From positions 1 to 40,016 of IMG/VR virus record IMGVR_UViG_3300048587_000950: a DNA stretch of 40,016 nucleotides; one strand, 5' to 3'. Made by a program: the position numbers and the translations under genes. The stretch is from a virus. Numbering within the stretch: position 1 is the stretch's first letter; each line of letters starts with the position of its first letter. The notes beneath the pieces are model-generated. The model was not told the DNA's origin. It was given only the letters and a program-made list of their open reading frames with translations, and did no database searches. Below are positions 1 through 40,016 of the stretch, piece after piece.

Positions 1-147
1 GCCACCCTCACCGCGACCGAGGCGCGGCTGGCGGAAGCGGAGGCGAAGTGGCTGGCCGACTTCCGAATCCAGCAGGACGCCATCGTGCGGCTGACCGACG
101 AGCGCGACGCCGCCGTGGCGACTGCGAGGGAGGCGAATGCCCCGTAA
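1..147 (+). CDS. C-terminal end of an unidentified coiled-coil protein (partial)
   Basis: Open reading frame running in from the left edge without a start, 48 codons then TAA. The visible residues are rich in Ala, Glu, Arg, Asp and Leu with heptad-like spacing (ATLTATEARLAEAEAKW, then LTDERDAAVATAREA), which predicts an amphipathic helix or coiled coil. It overlaps the next gene by 11 bases, so the two are probably co-translated. Function cannot be inferred from the tail. Confidence 0.6.
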   Translation, partial: ATLTATEARLAEAEAKWLADFRIQQDAIVRLTDERDAAVATAREANAP

Positions 148-403
148 GCCCACGACGGCCCACTTGGAAGTCTTTCCGGAGATGTGGCCGCGCAGGCACC
201 CGACGTTTGACGACCAGCTGGACGTCGTGCACGACATCGCCAAGGCCGTGAAACGCCACGTCGATGCCGTGGACGAGACGGTCGTCGTCATCGGCTACAC
301 CTGCGAACACTGCGCGGCCCGGTGGACCGAGACCAGCGTCGACTACAACGGGGGCTGCTGCGCCGAAGACGAGCGCCACAACCCCGCACCGGAGCGACGA
401 TGA
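137..403 (+). CDS. Small Cys-containing protein, unknown function
   Basis: 88 aa. The ATG lies inside the end of the preceding gene. The second half has C-E-H-C at about residues 55-58 and a C-C pair near residues 74-75, followed by E-D-E, a spacing that could bind a metal (degenerate zinc ribbon). The first half is predicted helical. The stop overlaps the next ATG (ATGA), so translation is probably coupled. Not recognised; metal binding is inferred from cysteine spacing only. Confidence 0.55.
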   Translation: MPRKPTTAHLEVFPEMWPRRHPTFDDQLDVVHDIAKAVKRHVDAVDETVVVIGYTCEHCAARWTETSVDYNGGCCAEDERHNPAPERR

Positions 404-708
404 AAGTCCACGAGGAAGTCCTGGCCGAGCATCGGCGCATGCGCGCGCAGTTGCAGGAAGCGCTGGCCCTGTTGTCTGGCGGCACGCCCTACGAACGAAG
501 TCACCTCGAGGCGGTGCTGCAAGCGGGACTGCCGACCTCGACGCTGGCGGATGTCGATGCGACAGGGTACTACGCGGAGACCGGCTGGCTGGCGGTCGCC
601 TTGGACGCGCTCGGCGACCGTCGGGGCTCGTGCTTGATCCTCTCGCGTGACCGCCCGGTCGTTGCCGCAGCAGTAGCCCATTTCGACGCCACCCGCCAGT
701 ACGAGTAA
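400..708 (+). CDS. Unknown small soluble protein
   Basis: 102 aa, starting at an ATG overlapping the previous stop by four bases. The N-terminal 25 residues form a charged helix (EEVLAEHRRMRAQLQEALALL) followed by S-G-G-T-P, a 'helix then LxGGTP' layout also seen in the triplet starting at 926. The last part, with L-I-L-S-R-D-R-P, looks like a small alpha/beta unit. The TAA stop is the first part of a recurring TAAGGT motif. No family recognised. Confidence 0.55.
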   Translation: MKVHEEVLAEHRRMRAQLQEALALLSGGTPYERSHLEAVLQAGLPTSTLADVDATGYYAETGWLAVALDALGDRRGSCLILSRDRPVVAAAVAHFDATRQYE

Positions 709-731
709 GGTCCCTCCCACCCCACGGAAAA
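706..731 (+). promoter_or_regulatory. Candidate TAAGGT-type promoter, degenerate -10
   Basis: TAAGGT (706-711, starting in the stop codon) is followed after 12 bases by ACGGAAAA (724-731), which matches GYCGAAYA at 5 of 8 positions. The next ATG lies 32 bases after the start of TAAGGT, exactly as at thyX (12155 to 12187). No Shine-Dalgarno is visible before that ATG, so a leaderless transcript is possible. Weakest -10 of the group except the one at 3766. Confidence 0.3.
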
Positions 732-737
732 CACACT

Positions 738-929
738 ATGCGCTGGCAAGGACCCAAAGACCACACGCGCCGCGTGCGCCGCTGGTTCGCCTGGTGGCCC
801 GTCACCATTCGCCAGGAAACCCGGTGGCTCGAGCGCGTGGCCGTGCAGCAGCAATACAGCACGTTCCTGAGCGGTGGTGGCGGGTACTGGCGCAATCAGG
901 ACTTTGTGGACGAAAGGCAGGCCACGTGA
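738..929 (+). CDS. Basic Trp/Arg-rich small protein
   Basis: 63 aa, starting at the first ATG after the short gap. It is rich in Trp (six) and Arg (W-Q-G-P-K, RRVRRWFAWWPV, RQETRW) and has a G-G-G-G-Y turn near residue 53, so it is strongly basic and aromatic. It could contact nucleic acid or membrane, but no motif supports either. No canonical ribosome binding site lies upstream. It overlaps the next gene by four bases (GTGA). Confidence 0.5.
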   Translation: MRWQGPKDHTRRVRRWFAWWPVTIRQETRWLERVAVQQQYSTFLSGGGGYWRNQDFVDERQAT

Positions 930-1189
930 CGGACCACGCAGACAACATCGCGCACCTCCTCGGTGTGGCCTACCCCAAAGTGGTGCGATACACGCGCGCG
1001 GATGGGAGCGACGTCGGCTTTTGGTTGCACAAGAACCGGCTCTTTGGGTGGTACATCAATGGTATTGACCCCACGCCGGAAGAGATGCAGGCGGCGGGGA
1101 ACACGGGTTGGGAGCCCGGGGACCACGTGCTGACCACGTGTCGGACAACCCGCGAAGCGGTGTACGCGCAGCTGGGAGGCACGCCATGA
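926..1189 (+). CDS. Tandem triplet family 1, copy 1
   Basis: 87 aa from a GTG overlapping the previous TGA. First of three adjacent paralogues with the same plan: an N-terminal helix ending in L-L-G, then P-K-V-(V/I/L)-R, a central W/G-rich beta segment (FGWYINGIDPTPE; copy 2 has RGWWVNDDDPSPE) and a C-terminal helix ending in (Q/L)LG. This copy ends A-Q-L-G-G-T-P. Overlap with copy 2 is four bases. The family is not recognised. Confidence 0.65.
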   Translation: MTDHADNIAHLLGVAYPKVVRYTRADGSDVGFWLHKNRLFGWYINGIDPTPEEMQAAGNTGWEPGDHVLTTCRTTREAVYAQLGGTP

Positions 1190-1446
1190 GCCACGTCGGC
1201 GCACTGATCCAGCTCCTGGGCGGCCAACGACCCAAGGTCATTCGCGTGCAGCACGCGTACGGCCCGCTGGGCGTGTGGTGGCACGACGGCTCGCTGCGCG
1301 GCTGGTGGGTCAACGACGACGACCCGTCGCCAGAGCACGTGCAGGCCACCGAGCCTGATCGCGGCTGGTCTGCGTACAGCCTCAATTTCGCCGACGCGAA
1401 CGTGACCTATGCCGAGCTCGTCGACCAACTTGGGGGGATCCAATGA
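1186..1446 (+). CDS. Tandem triplet family 1, copy 2
   Basis: 86 aa. N-terminus M-S-H-V-G-A-L-I-Q-L-L-G-G, then P-K-V-I-R, a G-W-W-V-N-D-D-D-P-S-P-E block and the C-terminal TYAELVDQLGGIQ. It aligns with copy 1 over its whole length and with copy 3 at both ends. The helix-LGG module occurs at both termini of the same protein. Four-base overlaps on both sides indicate coupled translation. Function unknown. Confidence 0.65.
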   Translation: MSHVGALIQLLGGQRPKVIRVQHAYGPLGVWWHDGSLRGWWVNDDDPSPEHVQATEPDRGWSAYSLNFADANVTYAELVDQLGGIQ

Positions 1447-1709
1447 GCCACGTCGATGCGGTCACCCGCCTGTTGGGTGGTACGCCCAAGGTGTTGCGGC
1501 TACCCGCGCTGGGCCCTGGGAAGATGGAGCTCGTGGCCTGGGTGCGGGACGACGGCTCGGTGCGGGGGCGGTACATCTGGTCCCACGGCACCATCGAAGG
1601 CGCTCTGGCGACCGGCGGATGGGACGCCGCCACGCATCAGCACCCCATGGAAAAGGAAGTGGGCGTGACCTACCCGGAGTTGTGCGCGCTGTTGGGGGTG
1701 CAGCCATGA
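1443..1709 (+). CDS. Tandem triplet family 1, copy 3
   Basis: 88 aa. Begins M-S-H-V-D-A-V-T-R-L-L-G-G-T-P-K-V-L-R, nearly the same opening as copy 2, and ends T-Y-P-E-L-C-A-L-L-G-V-Q-P. The centre differs: R-G-R-Y-I-W replaces the G-W-W-V-N-D block. Duplication followed by divergence is the simplest reading. Function unknown. Confidence 0.65.
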   Translation: MSHVDAVTRLLGGTPKVLRLPALGPGKMELVAWVRDDGSVRGRYIWSHGTIEGALATGGWDAATHQHPMEKEVGVTYPELCALLGVQP

Positions 1710-1855
1710 CCGACGCGCAGCGGACCAAGCTGCGCCTGCTGGCCGCCGAGTACGGGCTGGCCGCGAGCAGTGAATATGCGGTGCAAGCGCTGGTGCGTGA
1801 CGCCCTGCGCGTGGTGCCCACCTGGGCGACGGAGGTCGCGTGCAAGTCACCGTAG
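1706..1855 (+). CDS. Very small helical protein
   Basis: 49 aa, ATG overlapping the previous stop by four bases. Charged at the N-terminus (D-A-Q-R-T-K-L-R-L-L-A-A-E), then mostly helical with V-Q-A-L-V-R-D-A-L-R-V-V. It overlaps the start of the next gene by 16 bases. The coupled start and consistent overlap style support it being real; nothing indicates a function. Confidence 0.45.
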   Translation: MTDAQRTKLRLLAAEYGLAASSEYAVQALVRDALRVVPTWATEVACKSP

Positions 1856-2196
1856 TGTGTCCGCTGTGCCTGGACGACCGCGAGGCGCAGGGCATTGGGC
1901 TGTGCTGCAAGTGCGACAACGGCCGCGATCCAGTGCAATGCACGGTGCAGCCGGACTCGGCAGACGAGTGGCGGCTGCGGTTGGCGGATGTCGCCGGGCG
2001 GTATGTGCAGGCGCGGCGCATCGCAGACGATCAGACGATTGCGTACCTGCAGGCGCGGGGTACCGGCACGCTGACCGCCGAGCTGGTCGTGCGTCGGGAC
2101 GACGCGCTGCGGCAGGTCAACAAGCTCGACGCGCTGTTGTGTGGTGCCTACGACGAATGGCGGACGCGTGCCGCTGCCCCGGCAGAGCCCACCTGA
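1840..2196 (+). CDS. Zinc-ribbon-like N-terminus plus helical protein
   Basis: 118 aa, read from the GTG at 1840. Residues 7-26 contain C-P-L-C and C-C-K-C separated by about 12 residues, a classic four-cysteine metal knuckle. The remainder (L-A-D-V-A-G-R-Y, ELVVRRDDALRQVNKLDALL) is predicted helical or coiled coil. It overlaps the next gene by one base (TGATG). Small phage zinc-ribbon proteins often bind nucleic acid or protein partners, but no target is indicated. Confidence 0.6.
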   Translation: MQVTVVCPLCLDDREAQGIGLCCKCDNGRDPVQCTVQPDSADEWRLRLADVAGRYVQARRIADDQTIAYLQARGTGTLTAELVVRRDDALRQVNKLDALLCGAYDEWRTRAAAPAEPT

Positions 2197-2492
2197 TGCC
2201 CCGAGAAACCAAAGCCGCGCGCAAAGCGCGGGGCCGCTGGGACTACGTGTCCTCCTATGGGGGCGACCTCGAGCAGGTGCTGGCAGGTCGCACGGTGCTG
2301 CGCGTGGTGCAGCGGCGTGATTTTGACGCCACCCACCCCCCGATGGGCGAGCGCGGGGAACCATATCCCAACGTGCTGATCGTGTTTCAGGACGGCACAG
2401 CGGCGGCGCTGACCTATCCTGTAGAGGGGTGTGGCTGCTGTGGCGAAGAAGACGCCTGGCATTTCTGGACTCCAACAGAAAGTGCGCGCTAA
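2196..2492 (+). CDS. Unknown 98-aa protein
   Basis: Starts with a basic stretch (P-R-E-T-K-A-A-R-K-A-R-G-R-W-D-Y), then a beta-rich core with V-L-R-V-V-Q-R-R-D-F-D and Y-P-N-V-L-I-V-F-Q-D-G-T-A-A-A-L-T-Y. A C-G-C-C-G motif lies near residue 79. The core resembles a small beta-sheet module, but the family is not recognised. The start overlaps the previous stop by one base. Confidence 0.55.
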   Translation: MPRETKAARKARGRWDYVSSYGGDLEQVLAGRTVLRVVQRRDFDATHPPMGERGEPYPNVLIVFQDGTAAALTYPVEGCGCCGEEDAWHFWTPTESAR

Positions 2493-2742
2493 CGTGAGAC
2501 ACACCCTGCGGTTCTGCGGAGCTGTTCTGCGCGACCTGGCCGCGGCCCTGGCGTACGTAGTCTACGGCGTATCGTGCGTGGTGTTGCTGTTCGCTGCCGG
2601 GATGACCGTTCCCGCCTGGCCCACCTGGGCGCAGCGCGCGCTGCTGGCGGCGTGCGGGATGATCGGGTTCCTCGTGCTGGTGGTGGTGATCACGGCGTAC
2701 GTCACCGACCTTTGGGCCAGGACGCGTCGCTATGGCGACTGA
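2440..2742 (+). CDS. Small membrane protein, two predicted TM helices
   Basis: About 100 aa in this reading. Two hydrophobic spans are visible: A-A-A-L-A-Y-V-V-Y-G-V-S-C-V-V-L-L-F and A-L-L-A-A-C-G-M-I-G-F-L-V-L-V-V-V, separated by a short P-A-W-P-T-W loop, so an inner-membrane hairpin is likely. The start is uncertain: GTG at 2440 follows GAGGGG by ten bases, while GTG at 2431 and 2494 are in frame. Overlaps the next gene by 11 bases. Confidence 0.55.
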   Translation: MAKKTPGISGLQQKVRANVRHTLRFCGAVLRDLAAALAYVVYGVSCVVLLFAAGMTVPAWPTWAQRALLAACGMIGFLVLVVVITAYVTDLWARTRRYGD

Positions 2743-3010
2743 CCGTCACCTGACCACGGCGGTTGCGCCCCTCGCGCCGGGTGAGTATTGGGGCACCGTG
2801 ATCGAACTCGGCCCACGCGGCGAGTTGGGCACGGTGGAAGTGTGTATCCAACGCACGTTCTCCCCGAGCGCCCGACAACTGGCCGCCTGGGCCGCGCAGG
2901 GCGTCGACCCGGAGGACCACGACGGCTACGAGTGCGTGGTGGCCGCCGAGATCGTCGGGGCCATTCAAGCCGCGGTGCACGGCATGCCCCTGCCCCGTCC
3001 TCGTCCCTGA
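2732..3010 (+). CDS. Unknown 92-aa protein
   Basis: The ATG lies inside the end of the membrane protein gene. Central beta-type segment (G-T-V-I-E-L-G-P-R-G-E-L-G-T-V-E-V-C-I) followed by helices with A-R-Q-L-A-A-W-A-A-Q-G and A-A-E-I-V-G-A-I-Q-A-A-V. The C-terminus is Pro/Arg-rich (P-L-P-R-P-R-P). It is the last gene before a 91-base gap with a hairpin, so it probably ends a translational cluster. Not recognised. Confidence 0.5.
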   Translation: MATDRHLTTAVAPLAPGEYWGTVIELGPRGELGTVEVCIQRTFSPSARQLAAWAAQGVDPEDHDGYECVVAAEIVGAIQAAVHGMPLPRPRP

Positions 3011-3030
3011 TCTTTCGTCCGACTGTCCCC

Positions 3031-3064
3031 GTGCGCGGTTCGTCGGCGTTGCCGACCCGCGCAC
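3031..3064 (+). terminator. Two-part stem-loop between gene clusters
   Basis: GTGCGC (3031-3036) pairs with GCGCAC (3059-3064), enclosing GTCGGC (3042-3047) paired with GCCGAC (3051-3056) around a GTT loop. There is no T-run, so it may be a weak or Rho-assisted terminator or an mRNA stability element. The same GTCGGC/GCCGAC inner stem recurs in the hairpin at 21353. Confidence 0.4.
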
Positions 3065-3101
3065 GTCGCCACTCGGCCTTCCCTCTCACATTGAGTTGAC
3101 C

Positions 3102-3377
3102 ATGCAATTGAGTCGCGCACATGTCCGTGCGGTGCTTCGGCTGTCCAAGATCAACTGGATCCACGTCGGCCCTCGCCGTGCGGAGCGGATCACGACCCAG
3201 TGCGAGCACTTGCTGCGGCGCGTGCCGCGTGTGACATCCGTGGCGGGCGTGCAGGCGCCGCGTCGCGTGCTGGCCCACTACACCCGGGCCTTGCGATCGA
3301 TCATGGACCAACTGGGCATGCCGGTCCCACTGGACGCCCCGCGTGGGCTGCCGCGCGCCATGCGCGGGGGGCGGTAA
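3102..3377 (+). CDS. Small basic helical protein
   Basis: 91 aa from ATG 3102. Strongly basic (many Arg, few acidic residues) with several predicted helices (S-R-A-H-V-R-A-V-L-R-L-S-K, RRAERITTQCEHLLRRV, HYTRALRSIMDQLGM). This composition suits a nucleic-acid-binding protein, although no defined HTH is visible. Only a weak GAG precedes the start. Stop TAA overlaps the next ATG by one base. Confidence 0.5.
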   Translation: MQLSRAHVRAVLRLSKINWIHVGPRRAERITTQCEHLLRRVPRVTSVAGVQAPRRVLAHYTRALRSIMDQLGMPVPLDAPRGLPRAMRGGR

Positions 3378-3595
3378 TGGCGGAGTTCACGCTCCTCGAG
3401 TACCAGCTGCAGCGCGGCCCCCTGGCAGGCGTGCGGGGCACGTGCGCGGCGGGCTGTACGGAGTACGGCACGCGCCTGCTCGCCCCGCCCACCATGCTGG
3501 TCCTCCCCGGCGCGAGTGGGGGCTGGTACCAGCTCGTCGGCATCGTGGACGGGGAGCTCCACTACGCCTGGCAGGAAAGCACTGGGCTCGAGTGA
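3377..3595 (+). CDS. Unknown 72-aa protein
   Basis: ATG overlaps the previous TAA by one base. Has C-A-A-G-C near residues 23-27 and a beta-rich second half (M-L-V-L-P-G-A-S-G-G-W-Y-Q-L-V-G-I-V-D-G-E-L-H-Y), a hydrophobic strand pattern typical of small beta-barrel folds. Coupled to the next gene by GTGA. Function not inferred. Confidence 0.5.
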   Translation: MAEFTLLEYQLQRGPLAGVRGTCAAGCTEYGTRLLAPPTMLVLPGASGGWYQLVGIVDGELHYAWQESTGLE

Positions 3596-3768
3596 CCAGC
3601 GTCTACGTCTGGGCGGATCTGCTGGGCGGGTGCGCCGACGGGGACGTTCTGCTCGTCGATGTCTGCGACCCGCCGCCGCACTGCATGCGGCGTACCCGCC
3701 TCGGGACGACGCAGCAGTACGTGCTGCACGATCACCCCCGCTGGGGGCTGTGCTACGTGCCGATGTAA
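3592..3768 (+). CDS. Unknown 58-aa protein
   Basis: Starts at GTG overlapping the previous TGA. Sequence V-T-S-V-Y-V-W-A-D-L-L-G-G, then D-V-L-L-V-D-V-C, P-P-P-H-C-M-R-R-T-R and H-P-R-W-G-L-C-Y. The three cysteines and two histidines could be coincidental. Its TAA is part of a TAAGGT motif. No family recognised. Confidence 0.45.
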   Translation: MTSVYVWADLLGGCADGDVLLVDVCDPPPHCMRRTRLGTTQQYVLHDHPRWGLCYVPM

Positions 3769-3791
3769 GGTCTGTGCGCGCTCCTGAAATG
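3766..3791 (+). promoter_or_regulatory. Possible TAAGGT-type promoter (weak)
   Basis: TAAGGT at 3766-3771 begins in the upstream stop codon, but the -10 position reads CTGAAATG, a poor match to GYCGAAYA. Further down, GCTCC near 3780-3784 can pair with the GGAGC ribosome binding site of the next gene (around 3809-3813), so an SD-sequestering stem is possible. Listed because the TAAGGT position matches the better examples. Confidence 0.2.
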
Positions 3792-3817
3792 ACACCTGTA
3801 CACCACTGGGAGCCGCT

Positions 3818-4324
3818 ATGCACGTGTTTGTCACCTCCGATTCGCACTTCGGGCAGGCGGGAATGCTCGAGTTTCTACGCCCAGACGGGTCGCGACTGCG
3901 GCCGTTTGCGTCGGTCGAAGAGCACGACGACCACCTGGTCGCGGCCTGGAACGCCCGGGTGCAGCCCACGGATAAGGTCTATCACCTGGGCGACGTGGCC
4001 ATGCACCATCGCGCGATCGCGACGATCGGCCGATGCAACGGACGGAAGGTGCTGATCAAGGGCAACCACGACACGCACCGGTTGACCAAGTACCTGCCCT
4101 GGTTCTACGACGTGCGAGCGTATCACGTCCTCGACAAACTGGTGCTGAGCCACGTACCGATTCACCCCGAATCGTTGGGGCGCTTCCGCGGCAACGTGCA
4201 CGGGCATTTGCATGCCCAGCAGTTGGCGGATCCCCGGTACCAGAACGTGTGCGTTGAGCACACCCACTGGGCGCCGCTCGAATTGAGCGAAGTCCAGCAG
4301 TTGTTCCGGAGCCCCACGTCATGA
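3818..4324 (+). CDS. Calcineurin-like metallophosphoesterase
   Basis: 168 aa with the complete motif order of small metallophosphoesterases: T-S-D-S-H-F-G at the N-terminus (motif I, D-x-H), L-G-D-V-A (motif II), K-G-N-H-D-T-H (motif III), L-S-H-V-P and V-H-G-H-L-H (motifs IV and V). These residues coordinate two metal ions that hydrolyse phosphomonoesters or diesters. Members occur in phages, for example in end processing or removal of 2',3'-cyclic phosphates, but the substrate cannot be told here. SD GGGAG precedes the ATG. A second member lies at 38649. Confidence 0.88.
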   Translation: MHVFVTSDSHFGQAGMLEFLRPDGSRLRPFASVEEHDDHLVAAWNARVQPTDKVYHLGDVAMHHRAIATIGRCNGRKVLIKGNHDTHRLTKYLPWFYDVRAYHVLDKLVLSHVPIHPESLGRFRGNVHGHLHAQQLADPRYQNVCVEHTHWAPLELSEVQQLFRSPTS

Positions 4325-4340
4325 CGTGGGGCATCGACGG

Positions 4341-4526
4341 ACCGAACACTCACGCGGTGCCACACGGCTTCGCCGCTAGTGGTCTTCGGTACGTGTGTCG
4401 CATGGTCCGGCATGCGACGGCACCTGGAGTGAGGGCACGGCTTGCCGTCCCGCGCTCTGACGTGCGCGCGGGACGCCAAGCCTCGCTGCCCTTGGCGTGA
4501 TCGAGTGCTCACACACTTCCGTGTGA
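4341..4526 (+). ncRNA. Four-hairpin structured leader or small RNA candidate
   Basis: Four perfect or near-perfect stems lie in the 245 bases between genes. H1: 4341-4346 with 4385-4390, 4347-4350 with 4378-4381, and 4354-4359 with 4371-4376. H2: TCGCATG 4398-4404 with 4411-4417. H3: 4432-4437 with 4487-4492, 4439-4444 with 4477-4482, and 4446-4455 with 4466-4475, about 22 pairs. H4: TCACAC 4509-4514 with GTGTGA 4521-4526. It precedes the gene at 4570. It could be a 5' leader, a processed RNA or a regulatory element. I do not recognise it as a known riboswitch. Confidence 0.45.
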
Positions 4527-4569
4527 CCCTCCCGTGGCTGGTCAGTGAACCCTTCTGAAGGAGTTGTAT

Positions 4570-5055
4570 ATGCAGTCGAACGACATCGTGATGGTCAACG
4601 TCACCGGGACCAACGGCACCACCCGGCACCAGAAGACCATCTCCCGCCGGTTCAACGGTGCGGGCCTCCCGCTGAACGACGACGGCAAGCCCGTCGGCGA
4701 CAGCGCCGAGGTGCTCCGCAACCTGCCGAGCGGCACGGCGACCAAGGCCCCGGACTTCCCGACGGCCAAGTTCCTCGAGGCGCAGGGCAAGGGCGCCGAG
4801 GGCGCGGCGGAGATCAAGGCGATCCAGATCGCCTACGCCCAGCAGTTCAGCGACTGGGAGAAGTCCCAGGGCGGCGGGTCGGAGAACCTGCAGGTGGCGA
4901 AGTCGGTCCTCGAGTACGCGAAGGAGTTCCACGCGTTCCAGGAGACCGATGGTGACCACTTCGTGATGAAGCTGGACAACCTCGACGTGGTCACCACCAC
5001 GCTCAGCGACGGGCGTACGCTGTACACCGTCACCGGCACGGCTGTCTTCGGCTGA
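4570..5055 (+). CDS. Unknown, probably highly expressed 161-aa protein
   Basis: The ATG at 4570 follows AGGAG by six bases, one of the best ribosome binding sites in the window. Third codon positions are almost all G or C, unlike many neighbours, as expected for a highly expressed gene. The protein has a beta-rich N-terminus (D-I-V-M-V-N-V-T-G-T-N-G), a Gly/Ala/Lys-rich middle with helices (E-I-K-A-I-Q-I-A-Y-A-Q-Q-F) and a C-terminal beta segment (LDNLDVVTTTLSDGRTLYTV). It stands alone between a structured leader and a hairpin terminator. No family recognised. Confidence 0.75.
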   Translation: MQSNDIVMVNVTGTNGTTRHQKTISRRFNGAGLPLNDDGKPVGDSAEVLRNLPSGTATKAPDFPTAKFLEAQGKGAEGAAEIKAIQIAYAQQFSDWEKSQGGGSENLQVAKSVLEYAKEFHAFQETDGDHFVMKLDNLDVVTTTLSDGRTLYTVTGTAVFG

Positions 5056-5094
5056 GCCTGTACACCGGTCTCTGGGGGTTCCCGGGGGCCGTTC

Positions 5095-5133
5095 GGTTGG
5101 GGCATCCGCTGCGTAGCGGAGGGTGTCCCAACC
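5095..5133 (+). terminator. Hairpin terminator after the 4570 gene
   Basis: GGTTGGGGCA (5095-5104) pairs with TGTCCCAACC (5124-5133), including one G-U pair. Inside, CCGCT (5106-5110) pairs with AGCGG (5115-5119) around a GCGT loop. A TTTT run follows seven bases downstream, so it is a plausible intrinsic terminator although the T-run is short and offset. Confidence 0.55.
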
Positions 5134-5160
5134 ACCCACCTTTTGACCGCAGGAGACCAG

Positions 5161-5475
5161 GTGACGTTTCTGAATGCGATACACAACGCGCTCGGCACTG
5201 GACTGCGGCTGTACGTGGCAGAGTCCTACGCTCCCGAACCGCACAAGCCCGAGATGGACTGGCTGCAGAACTACGTGCTGCTGGTGGCCCCCGACATCGA
5301 GGCGGCCGCCGAGCTCGCCCGGGCCGAAGCGTCCCGCCCTGGCAGCACGCTGCAGAACGAGCCCCACGAGCCTGCGGTGACGCAGATCTGGGTCCGCGAC
5401 TTTGGCGCGCCTGCGGCGGCGGGGCTGCTTCGCGATCGTGGAACGCTGCTGGTGTGGGCCGTAGACGATGCTTGA
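5161..5475 (+). CDS. Small DpnD/PcfM-like protein
   Basis: 104 aa from GTG 5161, chosen because AGGAG lies five bases upstream. It opens with a helix M-T-F-L-N-A-I-H-N-A-L-G, the terminal module shared by many proteins here. A strand-helix unit follows: Y-V-L-L-V-A-P-D-I-E-A-A-A-E-L-A-R-A-E-A, the 'beta strand, A-x-D-x-x-x-A, helix' pattern of DpnD/PcfM-type small phage proteins. The C-terminus is a beta hairpin (L-L-V-W-A-V-D-D). Overlaps the next gene by eight bases. Confidence 0.55.
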   Translation: MTFLNAIHNALGTGLRLYVAESYAPEPHKPEMDWLQNYVLLVAPDIEAAAELARAEASRPGSTLQNEPHEPAVTQIWVRDFGAPAAAGLLRDRGTLLVWAVDDA

Positions 5476-5818
5476 CGAACTCTACGCTACGCTGGGGCTC
5501 GCTGCCCCACCGCGCGACCTGCTGGTGTTCCGCTGGAAGGGTGAGGCGCTCGAGCAGGACTGGTGCGACTACACCCTGGAACCCGGGGAGCGGCCTAGTG
5601 CCCGGGCGGACAGGACGCTGATGGCCGAAATGTTCTATCCGGTCGGGGACGGGTGGTTCGCTCCGGTGCAACGCCACCCACCGCGAGACCAGTGGAAGAT
5701 CCGGTACGGCTGCGCGCATCCGCGCGACCACCTCAATCAACAGACGATGGAGTGGACCGTGCGCTCGGTGTCGCTGCCCGAGTGGGTCCTGGACTGGGAC
5801 GGCGAGCATGCTGGCTGA
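5468..5818 (+). CDS. Tandem triplet family 2, copy 1
   Basis: 116 aa. Begins M-L-D-E-L-Y-A-T-L-G-L and has the conserved order D-x-L-x-F-(R/Q)-W/A near residue 22, a Y-x-V-G-D-G-W-F segment and a W-T-V-R-S-V-S-L-P motif followed by an aromatic tail. The following two genes share this plan. The N-terminal helix is the module seen elsewhere in the window. Function unknown; overlap of 11 bases with copy 2. Confidence 0.65.
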   Translation: MLDELYATLGLAAPPRDLLVFRWKGEALEQDWCDYTLEPGERPSARADRTLMAEMFYPVGDGWFAPVQRHPPRDQWKIRYGCAHPRDHLNQQTMEWTVRSVSLPEWVLDWDGEHAG

Positions 5819-6236
5819 ACTGTATGCGGCACTGGGCTTGCCCGTCGCCGCGCCGACGGACGTGTTGGCGTTCCGCGCGCTCGAGTCGGGCTACAAGCAC
5901 CCGCGTTGCCTTCAGGCCGACACCCGGCCGATCGACGTTCCGGCGCTCGACGGCGGAGAATACTTCGTTCCGATCGGCGAGGGGTGGTACATCATTGTGG
6001 TCGCCCATGCGCTGGTGGTCCCGCGCGACGCCGGAGTGCCGCTGGAGAACGGGTGGCTCGTGCGGTACGCGGCAGACTACCCGTCGTCCGGGATGAACAA
6101 CTACCTCTACGAGTGGGCGGCGCGTTCCGTGGTGTTGCCGGACGGCGTGCAGGTCCTGCCCACCTACTGTCTCGACGCGCCTGAGCCCTACGACGACGAC
6201 GACGACTACGACGAGGATCTCTACGATGATGACTGA
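5808..6236 (+). CDS. Tandem triplet family 2, copy 2, acidic tail
   Basis: 142 aa. Opens M-L-A-E-L-Y-A-A-L-G-L, with D-V-L-A-F-R-A, F-V-P-I-G-E-G-W-Y-I-I-V-V and W-A-A-R-S-V-V-L-P matching copy 1. It is extended by an Asp/Tyr-rich tail (P-Y-D-D-D-D-D-Y-D-E-D) written in GAC repeats near 6190-6210. The tail overlaps the start of copy 3. Acidic tails can mimic DNA or contact partners, but nothing proves that here. Confidence 0.65.
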   Translation: MLAELYAALGLPVAAPTDVLAFRALESGYKHPRCLQADTRPIDVPALDGGEYFVPIGEGWYIIVVAHALVVPRDAGVPLENGWLVRYAADYPSSGMNNYLYEWAARSVVLPDGVQVLPTYCLDAPEPYDDDDDYDEDLYDDD

Positions 6237-6576
6237 GCTCTATGCGGCGCTGGGGCTGACGGCACGATGCTGCCGCGCGCTGTGCTTTCAGTGGGATCTG
6301 GACCTGATGGAAAGCTGGACGCGGGACCGCATCTTGGGTACCGCCGACAGTCCCCCGGTTGCTGATCGCCGCAACCGCGAGCACTACCTGCTCCTGGACG
6401 ACGGGTGGCACATGGTGGTGCAATACGTCGACGGGCAATGGACGCCAAAGTTCGCGCCGACGAAAAACACGTCGACCCTCAACAAAGAGCTCTTTCAGCA
6501 GTGGACCGTGCGCACCATCCTGGCGCCTGCGGGGCTGCACGTTCCCGACGAGCACTGGAGTACCGCATGTCCCTGA
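6226..6576 (+). CDS. Tandem triplet family 2, copy 3
   Basis: 116 aa. Starts M-M-T-E-L-Y-A-A-L-G-L, with A-L-C-F-Q-W-D, L-L-L-D-D-G-W-H-M-V-V and W-T-V-R-T-I-L-A-P, the same order as copies 1 and 2. Two in-frame ATGs lie at 6226 and 6229; either could be used. Its stop lies inside the next gene. Function unknown. Confidence 0.65.
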   Translation: MMTELYAALGLTARCCRALCFQWDLDLMESWTRDRILGTADSPPVADRRNREHYLLLDDGWHMVVQYVDGQWTPKFAPTKNTSTLNKELFQQWTVRTILAPAGLHVPDEHWSTACP

Positions 6577-6944
6577 ACGATGACATTACCAAGATCCTGG
6601 TCCCGAACGCCCCGGCACCGCTACCACCGGGCTGGGCCCCGCCACGCCCGCACGGACGCTACCGTATCCGGCTGGACGTGCAGTTCAGCGGCAGCGTGGA
6701 ACAGGTCGTGGAAGTCACGACCGCGGACCCCAGCGCCCTCGGGTTCTACGAGCTCGCCGAGCTGCTCGACGTGGCTGCGTTGTCTGCGGAAGATGTGCTC
6801 GCCGAGGCGAAGGAGACGGCGGAAGTCGCGGATTACAACTACGACGACGACGCCGAGAACCAGGACGAACTCGACGCGTGGGACAAGCAGTTCGCGGACA
6901 CGCATGATCCGGAGAGCGGTCTGCCGCTCGACGACGACGACTGA
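6567..6944 (+). CDS. Unknown acidic protein
   Basis: 125 aa from ATG 6567. Pro-rich N-terminus (N-A-P-A-P-L-P-P-G-W-A-P-P-R-P), then a beta strand and helix, R-I-R-L-D-V-Q-F-S-G-S-V-E-Q-V-V-E-V-T-T-A-D-P, which recalls the DpnD/PcfM 'strand then A-x-x-P' pattern. The C-terminal 50 residues are strongly acidic (Y-D-D-D-A-E-N-Q-D-E-L-D, ending L-D-D-D-D). Last gene of the 5161-6944 cluster. Function unknown. Confidence 0.55.
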   Translation: MSLNDDITKILVPNAPAPLPPGWAPPRPHGRYRIRLDVQFSGSVEQVVEVTTADPSALGFYELAELLDVAALSAEDVLAEAKETAEVADYNYDDDAENQDELDAWDKQFADTHDPESGLPLDDDD

Positions 6945-6980
6945 CCTTTCCTCTTTTACCCTGTGCTGGGAGTGCAACGC

Positions 6981-8489
6981 ATGACTGCTCGGTGGATGTA
7001 CCTGTCGGACCTGGCCCCGCAGGCCAACATCATGAACCTCGAGACCGGGGAGCTACGGTCGATCAACAGCGCCGCGGTCAAGGACCGCGCGCCGATCGGG
7101 CTCCGCCGGTACGTGCTCGAAGAATCGTCGGGCGGGTCGTACCGGGAGACCGGGGAGTGTATGCCGATGACCGAGGAGCTCTTCGCGGAGCTCGAGGACA
7201 ACATGCGGCTGCCCAACAACTGGAACTACGACTGGCCGCATCTCCAGGTGGAGATCGAGGGTGACGGCGCGGACCATCCGATCCGCCTGGCGATCCTCGA
7301 GCGCCTCAACCGCGAGATGGCCGACCACCCGTACACCTTCCAGGTGACCGGGCTGCAGCGGCGGTACTTGATGTACTTCTCCGACGGCAACTACCAGTCG
7401 CAGCAGGCGTTCGAGCGGTACGTGCCGCGTCCGGACAGCTCGCCCTTCCGGCGGGACGGCTCGCTGCGCAAGAAGTACAACTGGATCTGGAACTCGAACA
7501 TGCGGGACGCCAAGGTGCCGGTGCCCCAGACCGAGTCGAAGCTCTACGGCAACCTCGCGCCGTGCCTCTACACCGGTCCGGCGTGGGTCGTGCGGTTCCA
7601 GCTCGACGGCCAGGACCCGCTGCTCGAGCGGTGCCGCGTGTACGTCACCGACGAGGGCGAGTTCATCTGCTCCGACTGGTGCCAGCGGCACGACCAGACC
7701 AGCTACGGCGACGGCATCAACCTGCAGCGCGGGATCTACAGTTTCGGCGCCTGGGTGACCGGCCCGTGCGTGACCTTCGCGTCGGGACGAGGCGGGTTCA
7801 AGCCCACCAGCACGACCTTCACGCGTACCGCGGTCAAGGACCTGATCAAGCAGCACGGGCTGCTCCGGCCGCCGCGCGCCTTCGATGACGTCTTCGCGCA
7901 GGCCCAGAAGACCGTGGCGAGCTTCGAGTCGGTGGTCCCGGCCGGTGCGCCGAAGCTGGCGCACGACGCCGGAGACATCACGGCGGCGGCGGTGGCCGAG
8001 GCGGAAGCTGTGGCCGATGCCCGCCTGGCCGAGGTGGGGGAGACGCTGAAGCTCCCCGAGGGCGTGGTGCCGCAGTCGCTGCGCTCGGCGGGCCTGAGCC
8101 TGTCCAACTACGCGTACTTCGAGGTCGACCTGCCGAGCCACAAGTCTGGCCTGGCCTCGACGCACAAGCGCGGGGTCGTGGGCCTGAAGCTGAACCTCGA
8201 CGGCTCGGTGACGGCGGCCCTGGTGAGCAACAAGTTCGGTCTGCCCCAGGAGGCGTACGAAGCGCTGCGGGTGGCCAGCGCGAACGTTGTCCACGGCGCG
8301 TTCGCCGTCAATGCGGACTTCGTGCCGGGCGTCCCGGCCACGAACGCCTGCCCGGAGTTCTGGTACCTCGGAGACAGCGAGAAGCCGACCAAGGCGGTTG
8401 GCGTCGAGGCGCTGAAGCCGTGGTGGCTGTACGACGCGGCGGTCTACTACCGGGACGCCGTGAGCGTCCCGGCGGAGCTCGTCGGGTGA
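6981..8489 (+). CDS. Unknown 502-aa protein, optimised codons
   Basis: ATG 6981 follows GGGAG by eight bases. Third positions are almost entirely G or C, as in the gene at 4570, suggesting high expression. Visible pieces: N-W-N-Y-D-W near residue 80, Y-N-W-I-W-N-S-N-M-R-D, a C-S-D-W-C pair near residue 235, an Ala/Glu/Asp-rich helix around residues 320-355 and a C-terminal aromatic region (WWLYDAAVYYRD). No catalytic motif is evident. A structural or abundant accessory role is possible, but I do not recognise the family. Confidence 0.7.
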   Translation: MTARWMYLSDLAPQANIMNLETGELRSINSAAVKDRAPIGLRRYVLEESSGGSYRETGECMPMTEELFAELEDNMRLPNNWNYDWPHLQVEIEGDGADHPIRLAILERLNREMADHPYTFQVTGLQRRYLMYFSDGNYQSQQAFERYVPRPDSSPFRRDGSLRKKYNWIWNSNMRDAKVPVPQTESKLYGNLAPCLYTGPAWVVRFQLDGQDPLLERCRVYVTDEGEFICSDWCQRHDQTSYGDGINLQRGIYSFGAWVTGPCVTFASGRGGFKPTSTTFTRTAVKDLIKQHGLLRPPRAFDDVFAQAQKTVASFESVVPAGAPKLAHDAGDITAAAVAEAEAVADARLAEVGETLKLPEGVVPQSLRSAGLSLSNYAYFEVDLPSHKSGLASTHKRGVVGLKLNLDGSVTAALVSNKFGLPQEAYEALRVASANVVHGAFAVNADFVPGVPATNACPEFWYLGDSEKPTKAVGVEALKPWWLYDAAVYYRDAVSVPAELVG

Positions 8490-8905
8490 TGTTGTTCACC
8501 GGCACCCTCGACCGCACGATCATGGAGCACTACCCGTACGCGGCGCAGCACGCCGCGACGGGGGAGGACTTCGAGTACGGGCGCACGAAAGCCATCTCCC
8601 CCGCGCCCGTGGTCATCCGGCGGGTGTCGCTGTCGGAACGCTACGAGTGGTACCGGTGCACGCGCATGACGAGCGCGGGGGAGCCCCGGGAGGACGCCGT
8701 GATCGCCTTCGAGCCCGCCACCGGCGCTTACTGGTTCTGCGGGGGCACCTCCTCCGTACCGCACATTCCGTACACCGACCCCCGCCCGCGCAAGGAACCG
8801 CTGCGCGCGGGCTGGTGGGCCTCGATGTGCGTGGCCTGGCTGGAACAGCAACGGACCCAACCCCGAGACCTGGTCGGCGCGCTGCGCGCCGTCCTGCACG
8901 GATAA
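8489..8905 (+). CDS. WxCGG paralogue pair, copy 1
   Basis: 138 aa; ATG overlaps the previous TGA by one base. A Y-W-F-C-G-G-T-S-S motif occurs near residues 88-96, then G-W-W-A-S-M-C-V-A-W-L and a terminal helix R-D-L-V-G-A-L-R-A-V-L-H-G. The next gene has the same three blocks in the same order, so the two are duplicates. The central Cys-Gly-Gly could be structural or reactive. Function unknown. Confidence 0.65.
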   Translation: MLFTGTLDRTIMEHYPYAAQHAATGEDFEYGRTKAISPAPVVIRRVSLSERYEWYRCTRMTSAGEPREDAVIAFEPATGAYWFCGGTSSVPHIPYTDPRPRKEPLRAGWWASMCVAWLEQQRTQPRDLVGALRAVLHG

Positions 8906-8915
8906 GGAGCAGTCG

Positions 8916-9371
8916 ATGTGGACCGTCAACCTGACCGCGGACGACATTCACGACTTCCCGCTCGCGGCGCACCACGCATACATGCGGGCGACGTGGCCTG
9001 GAGTCTACGAGGACGACGACTCCCTGCCCGAGCTGGACGAAGAATTGGCCTCGCACACGATTCGTGTGCTCCAGGTGGGGACTACGGGGGACTACACGCT
9101 GTACGCGCTGGGCGAGCCGGACGACGAGTACTCGTACGGCACCGGGATCACCTGGGACCGCAAGCACGGCGTGTTCTGGTACTGCGGCGGCATTGACTGC
9201 TCCTCACCGTGGTCCGACCAAGAACTGGCGGACTACGTGGCACAGAACGCGGACGAACTGCTCGACCCGACCTGGTGGGCCGCGCTCGTCGCCGGATGGC
9301 TGCACCGGACCCACTGCGCGCCCAAGCCGACGGATCTGCTGTCGGCGTTGAACCAACTTCTTCATTCTTGA
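8916..9371 (+). CDS. WxCGG paralogue pair, copy 2
   Basis: 151 aa with an AAGGAG ribosome binding site. Shares F-W-Y-C-G-G near residue 90, T-W-W-A-A-L-V-A-G-W-L and the terminal helix T-D-L-L-S-A-L-N-Q-L-L-H-S with the preceding gene. It adds an acidic insert (E-D-D-D-S-L-P-E-L-D-E-E-L) near residue 30. Lies directly upstream of the E1-like gene, so the pair may supply substrates or partners for it; this is only suggested by position. Confidence 0.65.
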   Translation: MWTVNLTADDIHDFPLAAHHAYMRATWPGVYEDDDSLPELDEELASHTIRVLQVGTTGDYTLYALGEPDDEYSYGTGITWDRKHGVFWYCGGIDCSSPWSDQELADYVAQNADELLDPTWWAALVAGWLHRTHCAPKPTDLLSALNQLLHS

Positions 9372-9386
9372 CCCCAAGGAACTCTC

Positions 9387-10076
9387 ATGCAACTCGCACT
9401 CGTCGGCTGTGGTTTCGTCGGCTCCGTGTTCACGACCGAAATGCTGAAGCGCTGTTTCGCGGGCAAAATTCCCCTCGACTTCCACTTCATCGATGACGAC
9501 ACCGTGGAAGCGCGGAACTGCGCCAATCAGAACTTCTCCCAGGCGAACATTGGGCAGCCGAAGGCCCAGGTGATGCAAGGGTTGGCGCTCGACGCCGACC
9601 GAGCGGCCACGTACGTTGCGACGCGGCTGACGCCGGAGAACATCGACGCTCTATTGGGCGACGCCACGCTCATCGTCGACGGGGTGGACAACCTCGCCAC
9701 CCGCCAGCTGTTGTGGGGATACGGCATGCGCACGGGCACCCCGGTGCTGCACATCGGCATCACCGAGCAGGGCACCGGCAAGGTCGAGTGGACCCATCCG
9801 GCGCACCAGACCTTTTCGCTCCGCCCTGAACACACGGCGGGCAAGGACATCCCGGACCCGGCCAGCGGGGTGACCCCGCCGTGCGAGCTCGCTCGGATGC
9901 GCGGCGTGGGCCTGAACGCGGGCTTCGCGGCGGCGTGCGCCGCGGCGATCTACTTCGGGTTCGATCCCGAGAGCCACTTGAAGGGCGACACCTCGCCCGG
10001 GTGGTTGACCGAATGGCACGCCAGCCCGATGGGCTTCCTGCCGCAGACCGAAACCTGGGGGAACGTGCATGTCTGA
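9387..10076 (+). CDS. ThiF/E1-like adenylyltransferase family protein
   Basis: 229 aa, about the size of a single E1/ThiF/MoeB domain. Residues 5-11 G-C-G-F-V-G-S form the nucleotide loop. F-I-D-D-D-T-V-E-A-R-N, the Q-N-F-S-Q-A-N-I-G-Q-P-K-A block and V-D-G-V-D-N-L-A-T-R-Q match the canonical order D-x-D-x-V-x-x-x-N, Q-x-F/L, G-x-x-K-A, D-x-x-D-N-x-x-x-R. A cysteine in T-P-P-C-E-L is a candidate for the conserved Cys. ThiF-related proteins adenylate the C-terminus of ubiquitin-like proteins. Those on plasmids and phages often belong to PRTRC cassettes. Overlaps the next gene by eight bases. Confidence 0.8.
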   Translation: MQLALVGCGFVGSVFTTEMLKRCFAGKIPLDFHFIDDDTVEARNCANQNFSQANIGQPKAQVMQGLALDADRAATYVATRLTPENIDALLGDATLIVDGVDNLATRQLLWGYGMRTGTPVLHIGITEQGTGKVEWTHPAHQTFSLRPEHTAGKDIPDPASGVTPPCELARMRGVGLNAGFAAACAAAIYFGFDPESHLKGDTSPGWLTEWHASPMGFLPQTETWGNVHV

Positions 10077-11601
10077 CCTGTCCGCGGATATCAAGGGGCT
10101 GTTGTCGCCTGCCGCCAAGCCGCCCGCCTCGGCCGGAACCCCGCGCCGCTGGTGGGGCGACGGGCCGGACGACGAGGGATACTACACCCGGCAGATGTAC
10201 GGGCACGGTGTGCAGCCGCACAAGCCCACGACGCCGTACCGGCCGCAGACCACGTACGGGTCCGCAGGCTACCAGAACAGCTACGCGCCGATGCGCGTGG
10301 CGGTGGTGCACGCCGACGAGCGGGACGACCGCTACACCATTCCCTACGAGGGACGCGCGTGGTTCGCCATTGCCTCGACGGTGTGGCCCACGGTCGACAA
10401 CGTGATGCGCGTGCCGGTGGAGCACTGCCAGTTCACCTACGCGGATCCGCCGTTCAACGCGTGCGTGTTCACCGCCGCGAACGACTATCTGCAGGCCCGA
10501 TGGGGCCGCAAGATGGACCACAGCGACCAGCGGTGGTTGGCCCTGCACCCGTACGCCACCGATGGCGGCGTGCCGCAGGAGTACACCGCCACGTGCGTGC
10601 ACCAGCTGGTGGCCCCGTACGGCATGGTCGTGAGCCGTGTGCGCTTGCGCCGCGGAAGCTTGGTGCTGGGCGACTCGGTGATGGCGTGGTTGAACAGCCT
10701 GGGCTGCAACCCGTTCGCCATGGCGGACCGCAGCACGACCAACGCCGAGGCCGCCGCCAAGATGGGTATCACCCCGGCGGAAGCCGATGCGCTCTGGCGG
10801 GTGGAGTTCCATGACGATCCGCTGCCCGGCTCGATCATTGGCGAGCGCGGCTGGAGCAACCAGGCCAGCTCGTCCACTACGGGGAGTGTGGTCACCGGCA
10901 ACTTCGGTGGGCATGCCCGGTACCTGGCCCCGCGGGGTCGGGCCGGGGACTGGTTCATCTCGGTGCAGCTCGCCCCGGACGACCGGGTGGAATACTTGGT
11001 GCCGCCGCCGGACCCGGCGTACGAGCCGCGCAAGGGCAACCCGACGCTGCTGTACGGCAGTGTCACCGGACTGGACGGCCAGCCGATCGCCGTGAAGGAC
11101 GGGACCAGCTGGCGCCGGGTGGGCGATGCGCCCGCCGCCGCGGCTGGGACGGCCAGCTTGCCCACGCTTCCGGACGTGCCGAAGAAGCCCGCCGCAAGCC
11201 ACGGGCATTTGGTCACGTGCGGACTGTGCGCGGAAGACGTGAGCACCGCCGGGGTCCTGCGGGAAGCGGACGTGTGCTACGAGTGCGCGGAAGCGCTGTG
11301 GGACGGCATGGTCTGCCCCCACTGCAAGGTGAGCCTGAGGCGGCAGATCCCGTATCCGCTCACGTACAGCATCACCGACCAAGGCCTGGTCGAGGACTAC
11401 GAGTACAGCTGCAACGCCTGCCGGGAGACGATCGTGTTCCAGTCGTTGGACGCCACGCCCGAGCCGACGGAGCACGACTTCATGCTTGAGCACTATCACG
11501 AGCTGGTGTTCAACCTCGAGCCGCTGACGGACGACAAGATTGATCAGATCGTCCAGGACGAGCAGGACCAGCTCGAGTTCCCACCCACCGACCCGGCGTA
11601 A
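10069..11601 (+). CDS. Large protein with possible Cys/His catalytic domain and zinc ribbon
   Basis: 510 aa, overlapping the E1-like gene. Residues 128-140 read P-P-F-N-A-C-V-F-T-A-A-N-D-Y-L, resembling the helix bearing the nucleophile of papain-like or C39 peptidases (C132). H282 in G-G-H-A-R-Y-L, followed by W-F-I-S-V and later P-P-P-D-P, could supply the His. The C-terminal part has C-G-L-C, C-Y-E-C, C-P-H-C and C-N-A-C pairs (about residues 384-455), a two-metal zinc ribbon. A protease or deconjugase paired with E1 is an attractive but unproven idea; a zinc-binding scaffold is the alternative. Confidence 0.6.
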   Translation: MSDLSADIKGLLSPAAKPPASAGTPRRWWGDGPDDEGYYTRQMYGHGVQPHKPTTPYRPQTTYGSAGYQNSYAPMRVAVVHADERDDRYTIPYEGRAWFAIASTVWPTVDNVMRVPVEHCQFTYADPPFNACVFTAANDYLQARWGRKMDHSDQRWLALHPYATDGGVPQEYTATCVHQLVAPYGMVVSRVRLRRGSLVLGDSVMAWLNSLGCNPFAMADRSTTNAEAAAKMGITPAEADALWRVEFHDDPLPGSIIGERGWSNQASSSTTGSVVTGNFGGHARYLAPRGRAGDWFISVQLAPDDRVEYLVPPPDPAYEPRKGNPTLLYGSVTGLDGQPIAVKDGTSWRRVGDAPAAAAGTASLPTLPDVPKKPAASHGHLVTCGLCAEDVSTAGVLREADVCYECAEALWDGMVCPHCKVSLRRQIPYPLTYSITDQGLVEDYEYSCNACRETIVFQSLDATPEPTEHDFMLEHYHELVFNLEPLTDDKIDQIVQDEQDQLEFPPTDPA

Positions 11602-11619
11602 GCCGCTTCGCTGTCTACG

Positions 11620-11666
11620 ACGCCCTCCGGGGAGCGGCCTGCTGTGCGCCGCTCCCCGGGAGGCGT
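11620..11666 (+). terminator. Strong hairpin terminator
   Basis: ACGCC (11620-11624) pairs with GGCGT (11662-11666), and a 12-bp perfect inner stem (11627-11638 with 11648-11659) closes a nine-base loop. GGTTTT follows shortly after. It separates the E1-like gene cluster from the gene at 11696. Confidence 0.6.
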
Positions 11667-11695
11667 CTGTGGTTTTCATTCTTCCAAGGAACTCT

Positions 11696-12157
11696 ATGTC
11701 CACCGATACACTGTCGCGCTTCCAGGCGCTGTCTCCGGCTGCCCAGGAGCAGCTGCTCGCGCAGCTCACCGCGGCACCTGCCGCCCCCACCCCGGCCCCC
11801 GGCACGCGCTCGGCGGCGCCGGAGTCGTACTACGACATGGACGCTGCGGTGCCCGTGACGTTCAAGGCCAAGCTGTCCCCCAGCCCCAAGGCCCGGGACA
11901 AGTCGTACGCCGAGCGCTTCGATCACATCTGGGTCAAGGGCCACTACCAGGTGGTCGGCCCCAAGGGCGGCCAGTACTGCGTGGGCCGCGTGGTCCTCGG
12001 GGTGAAGAAGGGCCAGCAGGTCAAGGGTATCCTGCGGATCTCCAACGCCAAGTTCCTCGAACTGCAGGCAGGCGGCACCGTGGACGGCTGGATGCGCCCG
12101 GATGACAGCAAGGACTCGGTGTTGCTGGGTGAGTTGTCGGGCTATCAGGCCGTGTAA
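11696..12157 (+). CDS. Unknown 153-aa protein
   Basis: The ATG follows CCAAGGAACTCT. N-terminal helix (S-R-F-Q-A-L-S-P-A-A-Q-E-Q-L-L-A-Q-L-T), an Ala/Pro linker (A-P-A-A-P-T-P-A-P-G), then a beta-rich domain with G-H-Y-Q-V-V-G-P-K-G-G-Q-Y-C-V-G-R-V-V-L and L-R-I-S-N-A-K-F-L-E-L-Q. An alternative view is a small beta-barrel nucleic-acid or partner-binding domain. Its TAA starts the promoter-like motif before thyX. Not recognised. Confidence 0.6.
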   Translation: MSTDTLSRFQALSPAAQEQLLAQLTAAPAAPTPAPGTRSAAPESYYDMDAAVPVTFKAKLSPSPKARDKSYAERFDHIWVKGHYQVVGPKGGQYCVGRVVLGVKKGQQVKGILRISNAKFLELQAGGTVDGWMRPDDSKDSVLLGELSGYQAV

Positions 12158-12180
12158 GGTCTCGACCGCACGGTCGAACA
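12155..12180 (+). promoter_or_regulatory. Candidate sigma28-like promoter of thyX
   Basis: TAAGGT (12155-12160), 12 bases, then GTCGAACA (12173-12180). The second box resembles the sigma28 -10 element GCCGATAA, and the first resembles its -35 TAAAG. Only six bases separate the -10 from the thyX ATG and no Shine-Dalgarno is present, consistent with a leaderless mRNA. The motif also occurs at 17780 and 33351 with identical spacing. Confidence 0.5.
12162..12177. repeat. Perfect palindrome overlapping the thyX promoter
   Basis: TCGACCG-CA-CGGTCGA, a 7-bp inverted repeat with a two-base centre that spans the spacer and most of the -10 box. The short centre argues against an RNA hairpin and for a dimeric repressor or activator operator. 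No regulator is identified. Confidence 0.45.
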
Positions 12181-12186
12181 CCCAAC

Positions 12187-12954
12187 ATGACGACACCCCT
12201 CAACATGTACGAAGCCCCGAGGGTCACGGTGCTGTCCGTGCCCTCGTTTCTGGAGCCCGCCCACTTGCCGGTCGAGTGGGCGGAGGGCCCGGAACCGGTC
12301 AGCGCGCAGGAAAAGCTGATCGAATACGCCGGACGGCTGTGCTACATGAGTCAGCACAACCCGGCGAAGCGCACCACGCCAGAATACCTGGCGAACGTGA
12401 TGGACCTCGGTCATGGCAGCGTGCTCGAGCACGGGCAGCTGGTGTTCCTGCTCGAAGGCGTGAGCCGCTCGTTGACCCACGAGCTGATCCGCCACCGGGT
12501 GGGCATTGCCATCAGCCAACTGAGCCAGCGGTACGTCGACGCCTCGGACACCGCGTTCGTGGTGCCGCCGATGGTGCTGGCATACCCGGACACGCGTCCG
12601 GCGTGGGAAGCGCAGTGCCGGGCGGCACTGGCGTGCTACCAAGCCTTGGTCGCCCGCTGGGAAGACCCGCTGGTGATGCCCGAGCTGCTGCCCACGATGC
12701 GCCGCAAGCGTGCACGAGAAGCCGCGCGGTCGGTGCTGCCCAACTGCACGGAGACCAAGTTGGTCTGGAGCTGCAACCTGCGCGAGCTGCGGCATGTGCT
12801 GCGCCTGCGTGGTGATGCCTCGGCCGACTGGGAGATCCGTCGCTGGGCGCTGGCGTTGCACGCCGCGTCGCTGCCACACGCCCCGTCGGTGTTGGGAGAC
12901 ATCACCGCCGACCCGGATGAGGACACCCTCGCCTTCGGGCGGGAAGGAATCTGA
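12187..12954 (+). CDS. thyX: FAD-dependent thymidylate synthase ThyX
   Basis: 255 aa, a usual length for ThyX. It methylates dUMP to dTMP using methylenetetrahydrofolate and FAD/NADPH, the alternative to ThyA. The signature R-H-R (102-104) followed by I-S-Q-L-S-Q-R-Y is the R-H-R-x(7-8)-S motif that binds FAD and dUMP. G-H-G-S-V-L-E-H upstream is the conserved first helix, and V-L-P-N-C-T-E-T-K and L-R-E-L-R-H match the C-terminal family blocks. Phages use it to raise dTTP for DNA synthesis, alongside the RNR at 34753. Lies behind a candidate promoter with leaderless spacing. Confidence 0.95.
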   Translation: MTTPLNMYEAPRVTVLSVPSFLEPAHLPVEWAEGPEPVSAQEKLIEYAGRLCYMSQHNPAKRTTPEYLANVMDLGHGSVLEHGQLVFLLEGVSRSLTHELIRHRVGIAISQLSQRYVDASDTAFVVPPMVLAYPDTRPAWEAQCRAALACYQALVARWEDPLVMPELLPTMRRKRAREAARSVLPNCTETKLVWSCNLRELRHVLRLRGDASADWEIRRWALALHAASLPHAPSVLGDITADPDEDTLAFGREGI

Positions 12955-12956
12955 GC

Positions 12957-13460
12957 ATGAGCTACGAAACGGACATCGAAACGCACCTCCTGCCCACGGG
13001 GGTGGAGGTCACGGTGAAGATCGAGCGCCGCTGGAGTGACGACGAGTGGGACACCGGGGAAGTGGTGGTCTGCTACCCGGACGGCACGGAGCATGTGTTC
13101 TACGCGCCGTCGTGGAGCCCGTACACCATGTCCGACGTGTTCGACGCGCTGACCCGGAAGGGCGCTGAGCCCGCCCGCCCGTCGTGGGCGCTGGAGCGGG
13201 TGTGTGCCGCGCAGGCCGCCCTCGTCCAGGCGGAACAGCGGCGGGCGGAGGCGCTGGCCACGTTGCAGGCGTACCCGCCCGTGCCCACGGGGGACGTGTC
13301 CGCGGAGTTCGCGCGGGGCTTGCAGTCCGTCGCCTGGGGCTATGTCATGGCGTGCTCGACTGTGGGTCGGCACGAGGCCGACCTGCAGGCGCGGCGCCGG
13401 GAGTACTTCGCGGCCGGTGGGTCGGAAGTCGAACTGCTGTTGACGCCGGGAGGTGCGTGA
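12957..13460 (+). CDS. Unknown 167-aa protein
   Basis: ATG two bases after the thyX stop. The N-terminal half is beta-rich (E-V-T-V-K-I-E-R-R-W, G-E-V-V-V-C-Y-P-D-G-T-E-H-V-F-Y). From residue 80 there is a long Ala/Arg/Glu helix (RVCAAQAALVQAEQRRAEAL), probably a coiled coil, and a second helix near the end. Stop overlaps the next ATG. Possibly phage-specific; no family recognised. Confidence 0.55.
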   Translation: MSYETDIETHLLPTGVEVTVKIERRWSDDEWDTGEVVVCYPDGTEHVFYAPSWSPYTMSDVFDALTRKGAEPARPSWALERVCAAQAALVQAEQRRAEALATLQAYPPVPTGDVSAEFARGLQSVAWGYVMACSTVGRHEADLQARRREYFAAGGSEVELLLTPGGA

Positions 13461-13942
13461 TGGCCCACAGCCACTACCACGCCGTGTCCAGTGCGCGTCG
13501 CTACGGCGGCGTGGCCGAGGATTACCTGCCGCTGCACAACTTCTTGGACTCAAGCAAGGCAAGCTGGGCGGACCAGCGACACCGGGCGGTGCTGCACCAC
13601 GCCTTCGGCGTGTTCGTCGCCGAGCAGGTGATTGGGCAACAGGAAGAAGTCCGCCTGCTGCGGGCCGCGCTGGCGCGGGTGCCGCGCTGGGCCCAGCGCC
13701 TGCTGGGCCTGCGGATCCCCGCCACCACGCCCGTGACCCTGGAGGTCACCGGCGGTAAGCAGGTGCCCATTCGCCTGGTCGCGGAGCAGCACATCATCGA
13801 AGACTGTGGGTTTGTGCCCTCGGTCGAAGACTATCTGCAGGCGGTGCCGCGCGAGAAGTGGATCACCCGTGGCGCGATGCGCTTGAGCGCGGTGCTCGCC
13901 GATCCGGACGCCGCCCCGCCTGCGCTGGCGCCCCATGGCTAA
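13460..13942 (+). CDS. DUF6915-like protein
   Basis: 160 aa. The pattern H-x-H-A-V-S-S-A-R-R-Y-G-G-V-A-E-D-Y-L-P-L-H, then D-S-S-K-A, R-H-R-A-V-L-H-H-A-F-G-V-F and later A-E-Q-H-I-I-E-D-C-G-F-V-P-S-V-E-D-Y-L matches my memory of the DUF6915 family of phage and prophage proteins. Many conserved His residues suggest metal binding. No biochemical role is known to me. Overlaps the next gene by eight bases. Confidence 0.7.
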   Translation: MAHSHYHAVSSARRYGGVAEDYLPLHNFLDSSKASWADQRHRAVLHHAFGVFVAEQVIGQQEEVRLLRAALARVPRWAQRLLGLRIPATTPVTLEVTGGKQVPIRLVAEQHIIEDCGFVPSVEDYLQAVPREKWITRGAMRLSAVLADPDAAPPALAPHG

Positions 13943-14123
13943 GCGTACCTACGCGACCCCCGTCGAAGCCGAGCAGTACCGCGCGCGAGCGCGGGACCTG
14001 GTTGGCTCCGCGGACGGCGTGCTCGTGAGCCGCGTCGGACGGGTCGCGTTGTCAACCCGCGCGTGCGACGACACCGTCGAAGGCGCCTGGGTACCTGCGT
14101 TTGTGTTCGTGGAGGCGGAATGA
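13935..14123 (+). CDS. Small unknown protein
   Basis: 62 aa, basic N-terminal half with helices (V-E-A-E-Q-Y-R-A-R-A-R-D-L-V-G) and a beta C-terminus (A-W-V-P-A-F-V-F-V-E-A-E). It lies between overlapping neighbours. Nothing indicates a function. Confidence 0.45.
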   Translation: MAKRTYATPVEAEQYRARARDLVGSADGVLVSRVGRVALSTRACDDTVEGAWVPAFVFVEAE

Positions 14124-14593
14124 CCTTCGACCCGACAGCGCTGCGTGAATGTATCGCCGACGCCCAAGCCGCCATGCCTTTTCCGGTGCGCCGGATGGCA
14201 GTGTGCTGGGACCGAGATCACCTCTCCCCCAACATCATCGAGTACGAGTTCTTTCCGGAAGGCTTCGGTCCGTATGGGACGTGTGCGCCCAGCGCGTTGA
14301 GTCCGGATGACGTGCGCGCATACTTCGACGACCTGTACGATTACGACGAAGACATCCCCAACTGGGACGCCCAGTACGAGCTGGCCTGCCATGTCGCGGA
14401 TGCCCTCACCCCGGCGGACACACCCGCGTACTGGATGGCCCGCGTTGTGATCGACCTCGAGACCGGGGAGTATGTCCTGTGCGCTGGGGTGTACGGTGCC
14501 GCACCCGGCGATCGGGTCACCGGCGTCTATGCGCCGCGGCCGCTGACGTTCCTGGAAGCCCTGCACGCCACGCTGGGCCCGGCGCATGAGTAA
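14120..14593 (+). CDS. Array member with DLETG motif
   Basis: 157 aa. First of six consecutive genes sharing a C-terminal layout: a beta strand ending D-L-x-T-G-x-Y/L, a variable stretch, then a terminal helix (here L-T-F-L-E-A-L-H-A-T-L-G). The N-terminal half has V-R-R-M-A-V-C-W-D-R-D and an acidic loop with D-D-L-Y-D-Y-D-E-D. The more C-terminal genes in this row are DUF6878-like. This one is a diverged relative or a fold analogue. Overlaps the next start by eight bases. Confidence 0.6.
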   Translation: MTFDPTALRECIADAQAAMPFPVRRMAVCWDRDHLSPNIIEYEFFPEGFGPYGTCAPSALSPDDVRAYFDDLYDYDEDIPNWDAQYELACHVADALTPADTPAYWMARVVIDLETGEYVLCAGVYGAAPGDRVTGVYAPRPLTFLEALHATLGPAHE

Positions 14594-15044
14594 CGTTGAC
14601 CTCCGGGCACAGATTGCCGCCGTCCAACAGCTGCTGCAGCCGCACGCCGATACGCTGGTGGCGGAGTGCAGTTGGTACTCGGGAGACGCCGACCCCTGCG
14701 TGCACGAGTACGAAGTGCACGTGGCGGCCGACTGCCCCGCAGCCCGCCACCTGCAGGACTTGTCGATGGAAGACGTGCGCTCAGCCGTGTGGGCGTACTT
14801 CGCCGGGATGGACCTCAGCGACACCGGCGAAGCGCTGCAAGACCTGACCTACGATATCGCCGCGGCCGTGCTGGCGGAGACGATCGCTCCCGGGCAGGAG
14901 GCCACGTTCGCGTTCGACCTTCGGACGGGCGCGTATAACGTCTGGGCCCGCCCCTTCGGGGGCGAAGCGTGGGAGCAAGTCGTCGGGGAACTGTTCAACC
15001 CACCCACGAATCTGCTGGACGCGCTCCGGCTGACCCTCAACTAA
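14586..15044 (+). CDS. Array member with DLRTG motif
   Basis: 152 aa. Layout as in the preceding gene: Y-E-V-H-V-A-A-D core, A-F-A/F-D-L-R-T-G-A-Y-N-V and terminal helix N-L-L-D-A-L-R-L-T-L-N. Pairs best with the gene at 14120 (S-M-E-D-V-R-S-A-V against S-P-D-D-V-R-A-Y-F). A 13-base gap with a weak AAGG precedes the next gene. Function unknown. Confidence 0.6.
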   Translation: MSNVDLRAQIAAVQQLLQPHADTLVAECSWYSGDADPCVHEYEVHVAADCPAARHLQDLSMEDVRSAVWAYFAGMDLSDTGEALQDLTYDIAAAVLAETIAPGQEATFAFDLRTGAYNVWARPFGGEAWEQVVGELFNPPTNLLDALRLTLN

Positions 15045-15057
15045 CAAAGGCACTCCC

Positions 15058-15549
15058 ATGGACCCGACACATCTGGCCGCCATACGCCTCCTGCGTGACG
15101 CAGGCGCGGTCGCGCTGACCTGGGAATTTGAAGGTCGTAACGGCGCCGGGGTCGCCGTCGACCTCGGCGCGCTGGTCGAGGACGACTTGCCGGAGGCCCT
15201 GACCCCCGGCAGCAGCGCGCTCGGTTCCCACTTCGACTCGGCCGAAGAGTGCGTCAACGCCAGCTACTCGCTGCAGCACCTGCCGGGCGGACCGGCGGTG
15301 CCGTCCCCCGAAGTTGTCGCTGCGTTGTGCTGCTGGCTGCTGTCGACCTACTGGCCGATCGATCCGTACGGCATGGATTGGCGTACCGGCCACGGCTCGT
15401 CAGGCTCGGCTGTGCTCGACCTGCGCACCGGCGCGCTGATTGTCGACGGCGTCCGGTGTGTGCCGACGTTCCACCAGAACTACCGCGCGGCCGCGGTGCC
15501 GCTCGGCCCGACGACCTTGACGGACACCATTACCGGACTGTTGACATGA
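15058..15549 (+). CDS. DUF6878-like protein, diverged copy
   Basis: 163 aa. L-R-D-A-G-A-V-A-L-T-W-E-F-E-G-R-N-G-A-G corresponds to the 'L-x-x-x-G-V-x-x-V-x-x-x-F-x-G-x-G-D' opening of DUF6878, but the G-D is changed. G-S-A-V-L-D-L-R-T-G-A-L-I-V-D-G-V-R matches the C-terminal block. Ends T-L-T-D-T-I-T-G-L-L-T. Second most diverged of the recognisable DUF6878-like copies. Four-base overlap with the next gene. Confidence 0.6.
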   Translation: MDPTHLAAIRLLRDAGAVALTWEFEGRNGAGVAVDLGALVEDDLPEALTPGSSALGSHFDSAEECVNASYSLQHLPGGPAVPSPEVVAALCCWLLSTYWPIDPYGMDWRTGHGSSGSAVLDLRTGALIVDGVRCVPTFHQNYRAAAVPLGPTTLTDTITGLLT

Positions 15550-16085
15550 CCAATCACGTACCGTTCGGCACACCCGGGTGGCTCGCCGAGTTCCACCAGA
15601 AGCAAGCGGAAGCCGCAGCACAACAGGCCGCCGCCTTTGCCGAAGAGCAGACCGCACTGCTTGCCGCGGGTGTGGTGGCGGTCGGCTGTGAATTCTCCGG
15701 CAGCGGCGACGATGGGGAAATCAATGACATCCGCGTGCTGATGGCCGAGGATGTACCGGCGCCGGTCGCGGCGTCCGTTGATCTGTCCGAGAGCGTTGCG
15801 GAGCTGGTCGATCGCGGCTGCGACCCGGCCGACGTGTCGGGAGCCCCCGACCCCCGGGACTTGATGTACTTCGCCTTGGACCGCTTCGACGGGGACTGGG
15901 TCAACAACGAGGGCGGCTACGGCCACGCGCTGCTGGATCTGCGCACCGGGGTGCTGATCATCGACGGGTACCAGTATGTGCAGCACACGGAAGCTGCCTG
16001 GACGGAGTGCAAGTTGCTCGCCCCTGGTGTCGCGACCCCCCGGAACTTGGAGCAGGTCCTGAAGCAGACGCTGGGGGACACGTGA
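15546..16085 (+). CDS. DUF6878-like protein
   Basis: 179 aa. Best match to the family in this window: L-L-A-A-G-V-V-A-V-G-C-E-F-S-G-S-G-D-D-G-E-I-N-D, then D-W-V-N-N-E-G-G-Y-G-H-A-L-L-D and L-R-T-G-V-L-I-I-D-G. The 'F-x-G-x-G-D-x-G-x-I' and 'W-x-N-N-(E/D)-G-x-Y-G' blocks are the hallmarks I associate with DUF6878, a family of unknown function found on plasmids and prophages, often near PRTRC cassettes. An N-terminal Ala/Gln helix precedes the domain. Confidence 0.7.
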   Translation: MTNHVPFGTPGWLAEFHQKQAEAAAQQAAAFAEEQTALLAAGVVAVGCEFSGSGDDGEINDIRVLMAEDVPAPVAASVDLSESVAELVDRGCDPADVSGAPDPRDLMYFALDRFDGDWVNNEGGYGHALLDLRTGVLIIDGYQYVQHTEAAWTECKLLAPGVATPRNLEQVLKQTLGDT

Positions 16086-16546
16086 GCACCAAGGAATTGG
16101 TGGCGCAGCTGCTGGACGCCGGAATTGTTGCGGTGGCGTGGGACTTTGACGGCGAGGACGGCGACGGTACGATCGACGGGGTGGGCGGGTGTAGCCCCGA
16201 TGACCTGCCCCAGCCGCTCGTGCCGGGAGAACCGCACACCACCTCCGTGCGGGATCTGTACGACGGCACGGAAGGCTTGGGCAGCTTTCAGGCATCGCAG
16301 TACGGCAACGCGGTGCGTGCGCTGTGCGATGATCTGCTGGTGGCCCACTTCCCGGTGCTCTGGACCCACGGCGGCGGGACCTACGGGTACGGCGTGGTGG
16401 ACTTGCGCACCGGGGCGGTCGTGATTGAGGGGCACCAGAGGCTGGTCACAGTCGTGCCCGTGACCGCGACCACGCACGCGTCCACGGTGCACGCCCCTCC
16501 AGCGGACTTGCTCGGAGCGGTGCACCAGGCCCTGGGGTCCCCATGA
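16082..16546 (+). CDS. DUF6878-like protein, diverged copy
   Basis: 154 aa from GTG 16082. L-L-D-A-G-I-V-A-V-A-W-D-F-D-G-E-D-G-D-G-T-I-D-G opens the domain; T-H-G-G-G-T-Y-G-Y-G-V-V-D-L-R-T-G-A-V-V-I-E closes it, so the N-N-E-G part is replaced by G-G-G. Ends D-L-L-G-A-V-H-Q-A-L-G. Four-base overlaps on both sides. Confidence 0.65.
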   Translation: MSTKELVAQLLDAGIVAVAWDFDGEDGDGTIDGVGGCSPDDLPQPLVPGEPHTTSVRDLYDGTEGLGSFQASQYGNAVRALCDDLLVAHFPVLWTHGGGTYGYGVVDLRTGAVVIEGHQRLVTVVPVTATTHASTVHAPPADLLGAVHQALGSP

Positions 16547-17391
16547 CCCTCGCGCATGGACTGTGGTACGGCACGCACGGCATGCTGGTGACCAACGCGG
16601 CGGGACGCGTGCTCCCCGCGTTGTCCACGTATGACGGCCCGGCGTACGCCACGGTCGTGGCCATCGATACCACGGCGCTGCGCGCGTTGTACGCGGCGCA
16701 TGGGCGCGCGTTCACGTTCGGCGGCGACGTCTTGACGGTAGACCTGATCCACGCCGACGGCTCGCGCACTCCAGCAGAGCCGGAATGCCTGCAGGACGTG
16801 GCCACGTTCCTGGCGCAAGCGGCCGCACTACCACCACCACCACCACCACCAAAGGGCACCCCGATGTACGATCCGCACACGTGGCTTGAGACATTCAAGC
16901 TGAAGGCCGCCGCGACCAAGGCGGCGAAGCAGGCCGAACTGCGCACCGTGCAGGACGCGCTGCTGGCGGTCGGCGTGGTCGCGGTCGGCTGTGAATTCTC
17001 AGGAGGCGGCGACGAGGGGTCGATTGACACCGTGAGCCTGCTCACGACGGAGCACCTGCCCGATCCGATCACGGACGACTGCGATCTGCCCGACAGCGCA
17101 CAGACACTCGTGCAAGACGGCCTCGGCACCGACGAGGTGGCGGGCGGTCCGAGCGAGGATGCCGTGCGGGAGCTGTGCTACTTCGGACTGGAACGCTTCG
17201 ACGGGGACTGGATCAACAACGAGGGCGGCTACGGCTTCGCGCTGATGGACTTGCGCACGGGGTTCTTGATCATCGACGGCACGCAACGCACGGAATGCAG
17301 CGCCTTTACCGCGTGTCAGCTGCTTGACCCGGTGGCCGCACCCCCGCTGACGTTGGAGCAGGTGCTCCGCCAGACGCTGGGGGAAACGTGA
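16543..17391 (+). CDS. Fusion: unknown N-terminal domain, poly-Pro linker, DUF6878-like domain
   Basis: 282 aa. Residues 1-95 form a separate alpha/beta domain (G-L-W-Y-G-T-H-G-M-L-V-T-N, A-T-V-V-A-I-D-T). Then seven prolines encoded by seven CCA repeats (16831-16851), and from M108 a full DUF6878-like domain (G-V-V-A-V-G-C-E-F-S-G-G-G-D-E-G-S-I-D and W-I-N-N-E-G-G-Y-G). An ATG at 16864 preceded by AAAGGG could also start the second domain alone. The domain is closest to the gene at 15546. Confidence 0.65.
   Translation: MTLAHGLWYGTHGMLVTNAAGRVLPALSTYDGPAYATVVAIDTTALRALYAAHGRAFTFGGDVLTVDLIHADGSRTPAEPECLQDVATFLAQAAALPPPPPPPKGTPMYDPHTWLETFKLKAAATKAAKQAELRTVQDALLAVGVVAVGCEFSGGGDEGSIDTVSLLTTEHLPDPITDDCDLPDSAQTLVQDGLGTDEVAGGPSEDAVRELCYFGLERFDGDWINNEGGYGFALMDLRTGFLIIDGTQRTECSAFTACQLLDPVAAPPLTLEQVLRQTLGET
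16831..16851 (+). repeat. CCA trinucleotide repeat (7 units)
   Basis: Seven perfect CCA units encoding a proline tract at the junction between two protein domains. Changes in copy number would alter linker length without changing the frame. Confidence 0.8.
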
Positions 17392-17708
17392 GCTTGACCC
17401 GCGAGGACGTGCTGGCGCTCAGTGGACGGGTCGACGGGAGCCGCGTGCGGGTCACGGATCGATGGGGCGGCAGCACGGTCGGGTATATCGTGCACGCCAC
17501 GTCAGCGTACTTCGGACTGCGCTTCTACCAGGACTGCTACGGGAGCGACCGCTCGATCTTCTACCACGACGTGGTCCGCATCGAAGGCACGCGCAAGAAC
17601 CGGCGCGGCTACCCGCTCTATTGGGCGAAGACCGCGGTGGTCCAAGACGGCGCGGCGCTGGATCTGACCGGCACGCTGCAGAACCTGCTGGCTGGGGCGC
17701 AGTTGTGA
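17388..17708 (+). CDS. Unknown beta-rich small protein
   Basis: 106 aa from GTG 17388. R-V-R-V-T-D-R-W-G-G-S-T-V-G-Y-I-V-H and Y-H-D-V-V-R-I-E-G resemble strands of a small SH3-like barrel, and the end is the terminal helix L-T-G-T-L-Q-N-L-L-A-G. It carries the shared terminal module but not the DUF6878 core. Overlaps the next start by four bases. Confidence 0.5.
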   Translation: MSLTREDVLALSGRVDGSRVRVTDRWGGSTVGYIVHATSAYFGLRFYQDCYGSDRSIFYHDVVRIEGTRKNRRGYPLYWAKTAVVQDGAALDLTGTLQNLLAGAQL

Positions 17709-17782
17709 CCGCCCTGGCCGTGGCCACCTTGGGCCTGTGGCTTGCCTTGGTGGCACATCTGCGTAACGAGCACCTGCTGTAA
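17705..17782 (+). CDS. 25-aa single-pass membrane peptide
   Basis: GTG overlapping the previous TGA, stop at 17780-17782. T-A-L-A-V-A-T-L-G-L-W-L-A-L-V-A-H-L is a single hydrophobic helix followed by R-N-E-H-L-L. The coupled start is the main support. Its TAA forms part of the downstream promoter-like motif. Confidence 0.35.
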   Translation: MTALAVATLGLWLALVAHLRNEHLL

Positions 17783-17805
17783 GGTCAGTGTCCGCTTGCC
17801 GAACA
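17780..17805 (+). promoter_or_regulatory. Candidate sigma28-like promoter
   Basis: TAAGGT (17780-17785), 12 bases, GCCGAACA (17798-17805). The -10 differs from the sigma28 GCCGATAA consensus at one or two positions. Transcription would start near 17812, leaving a short leader with GAGGAG before GTG 17832. Confidence 0.5.
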
Positions 17806-17806
17806 G

Positions 17807-17833
17807 ACGTACACCCTTACGAGGAGCGTACGT
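17807..17833. repeat. Inverted repeat bracketing the ribosome binding site
   Basis: ACGTAC (17807-17812) and GTACGT (17828-17833) flank a 15-base loop containing GAGGAG. The right arm ends inside the GTG start codon. It could be an operator just downstream of the -10 or, if transcribed fully, an RNA hairpin presenting the ribosome binding site. The same arrangement is found at 33374. Confidence 0.5.
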
Positions 17834-18047
17834 GGCGGACACCCCGGACCTGGTCAATCAGCCTCCGCACTACAAGACGGGCGGCATCGAAGTCATCGAC
17901 TTCATCGAAGCCAAGCAGCTGGACTTTCACTGCGGCAACGTAGTGAAATATGTGGCACGTGCCGCCCACAAGGGCGCCGAGCTGCAAGACCTCGAAAAAG
18001 CGCGATGGTACTTGAACCGCGCCATCGCCAAGCGGGGTGGCGCATGA
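17832..18047 (+). CDS. DUF3310 phage protein
   Basis: 71 aa, the size of the DUF3310 domain. V-N-Q-P-P-H-Y-K-T-G-G-I-E-V-I-D-F-I-E is the family signature (P-x-H-Y), followed by G-N-V-V-K-Y-V-A-R-A-A-H-K-G and L-E-K-A-R-W-Y-L. The family is common in tailed phages and sometimes called a nucleotide kinase, which remains poorly supported. GTG start with GAGGAG at a good distance, placed within an inverted repeat. Confidence 0.85.
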   Translation: MADTPDLVNQPPHYKTGGIEVIDFIEAKQLDFHCGNVVKYVARAAHKGAELQDLEKARWYLNRAIAKRGGA

Positions 18048-18139
18048 TGGCCCATCTCGTGGTGTTCGGCGGCGTCGTGTTCGTGGTGAGCCTGCTCATC
18101 CGAATCGCGCGCGTGCTGGGCGCCAACAACCCTCGTTAA
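18044..18139 (+). CDS. 31-aa membrane peptide
   Basis: ATG overlaps the DUF3310 stop by four bases. H-L-V-V-F-G-G-V-V-F-V-V-S-L-L-I-R-I-A-R is one hydrophobic helix, ending G-A-N-N-P-R. It opens a run of three membrane proteins. Function unknown. Confidence 0.45.
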   Translation: MMAHLVVFGGVVFVVSLLIRIARVLGANNPR

Positions 18140-18151
18140 AAGGAGCTTTGC

Positions 18152-18385
18152 ATGGGCGTCGTTGCCCTGACCAAGCACCCGCCCGGACTGGTGCGGGACA
18201 TTTCGACCTGGTTTGATCGCGATCGGGGCGCCTTGATTGCCACGGCGCTGCTCGTGCGGGTGATCGCGGACATCGCCCTGCGTCCCGATTTCGCCGGGAC
18301 CCCGCGCTTGGCGTTCCTGCTGTTCATCGCCGCCAGCGCGTACGTGCTGCTGCGGCCCTGGGGCCGCACGGTGCTCGATGACTAG
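18152..18385 (+). CDS. Small membrane protein with two TM helices
   Basis: 77 aa with AAAGGAG eight bases upstream. Soluble N-terminus (T-K-H-P-P-G-L-V-R-D), then hydrophobic segments A-L-I-A-T-A-L-L-V-R-V-I-A-D-I-A-L and L-A-F-L-L-F-I-A-A-S-A-Y-V-L-L. Overlaps the CREST-like gene by eight bases, so the two products may act together in the membrane. Confidence 0.6.
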   Translation: MGVVALTKHPPGLVRDISTWFDRDRGALIATALLVRVIADIALRPDFAGTPRLAFLLFIAASAYVLLRPWGRTVLDD

Positions 18386-19010
18386 CTGGCTCGCCGACAC
18401 CGCGGACTGCGATCGGCGCATTGCCCGCGGGCAGTGGGGCGAGGACCGACTGCGCAACAGCTGTCGCTGGCCGGTGGGCCCCTGGAACACGGCCAGCAAC
18501 CTCGCCTACGTGGTGGCCGGGGCGGTGGTGTACTGGCAACGGCCGGGTGCCGCCGCCGCGGTGATGGCGCTGGCCCTGGTGGCGTTGGGGCTTGGCAGTG
18601 CCGCGTACCACGCGTGGAAAACGCTGTGGGCGAACCGCCTGGACCACATCGGGATGTACCTGGTGTTCGGGGCGTTGCCGATGTACGCCATGGCCCCCGA
18701 CCACCCCGCCACGCCCTGGCTGATGGCCACGACCGGCATCGGGCTGGTGGTGCTCTTCATCTACGTCTCGCCGCAGGTGTCGATGGACATCCAGATGGCC
18801 CTGCTGTTCTGGTTCAGCGGGCTGCCTGCATTGCTGCTGGGCGACACCCTGCTGGCCGCCACGGGCATCGGCTGCTTCGTCGTGAGCTACGCGGCGTGGC
18901 ACCTGGATCGTCGCCCAACGCCCGCGCTGGGCCGTTACGGCCACGCAGTGTGGCATCTGGGGACCGCCGCAGGCATTCCCCTCTTATTCCTCGCACGGAA
19001 GGCACTATGA
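18378..19010 (+). CDS. Ceramidase/CREST-family-like membrane hydrolase
   Basis: 210 aa with about seven hydrophobic segments. The opening C-R-W-P-V-G-P-W-N-T-A-S-N-L-A-Y-V-V-A-G resembles the 'C-E, N-T-x-S-N-x-A-F' start of alkaline ceramidase-type proteins (PF05875). S-A-A-Y-H-A-W and L-D-H-I-G-M-Y fit the CREST Ser, His and Asp positions, and G-H-A-V-W-H-L near the C-terminus fits the final H-x-x-x-H pair. CREST members are zinc-dependent membrane amidases or receptors. A phage copy would be unusual; substrate unknown. Confidence 0.6.
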   Translation: MTSWLADTADCDRRIARGQWGEDRLRNSCRWPVGPWNTASNLAYVVAGAVVYWQRPGAAAAVMALALVALGLGSAAYHAWKTLWANRLDHIGMYLVFGALPMYAMAPDHPATPWLMATTGIGLVVLFIYVSPQVSMDIQMALLFWFSGLPALLLGDTLLAATGIGCFVVSYAAWHLDRRPTPALGRYGHAVWHLGTAAGIPLLFLARKAL

Positions 19011-19138
19011 CTCCCGAGCTCGCTGCCCGCGTGGCGGCCATTGACGCGGAACTGGTGCGCCGGTCCCAAACCGGCGAAGGCGGACTCATACCGCTGGCTC
19101 GAGAGCGCGGGGCGCTACTGCGCGCGGAGGCCGCATGA
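19007..19138 (+). CDS. 43-aa small helical protein
   Basis: ATG overlaps the previous TGA; stop overlaps the next ATG. E-L-A-A-R-V-A-A-I-D-A-E-L-V-R-R and L-A-R-E-R-G-A-L-L-R-A-E form two charged helices. No function inferred. Confidence 0.4.
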   Translation: MTPELAARVAAIDAELVRRSQTGEGGLIPLARERGALLRAEAA

Positions 19139-19374
19139 CCTGGAAACTGCTGGGACGCTCGCCCGACGACAGTGAAGACGCGTACATGCACGTCGTGGCC
19201 CTGGAGAACGGGGCGCTGCTGTGCCTGAACGTGTACATCCCGGTGGAAGACCACGACGGCTGCGCTGCACTGGAAGTGCTGGTGCGGGATGCGGACGGCG
19301 GCACGGTGTTCGACCGCTACAGCGACGCCGTGCCGCGTACTGCGGCCTTGGCAATGGCGGGGTTGTCCACATGA
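19135..19374 (+). CDS. AMAG-tail family, copy 1
   Basis: 79 aa. Beta-rich body (A-Y-M-H-V-V-A-L-E-N-G-A-L-L-C-L-N-V-Y-I) then a strand-helix end R-Y-S-D-A-V-P-R-T-A-A-L-A-M-A-G-L. The next gene is a clear paralogue. The genes at 20236 and 20543 end similarly (A-L-A-M-T-G-A-P; A-V-A-M-T-G-A-P). Family not recognised. Confidence 0.55.
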   Translation: MTWKLLGRSPDDSEDAYMHVVALENGALLCLNVYIPVEDHDGCAALEVLVRDADGGTVFDRYSDAVPRTAALAMAGLST

Positions 19375-19604
19375 CCTGGTTACCACCCGTCATCGACGAT
19401 GATGATCGTGTGTTCGAGCGCACCGTCAAGCTAGGGGGCGGGTACGAACTGCGGCTGGCGTTGTGCATTCCGCATAACGAGTGTCCAGACTCTACGACGC
19501 TGAATACCTACCTGGTCGCCTCCGACGGCACGCTGGTCAACGACGCGCATTACGACTGTGTCTCACGCGCTGTTGCGCTTGCTATGGCGGGGGTGCGCAA
19601 ATGA
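19371..19604 (+). CDS. AMAG-tail family, copy 2
   Basis: 77 aa. Y-E-L-R-L-A-L-C-I-P and D-G-T-L-V-N-D-A-H-Y-D-C-V-S-R-A-V-A-L-A-M-A-G-V parallel copy 1 (G-A-L-L-C-L-N-V-Y-I-P; R-T-A-A-L-A-M-A-G-L). Both start M-T-W. Four-base overlaps on both sides. Confidence 0.55.
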   Translation: MTWLPPVIDDDDRVFERTVKLGGGYELRLALCIPHNECPDSTTLNTYLVASDGTLVNDAHYDCVSRAVALAMAGVRK

Positions 19605-19843
19605 CGGCGCTCGCCCCGCCGCGCGGGCCGGTGCCCCCGGCGCGGCTCCCTATCGCACGCTGGTGGGCCGAGCCCGACCCCGCGTACGTCAGCATTGAAC
19701 CTGTCACGCGCTGGGAAGAAGTCAACCAGTGGGGCCACACCGTGGCCCTGCGGGTGAATCACCGCCTGAGCGCTGAGCTTACGCGCCGGTTCCCGGACGC
19801 CAGCTACCCGCCGGGATTCCCCGCCATTTCCCTGACCACCTGA
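19601..19843 (+). CDS. Unknown 80-aa protein
   Basis: Pro-rich start (A-P-P-R-G-P-V-P-P-A-R-L-P) followed by Y-V-S-I-E-P-V-T-R-W-E-E-V-N-Q-W-G-H-T-V-A-L-R-V-N. The pattern recalls a short beta unit. Last gene of the 18152-19843 run with overlaps. Function unknown. Confidence 0.45.
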   Translation: MTALAPPRGPVPPARLPIARWWAEPDPAYVSIEPVTRWEEVNQWGHTVALRVNHRLSAELTRRFPDASYPPGFPAISLTT

Positions 19844-19850
19844 GGTTGGC

Positions 19851-20036
19851 ATGCCGTGGTACACCGTGCGCTACCGCGAGGTGGCGGATTACAGCGTGGA
19901 CGTTGAAGCCGCGTCCCCCGAGCAAGCCGCTGAGTCGGTCCGCTCGGACGATTTCCCGCAGGGGGTCACCGTGCTGGAGTCGCTCGACGAGCGCGTGATC
20001 TACGACGTGGAACCCTGCGACCCGGTGGCGGGCTAA
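19851..20036 (+). CDS. DpnD/PcfM-like small protein
   Basis: 61 aa. V-R-Y-R-E-V-A-D-Y-S-V-D-V-E-A-A-S-P-E-Q-A-A-E-S-V is the 'strand, V-x-A-x-S-x-E-E-A, helix' pattern of DpnD/PcfM-type proteins, followed by V-I-Y-D-V-E-P. These small proteins are common in phages; some regulate partner proteins but most are uncharacterised. The adjoining gene repeats the fold. Confidence 0.6.
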   Translation: MPWYTVRYREVADYSVDVEAASPEQAAESVRSDDFPQGVTVLESLDERVIYDVEPCDPVAG

Positions 20037-20243
20037 ATGCGCACCGCGCGCGCCAAGCCCACGAAGCAGTTCGAGATACGCGTCACGGAGAGCCGTGAGT
20101 ATTGGATCACGGTCGACGCGGTGGACAAGGGCGATGCACTACGGCAGGCGTGGGCGATGCAGGGGGCACTGGACCCCAACGACGCCAATGAGATCCACTT
20201 CCACAACGTCGAGTTGATACACGAAGAGGACGACGATGACTGA
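20037..20243 (+). CDS. DpnD/PcfM-like small protein
   Basis: 68 aa. F-E-I-R-V-T-E-S-R-E-Y-W-I-T-V-D-A-V-D-K-G-D-A-L-R-Q-A-W shows the strand-turn-helix signature, then H-F-H-N-V-E-L-I-H-E-E-D-D-D-D, an acidic tail. It begins directly after the previous stop and overlaps the next gene by eight bases. Confidence 0.6.
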   Translation: MRTARAKPTKQFEIRVTESREYWITVDAVDKGDALRQAWAMQGALDPNDANEIHFHNVELIHEEDDDD

Positions 20244-20556
20244 CTTGCTGACAACCATGCACGCCACCCTGGGCGGTGCCCCACCCCAGCAGGTGTGGTA
20301 CCTCGAGGCGCGTTCGGACGAATTCGACGACTACGTCTGCGAACTACCCGACCACAACGAGCGGGGCGGCTACGTGCGGATCACCATCGAGTATGAGGAC
20401 GGCACGGACGAGGCGCTGAATGCGAGCGTGGCGCTGGTGCTGAATTCCATCCACGGTGAGGAGATCGCGGAGTGCTACGGCACGCTGTCGCTGGAGCACG
20501 CGCTCGCGATGACGGGTGCTCCGGCGGTGCGGACGGTGTCCAATGGCCACACCTGA
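20236..20556 (+). CDS. AMTG-tail family, copy 3
   Basis: 106 aa. Opens with the terminal-type helix M-T-D-L-L-T-T-M-H-A-T-L-G-G-A-P-P, then beta strands (G-Y-V-R-I-T-I-E-Y-E-D-G), and ends with L-S-L-E-H-A-L-A-M-T-G-A-P. It thus carries both the helix module seen at other gene ends and the AM(A/T)G tail. Overlaps the next gene by 14 bases. Confidence 0.55.
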   Translation: MTDLLTTMHATLGGAPPQQVWYLEARSDEFDDYVCELPDHNERGGYVRITIEYEDGTDEALNASVALVLNSIHGEEIAECYGTLSLEHALAMTGAPAVRTVSNGHT

Positions 20557-21055
20557 CCCGGAGCAGTATGTGCCGACGATGACACGCTTTGTCACCAAGG
20601 CGGACTGTTACAACGACGGCGGCAGCTGCCACGTCGCCGTCAAGAGTGCCCAGGGGCAGGTGACGACCGTCGTGACCCACGACCCTGCGACCGACACCGA
20701 GCACGTCCGCGTGACACACGCGTTCTTTGACGGCACCACGCCGACGCGTGTGGTGTACGAGGGTCCGCTCGGTCCCACGCCCGTCACCTCCCGCTGGACC
20801 CTCGCGCTCGAGGACGGCATGGTCTTGGAATACAAGATCTGGATGGACGAGCAGGACACGCTCGGCGGTTGGCTCTCGGTGTGGCTGACCTACGCCGACG
20901 ACGGCATGCTGGAGGAAGCGTCGATGGGCCTCACCCTTCAGAACGACGCCACCGGCAAGGTGCTCACCGAGATGTCAACGAACCTGGGCCTGGACGCCGC
21001 TGTCGCCATGACCGGGGCGCCCGTGTACCGCGAGCCGACGTGGGTCACGCTGTGA
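20543..21055 (+). CDS. AMTG-tail family, copy 4 (longer)
   Basis: 170 aa from ATG 20543. Beta-rich over most of its length (S-C-H-V-A-V-K-S-A-Q-G-Q-V-T-T-V-V; W-L-S-V-W-L-T-Y-A-D-D-G), ending N-L-G-L-D-A-A-V-A-M-T-G-A-P-V-Y. Two similar halves are suggested by repeated G-x-x-x-x-W/V-x-x-x-Y-x-D patterns, but this is weak. Function unknown. Confidence 0.55.
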   Translation: MATPDPEQYVPTMTRFVTKADCYNDGGSCHVAVKSAQGQVTTVVTHDPATDTEHVRVTHAFFDGTTPTRVVYEGPLGPTPVTSRWTLALEDGMVLEYKIWMDEQDTLGGWLSVWLTYADDGMLEEASMGLTLQNDATGKVLTEMSTNLGLDAAVAMTGAPVYREPTWVTL

Positions 21056-21336
21056 CCCACCGCACCGTATGGTGGCATAACTACTTCGAGTTCGCCACCC
21101 GGGAAGAAGCGGACGCCTTCATGGACGGCATTCGCGTGGGGAGCGGCGAAGACGTCGCCGCCACCGCGAGTCCCCGCCCGGGGACCACGGCATGGGTGGT
21201 GGTGACGTGCGACCCGAACGACCCGTACGACCCGCGCGAGCATCCACAACACGTCCGCGCCGAGCAAGACGCCCTGGCCAAGCTGCTCGTCACGGGGTTG
21301 TGGTCGAACTGCCTGCCGCCGCAGGAAACTGAGTAG
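21052..21336 (+). CDS. Unknown 94-aa protein
   Basis: GTG overlapping the previous TGA. T-V-W-W-H-N-Y-F-E-F-A-T-R-E-E-A-D-A-F-M-D-G-I-R has a strand followed by 'A-T-x-E-E-A-x-x-F', a relative of the DpnD/PcfM signature. A-W-V-V-V-T-C-D-P-N-D-P-Y gives a second strand. Last gene before the hairpin upstream of the helicase. Confidence 0.5.
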   Translation: MTHRTVWWHNYFEFATREEADAFMDGIRVGSGEDVAATASPRPGTTAWVVVTCDPNDPYDPREHPQHVRAEQDALAKLLVTGLWSNCLPPQETE

Positions 21337-21352
21337 TGAGCCCCACCCCCGC

Positions 21353-21396
21353 GCTTCGAGTCCGTCGGCTTCGGCGTGCGCCGACGTCCTCGAAGC
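21353..21396 (+). terminator. Long hairpin before the SNF2 helicase gene
   Basis: GCTTCGAG (21353-21360) pairs with CTCGAAGC (21389-21396). Inside, GTCGGC (21364-21369) pairs with GCCGAC (21380-21385). TTT follows directly. It could terminate the upstream operon. It also lies only 13 bases before the helicase start, so it could form a leader structure. Confidence 0.5.
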
Positions 21397-21408
21397 TTTG
21401 GAGTGTTC

Positions 21409-23307
21409 GTGTCCGCTACTGATCCCCTACCCTTTGGCAAGTTCGCTGGGCGTACCCTCGCCAGTTTGGCGCAAGGCGCCGAGGGCGAGCAAGGCTACGT
21501 CCGGTGGATGGCCGCCAACTTTCGGGACGGCCCCTGGAAGCAGGCGGCCACCGACGCGTTGGCGGTACAGGTCGACGCCGAGCCGATCGCCGCCACGACC
21601 TTGCAGGTCGGGTGCGTCGACGACCGGATGGCCTGGATCGACTACCCCTACGACCCCGCGGTGACCGCCGCGCTGCGGAGCGCCATCGATGGGCTGAACT
21701 GGCACCGCGCCTCGCGCCGGTGGCTCTTCCCCCGGGCGCAGCTGCTGCGTCTGCTGGATCGCGTGCAGGCGCTGGGGCACGCGGTCGATTTGACCACGGA
21801 GGCTGCGGACGCAGTAGCGGCGGAACGCGCGCGCCGTGCGACCCTCGACACCATCCGGGCGCAGGGGTCCAGTGGACTGCAGGTGCCCACGGTGCTGCCG
21901 TTGTTTCCGTTCCAGACCGTCGGCGTCGAATTTGTCCTGGCTGCTGGGGGTCGCGCCGCAATCACGGACGAGATGGGCCTCGGCAAGACCCCGCAAGGTA
22001 TTGGCGTCTGCTTGATGCTGTCCCAGCAGCAGCAGATCGAACGCACGTTGGTCCTCTGCCCCGCGTCGCTGAAGATCAATTGGTACCGGGAGTTCCGCAA
22101 ATTCGCGGATCTCGAGGCTACGATCTGGTCCGGCAAGAAGGTCGTGGGCGACCGCACCGGGCCCGTGCATATCGTGAACTACGACATCTTCCCCCGGTTC
22201 CGGGAAGAGTTCGAGGAGCTGGGCATTGACTTGCTCATCGCCGACGAAGCCCACTACCTGAAAAACGGCGACAGCCTGCGCACCCAAGCGGTGTTCGGCG
22301 GCACCAACAAGAAGCGGAAGCGCGTGGCGCCGTTTGCGGTACCCTACGCGGTGTTGCTGACCGGCACCCCGGTGTTGAACCGGCCCGGCGAGATGTACTC
22401 GCTGCTGCACTACTTGTATCCCGATCGGTTTCCGGACTGGTACTCCTTCGCCAACCGGTACGGCGCCTTTCCGCCAGGCAACCTGCGCGGGCTGCCCAGC
22501 ACTCCGCGGAACCTGGACGAACTGCACGAGCGCACCAAGGACGTCGTGATCCGCCGCCGCAAGGCGGAGGTCATGCCGGAGCTGCCGCCGCTGCTGGTCA
22601 GCGAGCTGTACGTCGAGTTGTCCGCCACGCAGCGCAAGGCCTATCAGCGCCTGCTGGGAGACCTTGCCACCGAGTGGACCAAGGACGCCAAGGCCAAGCG
22701 TCGGCCGTCGCTGCAGCAGCTGCAAGTGCTGACCGCATTCTTGAACGAAGTCAAGCTCGTCAAGGTGCGGGAGCTGCTGGCGGAATTGCTGGCGGATGAG
22801 GGCCGACAAGTCCTGGTGTTCTGCACCCGTCTGGCTCCGCTGCAAGCGCTGCGACAAGAGCTCGGCGACCAGGCGATGTACATCGACGGCAAGATGTCCC
22901 CCACCGCGCGGATGGCAGAAGTCGACCGCTTCCAGGCGGGGTTGGCCCGCGCGGCGCTGCTGTCGATCCGGGCCGCCGGGGTCGGGTTGACCCTGACCAA
23001 CGCCGACGTGGGCATCTTCATCGACCAGGACTTTGTTCCGGCGACGCACCAGCAGGCCGAGGCCCGCGCCCACCGGTTTGGGCAGGTCAACCCCGTGAAC
23101 ATGTACTACGTGCTGGTCGACGATACGATCGACATCGACTTGCGTGCCTTGCTGGCGGAAAAGCTGCTGGTGACCAGCCAGGTCACGGACGGTATGGCCG
23201 AAGACTCGGCCCGGCTGCAGTCGGTCTTCACCGACTTCGTGCGCCGCTTGCGCGCGCGCTACACCCAATTTGCCGAGGTCTTGGACCCGGGAGACAATGA
23301 TGACTGA
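21409..23307 (+). CDS. SNF2/HARP-type DNA helicase/translocase
   Basis: 632 aa from GTG 21409, chosen because GGAG lies five bases upstream. An N-terminal L-P-F-G-K-F-A-G-R-T-L segment resembles the short domain of PF12843-type proteins, then a HARP-like region. D-E-M-G-L-G-K-T (187-194, Walker A), D-E-A-H (279-282, Walker B), L-L-T-G-T-P-V-L-N-R (motif III) and Q-A-E-A-R-A-H-R-F-G-Q (motif VI) are all intact. SNF2 proteins of this kind use ATP to anneal or remodel DNA forks. Phage copies are common in large genomes. Overlaps the next gene. Confidence 0.9.
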   Translation: MSATDPLPFGKFAGRTLASLAQGAEGEQGYVRWMAANFRDGPWKQAATDALAVQVDAEPIAATTLQVGCVDDRMAWIDYPYDPAVTAALRSAIDGLNWHRASRRWLFPRAQLLRLLDRVQALGHAVDLTTEAADAVAAERARRATLDTIRAQGSSGLQVPTVLPLFPFQTVGVEFVLAAGGRAAITDEMGLGKTPQGIGVCLMLSQQQQIERTLVLCPASLKINWYREFRKFADLEATIWSGKKVVGDRTGPVHIVNYDIFPRFREEFEELGIDLLIADEAHYLKNGDSLRTQAVFGGTNKKRKRVAPFAVPYAVLLTGTPVLNRPGEMYSLLHYLYPDRFPDWYSFANRYGAFPPGNLRGLPSTPRNLDELHERTKDVVIRRRKAEVMPELPPLLVSELYVELSATQRKAYQRLLGDLATEWTKDAKAKRRPSLQQLQVLTAFLNEVKLVKVRELLAELLADEGRQVLVFCTRLAPLQALRQELGDQAMYIDGKMSPTARMAEVDRFQAGLARAALLSIRAAGVGLTLTNADVGIFIDQDFVPATHQQAEARAHRFGQVNPVNMYYVLVDDTIDIDLRALLAEKLLVTSQVTDGMAEDSARLQSVFTDFVRRLRARYTQFAEVLDPGDNDD

Positions 23308-23638
23308 TCTGGTCCAGGCGGTGAGCAACGCCCTGAACCCCAAGCCGGTCGAGCGCCTGCGCTCGTTCCGCATGAGTGTGGTCGGGGAGCTCTGCTTCAC
23401 GGTGTACGCCAAGAACGCCGACGATGCGGTTACGCAGGGAGAGCGCGTGCTGGAATACTTGGACGACATCGATCTGATGCCGCCGGTGTCGCTGTCTCCA
23501 GCCGACGCCGCTGCGTATGGCCTGAACCCATGCGCCATGCACCTTATGGCGTATCACGCTCCGTACACGGAGCCTGTCGTCGCGGAGTACAACCCGGATG
23601 ACGACTGGACTGAGGACGACTGGGAGGTTTTCCCATGA
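23300..23638 (+). CDS. DpnD/PcfM-like protein with N-terminal helix module
   Basis: 112 aa from ATG 23300 (23297 also possible; GGGAG lies six bases before 23300). T-D-L-V-Q-A-V-S-N-A-L-N is the shared terminal helix; R-M-S-V-V-G-E-L-C-F-T-V-Y-A-K-N-A-D-D-A-V-T-Q-G is the strand-turn-helix DpnD signature. Acidic C-terminus (D-D-D-W-T-E-D-D-W). Paralogues at 24437 and 25419. Confidence 0.6.
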   Translation: MTDLVQAVSNALNPKPVERLRSFRMSVVGELCFTVYAKNADDAVTQGERVLEYLDDIDLMPPVSLSPADAAAYGLNPCAMHLMAYHAPYTEPVVAEYNPDDDWTEDDWEVFP

Positions 23639-23826
23639 AGCCCGCCCAGCTGGTGGCCCTCGCGATTGCCATCGCCGACGCGCTCGACCGCGCGGACTTG
23701 TTGAACCACCAACGGACGGACGATCCGGCGGGGGAGGCGATTGACGTGGTGCACGGCGTCCTGGTCCGCGTTGCGAAGCAGAAGAAGAAGAAGAAGAAGA
23801 AGAAGAAGAAGGGGAACACCTCATGA
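23635..23826 (+). CDS. Small protein with poly-lysine tail
   Basis: 63 aa. Helix A-Q-L-V-A-L-A-I-A-I-A-D-A-L-D-R, then H-G-V-L-V-R-V-A-K-Q and ten lysines encoded by (AAG)10 before G-N-T-S. The tract creates a highly basic tail and supplies the purine-rich sequence just ahead of the next gene. Function unknown; a nucleic-acid-binding or membrane-contact tail is possible. Confidence 0.5.
   Translation: MKPAQLVALAIAIADALDRADLLNHQRTDDPAGEAIDVVHGVLVRVAKQKKKKKKKKKKGNTS
23782..23811 (+). repeat. AAG trinucleotide repeat (10 units)
   Basis: Ten perfect AAG units at the 3' end of the gene at 23635, leading into GGGGAACACC and the ATG of the next gene at 23823. Slippage in units of three would keep the frame but change tail length; the 3' end of the repeat contributes to the ribosome binding region of the downstream gene. 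Confidence 0.8.
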
Positions 23827-24047
23827 ACACCGGACTGCTCAAGGGGTGGCAGTGCCCATCCTGCGGAAACACGGCCAGCTTCGAGGTGACCGCGGTGTGT
23901 ACGGTGGTGCTGGCGGATTCCGGTGCGGCGCAGGTGCTGGACTGGAATCCTCGCTACGAAAACGCAGTGTGTAGCGGATGTGGGATGACAGGTGTGTCCG
24001 AAGATTTTCACCAACGAGAGGATGGGCCATGCCTAAGTTCGCCGTGA
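23823..24047 (+). CDS. Two-knuckle zinc-ribbon protein
   Basis: 74 aa. W-Q-C-P-S-C-G-N-T near residue 10 and V-C-S-G-C-G-M-T near residue 50 form two C-x-x-C knuckles, a typical zinc ribbon. Between them is a beta segment (F-E-V-T-A-V-C-T-V-V-L). The ATG overlaps the previous stop. Small zinc ribbons often bind DNA, RNA or polymerase; no target is evident. Confidence 0.65.
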   Translation: MNTGLLKGWQCPSCGNTASFEVTAVCTVVLADSGAAQVLDWNPRYENAVCSGCGMTGVSEDFHQREDGPCLSSP

Positions 24048-24286
24048 CCATGCTGGTCACCGAAGAGTTTCGCGCGGTGATCGACGCGCCCAACGAGCAG
24101 CTGGCGATGGCCAAGCTCGAGGATCTCCGCTGCCAGGGAAGCGTGGACGACTACTTTTTCACCACGCCCGACGTGGAACACGACGCGGAGCGGCTGGAGG
24201 ATGACAGCGACGACGTGCCAGACGAGGTGGTCCTCGAAGACGACGCCGAGGACCTGCGCGCCAACTACGACTGGATGTGTGGCTGA
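24029..24286 (+). CDS. DpnD/PcfM-like acidic protein
   Basis: 85 aa. K-F-A-V-T-M-L-V-T-E-E-F-R-A-V-I-D-A-P-N-E-Q-L-A-M-A-K is the strand, A-x-N-E-x-x-A, helix pattern. The C-terminal half is strongly acidic (D-D-S-D-D-V-P-D-E-V-V-L-E-D-D-A-E-D). Overlaps the previous gene by 19 bases and the next by one base. Confidence 0.55.
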   Translation: MPKFAVTMLVTEEFRAVIDAPNEQLAMAKLEDLRCQGSVDDYFFTTPDVEHDAERLEDDSDDVPDEVVLEDDAEDLRANYDWMCG

Positions 24287-24447
24287 TGTCGGATCCCAAC
24301 ACCCCACCTGAGGGCGTCGACTACTGGGCCGACGATCCCCAGCACCCGGTCGCGGAATGGCAAATCGAAGTCGCAGATGGCGACACCCGCCAGGGGTACT
24401 GGGCGTGGGTCGCTGTGCGGCGACTGTTGTGTGCCGATGACGATTGA
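24286..24447 (+). CDS. 53-aa acidic protein
   Basis: ATG overlaps the previous TGA by one base. S-D-P-N-T-P-P-E-G-V-D-Y-W-A-D-D-P-Q and Y-W-A-W-V-A-V-R-R-L-L-C-A-D-D-D. Trp-rich and acidic. Short but the coupled start and overlap with the next gene support it. Function unknown. Confidence 0.4.
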   Translation: MSDPNTPPEGVDYWADDPQHPVAEWQIEVADGDTRQGYWAWVAVRRLLCADDD

Positions 24448-24748
24448 TCTCCAGGACCCGCTGATCGCGGCGTTGTGCGGGCAATTCGAGATCCCCACGC
24501 ACGCGCGGACCTACCAGGTGGTGCTCCCGAGCGAGCTCACGTTCGTGGTCTCCGCGTTCAACAGCGACGATGCGCTCGCGCAGGGCTTGCGGGTTGCCGC
24601 GACGCTGCACGCCTTGGGGCGCGGGCCCGCGTGGCTCGACCTGCCCAAGCTGGCCGCGGCGCAGCATGACGTCCGGCTCGCGCGCTTCCTGGCGTCGGCG
24701 ATGCCCCTCCCCAACGCCGTTCCGGCGGCGGTCACCTTGCTCCCTTAA
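24437..24748 (+). CDS. DpnD/PcfM-like protein
   Basis: 103 aa. Opens T-I-D-L-Q-D-P-L-I-A-A-L-C-G, then Y-Q-V-V-L-P-S-E-L-T-F-V-V-S-A-F-N-S-D-D-A-L-A-Q-G-L-R, matching the gene at 23300 (F-T-V-Y-A-K-N-A-D-D-A-V-T-Q-G). Hydrophobic C-terminal helix. Function unknown. Confidence 0.6.
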   Translation: MTIDLQDPLIAALCGQFEIPTHARTYQVVLPSELTFVVSAFNSDDALAQGLRVAATLHALGRGPAWLDLPKLAAAQHDVRLARFLASAMPLPNAVPAAVTLLP

Positions 24749-24762
24749 CCCCCGAGCTGCCT

Positions 24763-25047
24763 ATGGAGGTCCGACTAGGACCCCGCGCGTCTGCCGAGCT
24801 GGACGCCCTCCCAATGCGTGAACAGAAAGCTTTCCGCAAAGTCATGGAACGCTTTCGTGGTGCCCCGCCGGACGCGCGGCGGCAGATGCTCACAGCGATG
24901 TACGCGCCTGCTTTTCGCGACCGCGGGGTGACGCACGCCATTCGCCTGAACCGGAAGTACCGGATTCTGGTCGGGCGTGCGGACGACACGTATGTCGTGG
25001 AAGGCGTGGTTTCTCGCGGCGACAGCCGCTTCTACCGATCGGAGTAA
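24763..25047 (+). CDS. RelE/HigB-like protein (putative toxin fold)
   Basis: 94 aa. L-G-P-R-A-S-A-E-L-D-A-L-P-M-R-E-Q-K-A-F-R-K-V is the typical N-terminal helix pair of RelE/ParE folds, and A-I-R-L-N-R-K-Y-R-I-L-V-G-R-A followed by V-V-E-G-V-V-S-R-G-D-S-R-F-Y supplies the basic C-terminal strands. RelE relatives cleave mRNA on ribosomes or target gyrase. No antitoxin is evident next door; the downstream 78-aa gene is not an obvious HTH antitoxin, so it may be a solitary accessory protein. Confidence 0.6.
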   Translation: MEVRLGPRASAELDALPMREQKAFRKVMERFRGAPPDARRQMLTAMYAPAFRDRGVTHAIRLNRKYRILVGRADDTYVVEGVVSRGDSRFYRSE

Positions 25048-25049
25048 GT

Positions 25050-25286
25050 ATGGAAGCACCCGCCCACGCCCCCAATGTTGGGGGGACGCTACTGGTGTGT
25101 TGGACCAACGCGGCCCTTGGTCCGGGAGACGAAGCCACGGACCACTACGAAGTATTCCGCTGGGATCACCCCCAACACGAGCTCGAGCAGGTGGTCGCCG
25201 CCCAGGCGCGGTACCAAGCATTGGTGCAAGCTGGGGCCACGATCGTGTCCTTGGCGCGCGTCGAGCGCTCCACCGACTACCCGTGA
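25050..25286 (+). CDS. Unknown 78-aa protein
   Basis: Two bases after the RelE-like stop. G-T-L-L-V-C-W-T-N-A-A-L, H-Y-E-V-F-R-W-D-H-P and E-Q-V-V-A-A-Q-A-R-Y-Q-A-L-V form strands then a helix. It could be the partner of the RelE-like protein, but it has no recognisable antitoxin motif. Four-base overlap downstream. Confidence 0.45.
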   Translation: MEAPAHAPNVGGTLLVCWTNAALGPGDEATDHYEVFRWDHPQHELEQVVAAQARYQALVQAGATIVSLARVERSTDYP

Positions 25287-25438
25287 GCCCGCCGGGTGAG
25301 CACCCTGTCCACACCCGAATGCGGTGGTCGATGAGCATTTGCTGCGGCGGCCCCTGGATGCTGTACGCCGAGTGGGTCGCCGTCCAACAACACGCCGCGC
25401 TGATCGCGCAGGGGAACTATGTCGGACCTCGTAGCTGA
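25283..25438 (+). CDS. 51-aa small protein
   Basis: GTG overlapping the previous TGA. S-I-C-C-G-G-P-W-M-L-Y-A-E-W-V-A-V-Q-Q-H contains a C-C-G-G-P turn. The frame runs into the next gene by 20 bases. Function unknown. Confidence 0.35.
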   Translation: MSPPGEHPVHTRMRWSMSICCGGPWMLYAEWVAVQQHAALIAQGNYVGPRS

Positions 25439-25733
25439 AGTGACTGCCGCGCTCGGGCAGCTGAAGCGCATGTGCTACCGAGCGGAGATCCCGGCGTCTG
25501 TGTTTGTGGACGTGTGGGCGACTTCCGTCGACGACGCCTTTGCGCAGGCTCGCGGGCTGGGGAGCATTCTGCATGACGTCTGGAACCCAAGCTTGGTAGA
25601 GACCGATCCCGAGTACACCGCGGCGGAAGGCGTGCATTCGCCGGTACTCAACGCCGTGGTAGTGCCTGCCGACAACCCTGCGCAGCATGAGATCGTCCTC
25701 ACGTACACCGCCGCGTACATCGGAGAGCTGTAA
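25419..25733 (+). CDS. DpnD/PcfM-like protein with N-terminal helix module
   Basis: 104 aa. S-D-L-V-A-E-V-T-A-A-L-G is the shared terminal helix; A-S-V-F-V-D-V-W-A-T-S-V-D-D-A-F-A-Q-A-R-G is the strand-turn-helix signature. Closely parallels the genes at 23300 and 24437. The stop and next start share TAATG. Confidence 0.6.
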   Translation: MSDLVAEVTAALGQLKRMCYRAEIPASVFVDVWATSVDDAFAQARGLGSILHDVWNPSLVETDPEYTAAEGVHSPVLNAVVVPADNPAQHEIVLTYTAAYIGEL

Positions 25734-26092
25734 TGCTTGAATACAACGTCTGGTCTGAGTGCCACGATCTCGACGAATGGTTCGGGGACCCCGCGGACGC
25801 TGAGGCGGCCTACCATATCCACCGCCTCAGCGGGCAGTGGACTGAGGTCCGGTTGACGGCCTACGCCCTGGACGCCAATGGGGATGTCGACACGAGCCGG
25901 TGGCTGCGTCTGCACCCTGGCGTGCCCGATGTGACGGCGGCGCAGTTGGCAACAGTGGTCGGACATTGGAACGAATTCCCTGCCCACCCACGCGCAACGT
26001 GGAAAGCGCGGGTCGCGGACGACTCCACCAGGGTGGGCTACTGGGACTGGGTCGCCAACCAATTGGAGGGCGCATGGCTTTTACCCTCGTAG
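25733..26092 (+). CDS. ArdA-like DNA-mimic candidate or unknown acidic protein
   Basis: 119 aa. W-S-E-C-H-D-L-D-E-W-F-G-D-P-A-D-A-E-A-A-Y, then a strand and W-L-R-L-H-P-G-V-P-D-V-T-A-A-Q-L, with N-E-F-P-A-H-P-R-A-T-W. The D-x-x-E-W/F-G pattern and acidity recall ArdA-type proteins, but the length is shorter and no diagnostic motif is clear, so this is only a suggestion. Overlaps the next gene by 19 bases. Confidence 0.4.
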   Translation: MLEYNVWSECHDLDEWFGDPADAEAAYHIHRLSGQWTEVRLTAYALDANGDVDTSRWLRLHPGVPDVTAAQLATVVGHWNEFPAHPRATWKARVADDSTRVGYWDWVANQLEGAWLLPS

Positions 26093-26583
26093 CGACCGAC
26101 GGGAGCGCACAGCGCTACACGTGTAGCCTGGCCGTGGGGACGCACAGCCTGCTGGCCGAGGTGATCGTCGAGCCAGACGTAGTTCGGTTCAGGCTGTATA
26201 TGCGCCCGGTGGCCATGCCGTTGGCTTGGTGGCTCATTGCCTCGGAGGCGTACTACGACGCGCATTGGCGCGGACGGCTCCTGAGCCTGCTCGACCTGCC
26301 CGCGCCCGATCCGTTTCTCTCCGCACTCGACGGCATCTTGAACGACGGCGCGTCGCCCACGATCACCGAAGGGGACAGCAGCGGTGTGGTGTCGGTGGAC
26401 TGGGCGCCGCTCGACGGGCAATACGCAGGCGTAGTGACGTGGGGCGGTCCCACGCCGTCGCCGGACTTGTGGACGTGTTACGAACCGGGGCACGACTACA
26501 CGAACGTCGGTCTGGCGACCGAAGTCGCGAAACCCACCGCCAAGCGGAGTTGGTGGCAAAAGCTGTGGAGGCGACACGCATGA
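26074..26583 (+). CDS. Unknown 169-aa protein
   Basis: ATG 26074 follows TTGGAGGG. N-terminal beta strands (A-F-T-L-V-A-T-D-G-S-A-Q-R-Y-T), a helix with A-M-P-L-A-W-W-L-I-A-S-E-A-Y-Y, and a basic Trp-rich end S-W-W-Q-K-L-W-R-R-H-A. A membrane-interface or protein contact at the end is possible. Function unknown. Confidence 0.5.
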   Translation: MAFTLVATDGSAQRYTCSLAVGTHSLLAEVIVEPDVVRFRLYMRPVAMPLAWWLIASEAYYDAHWRGRLLSLLDLPAPDPFLSALDGILNDGASPTITEGDSSGVVSVDWAPLDGQYAGVVTWGGPTPSPDLWTCYEPGHDYTNVGLATEVAKPTAKRSWWQKLWRRHA

Positions 26584-26783
26584 AAGAATACTACCGCTTC
26601 GAAGTCACGGTGGAGTGTGACCCCGCCGTGATGCGGGAGCGCTACCCCAACTGGCGCTTCAATTTCCGCTCGACGCGCGACTTCGCGCGACACTTGGCGT
26701 CGAGCTGGGCGGAACGCCAGCTCCGCCGGTACGGCTACCGCACGCTCGTCAAGCCCTTGCCGAAGGGGGACCATGTTCCATGA
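26580..26783 (+). CDS. Unknown 67-aa protein
   Basis: Four-base overlap with the preceding gene. Y-R-F-E-V-T-V-E-C-D-P-A-V-M-R-E-R-Y-P, then an Arg-rich helix (R-D-F-A-R-H-L-A-S-S-W-A-E-R-Q). The strand-then-helix order again resembles the DpnD-type fold. Overlaps the next gene by 11 bases. Confidence 0.5.
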   Translation: MKEYYRFEVTVECDPAVMRERYPNWRFNFRSTRDFARHLASSWAERQLRRYGYRTLVKPLPKGDHVP

Positions 26784-27516
26784 CCTGCTGACCCGACCAG
26801 CGCATACGCGCTACCGAAAAAGTGTTGTCGACGTCCCCGAGAGCCCGCCTTCCAGCGGGCTCTTTGTTTTGAAGTCTGCGACGTCCAACAAAAAGCTGGG
26901 CGGTGGCAGCAGCGTGGTCACCAAGGGGCGGTACCGGGGCATGCCCTTGTACAGCCTGACCCTGGAAGAGCGCGCTACCTGCTGGGACGGGTGCCAGAAC
27001 TGGGGTCGCTGCTACGGAGATAACATGCCCTTCGCGAAGCGCTACGTCCCGGGCGATGCGCTCGAGGATGCCATCGCCCGTGACGTCGCCCGTTTGCACG
27101 CCAAGCATCCCGCGGGATTCGTCGTCCGGCTGCACGTCCTCGGTGATTTCTATTCCCCCGCCTACGTGCGGTTCTGGCATGAACTGCAACGCGCCACGCC
27201 GTCGCTGCATGTGTTTGGCTACACCCATTGGCCGCCTGGCAGTGCGATTGGCTACGAAGTCACCCAGTGGGTGTTGGCCGAGCCCGATCGCGTGGCCATT
27301 CGTCGTTCCGATGCGACCGACCCGCACGACCCCCTGCCCCCGGCCTATACGGTCACGCGCTTGGCGGATGTCGTGGGTGACAGTGTCGTGTGCCCGGAAC
27401 AGACCGGTCGCACGGCCAGTTGCTCGACCTGCGGATTGTGCATGGATCAGCGCGTGGCGATCAGCTTCTTGGACCACTCGCGCCAAGCACTGCGCGTACT
27501 CGCAACACCCGGGTAA
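26773..27516 (+). CDS. GP88-like phage protein with conserved cysteines
   Basis: 247 aa. L-K-S-A-T-S-N-K-K-L-G-G-G, then G-M-P-L-Y-S-L-T-L-E-E-R-A-T-C-W-D-G-C, W-G-R-C-Y-G-D-N-M-P-F and later V-C-P-E-Q, C-S-T-C-G-L-C. The 'N-x-K-(L/I)-G, S-L-x-x-x-x-T-C-x-x-C, C-Y' pattern matches the GP88 family of phage proteins (PF17338); its function is unknown, and the Cys spacing suggests metal or Fe-S binding. ATG 26773 is chosen for GAAGGGG seven bases upstream. An intrinsic-terminator-like hairpin lies inside codons 23-33. Confidence 0.65.
   Translation: MFHDLLTRPAHTRYRKSVVDVPESPPSSGLFVLKSATSNKKLGGGSSVVTKGRYRGMPLYSLTLEERATCWDGCQNWGRCYGDNMPFAKRYVPGDALEDAIARDVARLHAKHPAGFVVRLHVLGDFYSPAYVRFWHELQRATPSLHVFGYTHWPPGSAIGYEVTQWVLAEPDRVAIRRSDATDPHDPLPPAYTVTRLADVVGDSVVCPEQTGRTASCSTCGLCMDQRVAISFLDHSRQALRVLATPG
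26840..26870 (+). terminator. Terminator-like hairpin inside the GP88-like gene
   Basis: A 9-bp perfect stem (26840-26848 with 26855-26863), a six-base CTTCCA loop and TTTGTTTT directly after. It is a typical intrinsic terminator but sits about 70 bases inside the coding region and is translated in frame (E-S-P-P-S-S-G-L-F-V-L). If active it would attenuate expression unless ribosomes follow closely. Confidence 0.55.
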
Positions 27517-27526
27517 GGTGCGCTGA

Positions 27527-27554
27527 TTGACAGGGAAGTACTACGGATTATCAT
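27527..27554 (+). promoter_or_regulatory. Sigma70-type consensus promoter
   Basis: Perfect TTGACA (27527-27532), 16-base spacer, TATCAT (27549-27554, five of six match). It lies in an AT-rich patch unusual for this GC-rich genome. It is preceded by TAAGGT at 27514. Transcription would start near 27561 and read the gene at 27623 and the recombinase/ATPase cluster. Confidence 0.65.
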
Positions 27555-27582
27555 TCCGTATTGCTCTCTATGGTGGACCTCC

Positions 27583-27609
27583 TGCCTCATCCGAGGCACG
27601 AGTCTTTTT
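27583..27609 (+). terminator. Possible attenuator in the leader
   Basis: TGCCTC-ATCC-GAGGCA (27583-27598), then CGAGTC and TTTTT. The stem is short but the T-run fits an intrinsic terminator between the promoter at 27527 and the start at 27623. Confidence 0.35.
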
Positions 27610-27622
27610 CCCTTGGAGCACT

Positions 27623-27988
27623 ATGTCAGACCGGGACCCCCGGCTGGTGTCTGCTGAAGAAATCCTCCGCGCAATCGGCGGCCCCCGCGACGTGACCAGC
27701 AATGTGAATATGCTGCACCCGTTGGAGGTCCAACTGCCGCGCACCTATCTCGAACACGTCATGCGGGAGAGCCTGGCAACGTTGCGGGCCGGGGCCGCAG
27801 ACGATCCCGCCACGGTGCGCGCCATCCAGCAGCGCATCGACTTCCTGGGCTGGTTGGCTGGACAGCCCGAGCTGGTCGAGATCGCCTTGTATCCGGCTGC
27901 CGACGACGGCTTGGATGACCTTGAGGACCTTGAAGACCTCGTCGACGACGAGGATGAAGATTTTCAGGGCGGCCGCCCGCCGTTCTGA
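27623..27988 (+). CDS. Acidic-tailed protein with SSB-like C-terminal tip
   Basis: 121 aa from ATG 27623 (TTGGAG upstream). Helical body (S-A-E-E-I-L-R-A-I-G-G, Y-L-E-H-V-M-R-E-S-L-A-T-L-R), then a strongly acidic tail D-D-L-E-D-L-E-D-L-V-D-D-E-D-E-D-F ending G-G-R-P-P-F. SSB proteins end in an acidic tail plus x-P-F that recruits partners. A similar tail occurs at 33832. It is expressed from the 27527 promoter. Role in DNA metabolism is inferred from tail and position only. Confidence 0.6.
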   Translation: MSDRDPRLVSAEEILRAIGGPRDVTSNVNMLHPLEVQLPRTYLEHVMRESLATLRAGAADDPATVRAIQQRIDFLGWLAGQPELVEIALYPAADDGLDDLEDLEDLVDDEDEDFQGGRPPF

Positions 27989-28014
27989 CCTACACAGAGA
28001 AAGTAGGCGGGGGT

Positions 28015-28992
28015 ATGGTGGAGTTCGCAGAGGCCCACCGGCAGTGGCAGGCACACTTGGACACGCTCGGCGCCACGACGCCCCGAACGCGCGGCAACTA
28101 CGCGTACGCGGTTCGGGCGGTAGCCAAGCGGGTCCCCTTGCTGGGTCCACCTGCCGACGTGCGGGCGGCGTTGCAGCAGGTGCGGGCCGAACTGCAGGAG
28201 CGGGTGCAGGCCGGGGAGGCGAGTCGGAGCCTGATTCGGCTGACCGTCGCCGCCTTGCGGAGCTTTTATAGCACGCTGGTGGCGCTCGGCACCTACCCGG
28301 AGAACCCGGCGGCGGACTTGTCCAGCACCTCCGTGCCGGACGGTGTGCCGCGCCCGTTGGCGCAGACCGAAGTGAACAAGCTGTTCACGGCCATCGACCC
28401 CAGCACCGCCGAGGGGCTGCAGGACCTGGCCATGGTCTGGCTGTATTACCACTCGCTGCGGAACAGCGAAGTCGCGGAGTTGCGGGTGCATCACGTCCAA
28501 TACTCGCCTGGGGACGAAACGTTCCTGCTCCGGTTTCCGGCCAAGGGGGGTAAGACCCGCGTGGTCACGCTGATCCCCGAGGCGGCCGAGCCGTTGGCGT
28601 TGCACCTGCTGCGCCACTTCGAGCTGCCCACACCCGAGGGCGTGTCGCCCCTGGAGGCGCTGGACCGTGCGCTGAACGGCCCACTGGCCGAGGAGCGGGG
28701 GCCGGTGTTCTGGCACCACGGCAAGCCGATGACTCGGCGGGCGGCGAATCGGCGGTTTGCCGCGCTGCGCGAGGCGGCGCAGCTGGGGGCGCACGTTGTG
28801 CCCCACGCGCTCCGCCACACCTGCGCGACCAACCTGCTGAACGCCGATGTGGACATTCGCACGGTGCAAGAGATCTTGGGGCACTCGTCGCTGCGGCAGA
28901 CCCAGGTGTACACGGCCGTGCTGACCAGCAAGAAGCGGCAAGCCATGGGACGGCTGCCCATTCCCGGAGGCGCGGTCCATGGGAGCCCTTGA
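28015..28992 (+). CDS. Tyrosine recombinase (XerC/D- or integrase-like)
   Basis: 325 aa with N-terminal SAM-like core-binding helices (A-H-R-Q-W-Q-A-H-L-D-T) and a C-terminal catalytic domain. Catalytic residues in order: R149 in S-L-R-N-S-E, Lys in G-K-T-R-V-V, H264-x-x-R267-H268 in H-A-L-R-H, H290 in G-H-S-S and Y299 in Q-V-Y-T. It could integrate the element, or resolve genome multimers. A possible attachment site at 39888 lies 11 kb away. Overlaps the AAA+ gene by 14 bases. Confidence 0.88.
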   Translation: MVEFAEAHRQWQAHLDTLGATTPRTRGNYAYAVRAVAKRVPLLGPPADVRAALQQVRAELQERVQAGEASRSLIRLTVAALRSFYSTLVALGTYPENPAADLSSTSVPDGVPRPLAQTEVNKLFTAIDPSTAEGLQDLAMVWLYYHSLRNSEVAELRVHHVQYSPGDETFLLRFPAKGGKTRVVTLIPEAAEPLALHLLRHFELPTPEGVSPLEALDRALNGPLAEERGPVFWHHGKPMTRRAANRRFAALREAAQLGAHVVPHALRHTCATNLLNADVDIRTVQEILGHSSLRQTQVYTAVLTSKKRQAMGRLPIPGGAVHGSP

Positions 28993-30253
28993 AGTCACGC
29001 TGCAGTTGCTGGGACTCGCCGCACTGGTGGGCGTCGGGTTGTGGTTCATCTCGACCATGCTGGGCACCATTCCGAAGCGCGAACTGGGCAAGCCGTTCCC
29101 CGAGCGCATGGCGTACAACTACCAGTACGCCGCGCACTGCACACCTGTGGCCCAGCGACTGAACCGGGGTGTGGATCAGGCCATGATTCAACACGCCGCC
29201 GCCGAGCTCTTGGCGGCGCTCGACGTGTATGATGAGCCCGACACGCCCGATGTGACTGGCGAGGTGGCCTTCAAGGCGGACGAGCCGCGGACGCTGGCGG
29301 AGTTTGACGGACAACAGCACATCGTCCGCCCGCTGTCTCTGGCGATCAAGGCATTGCCGCCCACCAAGCTGGTCTTGGACCACAAGCTGCTCACGGGTCA
29401 GCCCGGCTTGGGCAAGACCCTGTTGGCCAAAGTGATCGCCAACGACCTGCGCCTCCGGGCGGAGGCCTTGGGGCGGACGCCTCCGGCCTTCGTGGAGACC
29501 TACGCGGCGAACCTGAACGGGGTGGACGCCCTGGACCAGGTGGCACGCCAGCTCGAGCAGACCGGCGGGATCTGGTTCATCGACGAGATCCACGTGCTGA
29601 ACAAAGAGCTGGCCACCAAGCTGTACCTGTTGATGGAGGACGGGCGGTACGCGTTCGAGGGCACTACGACGCCCCGGGCGATGCCGAACGTCATGCTCAT
29701 TGGGGCCACGACCGACTACGGCGGACTGCACGCAGCCTTGAAGCGTCGCTTCGGGGAACCGCTGCACGTGCGCGCGCTCACTCGCGGTGAGTTGCACGCC
29801 ATGCTGCCGAAGTTCGGGATGCCCATTGACGAGGACGCGGCCGAGCTGCTGCTCAGCCGGTGTCATCAGTCTGGCGCCCCCTACGAATTGAAGATCCTGT
29901 TCCGCGAGTGTGCGATTTTTGCCACCGCGGCCGGTGAAGCCACGATTACTCGGGAAGTGGTGGACGACGTGTTGACAACGTACGAGATCGACGAACACGG
30001 CCTGCGCCCGCTGGACCGGGCCGTGATGCGGGCGCTGTTTCAGCGCCCACGGTACCGGGGCAAGGCCCAGGAGTTTATCTGCTACGGCGGGTCCGAATCG
30101 GACGTCTGCGCCGTGGCCCGGTTGGACAAGGTGGAGTTTCAGGAGACCGTTCGGCCCCGACTGCTCAGCCGGGGGTTCTTGGAGGTTCGCGCGGGGGTGG
30201 GCTTGGCCCTGACCCCGCGAGCAGTCACGGAGTACGCCCGGCTCCAGTCGTGA
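28979..30253 (+). CDS. RuvB-like AAA+ ATPase with N-terminal membrane helix
   Basis: 424 aa. Residues 6-28 are a hydrophobic helix (L-L-G-L-A-A-L-V-G-V-G-L-W-F-I) followed by a 100-residue linker. The ATPase core is RuvB-like: D-E-P-R-T-L-A-E-F-D-G-Q, G-Q-P-G-L-G-K-T (140-147), G-I-W-F-I-D-E-I-H (Walker B, 199-205), M-L-I-G-A-T-T-D-Y (sensor 1). The end has a winged-helix pattern, G-L-R-P-L-D-R-A and R-G-F-L-E-V-R-A-G-V-G-L-A-L-T. RuvB drives Holliday junction branch migration; the membrane helix is unusual. Overlaps the recombinase, so the two may act together. Confidence 0.85.
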   Translation: MGALEVTLQLLGLAALVGVGLWFISTMLGTIPKRELGKPFPERMAYNYQYAAHCTPVAQRLNRGVDQAMIQHAAAELLAALDVYDEPDTPDVTGEVAFKADEPRTLAEFDGQQHIVRPLSLAIKALPPTKLVLDHKLLTGQPGLGKTLLAKVIANDLRLRAEALGRTPPAFVETYAANLNGVDALDQVARQLEQTGGIWFIDEIHVLNKELATKLYLLMEDGRYAFEGTTTPRAMPNVMLIGATTDYGGLHAALKRRFGEPLHVRALTRGELHAMLPKFGMPIDEDAAELLLSRCHQSGAPYELKILFRECAIFATAAGEATITREVVDDVLTTYEIDEHGLRPLDRAVMRALFQRPRYRGKAQEFICYGGSESDVCAVARLDKVEFQETVRPRLLSRGFLEVRAGVGLALTPRAVTEYARLQS

Positions 30254-31068
30254 TGCAGGTCCTGAACCTGCAGGCACGCCCCCAGTTGGGCCCTGCCCTC
30301 CACCTCGCACAGCAGCGCCTGGCTTCGGCCATCGGCGCAGGCGTCGAGGTCCTGGCCTTGCCCCTCGCCGCCCTGGACAGTTGGGCCGAGCGGGCGCATG
30401 TGGACATGGTCATTCTGGACATGGCGTCCCTGCCGGGGGCGCAGATCCTGCACGCGGCGGAGCGAGTGCTGGAGCAGTGCCCGTTTACCAGGGTCGTGAT
30501 CGTCGCGGTTCCGCTCAATGGCGGCGACGACCCGGAAGTGCTGTTCACCCTGGGAGCAGTTGGGGCGTGGAAGGTGGTGTCCGGCGCCGACGCGTTGCGC
30601 CCCGAATGGTGGGTGGAGACCTGGAGTGCGGCCTTGGACGCCCACGTCAGCCGGGACTTTCGTCGCCTCGTTGAGCAGCGCTTGCCGGACACACTGGGCG
30701 CGGGCGTTGTGGCCCGCCTGGCCGAGCACGCCCACGTCCCCACCGTTAGCGGGGTGGCAGATCGGATGATCCGAGTGCCGGGGCTCACGCTGGCGAGCAA
30801 ACGCCGACGCCTCTGGGAGCTGTGTCAGCAGTACGGCCTGCCTGCACCAGAGAGTGTGCACGACGCCCTGCGCTTGCGGCTGCTGAAGGAGCTGTGTCAG
30901 CGCGAATGGCCGCCGCCCAGGGCCGCAGTGTTCATGGGGTACCAAACTCCTCGGAACATGGCCCGCTCCGTGAAGCAACGATACGGGGTCACCTTGGCAC
31001 AAGTGAAGGCCTTGGCGCCAGGGGAACCCGGCTGGCACGTGTTGCCGGAATTGTGGGACGCGGCGTAG
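30253..31068 (+). CDS. Receiver-like N-terminus plus AraC-type HTH protein
   Basis: 271 aa (a GTG at 30250 is an alternative start). Residues 35-100 show the layout of a response-regulator receiver fold (D-M-V-I-L-D-M-A-S-L-P-G, V-V-I-V-A-V-P-L), but the usual phospho-Asp context is altered. The C-terminal part R-L-R-L-L-K-E-L-C-Q-R-E-W then G-Y-Q-T-P-R-N-M-A-R-S-V-K-Q-R-Y-G-V-T is AraC-like HTH. A transcriptional regulator, perhaps of the upstream recombination genes, is likely. Ends just before a strong terminator. Confidence 0.55.
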   Translation: MQVLNLQARPQLGPALHLAQQRLASAIGAGVEVLALPLAALDSWAERAHVDMVILDMASLPGAQILHAAERVLEQCPFTRVVIVAVPLNGGDDPEVLFTLGAVGAWKVVSGADALRPEWWVETWSAALDAHVSRDFRRLVEQRLPDTLGAGVVARLAEHAHVPTVSGVADRMIRVPGLTLASKRRRLWELCQQYGLPAPESVHDALRLRLLKELCQREWPPPRAAVFMGYQTPRNMARSVKQRYGVTLAQVKALAPGEPGWHVLPELWDAA

Positions 31069-31080
31069 CACCAATATTGG

Positions 31081-31115
31081 GGGAAGCGGCTGCGCGCCGC
31101 TTCCTCTTTTTTTTT
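31081..31115 (+). terminator. Strong intrinsic terminator
   Basis: GGAAGCGGC (31082-31090), five-base loop, GCCGCTTCC (31096-31104), then TC and nine Ts. The clearest terminator in the window; ends the recombinase-ATPase-regulator operon. Confidence 0.9.
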
Positions 31116-31130
31116 CTGTGCAGGGCACAT

Positions 31131-31247
31131 CGATTAGCCCTCGTCTGCCCCCGCGCAACGACCGGTAGAGGCCACCCGTGTGTGTCCCTACCCTGGCTCC
31201 GCCGAGAGCTACTCACAGCGGCGCGCTGCGTCCCGATTAGCCCTCGT
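31131..31247. repeat. 14-bp direct repeat pair
   Basis: CGATTAGCCCTCGT occurs at 31131-31144 and 31234-31247, 103 bases apart. Six more bases match with two differences. Possible regulator or replication protein binding sites. Confidence 0.55.
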
Positions 31248-31330
31248 GTACCCTGGCGCACGGTCCACCTGCCCTGGTCGGTGTTGGTAGTACTCGTGGA
31301 TGCGCGCGGAGTCACTCAGGGCGTCGACAC

Positions 31331-31351
31331 GTAACGACACTTAACGACCAC
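31331..31351. repeat. Short tandem TAACGAC repeat
   Basis: GTAACGACAC followed immediately by TTAACGACCA, a ten-base tandem pair. Similar to small iterons but only two copies. Confidence 0.4.
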
Positions 31352-31414
31352 TCCCCAAGTCGGCCTCTAGGCGAACCAAGATGGTGTATTGCGCACCCAG
31401 GTGTTGACGCATCT

Positions 31415-32152
31415 TTGGGGCACACCCTTCTTGGAGGCTGTATTTCATCTGTTGCCCTTGGTGCGACGCTCGTGCCCCGCCTCGATCGTGTTGCCCGCCA
31501 TGCCTGCAGGATCTCTACCCGCAATTGTCGTTTCATCATCGGGCTGCAAGGCCCCGCCGAGTGGGAACAACACGGCCGCGTGGCCGCGTACCTGGCGTAC
31601 GTCGCGTTGGGCGGCGACCCGGAAACCCCCGCCGCCTTCGACTGGGAGCACCCGGAGCTGTTGCAGCGCACCCTGCATGAGCTGCGACGGCTCACCCTCG
31701 GGGACCAGTCCGATTTCGTAGACGTGCACCGCCGCAACTCTAACCGCAAGTCGGGGGTCTACAACGACGCGTTGTGCTGGGACGCGTGGCGCTGTGCTGC
31801 CGACGAGCTGCTGACCGCGAACGAGTCGCGGACCGCGCCCGTCCAAGAGTACCTCGGAGCGGATGATGCCGCGGCGGCGCTGGACCTCGCGACGGCTCAG
31901 TCGGAACTGCTGACCACCCTGGAACACGCCCTGCCCCCGCGCGAGTACAACTGGTTGGTCCGCCGGTTCTGCCTCGGCGTGGGCCAGCAGGAGCTGGCCG
32001 ACGAATTGATCGCGAACACGCCGCGATACCAAGGCCCAGGCGGCCGCGAACGCGCGATCAACTACATCAATGTGGTCATCTGCCGGGCCAAGCAGCACGC
32101 GCGCGAAGCCTTGGGCTCTCGGTGGGCCGCCCTGGCCGATGGGATGGTCTGA
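31415..32152 (+). CDS. Sigma factor-like protein (region 4 HTH)
   Basis: Up to 245 aa; start unclear (TTG 31415 is the longest reading, GTG 31472 is an alternative, and no clear SD precedes either). The C-terminal part E-L-L-T-T-L-E-H-A-L-P-P-R-E-Y-N-W-L-V, R-F-C-L-G-V-G-Q-Q-E-L-A-D-E-L matches the sigma70 region 4 'L-P-x-R-E-x-x-x-x' and 'G-x-x-x-x-E-I-A' layout, followed by a basic helix (V-I-C-R-A-K-Q-H-A-R-E-A-L). An insert lies where the recognition helix starts. It may recognise the TAAGGT promoters. A generic HTH protein is the alternative. Confidence 0.5.
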   Translation: MGHTLLGGCISSVALGATLVPRLDRVARHACRISTRNCRFIIGLQGPAEWEQHGRVAAYLAYVALGGDPETPAAFDWEHPELLQRTLHELRRLTLGDQSDFVDVHRRNSNRKSGVYNDALCWDAWRCAADELLTANESRTAPVQEYLGADDAAAALDLATAQSELLTTLEHALPPREYNWLVRRFCLGVGQQELADELIANTPRYQGPGGRERAINYINVVICRAKQHAREALGSRWAALADGMV

Positions 32153-32358
32153 TGATTCTCCGCCTCTTGCCGTTTGAGGACGACGGGCTGGTGAACGTGG
32201 CGTTGCACCCGGCCTACCCGTTCGCGGAGCTGGTGGACCTGCTGAACGGGGGTGTGGAGTTCGAGACCCCCGTGGAGCTGGTCGCGGCGGACGGTGCGGA
32301 GCTCTACGTGGACTTTGCGGACTATCGGGCCGTGAGCGTGGAGGACACATGCCTCTGA
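32152..32358 (+). CDS. Unknown 68-aa protein
   Basis: ATG overlaps the previous TGA by one base. L-R-L-L-P-F-E-D-D-G-L-V-N-V-A-L, F-A-E-L-V-D-L-L-N-G-G-V-E-F and D-F-A-D-Y-R-A-V-S-V-E. An acidic small protein between the sigma-like gene and the nuclease. Its end overlaps the nuclease start by ten bases. Function unknown. Confidence 0.5.
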   Translation: MILRLLPFEDDGLVNVALHPAYPFAELVDLLNGGVEFETPVELVAADGAELYVDFADYRAVSVEDTCL

Positions 32359-33353
32359 TCGGCTACACGTGCCCTCCTGCCGGGGTCGAGCCGGGGCGCA
32401 CCAACGCGGTCGAGCACTGCTTGACCGAATGCGTCCAGCCCTGCACCACGCCCCCGCTGTTGGCGGCGATGTATAAGGCGGACGTGGAGAACTACCACCA
32501 GGGCGATTACATCAGCGCAAGCATGATGGCCGGGTCGGGCTGTGCCCGGCAGGTGATGTTCGAGCGGTTCAAGGACTTCCACGAAGTGCCGACACGTCGG
32601 TACTGGGCGTTCCGAGGTACCCACGCCCACGCCATCGTGGAGGGTGCGCAGGACTTGATCGCGCAGTACGGCTGGCTGCAAGAGATTCGGATGGCCACGG
32701 AGTTGACGTACGATCTGCCGCAGCCCGTGTTCGAGAACGGCGTGTGGACCGGCGACTTTGATTCCACCCAAGACCTGATCATCAAGGTCCGGGGCACGTG
32801 TGACGCGTATAACCCGTTGCGGGGTCCGGACTTGGTGGACTGTAAGTCGATGGCGGACAAGAAGGTCGACATGATGATCAAGGGGTCCACCCCCGGCACG
32901 TACAGCAAGAACCTGCAGGACAGCTGGGTGGCCCAGCTCAACATTTACCGGTACCTGATCAGCAAGACCCCGGTGCCTGCCGAGGTGCACGCGGCGTACG
33001 CGTCCTTCGGGCTGCCTGCGCTCACGGATCCGTTGTTCCCGGCCCCGGAGCGGTTGTTCATCCAGGGCATTGCGATGATGTCGCACCCGGTGAGCGGGTC
33101 GCGGCTGGCCCACAAGCAGTACGGCAAGTACACGATCTACGACATCGACCACGTGCCGGTGTGGTCGCTGCAGGACATTGAAGACTTCATCCGGCCGCAG
33201 GCGCTGATGTGGTACAAGGCGCTGAACATGAAGCAGACCCCGCCGGTGGTCCCGAAGGACAAGGACTGGCTGTGCCGGAGCTGCGCATTTGAGGGAAAAG
33301 ACTGCTTCCCCGCGGACGAGCGCGGCCAGGAAGCCCCCTTCCCCGGGCCGTAA
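32349..33353 (+). CDS. Cas4/RecB-like Fe-S PD-(D/E)XK nuclease
   Basis: 334 aa. Key elements: C65 in G-C-A-R-Q, the nuclease core G-T-C-D-A-Y-N-P followed by L-V-D-C-K-S-M (D-x-K motif), Q-L-N-I-Y-R-Y (QxxxY motif), and C309-x-x-C312 with C319 in C-R-S-C-A-F-E-G-K-D-C. This one-plus-three cysteine layout binds an Fe-S cluster in Cas4 and AddB nucleases. Phage Cas4-like proteins act in recombination or end processing, and some capture spacers for host CRISPR arrays; no CRISPR array is present here. The stop TAA starts a TAAGGT motif. Confidence 0.87.
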   Translation: MPLIGYTCPPAGVEPGRTNAVEHCLTECVQPCTTPPLLAAMYKADVENYHQGDYISASMMAGSGCARQVMFERFKDFHEVPTRRYWAFRGTHAHAIVEGAQDLIAQYGWLQEIRMATELTYDLPQPVFENGVWTGDFDSTQDLIIKVRGTCDAYNPLRGPDLVDCKSMADKKVDMMIKGSTPGTYSKNLQDSWVAQLNIYRYLISKTPVPAEVHAAYASFGLPALTDPLFPAPERLFIQGIAMMSHPVSGSRLAHKQYGKYTIYDIDHVPVWSLQDIEDFIRPQALMWYKALNMKQTPPVVPKDKDWLCRSCAFEGKDCFPADERGQEAPFPGP

Positions 33354-33376
33354 GGTTTTCGTCCGCTCGTCGAATA
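33351..33376 (+). promoter_or_regulatory. Candidate sigma28-like promoter
   Basis: TAAGGT (33351-33356), 12 bases, GTCGAATA (33369-33376), identical spacing to 12155 and 17780. Drives the gene at 33407 and probably the SSB-like gene. Confidence 0.5.
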
Positions 33377-33408
33377 GGGTTGCACCGCTTACTGGAGCGC
33401 AACCCTAT
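33374..33408. repeat. 10-bp inverted repeat bracketing the ribosome binding site
   Basis: Perfect complementary arms at 33374-33383 and 33399-33408 flank 15 bases that contain TGGAG. The right arm includes the first two bases of the ATG at 33407, the left arm overlaps the -10. Either an operator or, on longer transcripts, an RNA hairpin controlling translation. Confidence 0.6.
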
Positions 33409-33808
33409 GACGAGCAATCTCTCAGACGCTTTCACCTCCGCCTACACGCTGGCCTACACGGCCCGCGTGGCGCAGGGGAACGTCGTCGGAGAAGGCTCAG
33501 CGCCCTTCCGAGCGGTGTTCAGCGCGCTGGTGGCTGGGGCCCAGCGATGGGCGGACACCCTGAGCGATCGGCACACCGACCGGTACGAGCTGTTGACGGT
33601 CTCTCCGATCACCCCCTCACCCAGTTTGGAAATTTCCCACCCGCTGGGCTTGGCTCATCAGGTGGAGCGCGCGCTGCACAACTTCCAGATCCTGCTCGCA
33701 GCGTTGCGGATCCCCTACCTGGACGATCCGCTGACGCTCGCAGTGTTGACAGAGGTGCAGCGGGAGGCTGCGCACCTGTCCCGGACGCTTTCTGCCCAGA
33801 TGGGCTAA
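33407..33808 (+). CDS. Unknown 133-aa helical protein
   Basis: ATG 33407 lies at the end of the inverted repeat with GGAG in its loop. Almost entirely helical (S-D-A-F-T-S-A-Y-T-L-A-Y-T-A-R-V, F-R-A-V-F-S-A-L-V-A-G-A-Q-R-W, H-Q-V-E-R-A-L-H-N-F-Q-I-L-L-A-A-L). Placement between the nuclease and the SSB-like gene suggests a DNA-metabolism role. No family recognised. Confidence 0.55.
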   Translation: MTSNLSDAFTSAYTLAYTARVAQGNVVGEGSAPFRAVFSALVAGAQRWADTLSDRHTDRYELLTVSPITPSPSLEISHPLGLAHQVERALHNFQILLAALRIPYLDDPLTLAVLTEVQREAAHLSRTLSAQMG

Positions 33809-33831
33809 ACCACTTTTTCAGCGAGCAAACT

Positions 33832-34332
33832 ATGGCGAAGACTCTGCGCTTTCGGGTGCACAACTGCAAGGCTGTCAGCAAGAACTCCCTGATGGTGTTC
33901 GATCTGGCGATCGGCTATCAGGACGAGGACACGTTCGTGGGCGTCGTGGACGTGCGCGGCTGCTGGCTCAAGCAGAAGAACGACGGCTCCGGCAACTACG
34001 TGTCGTTCCCCTCGAAGCAGCGCTTTACGCGGGACGGTGAAGCGGTGAAGGACGACAACGGGTACAACGTCTACGACAACATCGTGGATCTGTACCTCGA
34101 ACTGGGGGCCAATCCCGACAAGGCAGACAAGCGGGCGCCGACCAAGGCGGCCTGGGCCTTTCGGAAGTGGCTGATCGACGAGGCCACGAAGATGTACAAG
34201 GAGCTGGGGGCCTCGGCTCCGGCCGCGGCCGCTCCGGCGGCGAAGCCTGCCAGCAAGCCCGCGAGCAAGCCTGCCCCGGCGCCCATGCCGGATGCGGATG
34301 ATGACGACGGGGACGGCGGCTACCCCTTCTGA
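33832..34332 (+). CDS. SSB- or SpoVG-like protein with acidic YPF tail
   Basis: 166 aa. Beta-rich core (K-T-L-R-F-R-V-H-N-C-K-A-V, D-L-A-I-G-Y-Q-D-E-D-T-F-V-G-V-V-D-V-R-G-C-W, then Y-V-S-F-P-S-K-Q-R-F) with the 'V-x-F-P-S' segment typical of SpoVG-like domains. An Ala/Pro/Lys linker leads to D-D-D-D-G-D-G-G-Y-P-F at the C-terminus, which looks like the partner-binding tip of single-stranded DNA-binding proteins. Proposed role: ssDNA binding in phage replication. A canonical OB-fold was not confirmed. Confidence 0.6.
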   Translation: MAKTLRFRVHNCKAVSKNSLMVFDLAIGYQDEDTFVGVVDVRGCWLKQKNDGSGNYVSFPSKQRFTRDGEAVKDDNGYNVYDNIVDLYLELGANPDKADKRAPTKAAWAFRKWLIDEATKMYKELGASAPAAAAPAAKPASKPASKPAPAPMPDADDDDGDGGYPF

Positions 34333-34673
34333 TGACGGACCGACCGGCACTGAGCTACGCCGCGGTGGCGGTCACCCTGGAGCTCTCCCGGCTGCGCAGC
34401 AGCTTGCGGGTCGGGATGGCTCTGGTCCAGCGGTTCCCCCAGGAAGACGACTGGTGGGCGCTGCTGGACGACCCCGAGATCATTGACAGTTTGAACGCCC
34501 TGGCGGAAGTGGTGAACGACATGCGCGTGGATACGGCTGAGGCCACCACGGCAGAAGAAGTGGCTGCAGGAGTGGCTGCGCACCATGACCGGGCGGTAGA
34601 AGCGGTGAGTTTGGTGGCGGAGGTGTTGGGCGTGCCGAGTGAGGATCTCTTGGCCGTGCTGGCCGAAGCCTAA
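34332..34673 (+). CDS. Unknown 113-aa helical protein
   Basis: ATG overlaps the previous TGA by one base. Y-A-A-V-A-V-T-L-E-L-S-R-L-R-S-S-L-R-V-G-M-A-L-V-Q-R, then A-L-A-E-V-V-N-D-M-R and a helical C-terminus A-V-E-A-V-S-L-V-A-E-V-L-G-V. It may be a partner of the SSB-like protein. Not recognised. Confidence 0.5.
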   Translation: MTDRPALSYAAVAVTLELSRLRSSLRVGMALVQRFPQEDDWWALLDDPEIIDSLNALAEVVNDMRVDTAEATTAEEVAAGVAAHHDRAVEAVSLVAEVLGVPSEDLLAVLAEA

Positions 34674-34679
34674 GCCGTC

Positions 34680-34737
34680 GTAGGACTAACCACACAATCG
34701 AAAACTCGTGGTGGGGTCGACCTACTGATCCCACTAC
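34680..34737 (+). promoter_or_regulatory. Leader of the RNR gene with alternative stems
   Basis: In the 79 bases before the RNR, ACCAC (34689-34693) can pair with GTGGT (34708-34712), with GTAGG (34680-34684) pairing with CCTAC (34721-34725). Alternatively GTGGTGGG (34708-34715) can pair with CCCACTAC (34730-34737), eight pairs with one G-U. The folds are mutually exclusive. It is too short for a B12 riboswitch. Ribosome binding site GAGGG precedes ATG 34753. Confidence 0.35.
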
Positions 34738-34752
34738 TCACTGAGGGTTTGC

Positions 34753-37700
34753 ATGCGCACGCCACCGTTCACGCTGTCTGACGACTTTTTGGCCCCCTAC
34801 CAGACCATCACTCCGCCCTTCGGCTTCAACGGCCTGGGGGAGTTGGTGTATTTGCGGACGTACAGCCGCGTCAAAGCGGACGGCACGCAAGAACGGTGGT
34901 GGGAAACCGTGCGCCGCGTGGTGGAAGGCACGTACACCATGCAGAAGCGCTGGATCACTGAACACCACCTGGGCTGGAGCGAGCGCAAGGCGCAGCGCTC
35001 GGCGCAGGAGATGTACGATCGCATGTTCTACATGAAGTTCCTGCCGCCGGGTCGCGGGCTGTGGGCCATGGGCTCGCCGCTGACGGAAGGTCGGGAGACT
35101 TTTGCGGCCTTGAACAACTGCAGTTTTGTCAGCACGAAGGACCTGGCATCGGACCTGGCTGATCCGTTCACGTTCCTGATGGACGCCTCGATGCTGGGCA
35201 TCGGGGTGGGCTTCGACACCGCTGGGGCAGGCATGCTGGCGCTGCACGCGCCGAACCCGCTGCTGGCTGAGACTTACGTCGTGCCGGACACCCGTGAAGG
35301 CTGGGTGGAAGCCTTGAAGCTGAAGCTGCTGTCGTACTTCTGCCCGGATCAGGGTGTGGTGGAGTACGACTTCTCGCTGGTGCGTCCCGAGGGGGAGCCC
35401 ATTAAGGGCTTCGGTGGGGTGGCGGCGGGCCCTGGTCCGCTTAAGGACCTGCTGGGCGCCGTGGACGGGGTGCTCGAGCGCGAGCGGGCAACCGGCGACG
35501 GCACGTTGAGCGTGACTGGGATCACAGACATTTGCAACCTGACCGCCAAGTGCGTGGTAGCAGGTAACGTGCGTCGAAGTGCTCTCATTAGTTTCGGCGA
35601 AGCCGACGACGAGGAATTCCTCGACCTGAAGAATTACGAAGTGAATCCGCATCGCGCTGCATACGGGTGGACCAGCAACAACTCGGTGTTCGCCAAGCTT
35701 GGCATGGACTACGGTCCGAGCACTGAGCGCGTGGTGCGCAACGGTGAGCCGGGATACATGTGGCTGGAGAACGCGCAGGCCTACAGTCGCATGGTGGACG
35801 AGGCCGATTTCAAGGACGCGCGCGTGATGGGGACCAACCCCTGTGGTGAACAAGGATTGGAATCGTATGAGCTGTGCTGTGTCTCGGCCGACACTCGGAT
35901 CCATACTCGCGCAGGTGCGCTGCCGATTGGAGACCTCGTTGGGCAAGCTGTCGAGGTCTGGAACGGTGCAGAGTGGTCGGAAGTCACACCATACCTCGCG
36001 GGGTACAACAAGCAGATGTACCGGGTTACGCTGTCTGACGGCTCGTTTCTCGATGTGACCGACAACCATCGTTGGCTGGCGCGCCCCGACACAGCCCGCA
36101 AGTTCCGGGACATGACAACTCTGCAGCTGACGCCCGGCGATGTATTGCCTGAGTTCTCACTGGGAGACGTCGTTGGCGAAGCGCAGCCGATGGCGTACGA
36201 GTACGGCTTTTTTGCGGGTGATGGATACATGGACAAGGGTGTCCCCATGCTGGCGCTGTTCGGGGAGGCGAAACAGTCTATCACAAGCTCCATCTCGGGG
36301 CGCGTCTATGCGGAGGAGTTCCCGAAGGGGTACAACGTTTCGCGTCAGCGTGTCAACTTGGTGGACGTGTGTGATGCTGCGCTTGCGACACAGCTTCGGC
36401 GCAGTGACGGTCTTCCCGCGGAGGTGTTTACCTGGGACCGCGAGAGTACGGCGCAGTTTATCGCTGGATACATCGATGCTGACGGGTCCATTAGCAATTC
36501 CGGAACGGGCGGGGAAGGGCTCAAACTGCACGGCCCTGAAGGAAAGATGCGTGACGTGCAAACGCTGCTGCGGCGTATTGGTGTTGACCACGCGTCCGTG
36601 TATGTACTCAAGGGCCAGAAGAGCACGCTGACCATCAATGGCCGGGAGACGCATCGCAATTATGACCAGTGGGTTTGCCAGGTCCCCTCCTTCGAGGCGG
36701 ATGCGGTACCCACTCGGGTCAAAGTGCGTTCTTCCACCGCGAGTCGGTTTGCAAAGAACAATGCCCACCCTGAGGGTGCGCTGATTGACCGCGCACGGAA
36801 GCAGCGGGTGGTCAGCATTGTGCCGTTGGGTATGCAGGACAGCTACTGCTTCACCGAACCGAAGCGCGGTATGGGCGTGTTCGGCAACGTACTGACCTAC
36901 CAGTGCCTGGTGGAAACGTTCCCAACAAACCACGACTCGCTTGAAGACTATCAGCGCACCTTGAAGTTCGCGTACTTGTACGGCAAGACGGTCACCCTCG
37001 GACGCACGCACTGGGAGCGCACGAACCGGGTGATGCTCCGCAACCGCCGCATCGGATTGTCGCAGTCGGGCATTCAGCAGGCCGTGGCGAAGCTGGGCAT
37101 CGAGGAGTACCGAGAGTGGTGCGAGGCAGGATACGCCACCGTGCAGTACTACGACAAGGTGTATTCAGAGTGGCTGGCGATTCCGCGCTCGATCAAGGTC
37201 ACCACGGTCAAGCCCTCGGGGTCGGTGTCGCTGCTGGCAGGCGCCACGCCGGGTATGCACTGGCCGGAGGCGTTGACGTACGTGCGCCGCATGCGCCTGG
37301 GCCGCAACAGCGATCTGCTGCCTGCACTGCAGGCCGCGGGGTATCCGATCGAACCCGCGGTGGGCAGTGAAGACTCGACGTTGGTGGTGGAGATTCCGGT
37401 CCGCATCGGCGATGCCGTGCGCCCAGCCCACCAAGTGTCGATGTGGGAACAGCTGGCGATGGCCGCGTTTCTCCAGCGCTACTGGTCGGATAACCAGGTC
37501 TCGGCGACGGTCACCTTTGATCCGGCGACGGAAGGTCCGCAGCTGGCGCATGCGCTGGACTACTACCAGTACCAGCTCAAGGGCATTTCGTGCTTGCCGC
37601 GCACGCCTGCCGGGGCCTACGCCCAGATGCCATACGAGGCGATCACGGTCGAGGAATACGAAGCACGTGCCGCGGCGCTGACCCCCGTGCAGTTCGGGTC

Positions 37701-37758
37701 GACGCACGACGAGGCCGTGCCTGAGCGATTCTGCTCTAATGACACCTGTACGGTGTAA
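34753..37758 (+). CDS. Adenosylcobalamin-dependent ribonucleotide reductase (class II, RTPR-type) with intein
   Basis: 1001 aa, of which 659 are extein. It reduces ribonucleotides to deoxyribonucleotides using coenzyme B12 to make a thiyl radical. Extein motifs: P-P-G-R-G-L-W-A-M-G, N-N-C-S-F (C123, redox), M-L-G-I-G-V-G-F-D-T, N-P-C-G-E-Q (C364, radical cysteine), E-L-C (C375, second redox cysteine, 11 residues later) and a C-terminal C994-x-x-x-x-C999 shuttle pair. The monomeric triphosphate reductase of Lactobacillus is the closest known type. It complements ThyX. The intein at 35878-36903 must splice out for function. Supplies dNTPs for phage replication. Confidence 0.93.
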   Translation: MRTPPFTLSDDFLAPYQTITPPFGFNGLGELVYLRTYSRVKADGTQERWWETVRRVVEGTYTMQKRWITEHHLGWSERKAQRSAQEMYDRMFYMKFLPPGRGLWAMGSPLTEGRETFAALNNCSFVSTKDLASDLADPFTFLMDASMLGIGVGFDTAGAGMLALHAPNPLLAETYVVPDTREGWVEALKLKLLSYFCPDQGVVEYDFSLVRPEGEPIKGFGGVAAGPGPLKDLLGAVDGVLERERATGDGTLSVTGITDICNLTAKCVVAGNVRRSALISFGEADDEEFLDLKNYEVNPHRAAYGWTSNNSVFAKLGMDYGPSTERVVRNGEPGYMWLENAQAYSRMVDEADFKDARVMGTNPCGEQGLESYELCCVSADTRIHTRAGALPIGDLVGQAVEVWNGAEWSEVTPYLAGYNKQMYRVTLSDGSFLDVTDNHRWLARPDTARKFRDMTTLQLTPGDVLPEFSLGDVVGEAQPMAYEYGFFAGDGYMDKGVPMLALFGEAKQSITSSISGRVYAEEFPKGYNVSRQRVNLVDVCDAALATQLRRSDGLPAEVFTWDRESTAQFIAGYIDADGSISNSGTGGEGLKLHGPEGKMRDVQTLLRRIGVDHASVYVLKGQKSTLTINGRETHRNYDQWVCQVPSFEADAVPTRVKVRSSTASRFAKNNAHPEGALIDRARKQRVVSIVPLGMQDSYCFTEPKRGMGVFGNVLTYQCLVETFPTNHDSLEDYQRTLKFAYLYGKTVTLGRTHWERTNRVMLRNRRIGLSQSGIQQAVAKLGIEEYREWCEAGYATVQYYDKVYSEWLAIPRSIKVTTVKPSGSVSLLAGATPGMHWPEALTYVRRMRLGRNSDLLPALQAAGYPIEPAVGSEDSTLVVEIPVRIGDAVRPAHQVSMWEQLAMAAFLQRYWSDNQVSATVTFDPATEGPQLAHALDYYQYQLKGISCLPRTPAGAYAQMPYEAITVEEYEARAAALTPVQFGSTHDEAVPERFCSNDTCTV
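35878..36903 (+). mobile_element. Intein with LAGLIDADG homing endonuclease
   Basis: 342 codons. It begins Cys1 (C-V-S-A-D-T-R-I, block A), includes D-N-H-R-W-L (block B area), Y-G-F-F-A-G-D-G-Y (first LAGLIDADG), F-I-A-G-Y-I-D-A-D-G (second LAGLIDADG), and ends F-G-N-V-L-T-Y-Q, followed by the extein +1 Cys. It ends in Gln rather than the usual Asn, and the penultimate residue is Tyr instead of His. Both deviations occur in some active inteins. Codon use is more relaxed and less GC-rich than the exteins, consistent with later acquisition. It splits the gene between the redox Cys and Cys of E-L-C-C. Confidence 0.92.
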
Positions 37759-37768
37759 GGGGACGACG

Positions 37769-38092
37769 ATGCACCACAACACCAAGCCGCTCTTCGAAGA
37801 CATGCACGTGTGCTGCTTCCACCAGCAGTCCAGCTACGGCACGACCTACGGGGCGTACTCGGAGATTTGCTGCCACTGCGGCGCGCACCGGATGCGGTAC
37901 CCGGGCGTGCCGGAAGGGCACGGGCCGTACTACCCGCGGGACAACACCTGGATTCCGTACACACCGTTCTCGGGCGGCACCACGAGCGGCTCAGGAACGT
38001 CCTGGACGTTCGCCGAGTGTGCGAAGGACTGCCAACACCTGAACGACGGACGGTGCACGTGCGGCCCGACGATCACCAGGGCGCAGCCGTGA
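37769..38092 (+). CDS. Cys/His-rich protein, probable zinc binding
   Basis: 107 aa. Cysteine pairs V-C-C-F-H, I-C-C-H-C-G, then C-A-K-D-C and C-T-C near the end, with Y/G-rich stretches between (S-S-Y-G-T-T-Y-G-A-Y, P-Y-Y-P-R-D-N-T-W). Likely binds two zinc ions. It follows the RNR after ten bases and is coupled to the next gene by a four-base overlap, so an RNR-related role is possible. Function unknown. Confidence 0.55.
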   Translation: MHHNTKPLFEDMHVCCFHQQSSYGTTYGAYSEICCHCGAHRMRYPGVPEGHGPYYPRDNTWIPYTPFSGGTTSGSGTSWTFAECAKDCQHLNDGRCTCGPTITRAQP

Positions 38093-38358
38093 CCGAGCTG
38101 TACTACTTCTTCGACCCGCGGGACAAGGCGTGTACGGTTGGTGAACGCGTGGCGGCTGTTGCCGCCGCGCTGGAGCTGCCGATGCAGTCGCTGAGCGCGC
38201 GGGACGCTCCGGCCGGACGGTTGGTCCTGGCGTTTGGGCTGTTGGACATTCCCGCGGTCGTCGTGGTGCGCGACAAGCACTACGTGGCGACGATCGACGG
38301 GGCGGACCTGCGAAATGCGGTGCGCCTGGAGCGGCGCATCGCCCGGCTGATCGCGTGA
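38089..38358 (+). CDS. Thioredoxin/glutaredoxin-like protein, single cysteine
   Basis: 89 aa. T-E-L-Y-Y-F-F-D-P-R-D-K-A-C-T-V-G-E-R-V-A-A-V starts like a glutaredoxin (strand, then C-x-x-x, helix) and L-L-D-I-P-A-V-V-V-V-R-D has the cis-Pro loop of thioredoxin folds, then V-A-T-I-D-G. The active-site motif is C-T-V-G, so only one cysteine is present. Position next to RNR suggests it delivers or tunes electrons. A catalytically inactive adaptor is the alternative. Confidence 0.6.
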   Translation: MTELYYFFDPRDKACTVGERVAAVAAALELPMQSLSARDAPAGRLVLAFGLLDIPAVVVVRDKHYVATIDGADLRNAVRLERRIARLIA

Positions 38359-38495
38359 GCACGAAGAAGGCGGGCATGCTGACCACCTCGAAAGAGTGGG
38401 CCAAGCATTTGCGCGCGTACTGGAAGCGGAAATTCTGGAAACAAGAACGGAAAGCGGCGAAGACCTACACCAAGAAAGCCCCCTATGTCGATTAA
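38355..38495 (+). CDS. 46-aa lysine-rich protein
   Basis: GTG overlapping the previous TGA. W-A-K-H-L-R-A-Y-W-K-R-K-F-W-K-Q-E-R-K-A-A-K-T-Y-T-K-K-A is strongly basic and aromatic, suited to nucleic acid binding. Overlaps the next gene by 11 bases. Function unknown. Confidence 0.4.
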   Translation: MSTKKAGMLTTSKEWAKHLRAYWKRKFWKQERKAAKTYTKKAPYVD

Positions 38496-38652
38496 GCTGC
38501 TCGGGTGGGCCCTGGTGCTCGCGCTGTACGTGACCGTCCTGAGCTGGTTGTTGGAAGATCAAGGGACGTGCACCTGCACCGATTGTGGGGCGCGCTTTCC
38601 GCAGGGACGTCACAAGTGCCCGCAGACGGGCCGAACCAAGGTGTGCCGATGA
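38485..38652 (+). CDS. 55-aa membrane-anchored zinc-ribbon peptide
   Basis: S-I-K-L-L-G-W-A-L-V-L-A-L-Y-V-T-V-L-S-W-L-L is one membrane helix at the N-terminus, followed by C-T-C-T-D-C-G-A-R-F, H-K-C-P-Q, a four-cysteine-like knuckle. Overlaps the phosphoesterase start by four bases. Confidence 0.5.
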   Translation: MSIKLLGWALVLALYVTVLSWLLEDQGTCTCTDCGARFPQGRHKCPQTGRTKVCR

Positions 38653-39341
38653 TTGTGTTCCTGGGAGACTTGCACGGCCGGTGGCAACGCCTGGAAGAAC
38701 TCGACGTGCTCCTGGAACCCGGCGTGCCGGTGGTGCAGGTCGGGGATCTGGGCTGGTGGCCGCACTTGGTGCCGTACTGGGAAGCCTTGGGCCGGAGCCT
38801 GCAGCGCCCGGTGTATTGGATCGACGGTAATCACGAACATTTCCCGTCGTTGCCGCTGGAGGCGACGCGCCCCGTGGAACTCGCGCCGAACATGCACTAT
38901 GTCCCGCGCGGCACGATCCTGGAGCTGAACAACCTGCGGTTGGGGTGCATTGGTGGGGCGTCCAGTGTGAACTACCAAGCGTGCACGGCCGGGGTGGATT
39001 GGTTCTGGCAGGAAGAGCTGCGGCCGCGAGACCGGGCGCGCGTCAACGAGTGGGCGCTGCCCGACGTGGACGTGCTGGTCACCCACGCCGCTCCGCAGTC
39101 GGTCGTTAACGTGTACTGCCCAGCGCGTGAGCTTCCGAATTGGGGACTGCCGGTGACGTGGACGAGCCCGGTCGCGGAGTTCCTCGAAACCACCTGGCAG
39201 CGGCTGGGGCAACCCCCGCTGGTGTGTGGTCATTACCACCGACCGGTGCAGCACGACACCGTGCGCATTTTGGATATCGAAGAAGCCCTGGATTCGACGA
39301 CCTGGTTGCGTCGGTTGTTGCTCGTCCAAGAACTCGGGTAG
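38649..39341 (+). CDS. Calcineurin-like metallophosphoesterase
   Basis: 230 aa. Motifs: F-L-G-D-L-H-G-R (I), V-G-D-L-G-W (II), I-D-G-N-H-E (III), V-T-H-A-A-P (IV) and C-G-H-Y-H-R (V). Metal-dependent phosphoesterase; substrate may be a phosphoprotein, a nucleotide or a nucleic acid end. It ends the rightward genes. The smaller paralogue at 3818 is not closely similar outside these motifs. Confidence 0.88.
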   Translation: MIVFLGDLHGRWQRLEELDVLLEPGVPVVQVGDLGWWPHLVPYWEALGRSLQRPVYWIDGNHEHFPSLPLEATRPVELAPNMHYVPRGTILELNNLRLGCIGGASSVNYQACTAGVDWFWQEELRPRDRARVNEWALPDVDVLVTHAAPQSVVNVYCPARELPNWGLPVTWTSPVAEFLETTWQRLGQPPLVCGHYHRPVQHDTVRILDIEEALDSTTWLRRLLLVQELG

Positions 39342-39347
39342 CGGTCG

Positions 39348-39734
39348 TCAGGCGGGCGCCAGCCCGAGCCACACCAACGCGGGGTACCAGTCGTGGAACA
39401 CCCGCACGTGGGCCAGCACCCCGACCTTGAACAGCACCATCCGCGCGATCCCGGTCTGCTGGCCGGGGTAGACCACGATCGCGGTACTGCGCTCTTCTAA
39501 GAAATCATAGAGCTCGAGGCGTGACACAAACTGCTCGACGTCCGCCTCGGAACGCAGGGCGCGGATCTGACGAAAATCCAGGAGGACCTTTTGTGTCGTT
39601 GCCCACTCGGGCTGTTGGGAAAGCAAACGCAAGGCGGCGACCAAGTCTTCAACGGAACTGTCTCCCACCCCATGAGCAAAAGCACAGAGCTCCGCAGGGA
39701 CGAAGTGCCAAGCAAACGGGTACCAGCGTTGCAT
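39348..39734 (-). CDS. Unknown 128-aa protein, possibly STAS/SpoIIAA-like
   Basis: The only clear minus-strand gene. L-V-A-A-L-R-L-L-S-Q-Q, K-V-L-L-D-F-R-Q-I-R-A-L and T-A-I-V-V-Y-P-G-Q-Q-T-G-I-A-R-M, ending V-F-H-D-W-Y-P-A-L-V-W-L-G, resemble the alternating strands and helices of SpoIIAA-like host proteins. The orientation switch suggests it belongs to the flanking chromosome or a separate module. GAGG precedes its ATG. Moderately confident that it is real. Confidence 0.55.
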   Translation of the reverse strand: MQRWYPFAWHFVPAELCAFAHGVGDSSVEDLVAALRLLSQQPEWATTQKVLLDFRQIRALRSEADVEQFVSRLELYDFLEERSTAIVVYPGQQTGIARMVLFKVGVLAHVRVFHDWYPALVWLGLAPA

Positions 39735-39819
39735 AAGCCTCGACGCACTTTAGAAGTTGGGCAGGAATCCTAGGTGACCCCGCCCCCGCGCGCAACCCCT
39801 AACGACGTCTCCTGCAGGA

Positions 39820-39843
39820 CAATTGGTGACCCAATTGGTGACC
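39820..39843. repeat. 12-bp tandem repeat
   Basis: CAATTGGTGACC occurs twice in immediate succession (39820-39831 and 39832-39843), about 45 bases from the tRNA-like sequence. Could be arm-type recombinase binding sites or a remnant of a coding end. Confidence 0.6.
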
Positions 39844-39887
39844 GCCCCGCGCAAACCCGCATTCCATAAGGGCTTTCCGGCTCCGCC

Positions 39888-39931
39888 TGCGCTCCCAAAG
39901 CGGACGCGCTACCGGACTGCGCTACGCCCCG
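39888..39931 (-). pseudogene. 5' half of a tRNA-Pro gene (anticodon TGG)
   Basis: Read on the minus strand, the sequence begins CGGGGCGTAGCGC, with D-arm stem GCGC/GCGC and an anticodon loop TTTGGGA (anticodon complement at 39895-39897). The anticodon stem has one C-C mismatch and the T-arm and 3' acceptor strand are missing. It is therefore a truncated or rearranged tRNA-Pro, as left by an integration event. Confidence 0.6.
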
Positions 39932-40016
39932 CCGGTGCCACAATCTAGCAGGTCAGCCCCACGGCCACACGGCCCGGAGCGAGGCGACCGCGCGCCCGCG
40001 ATGGGAGACGCGGTGC

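Follow-up and report, generated by a model that had tools for sequence, protein, structure and literature searches.

Terminal helices on unrelated small proteins

The window analyzed here, the whole 40,016-nt stretch of IMG/VR record IMGVR_UViG_3300048587_000950 (genes are named by their start positions), encodes unrelated small proteins that carry a common tag, a capped amphipathic helix of 9–11 residues on a proline-rich tether (Table 1). Some families carry the tag N-terminally and others C-terminally, and the end used never varies inside a family. The consensus, approximately (D/T/N)-L-(L/V)-x-(A/T)-(L/V/I)-x-x-(L/T/A/V)-L-(G/Q/H), and the helical (hydrophobic) moment at 100° (0.411, versus 0.240, SD 0.020, after shuffling) were computed on tags picked partly for the same pattern. 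Of the 32 tags, 27 had D, T, N, or S at position 1; the helices have one conserved non-polar face, and proline frequency was 18% ahead of C-terminal tags and 16% past N-terminal tags, compared with 5.7% overall.

Table 1. Positions and scores of tags in the window
Gene	Tag end	Tag position	Strand	Family-left-out model (bits)	9-residue model (bits)	Remark
1186–1446	N	1192–1221	+	7.3		weak
1443–1709	N	1449–1478	+	<7	10.2	weak
2732–3010	C	2948–2980	+	9.4		followed by MPLPRPRP; absent from the first-pass list
5161–5475	N	5164–5196	+	19.3		
5468–5818	N	5468–5497	+	<7	16.6	ELYA family
5808–6236	N	5808–5837	+	<7	13.8	ELYA family
6226–6576	N	6229–6255	+	<7	9.2	ELYA family
8489–8905	C	8867–8899	+	19.1		WxCGG pair
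8916–9371	C	9333–9365	+	16.9		WxCGG pair
14120–14593	C	14546–14578	+	18.9		DUF6878-like by alignment
14586–15044	C	15009–15041	+	12.0		DUF6878-like by alignment
15058–15549	C	15514–15546	+	12.1		DUF6878-like by alignment
15546–16085	C	16044–16076	+	7.1		DUF6878; AlphaFold2 helix on linker
16082–16546	C	16505–16537	+	22.5		DUF6878, below Pfam cut-off
16543–17391	C	17350–17382	+	10.3		DUF6878
17388–17708	C	17661–17693	+	14.9		
20236–20556	N	20242–20274	+	17.5		
23300–23638	N	23306–23338	+	12.8		
25419–25733	N	25425–25457	+	15.5		

The genes and tags were found where a first-pass annotation had put them, and the tag it described is real, although several of the listed placements are weak. With family-left-out models, from which the tested family was excluded (threshold, 7 bits), nine of the 11 proposed C-terminal placements were recovered (all C-terminal entries of Table 1 other than gene 2732) and those of 1186 and 1443 were not; five of the nine N-terminal placements were recovered (1186, 5161, 20236, 23300, and 25419). 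The remaining N-termini (1443, 5468, 5808, and 6226) fell below 7 bits in this test, but were recovered by an earlier group-left-out model of 9 residues, seeded from the first-pass list. The proposal that 1186 is tagged at both ends was not upheld, its C-terminus scoring −0.3 bits in the 9-residue model. The tags of 1186, 1443, and the ELYA family are weak.

Enrichment of the motif at protein termini

The enrichment over shuffled controls that the tag would entail was borne out when the N- and C-termini of 50 proteins from the window were searched for motifs de novo: the tag was the top motif, covering 9 families compared with 3–7 in 200 shuffles and 3–6 in 100 internal sets. The motif still covered 8 families when related families were merged, and 7 families (≤6 in 200 shuffles) when C-termini able to hold the ribosome site of the next gene were removed; the families counted in these stricter runs include the 3377 C-terminus and the 14586 and 11696 N-termini, none of which is called a tag. 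In the family-left-out test, 16 ends passed 7 bits, in 15 of the 50 region proteins, compared with 0.83% of 3150 internal 20-residue windows; the 60 late and other proteins scored yielded two passing ends. The passing ends beyond the region were the 26773 C-terminus (10.7 bits) and the 42591 N-terminus (8.0 bits), both judged to be chance. Late-region termini with curated gene calls recruited 5 families.

Other statistics were less discriminating. When genes were predicted with a crude caller, the count for the window was 6 families, inside the range of its own 11 shuffles (4–6), and 22 other chunks scored 4–8; two other phage chunks (both 8, shuffles ≤7) and one T4 chunk (7, shuffles ≤6) surpassed their own 11 shuffles, so the motif statistic has false positives. 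Two expectation-maximization searches, which we judged overfitted, did not isolate the tag: the real sets lay inside or near the shuffles and below the internal controls, and in one run the internal segments of short proteins overlapped. Pairwise comparison of termini showed a modest excess, with 109 pairs scoring at least 20, versus 63–84 in six shuffles and 65–96 in six internal sets. The highest-scoring terminal pair consisted of two acidic tails.

The tag also recurs outside the window. A second record of the same phage encodes nine tandem tagged proteins, all paralogs, eight of which scored at least 7 bits, giving 23 proteins of this phage at that level (15 in the window and 8 in the array). 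A related phage has two tagged proteins, one assigned by gene position rather than by sequence. Family-left-out scoring put 10 of the 11 array and related-phage C-termini at 7 bits or more, against the internal rate given above. The tail of the related-phage DUF6878 protein reads PLDVTTVLRSTLGIT, versus PLTLEQVLRQTLGET, and the cores are about 30% identical.

Core families and their relatives

The DUF6878 label given to some cores in the first-pass annotation holds for 15546 and 16543, which scored 38.1 and 42.5 bits against Pfam PF21798 (cut-off, 24.3), and falls short for 16082 (21.4 bits); a Pfam scan gave no match for 15058, 14586, or 14120, which were placed in the family by alignment alone. 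The label “DpnD-like” corresponds to a match below the cut-off (E = 0.014) for the untagged 19851. An untagged DpnD-like sister group of 23300, 25419, and 24437 is not claimed, as hhalign gave a probability of 1.5%, that is, no link. Seven phage DUF6878 proteins are tagged. In contrast, the seven alphaproteobacterial plasmid proteins compared, from 165 DUF6878 records found, share the core domain with 15546, 16543, and, weakly, 16082, but all end without linker or tag. The absence of the tag from these plasmid proteins and its presence in the related phage support its reading as a docking or targeting tag.

Further searches brought up no relative of the tagged region, and the early region is missing from the relatives at 77–79%. 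The 510-aa protein matched only itself among viral contigs, nothing among phages, and a single 32-residue stretch among genomes. The helicase as a single query matched only itself; among the best 80 matches listed in its alignment search, one was a true relative and the other 79 were at ≤36%, as were all of the best 80 listed for the DNA polymerase. A1 and A2 matched only themselves among viral contigs, A1 had no match among genomes, and A7 had none in 16 other large records. Against phages, no match was obtained for 15546, 5468, or the terminase-like protein, or by megablast for window positions 1–25000. The best Foldseek E-value against the PDB was 0.062, a DUF6878 phage protein was found in BFVD at 1.4e−3, and VIA-align fold comparisons reached Z-scores of 4.2 and 2.7 at best. 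Literature searches found no paper on DUF6878 and, at the level of listings, no description of such a shared tag.

Alternative explanations of the likeness

The first-pass annotation had offered a docking peptide, a targeting tag, or a trace of module shuffling, and it is the first two that are supported. A single DNA module shuffled recently in the course of tandem duplication would suit the tandem paralog arrays, and the array tags of the second record do share codons slightly above expectation (62 of 119 versus 52.7). However, identical tag residues of unrelated proteins used the same codon in 220 of 496 cases, compared with 209.6 expected from codon usage, those of window paralogs in 43 of 100 (44.4 expected), and the tag end is fixed in each family, so that we regard this origin as very unlikely. 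The codon counts place the likeness at the peptide level, not the DNA level; an ancient transfer of the tag followed by selection is possible. Even more improbable is that the C-termini look alike as a side effect of encoding the ribosome-binding site of the gene that follows. Where genes overlap, the final G or GG of C-terminal tags falls in the Shine-Dalgarno-like stretch of the next gene, and the codons of Q-E-V or L-G-G/E contain GGAGG- or GGGG-like stretches. Nevertheless, C-terminal tags without an overlapping next gene (8489, 8916, 14586, 17388, and 2732) score 9.4–19.1 bits, with the next ribosome site located past the stop in 8489 and 8916; N-terminal tags also exist, and the motif persists when such C-termini are removed. 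Ribosome-site coding is thus largely refuted as a general cause, but may affect which residues some C-terminal tags end with. Among the C-terminal tags examined, LGG occurs only in 926 and 1186, and because these codons lie inside the Shine-Dalgarno-like stretch, such endings are not evidence of a ubiquitin-like tail; nor is a di-glycine at or near the C-terminus general across the tagged set.

Short amphipathic helices are common, and the tags could be ordinary parts of each fold, alike by accident. In the AlphaFold2 model of the N-terminally tagged ELYA protein 5468, helix 2–9 adjoins the core with a pLDDT of about 62, and the weak 1186 and 1443 cases point the same way. Against this, the motif is enriched at termini and not internally, seven plasmid DUF6878 proteins lack it, and the AlphaFold2 model of 15546 has a folded core, a linker at residues 160–166 with pLDDT <50, and a loose helix at 168–176. 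Burial of the helix, which the first-pass annotation had named as fatal to its idea, is therefore contradicted by the predicted linker for this DUF6878-like protein; the ELYA model is ambiguous on this point, and accidental likeness seems unlikely overall. A degradation or adaptor signal for a host or phage protease, setting protein lifetime, is slightly less likely still; the presence of short peptides at the ends of many unrelated proteins is compatible with it in principle, although a tethered helix that is capped, conserved, and used at either end would suit docking better. A more serious rival, if still an improbable one, is that the tags bind each other rather than a receptor, the proteins co-assembling into a common cluster or condensate. 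The single conserved non-polar face would allow this, as would a build like that of microcompartment encapsulation peptides, described as bundling and condensing cargo (PMC12339742), but the tags are shorter than the 18 residues typical of those peptides. Self-association and receptor binding are not told apart by the present data.

A candidate docking tag and its possible destination

The tag recurs across families, is terminal, and has an amphipathic pattern, and one predicted structure displays flexible attachment. The best explanation, which we hold to be somewhat probable, is a docking (address) tag for one shared putative partner, a reading supported by the low-confidence linker beneath the helix in that structure and by the proline-rich tethers. 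The conserved non-polar face would fit a groove of this partner, which would collect fast-diverging proteins in one place; the E1-like and 510-aa proteins are the candidate partners put forward in the first-pass annotation.

Encapsulin cargo-loading peptides are short peptides that load cargo into an HK97-fold shell; the tag is likened to them, by description, as a short peptide. Microcompartment encapsulation peptides, typically of about 18 residues as described in PMC12339742 versus 9–11 here, are likewise terminal amphipathic helices joined to cargo by a disordered linker, which the tag shares in one predicted structure (15546), but Pfam scans covering part of the phage's proteins found no microcompartment shell protein. 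According to the account in PMC3012670, the T4 internal proteins are diverse and have a terminal targeting sequence as their sole common feature, in which they resemble the tagged proteins. The T4 ip genes are, like those of the tagged proteins, located among early genes, and the N-termini read MKTYQEFIAEA in ipII and ipIII and MKTFKEFTS in ipI; the T4 signal thus differs in sequence and is N-terminal, whereas the tag occurs at either end, often the C-terminus. In P1 DarB, the terminal 9–30 residues are described as routing the protein to the phage capsid (PMC9024508). This signal is also a terminal stretch, likened to the tag by description, but it is N-terminal and belongs to one large protein.

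In the favored version of the docking reading, the partner would be the inside of the phage procapsid or the procapsid scaffold, and the tagged proteins would be virion cargo delivered at infection, as are the T4 internal proteins and P1 DarB. This capsid-packaging version leads, but remains tentative. With similar reserve, we suggest a phage sorting system in which a label at either end brings many fast-changing small proteins to one structure, most likely the virion; a new cargo protein would then require merely a core and a tag. If this is true, sequence alone would reveal which uncharacterized phage proteins act together, and the tag would be a handle for catching the shared partner and perhaps for loading foreign proteins. 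Moreover, end peptides common to unrelated proteins of one genome would offer a general route to hidden address codes in uncultured phages.

Terminal tag in unrelated families

For 50 plus-strand proteins starting before base 26,100, with gene starts as called in the first-pass annotation or by us, the 20 residues at each terminus were searched for the motif recruiting the most unrelated families, each family being scored by a model built without it. The top motif was the helical tag described in the annotation, here roughly (D/T/N)-L-(L/V)-x-(A/T)-(L/V/I)-x-x-(L/T/A/V)-L-(G/Q/H), which recruited 9 families, against 3–7 in 200 shuffles and 3–6 in 100 internal sets; four further width and threshold settings (60 shuffles each) gave the same outcome. 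When possibly related families were merged, the tag was found in 8 families, 7 being attained once among 200 shuffles; when C-termini possibly holding the next gene's ribosome site were removed, it was found in 7, a count that none of 200 shuffles reached (maximum 6). Two expectation-maximisation searches did not recover the tag, and under a crude gene caller the signal was blurred and some other phage chunks scored above their own shuffles. The terminal motif is enriched over shuffled controls, and the earlier observation was largely right, with corrections.

Small proteins of unassigned function reached the 7-bit threshold; the ThiF-like protein 9387 (genes are named by start coordinate), the thymidylate synthase 12187 (Pfam Thy1), the helicase 21403, and two proteins that in our judgement look membrane-bound (18152 and 18378) scored below it. 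The tagged end is fixed within families, being the C-terminus in the DUF6878-like (14120–16543) and WxCGG (8489, 8916) proteins and the N-terminus in the ELYA proteins (5468, 5808, 6226) and 23300/25419.

The phage and its related records

A 93.5-kb record contains the window (a virus record of 40,016 bases) from window base 3067 onward, with differences at 65 of 36,950 overlap bases, all within the last 85 of the overlap. A third record, L155, is 99.996% identical to the joined sequence across a 56.7-kb overlap and extends it by approximately 28 kb. The gene content suggests a tailed phage: PHROGs identified genes for a DNA polymerase and a DnaB-like helicase, and a putative portal had a Pfam match below the cut-off. 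The putative terminase, which we named from its sequence, had no Pfam match and no relatives in the phage collection, and is common to two uncultured relatives (79% and 77%).

L155 holds an array of eight genes of approximately 90 codons each, with successive four-base overlaps, whose products are 21–38% identical to the first and make up a diverging family. These eight proteins and a ninth of the same type all carry, by eye, a C-terminal tag (e.g., PPTFLDHLQAVLQ, APRDLLSAVQAVLQ, and CRDLLSTLHHTLGVAHAD); two array proteins scanned against Pfam gave no match. In a related phage, a DUF6878 protein sharing approximately 30% with window gene 16543 ends in PLDVTTVLRSTLGIT, compared with PLTLEQVLRQTLGET in 16543. 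The next gene, at the position of 17388, ends in DMPSIIRAVLTTPR; because a sequence search found no kinship, its relationship to 17388 is positional only. Family-left-out models placed 10 of these 11 outside C-termini (nine L155, two related phage) at 7 bits or more, although the eleven are not independent events because the nine L155 proteins are paralogs. With a model built from the window tags only, 4 of the 11 passed at 8 bits, where 1.1% of shuffled ends did so, and 6 passed at 5 bits, where the shuffled rate was 5.1%; no internal window (of 449) passed.

Coordinates of the array and of other genes noted
Feature	Record	Position	Remarks
Tandem array	L155	675–2863
Ninth array-type gene	L155	3204–3527
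SLOG-family protein	L155	2860–3204	Pfam YAcAr, E 2e-20; between two tagged genes, itself without tag
Region with ThiF/E1-like 9387	Window	6963–11601	Pfam E 3.9e-17; weak matches to E1-E2 defence models; flanked by two ~505-aa proteins (508 and 510 aa) without family matches
Small protein	Window	24763–25047	RelE/HigB-type toxin look (our judgement); no Pfam match at 0.01
Integrase-family gene, one of two in this phage	Window	28015–28992
Integrase-family gene, the other	L010	10–1194 (minus)	L010, another record of the phage
Ribonucleotide reductase gene	Window	34753–37758	1001 aa, vs 669 aa in one relative
Probable intein (from sequence)	Window	35884–36903	LAGLIDADG endonuclease match, E 2.8e-7; missing from both related phages

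Origin and structure of the tag

Module shuffling was one of the origins proposed in the first-pass annotation; recent shuffling is not supported, as codon sharing does not exceed usage: identical residues in tags of unrelated proteins had the same codon in 220 of 496 cases, vs 209.6 expected. The likeness, either ancient or convergent, is kept at the peptide level. In overlapping genes, the final codons also serve as ribosome sites, which explains some of the G, GG, or QE residues; as a general cause, this coding fails for the tags of 8489, 8916, 14586, 17388, and 2732 and for the N-terminal tags.

Of 32 collected tags, 27 have one of D, T, N, and S at position 1, a likely helix cap; positions 2, 6, and 10 were non-polar in 91–94%, and positions 4, 7, and 8 were variable, polar or small. 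Proline was enriched approximately threefold on the core side of N- and C-terminal tags alike. In the AlphaFold2 model of the DUF6878-like protein 15546 (six input sequences, mean pLDDT 78), a folded core is followed by a linker (160–166, pLDDT <50) and a helix (168–176, ~55); in that of 5468, an ELYA protein (mean 72; range over five models, 72 to 35), a helix (2–9, ~62) precedes coil and then the core. Seven phage DUF6878 proteins, three of them assigned by alignment only, extend past the core into linker and tag, and seven plasmid DUF6878 proteins, a selection from 165 records, terminate shortly past the last strand.

Candidate partners

A short, capped helix that has a single conserved non-polar face and is flexibly tethered at either end of a protein looks like a signal for docking into a shared groove, and the docking or targeting role proposed earlier is supported. 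Microcompartment encapsulation peptides are short helices on flexible tethers (PMC12339742), a build that the tag shares; the highly diverse internal proteins of T-even phages have a capsid targeting sequence as their sole conserved part (PMC3012670); and in P1 DarB, the 30 N-terminal residues direct a reporter to the capsid (PMC9024508). Because of these precedents, a capsid or scaffold would, by analogy, be the leading candidate partner, albeit one that is less likely than not. Alternatively, the tags may self-associate, may bind a soluble hub as the common partner, or may be recognised by a protease adaptor. Compared with known tags, this one is unusual in the number of families that carry it and in its use of both protein ends.
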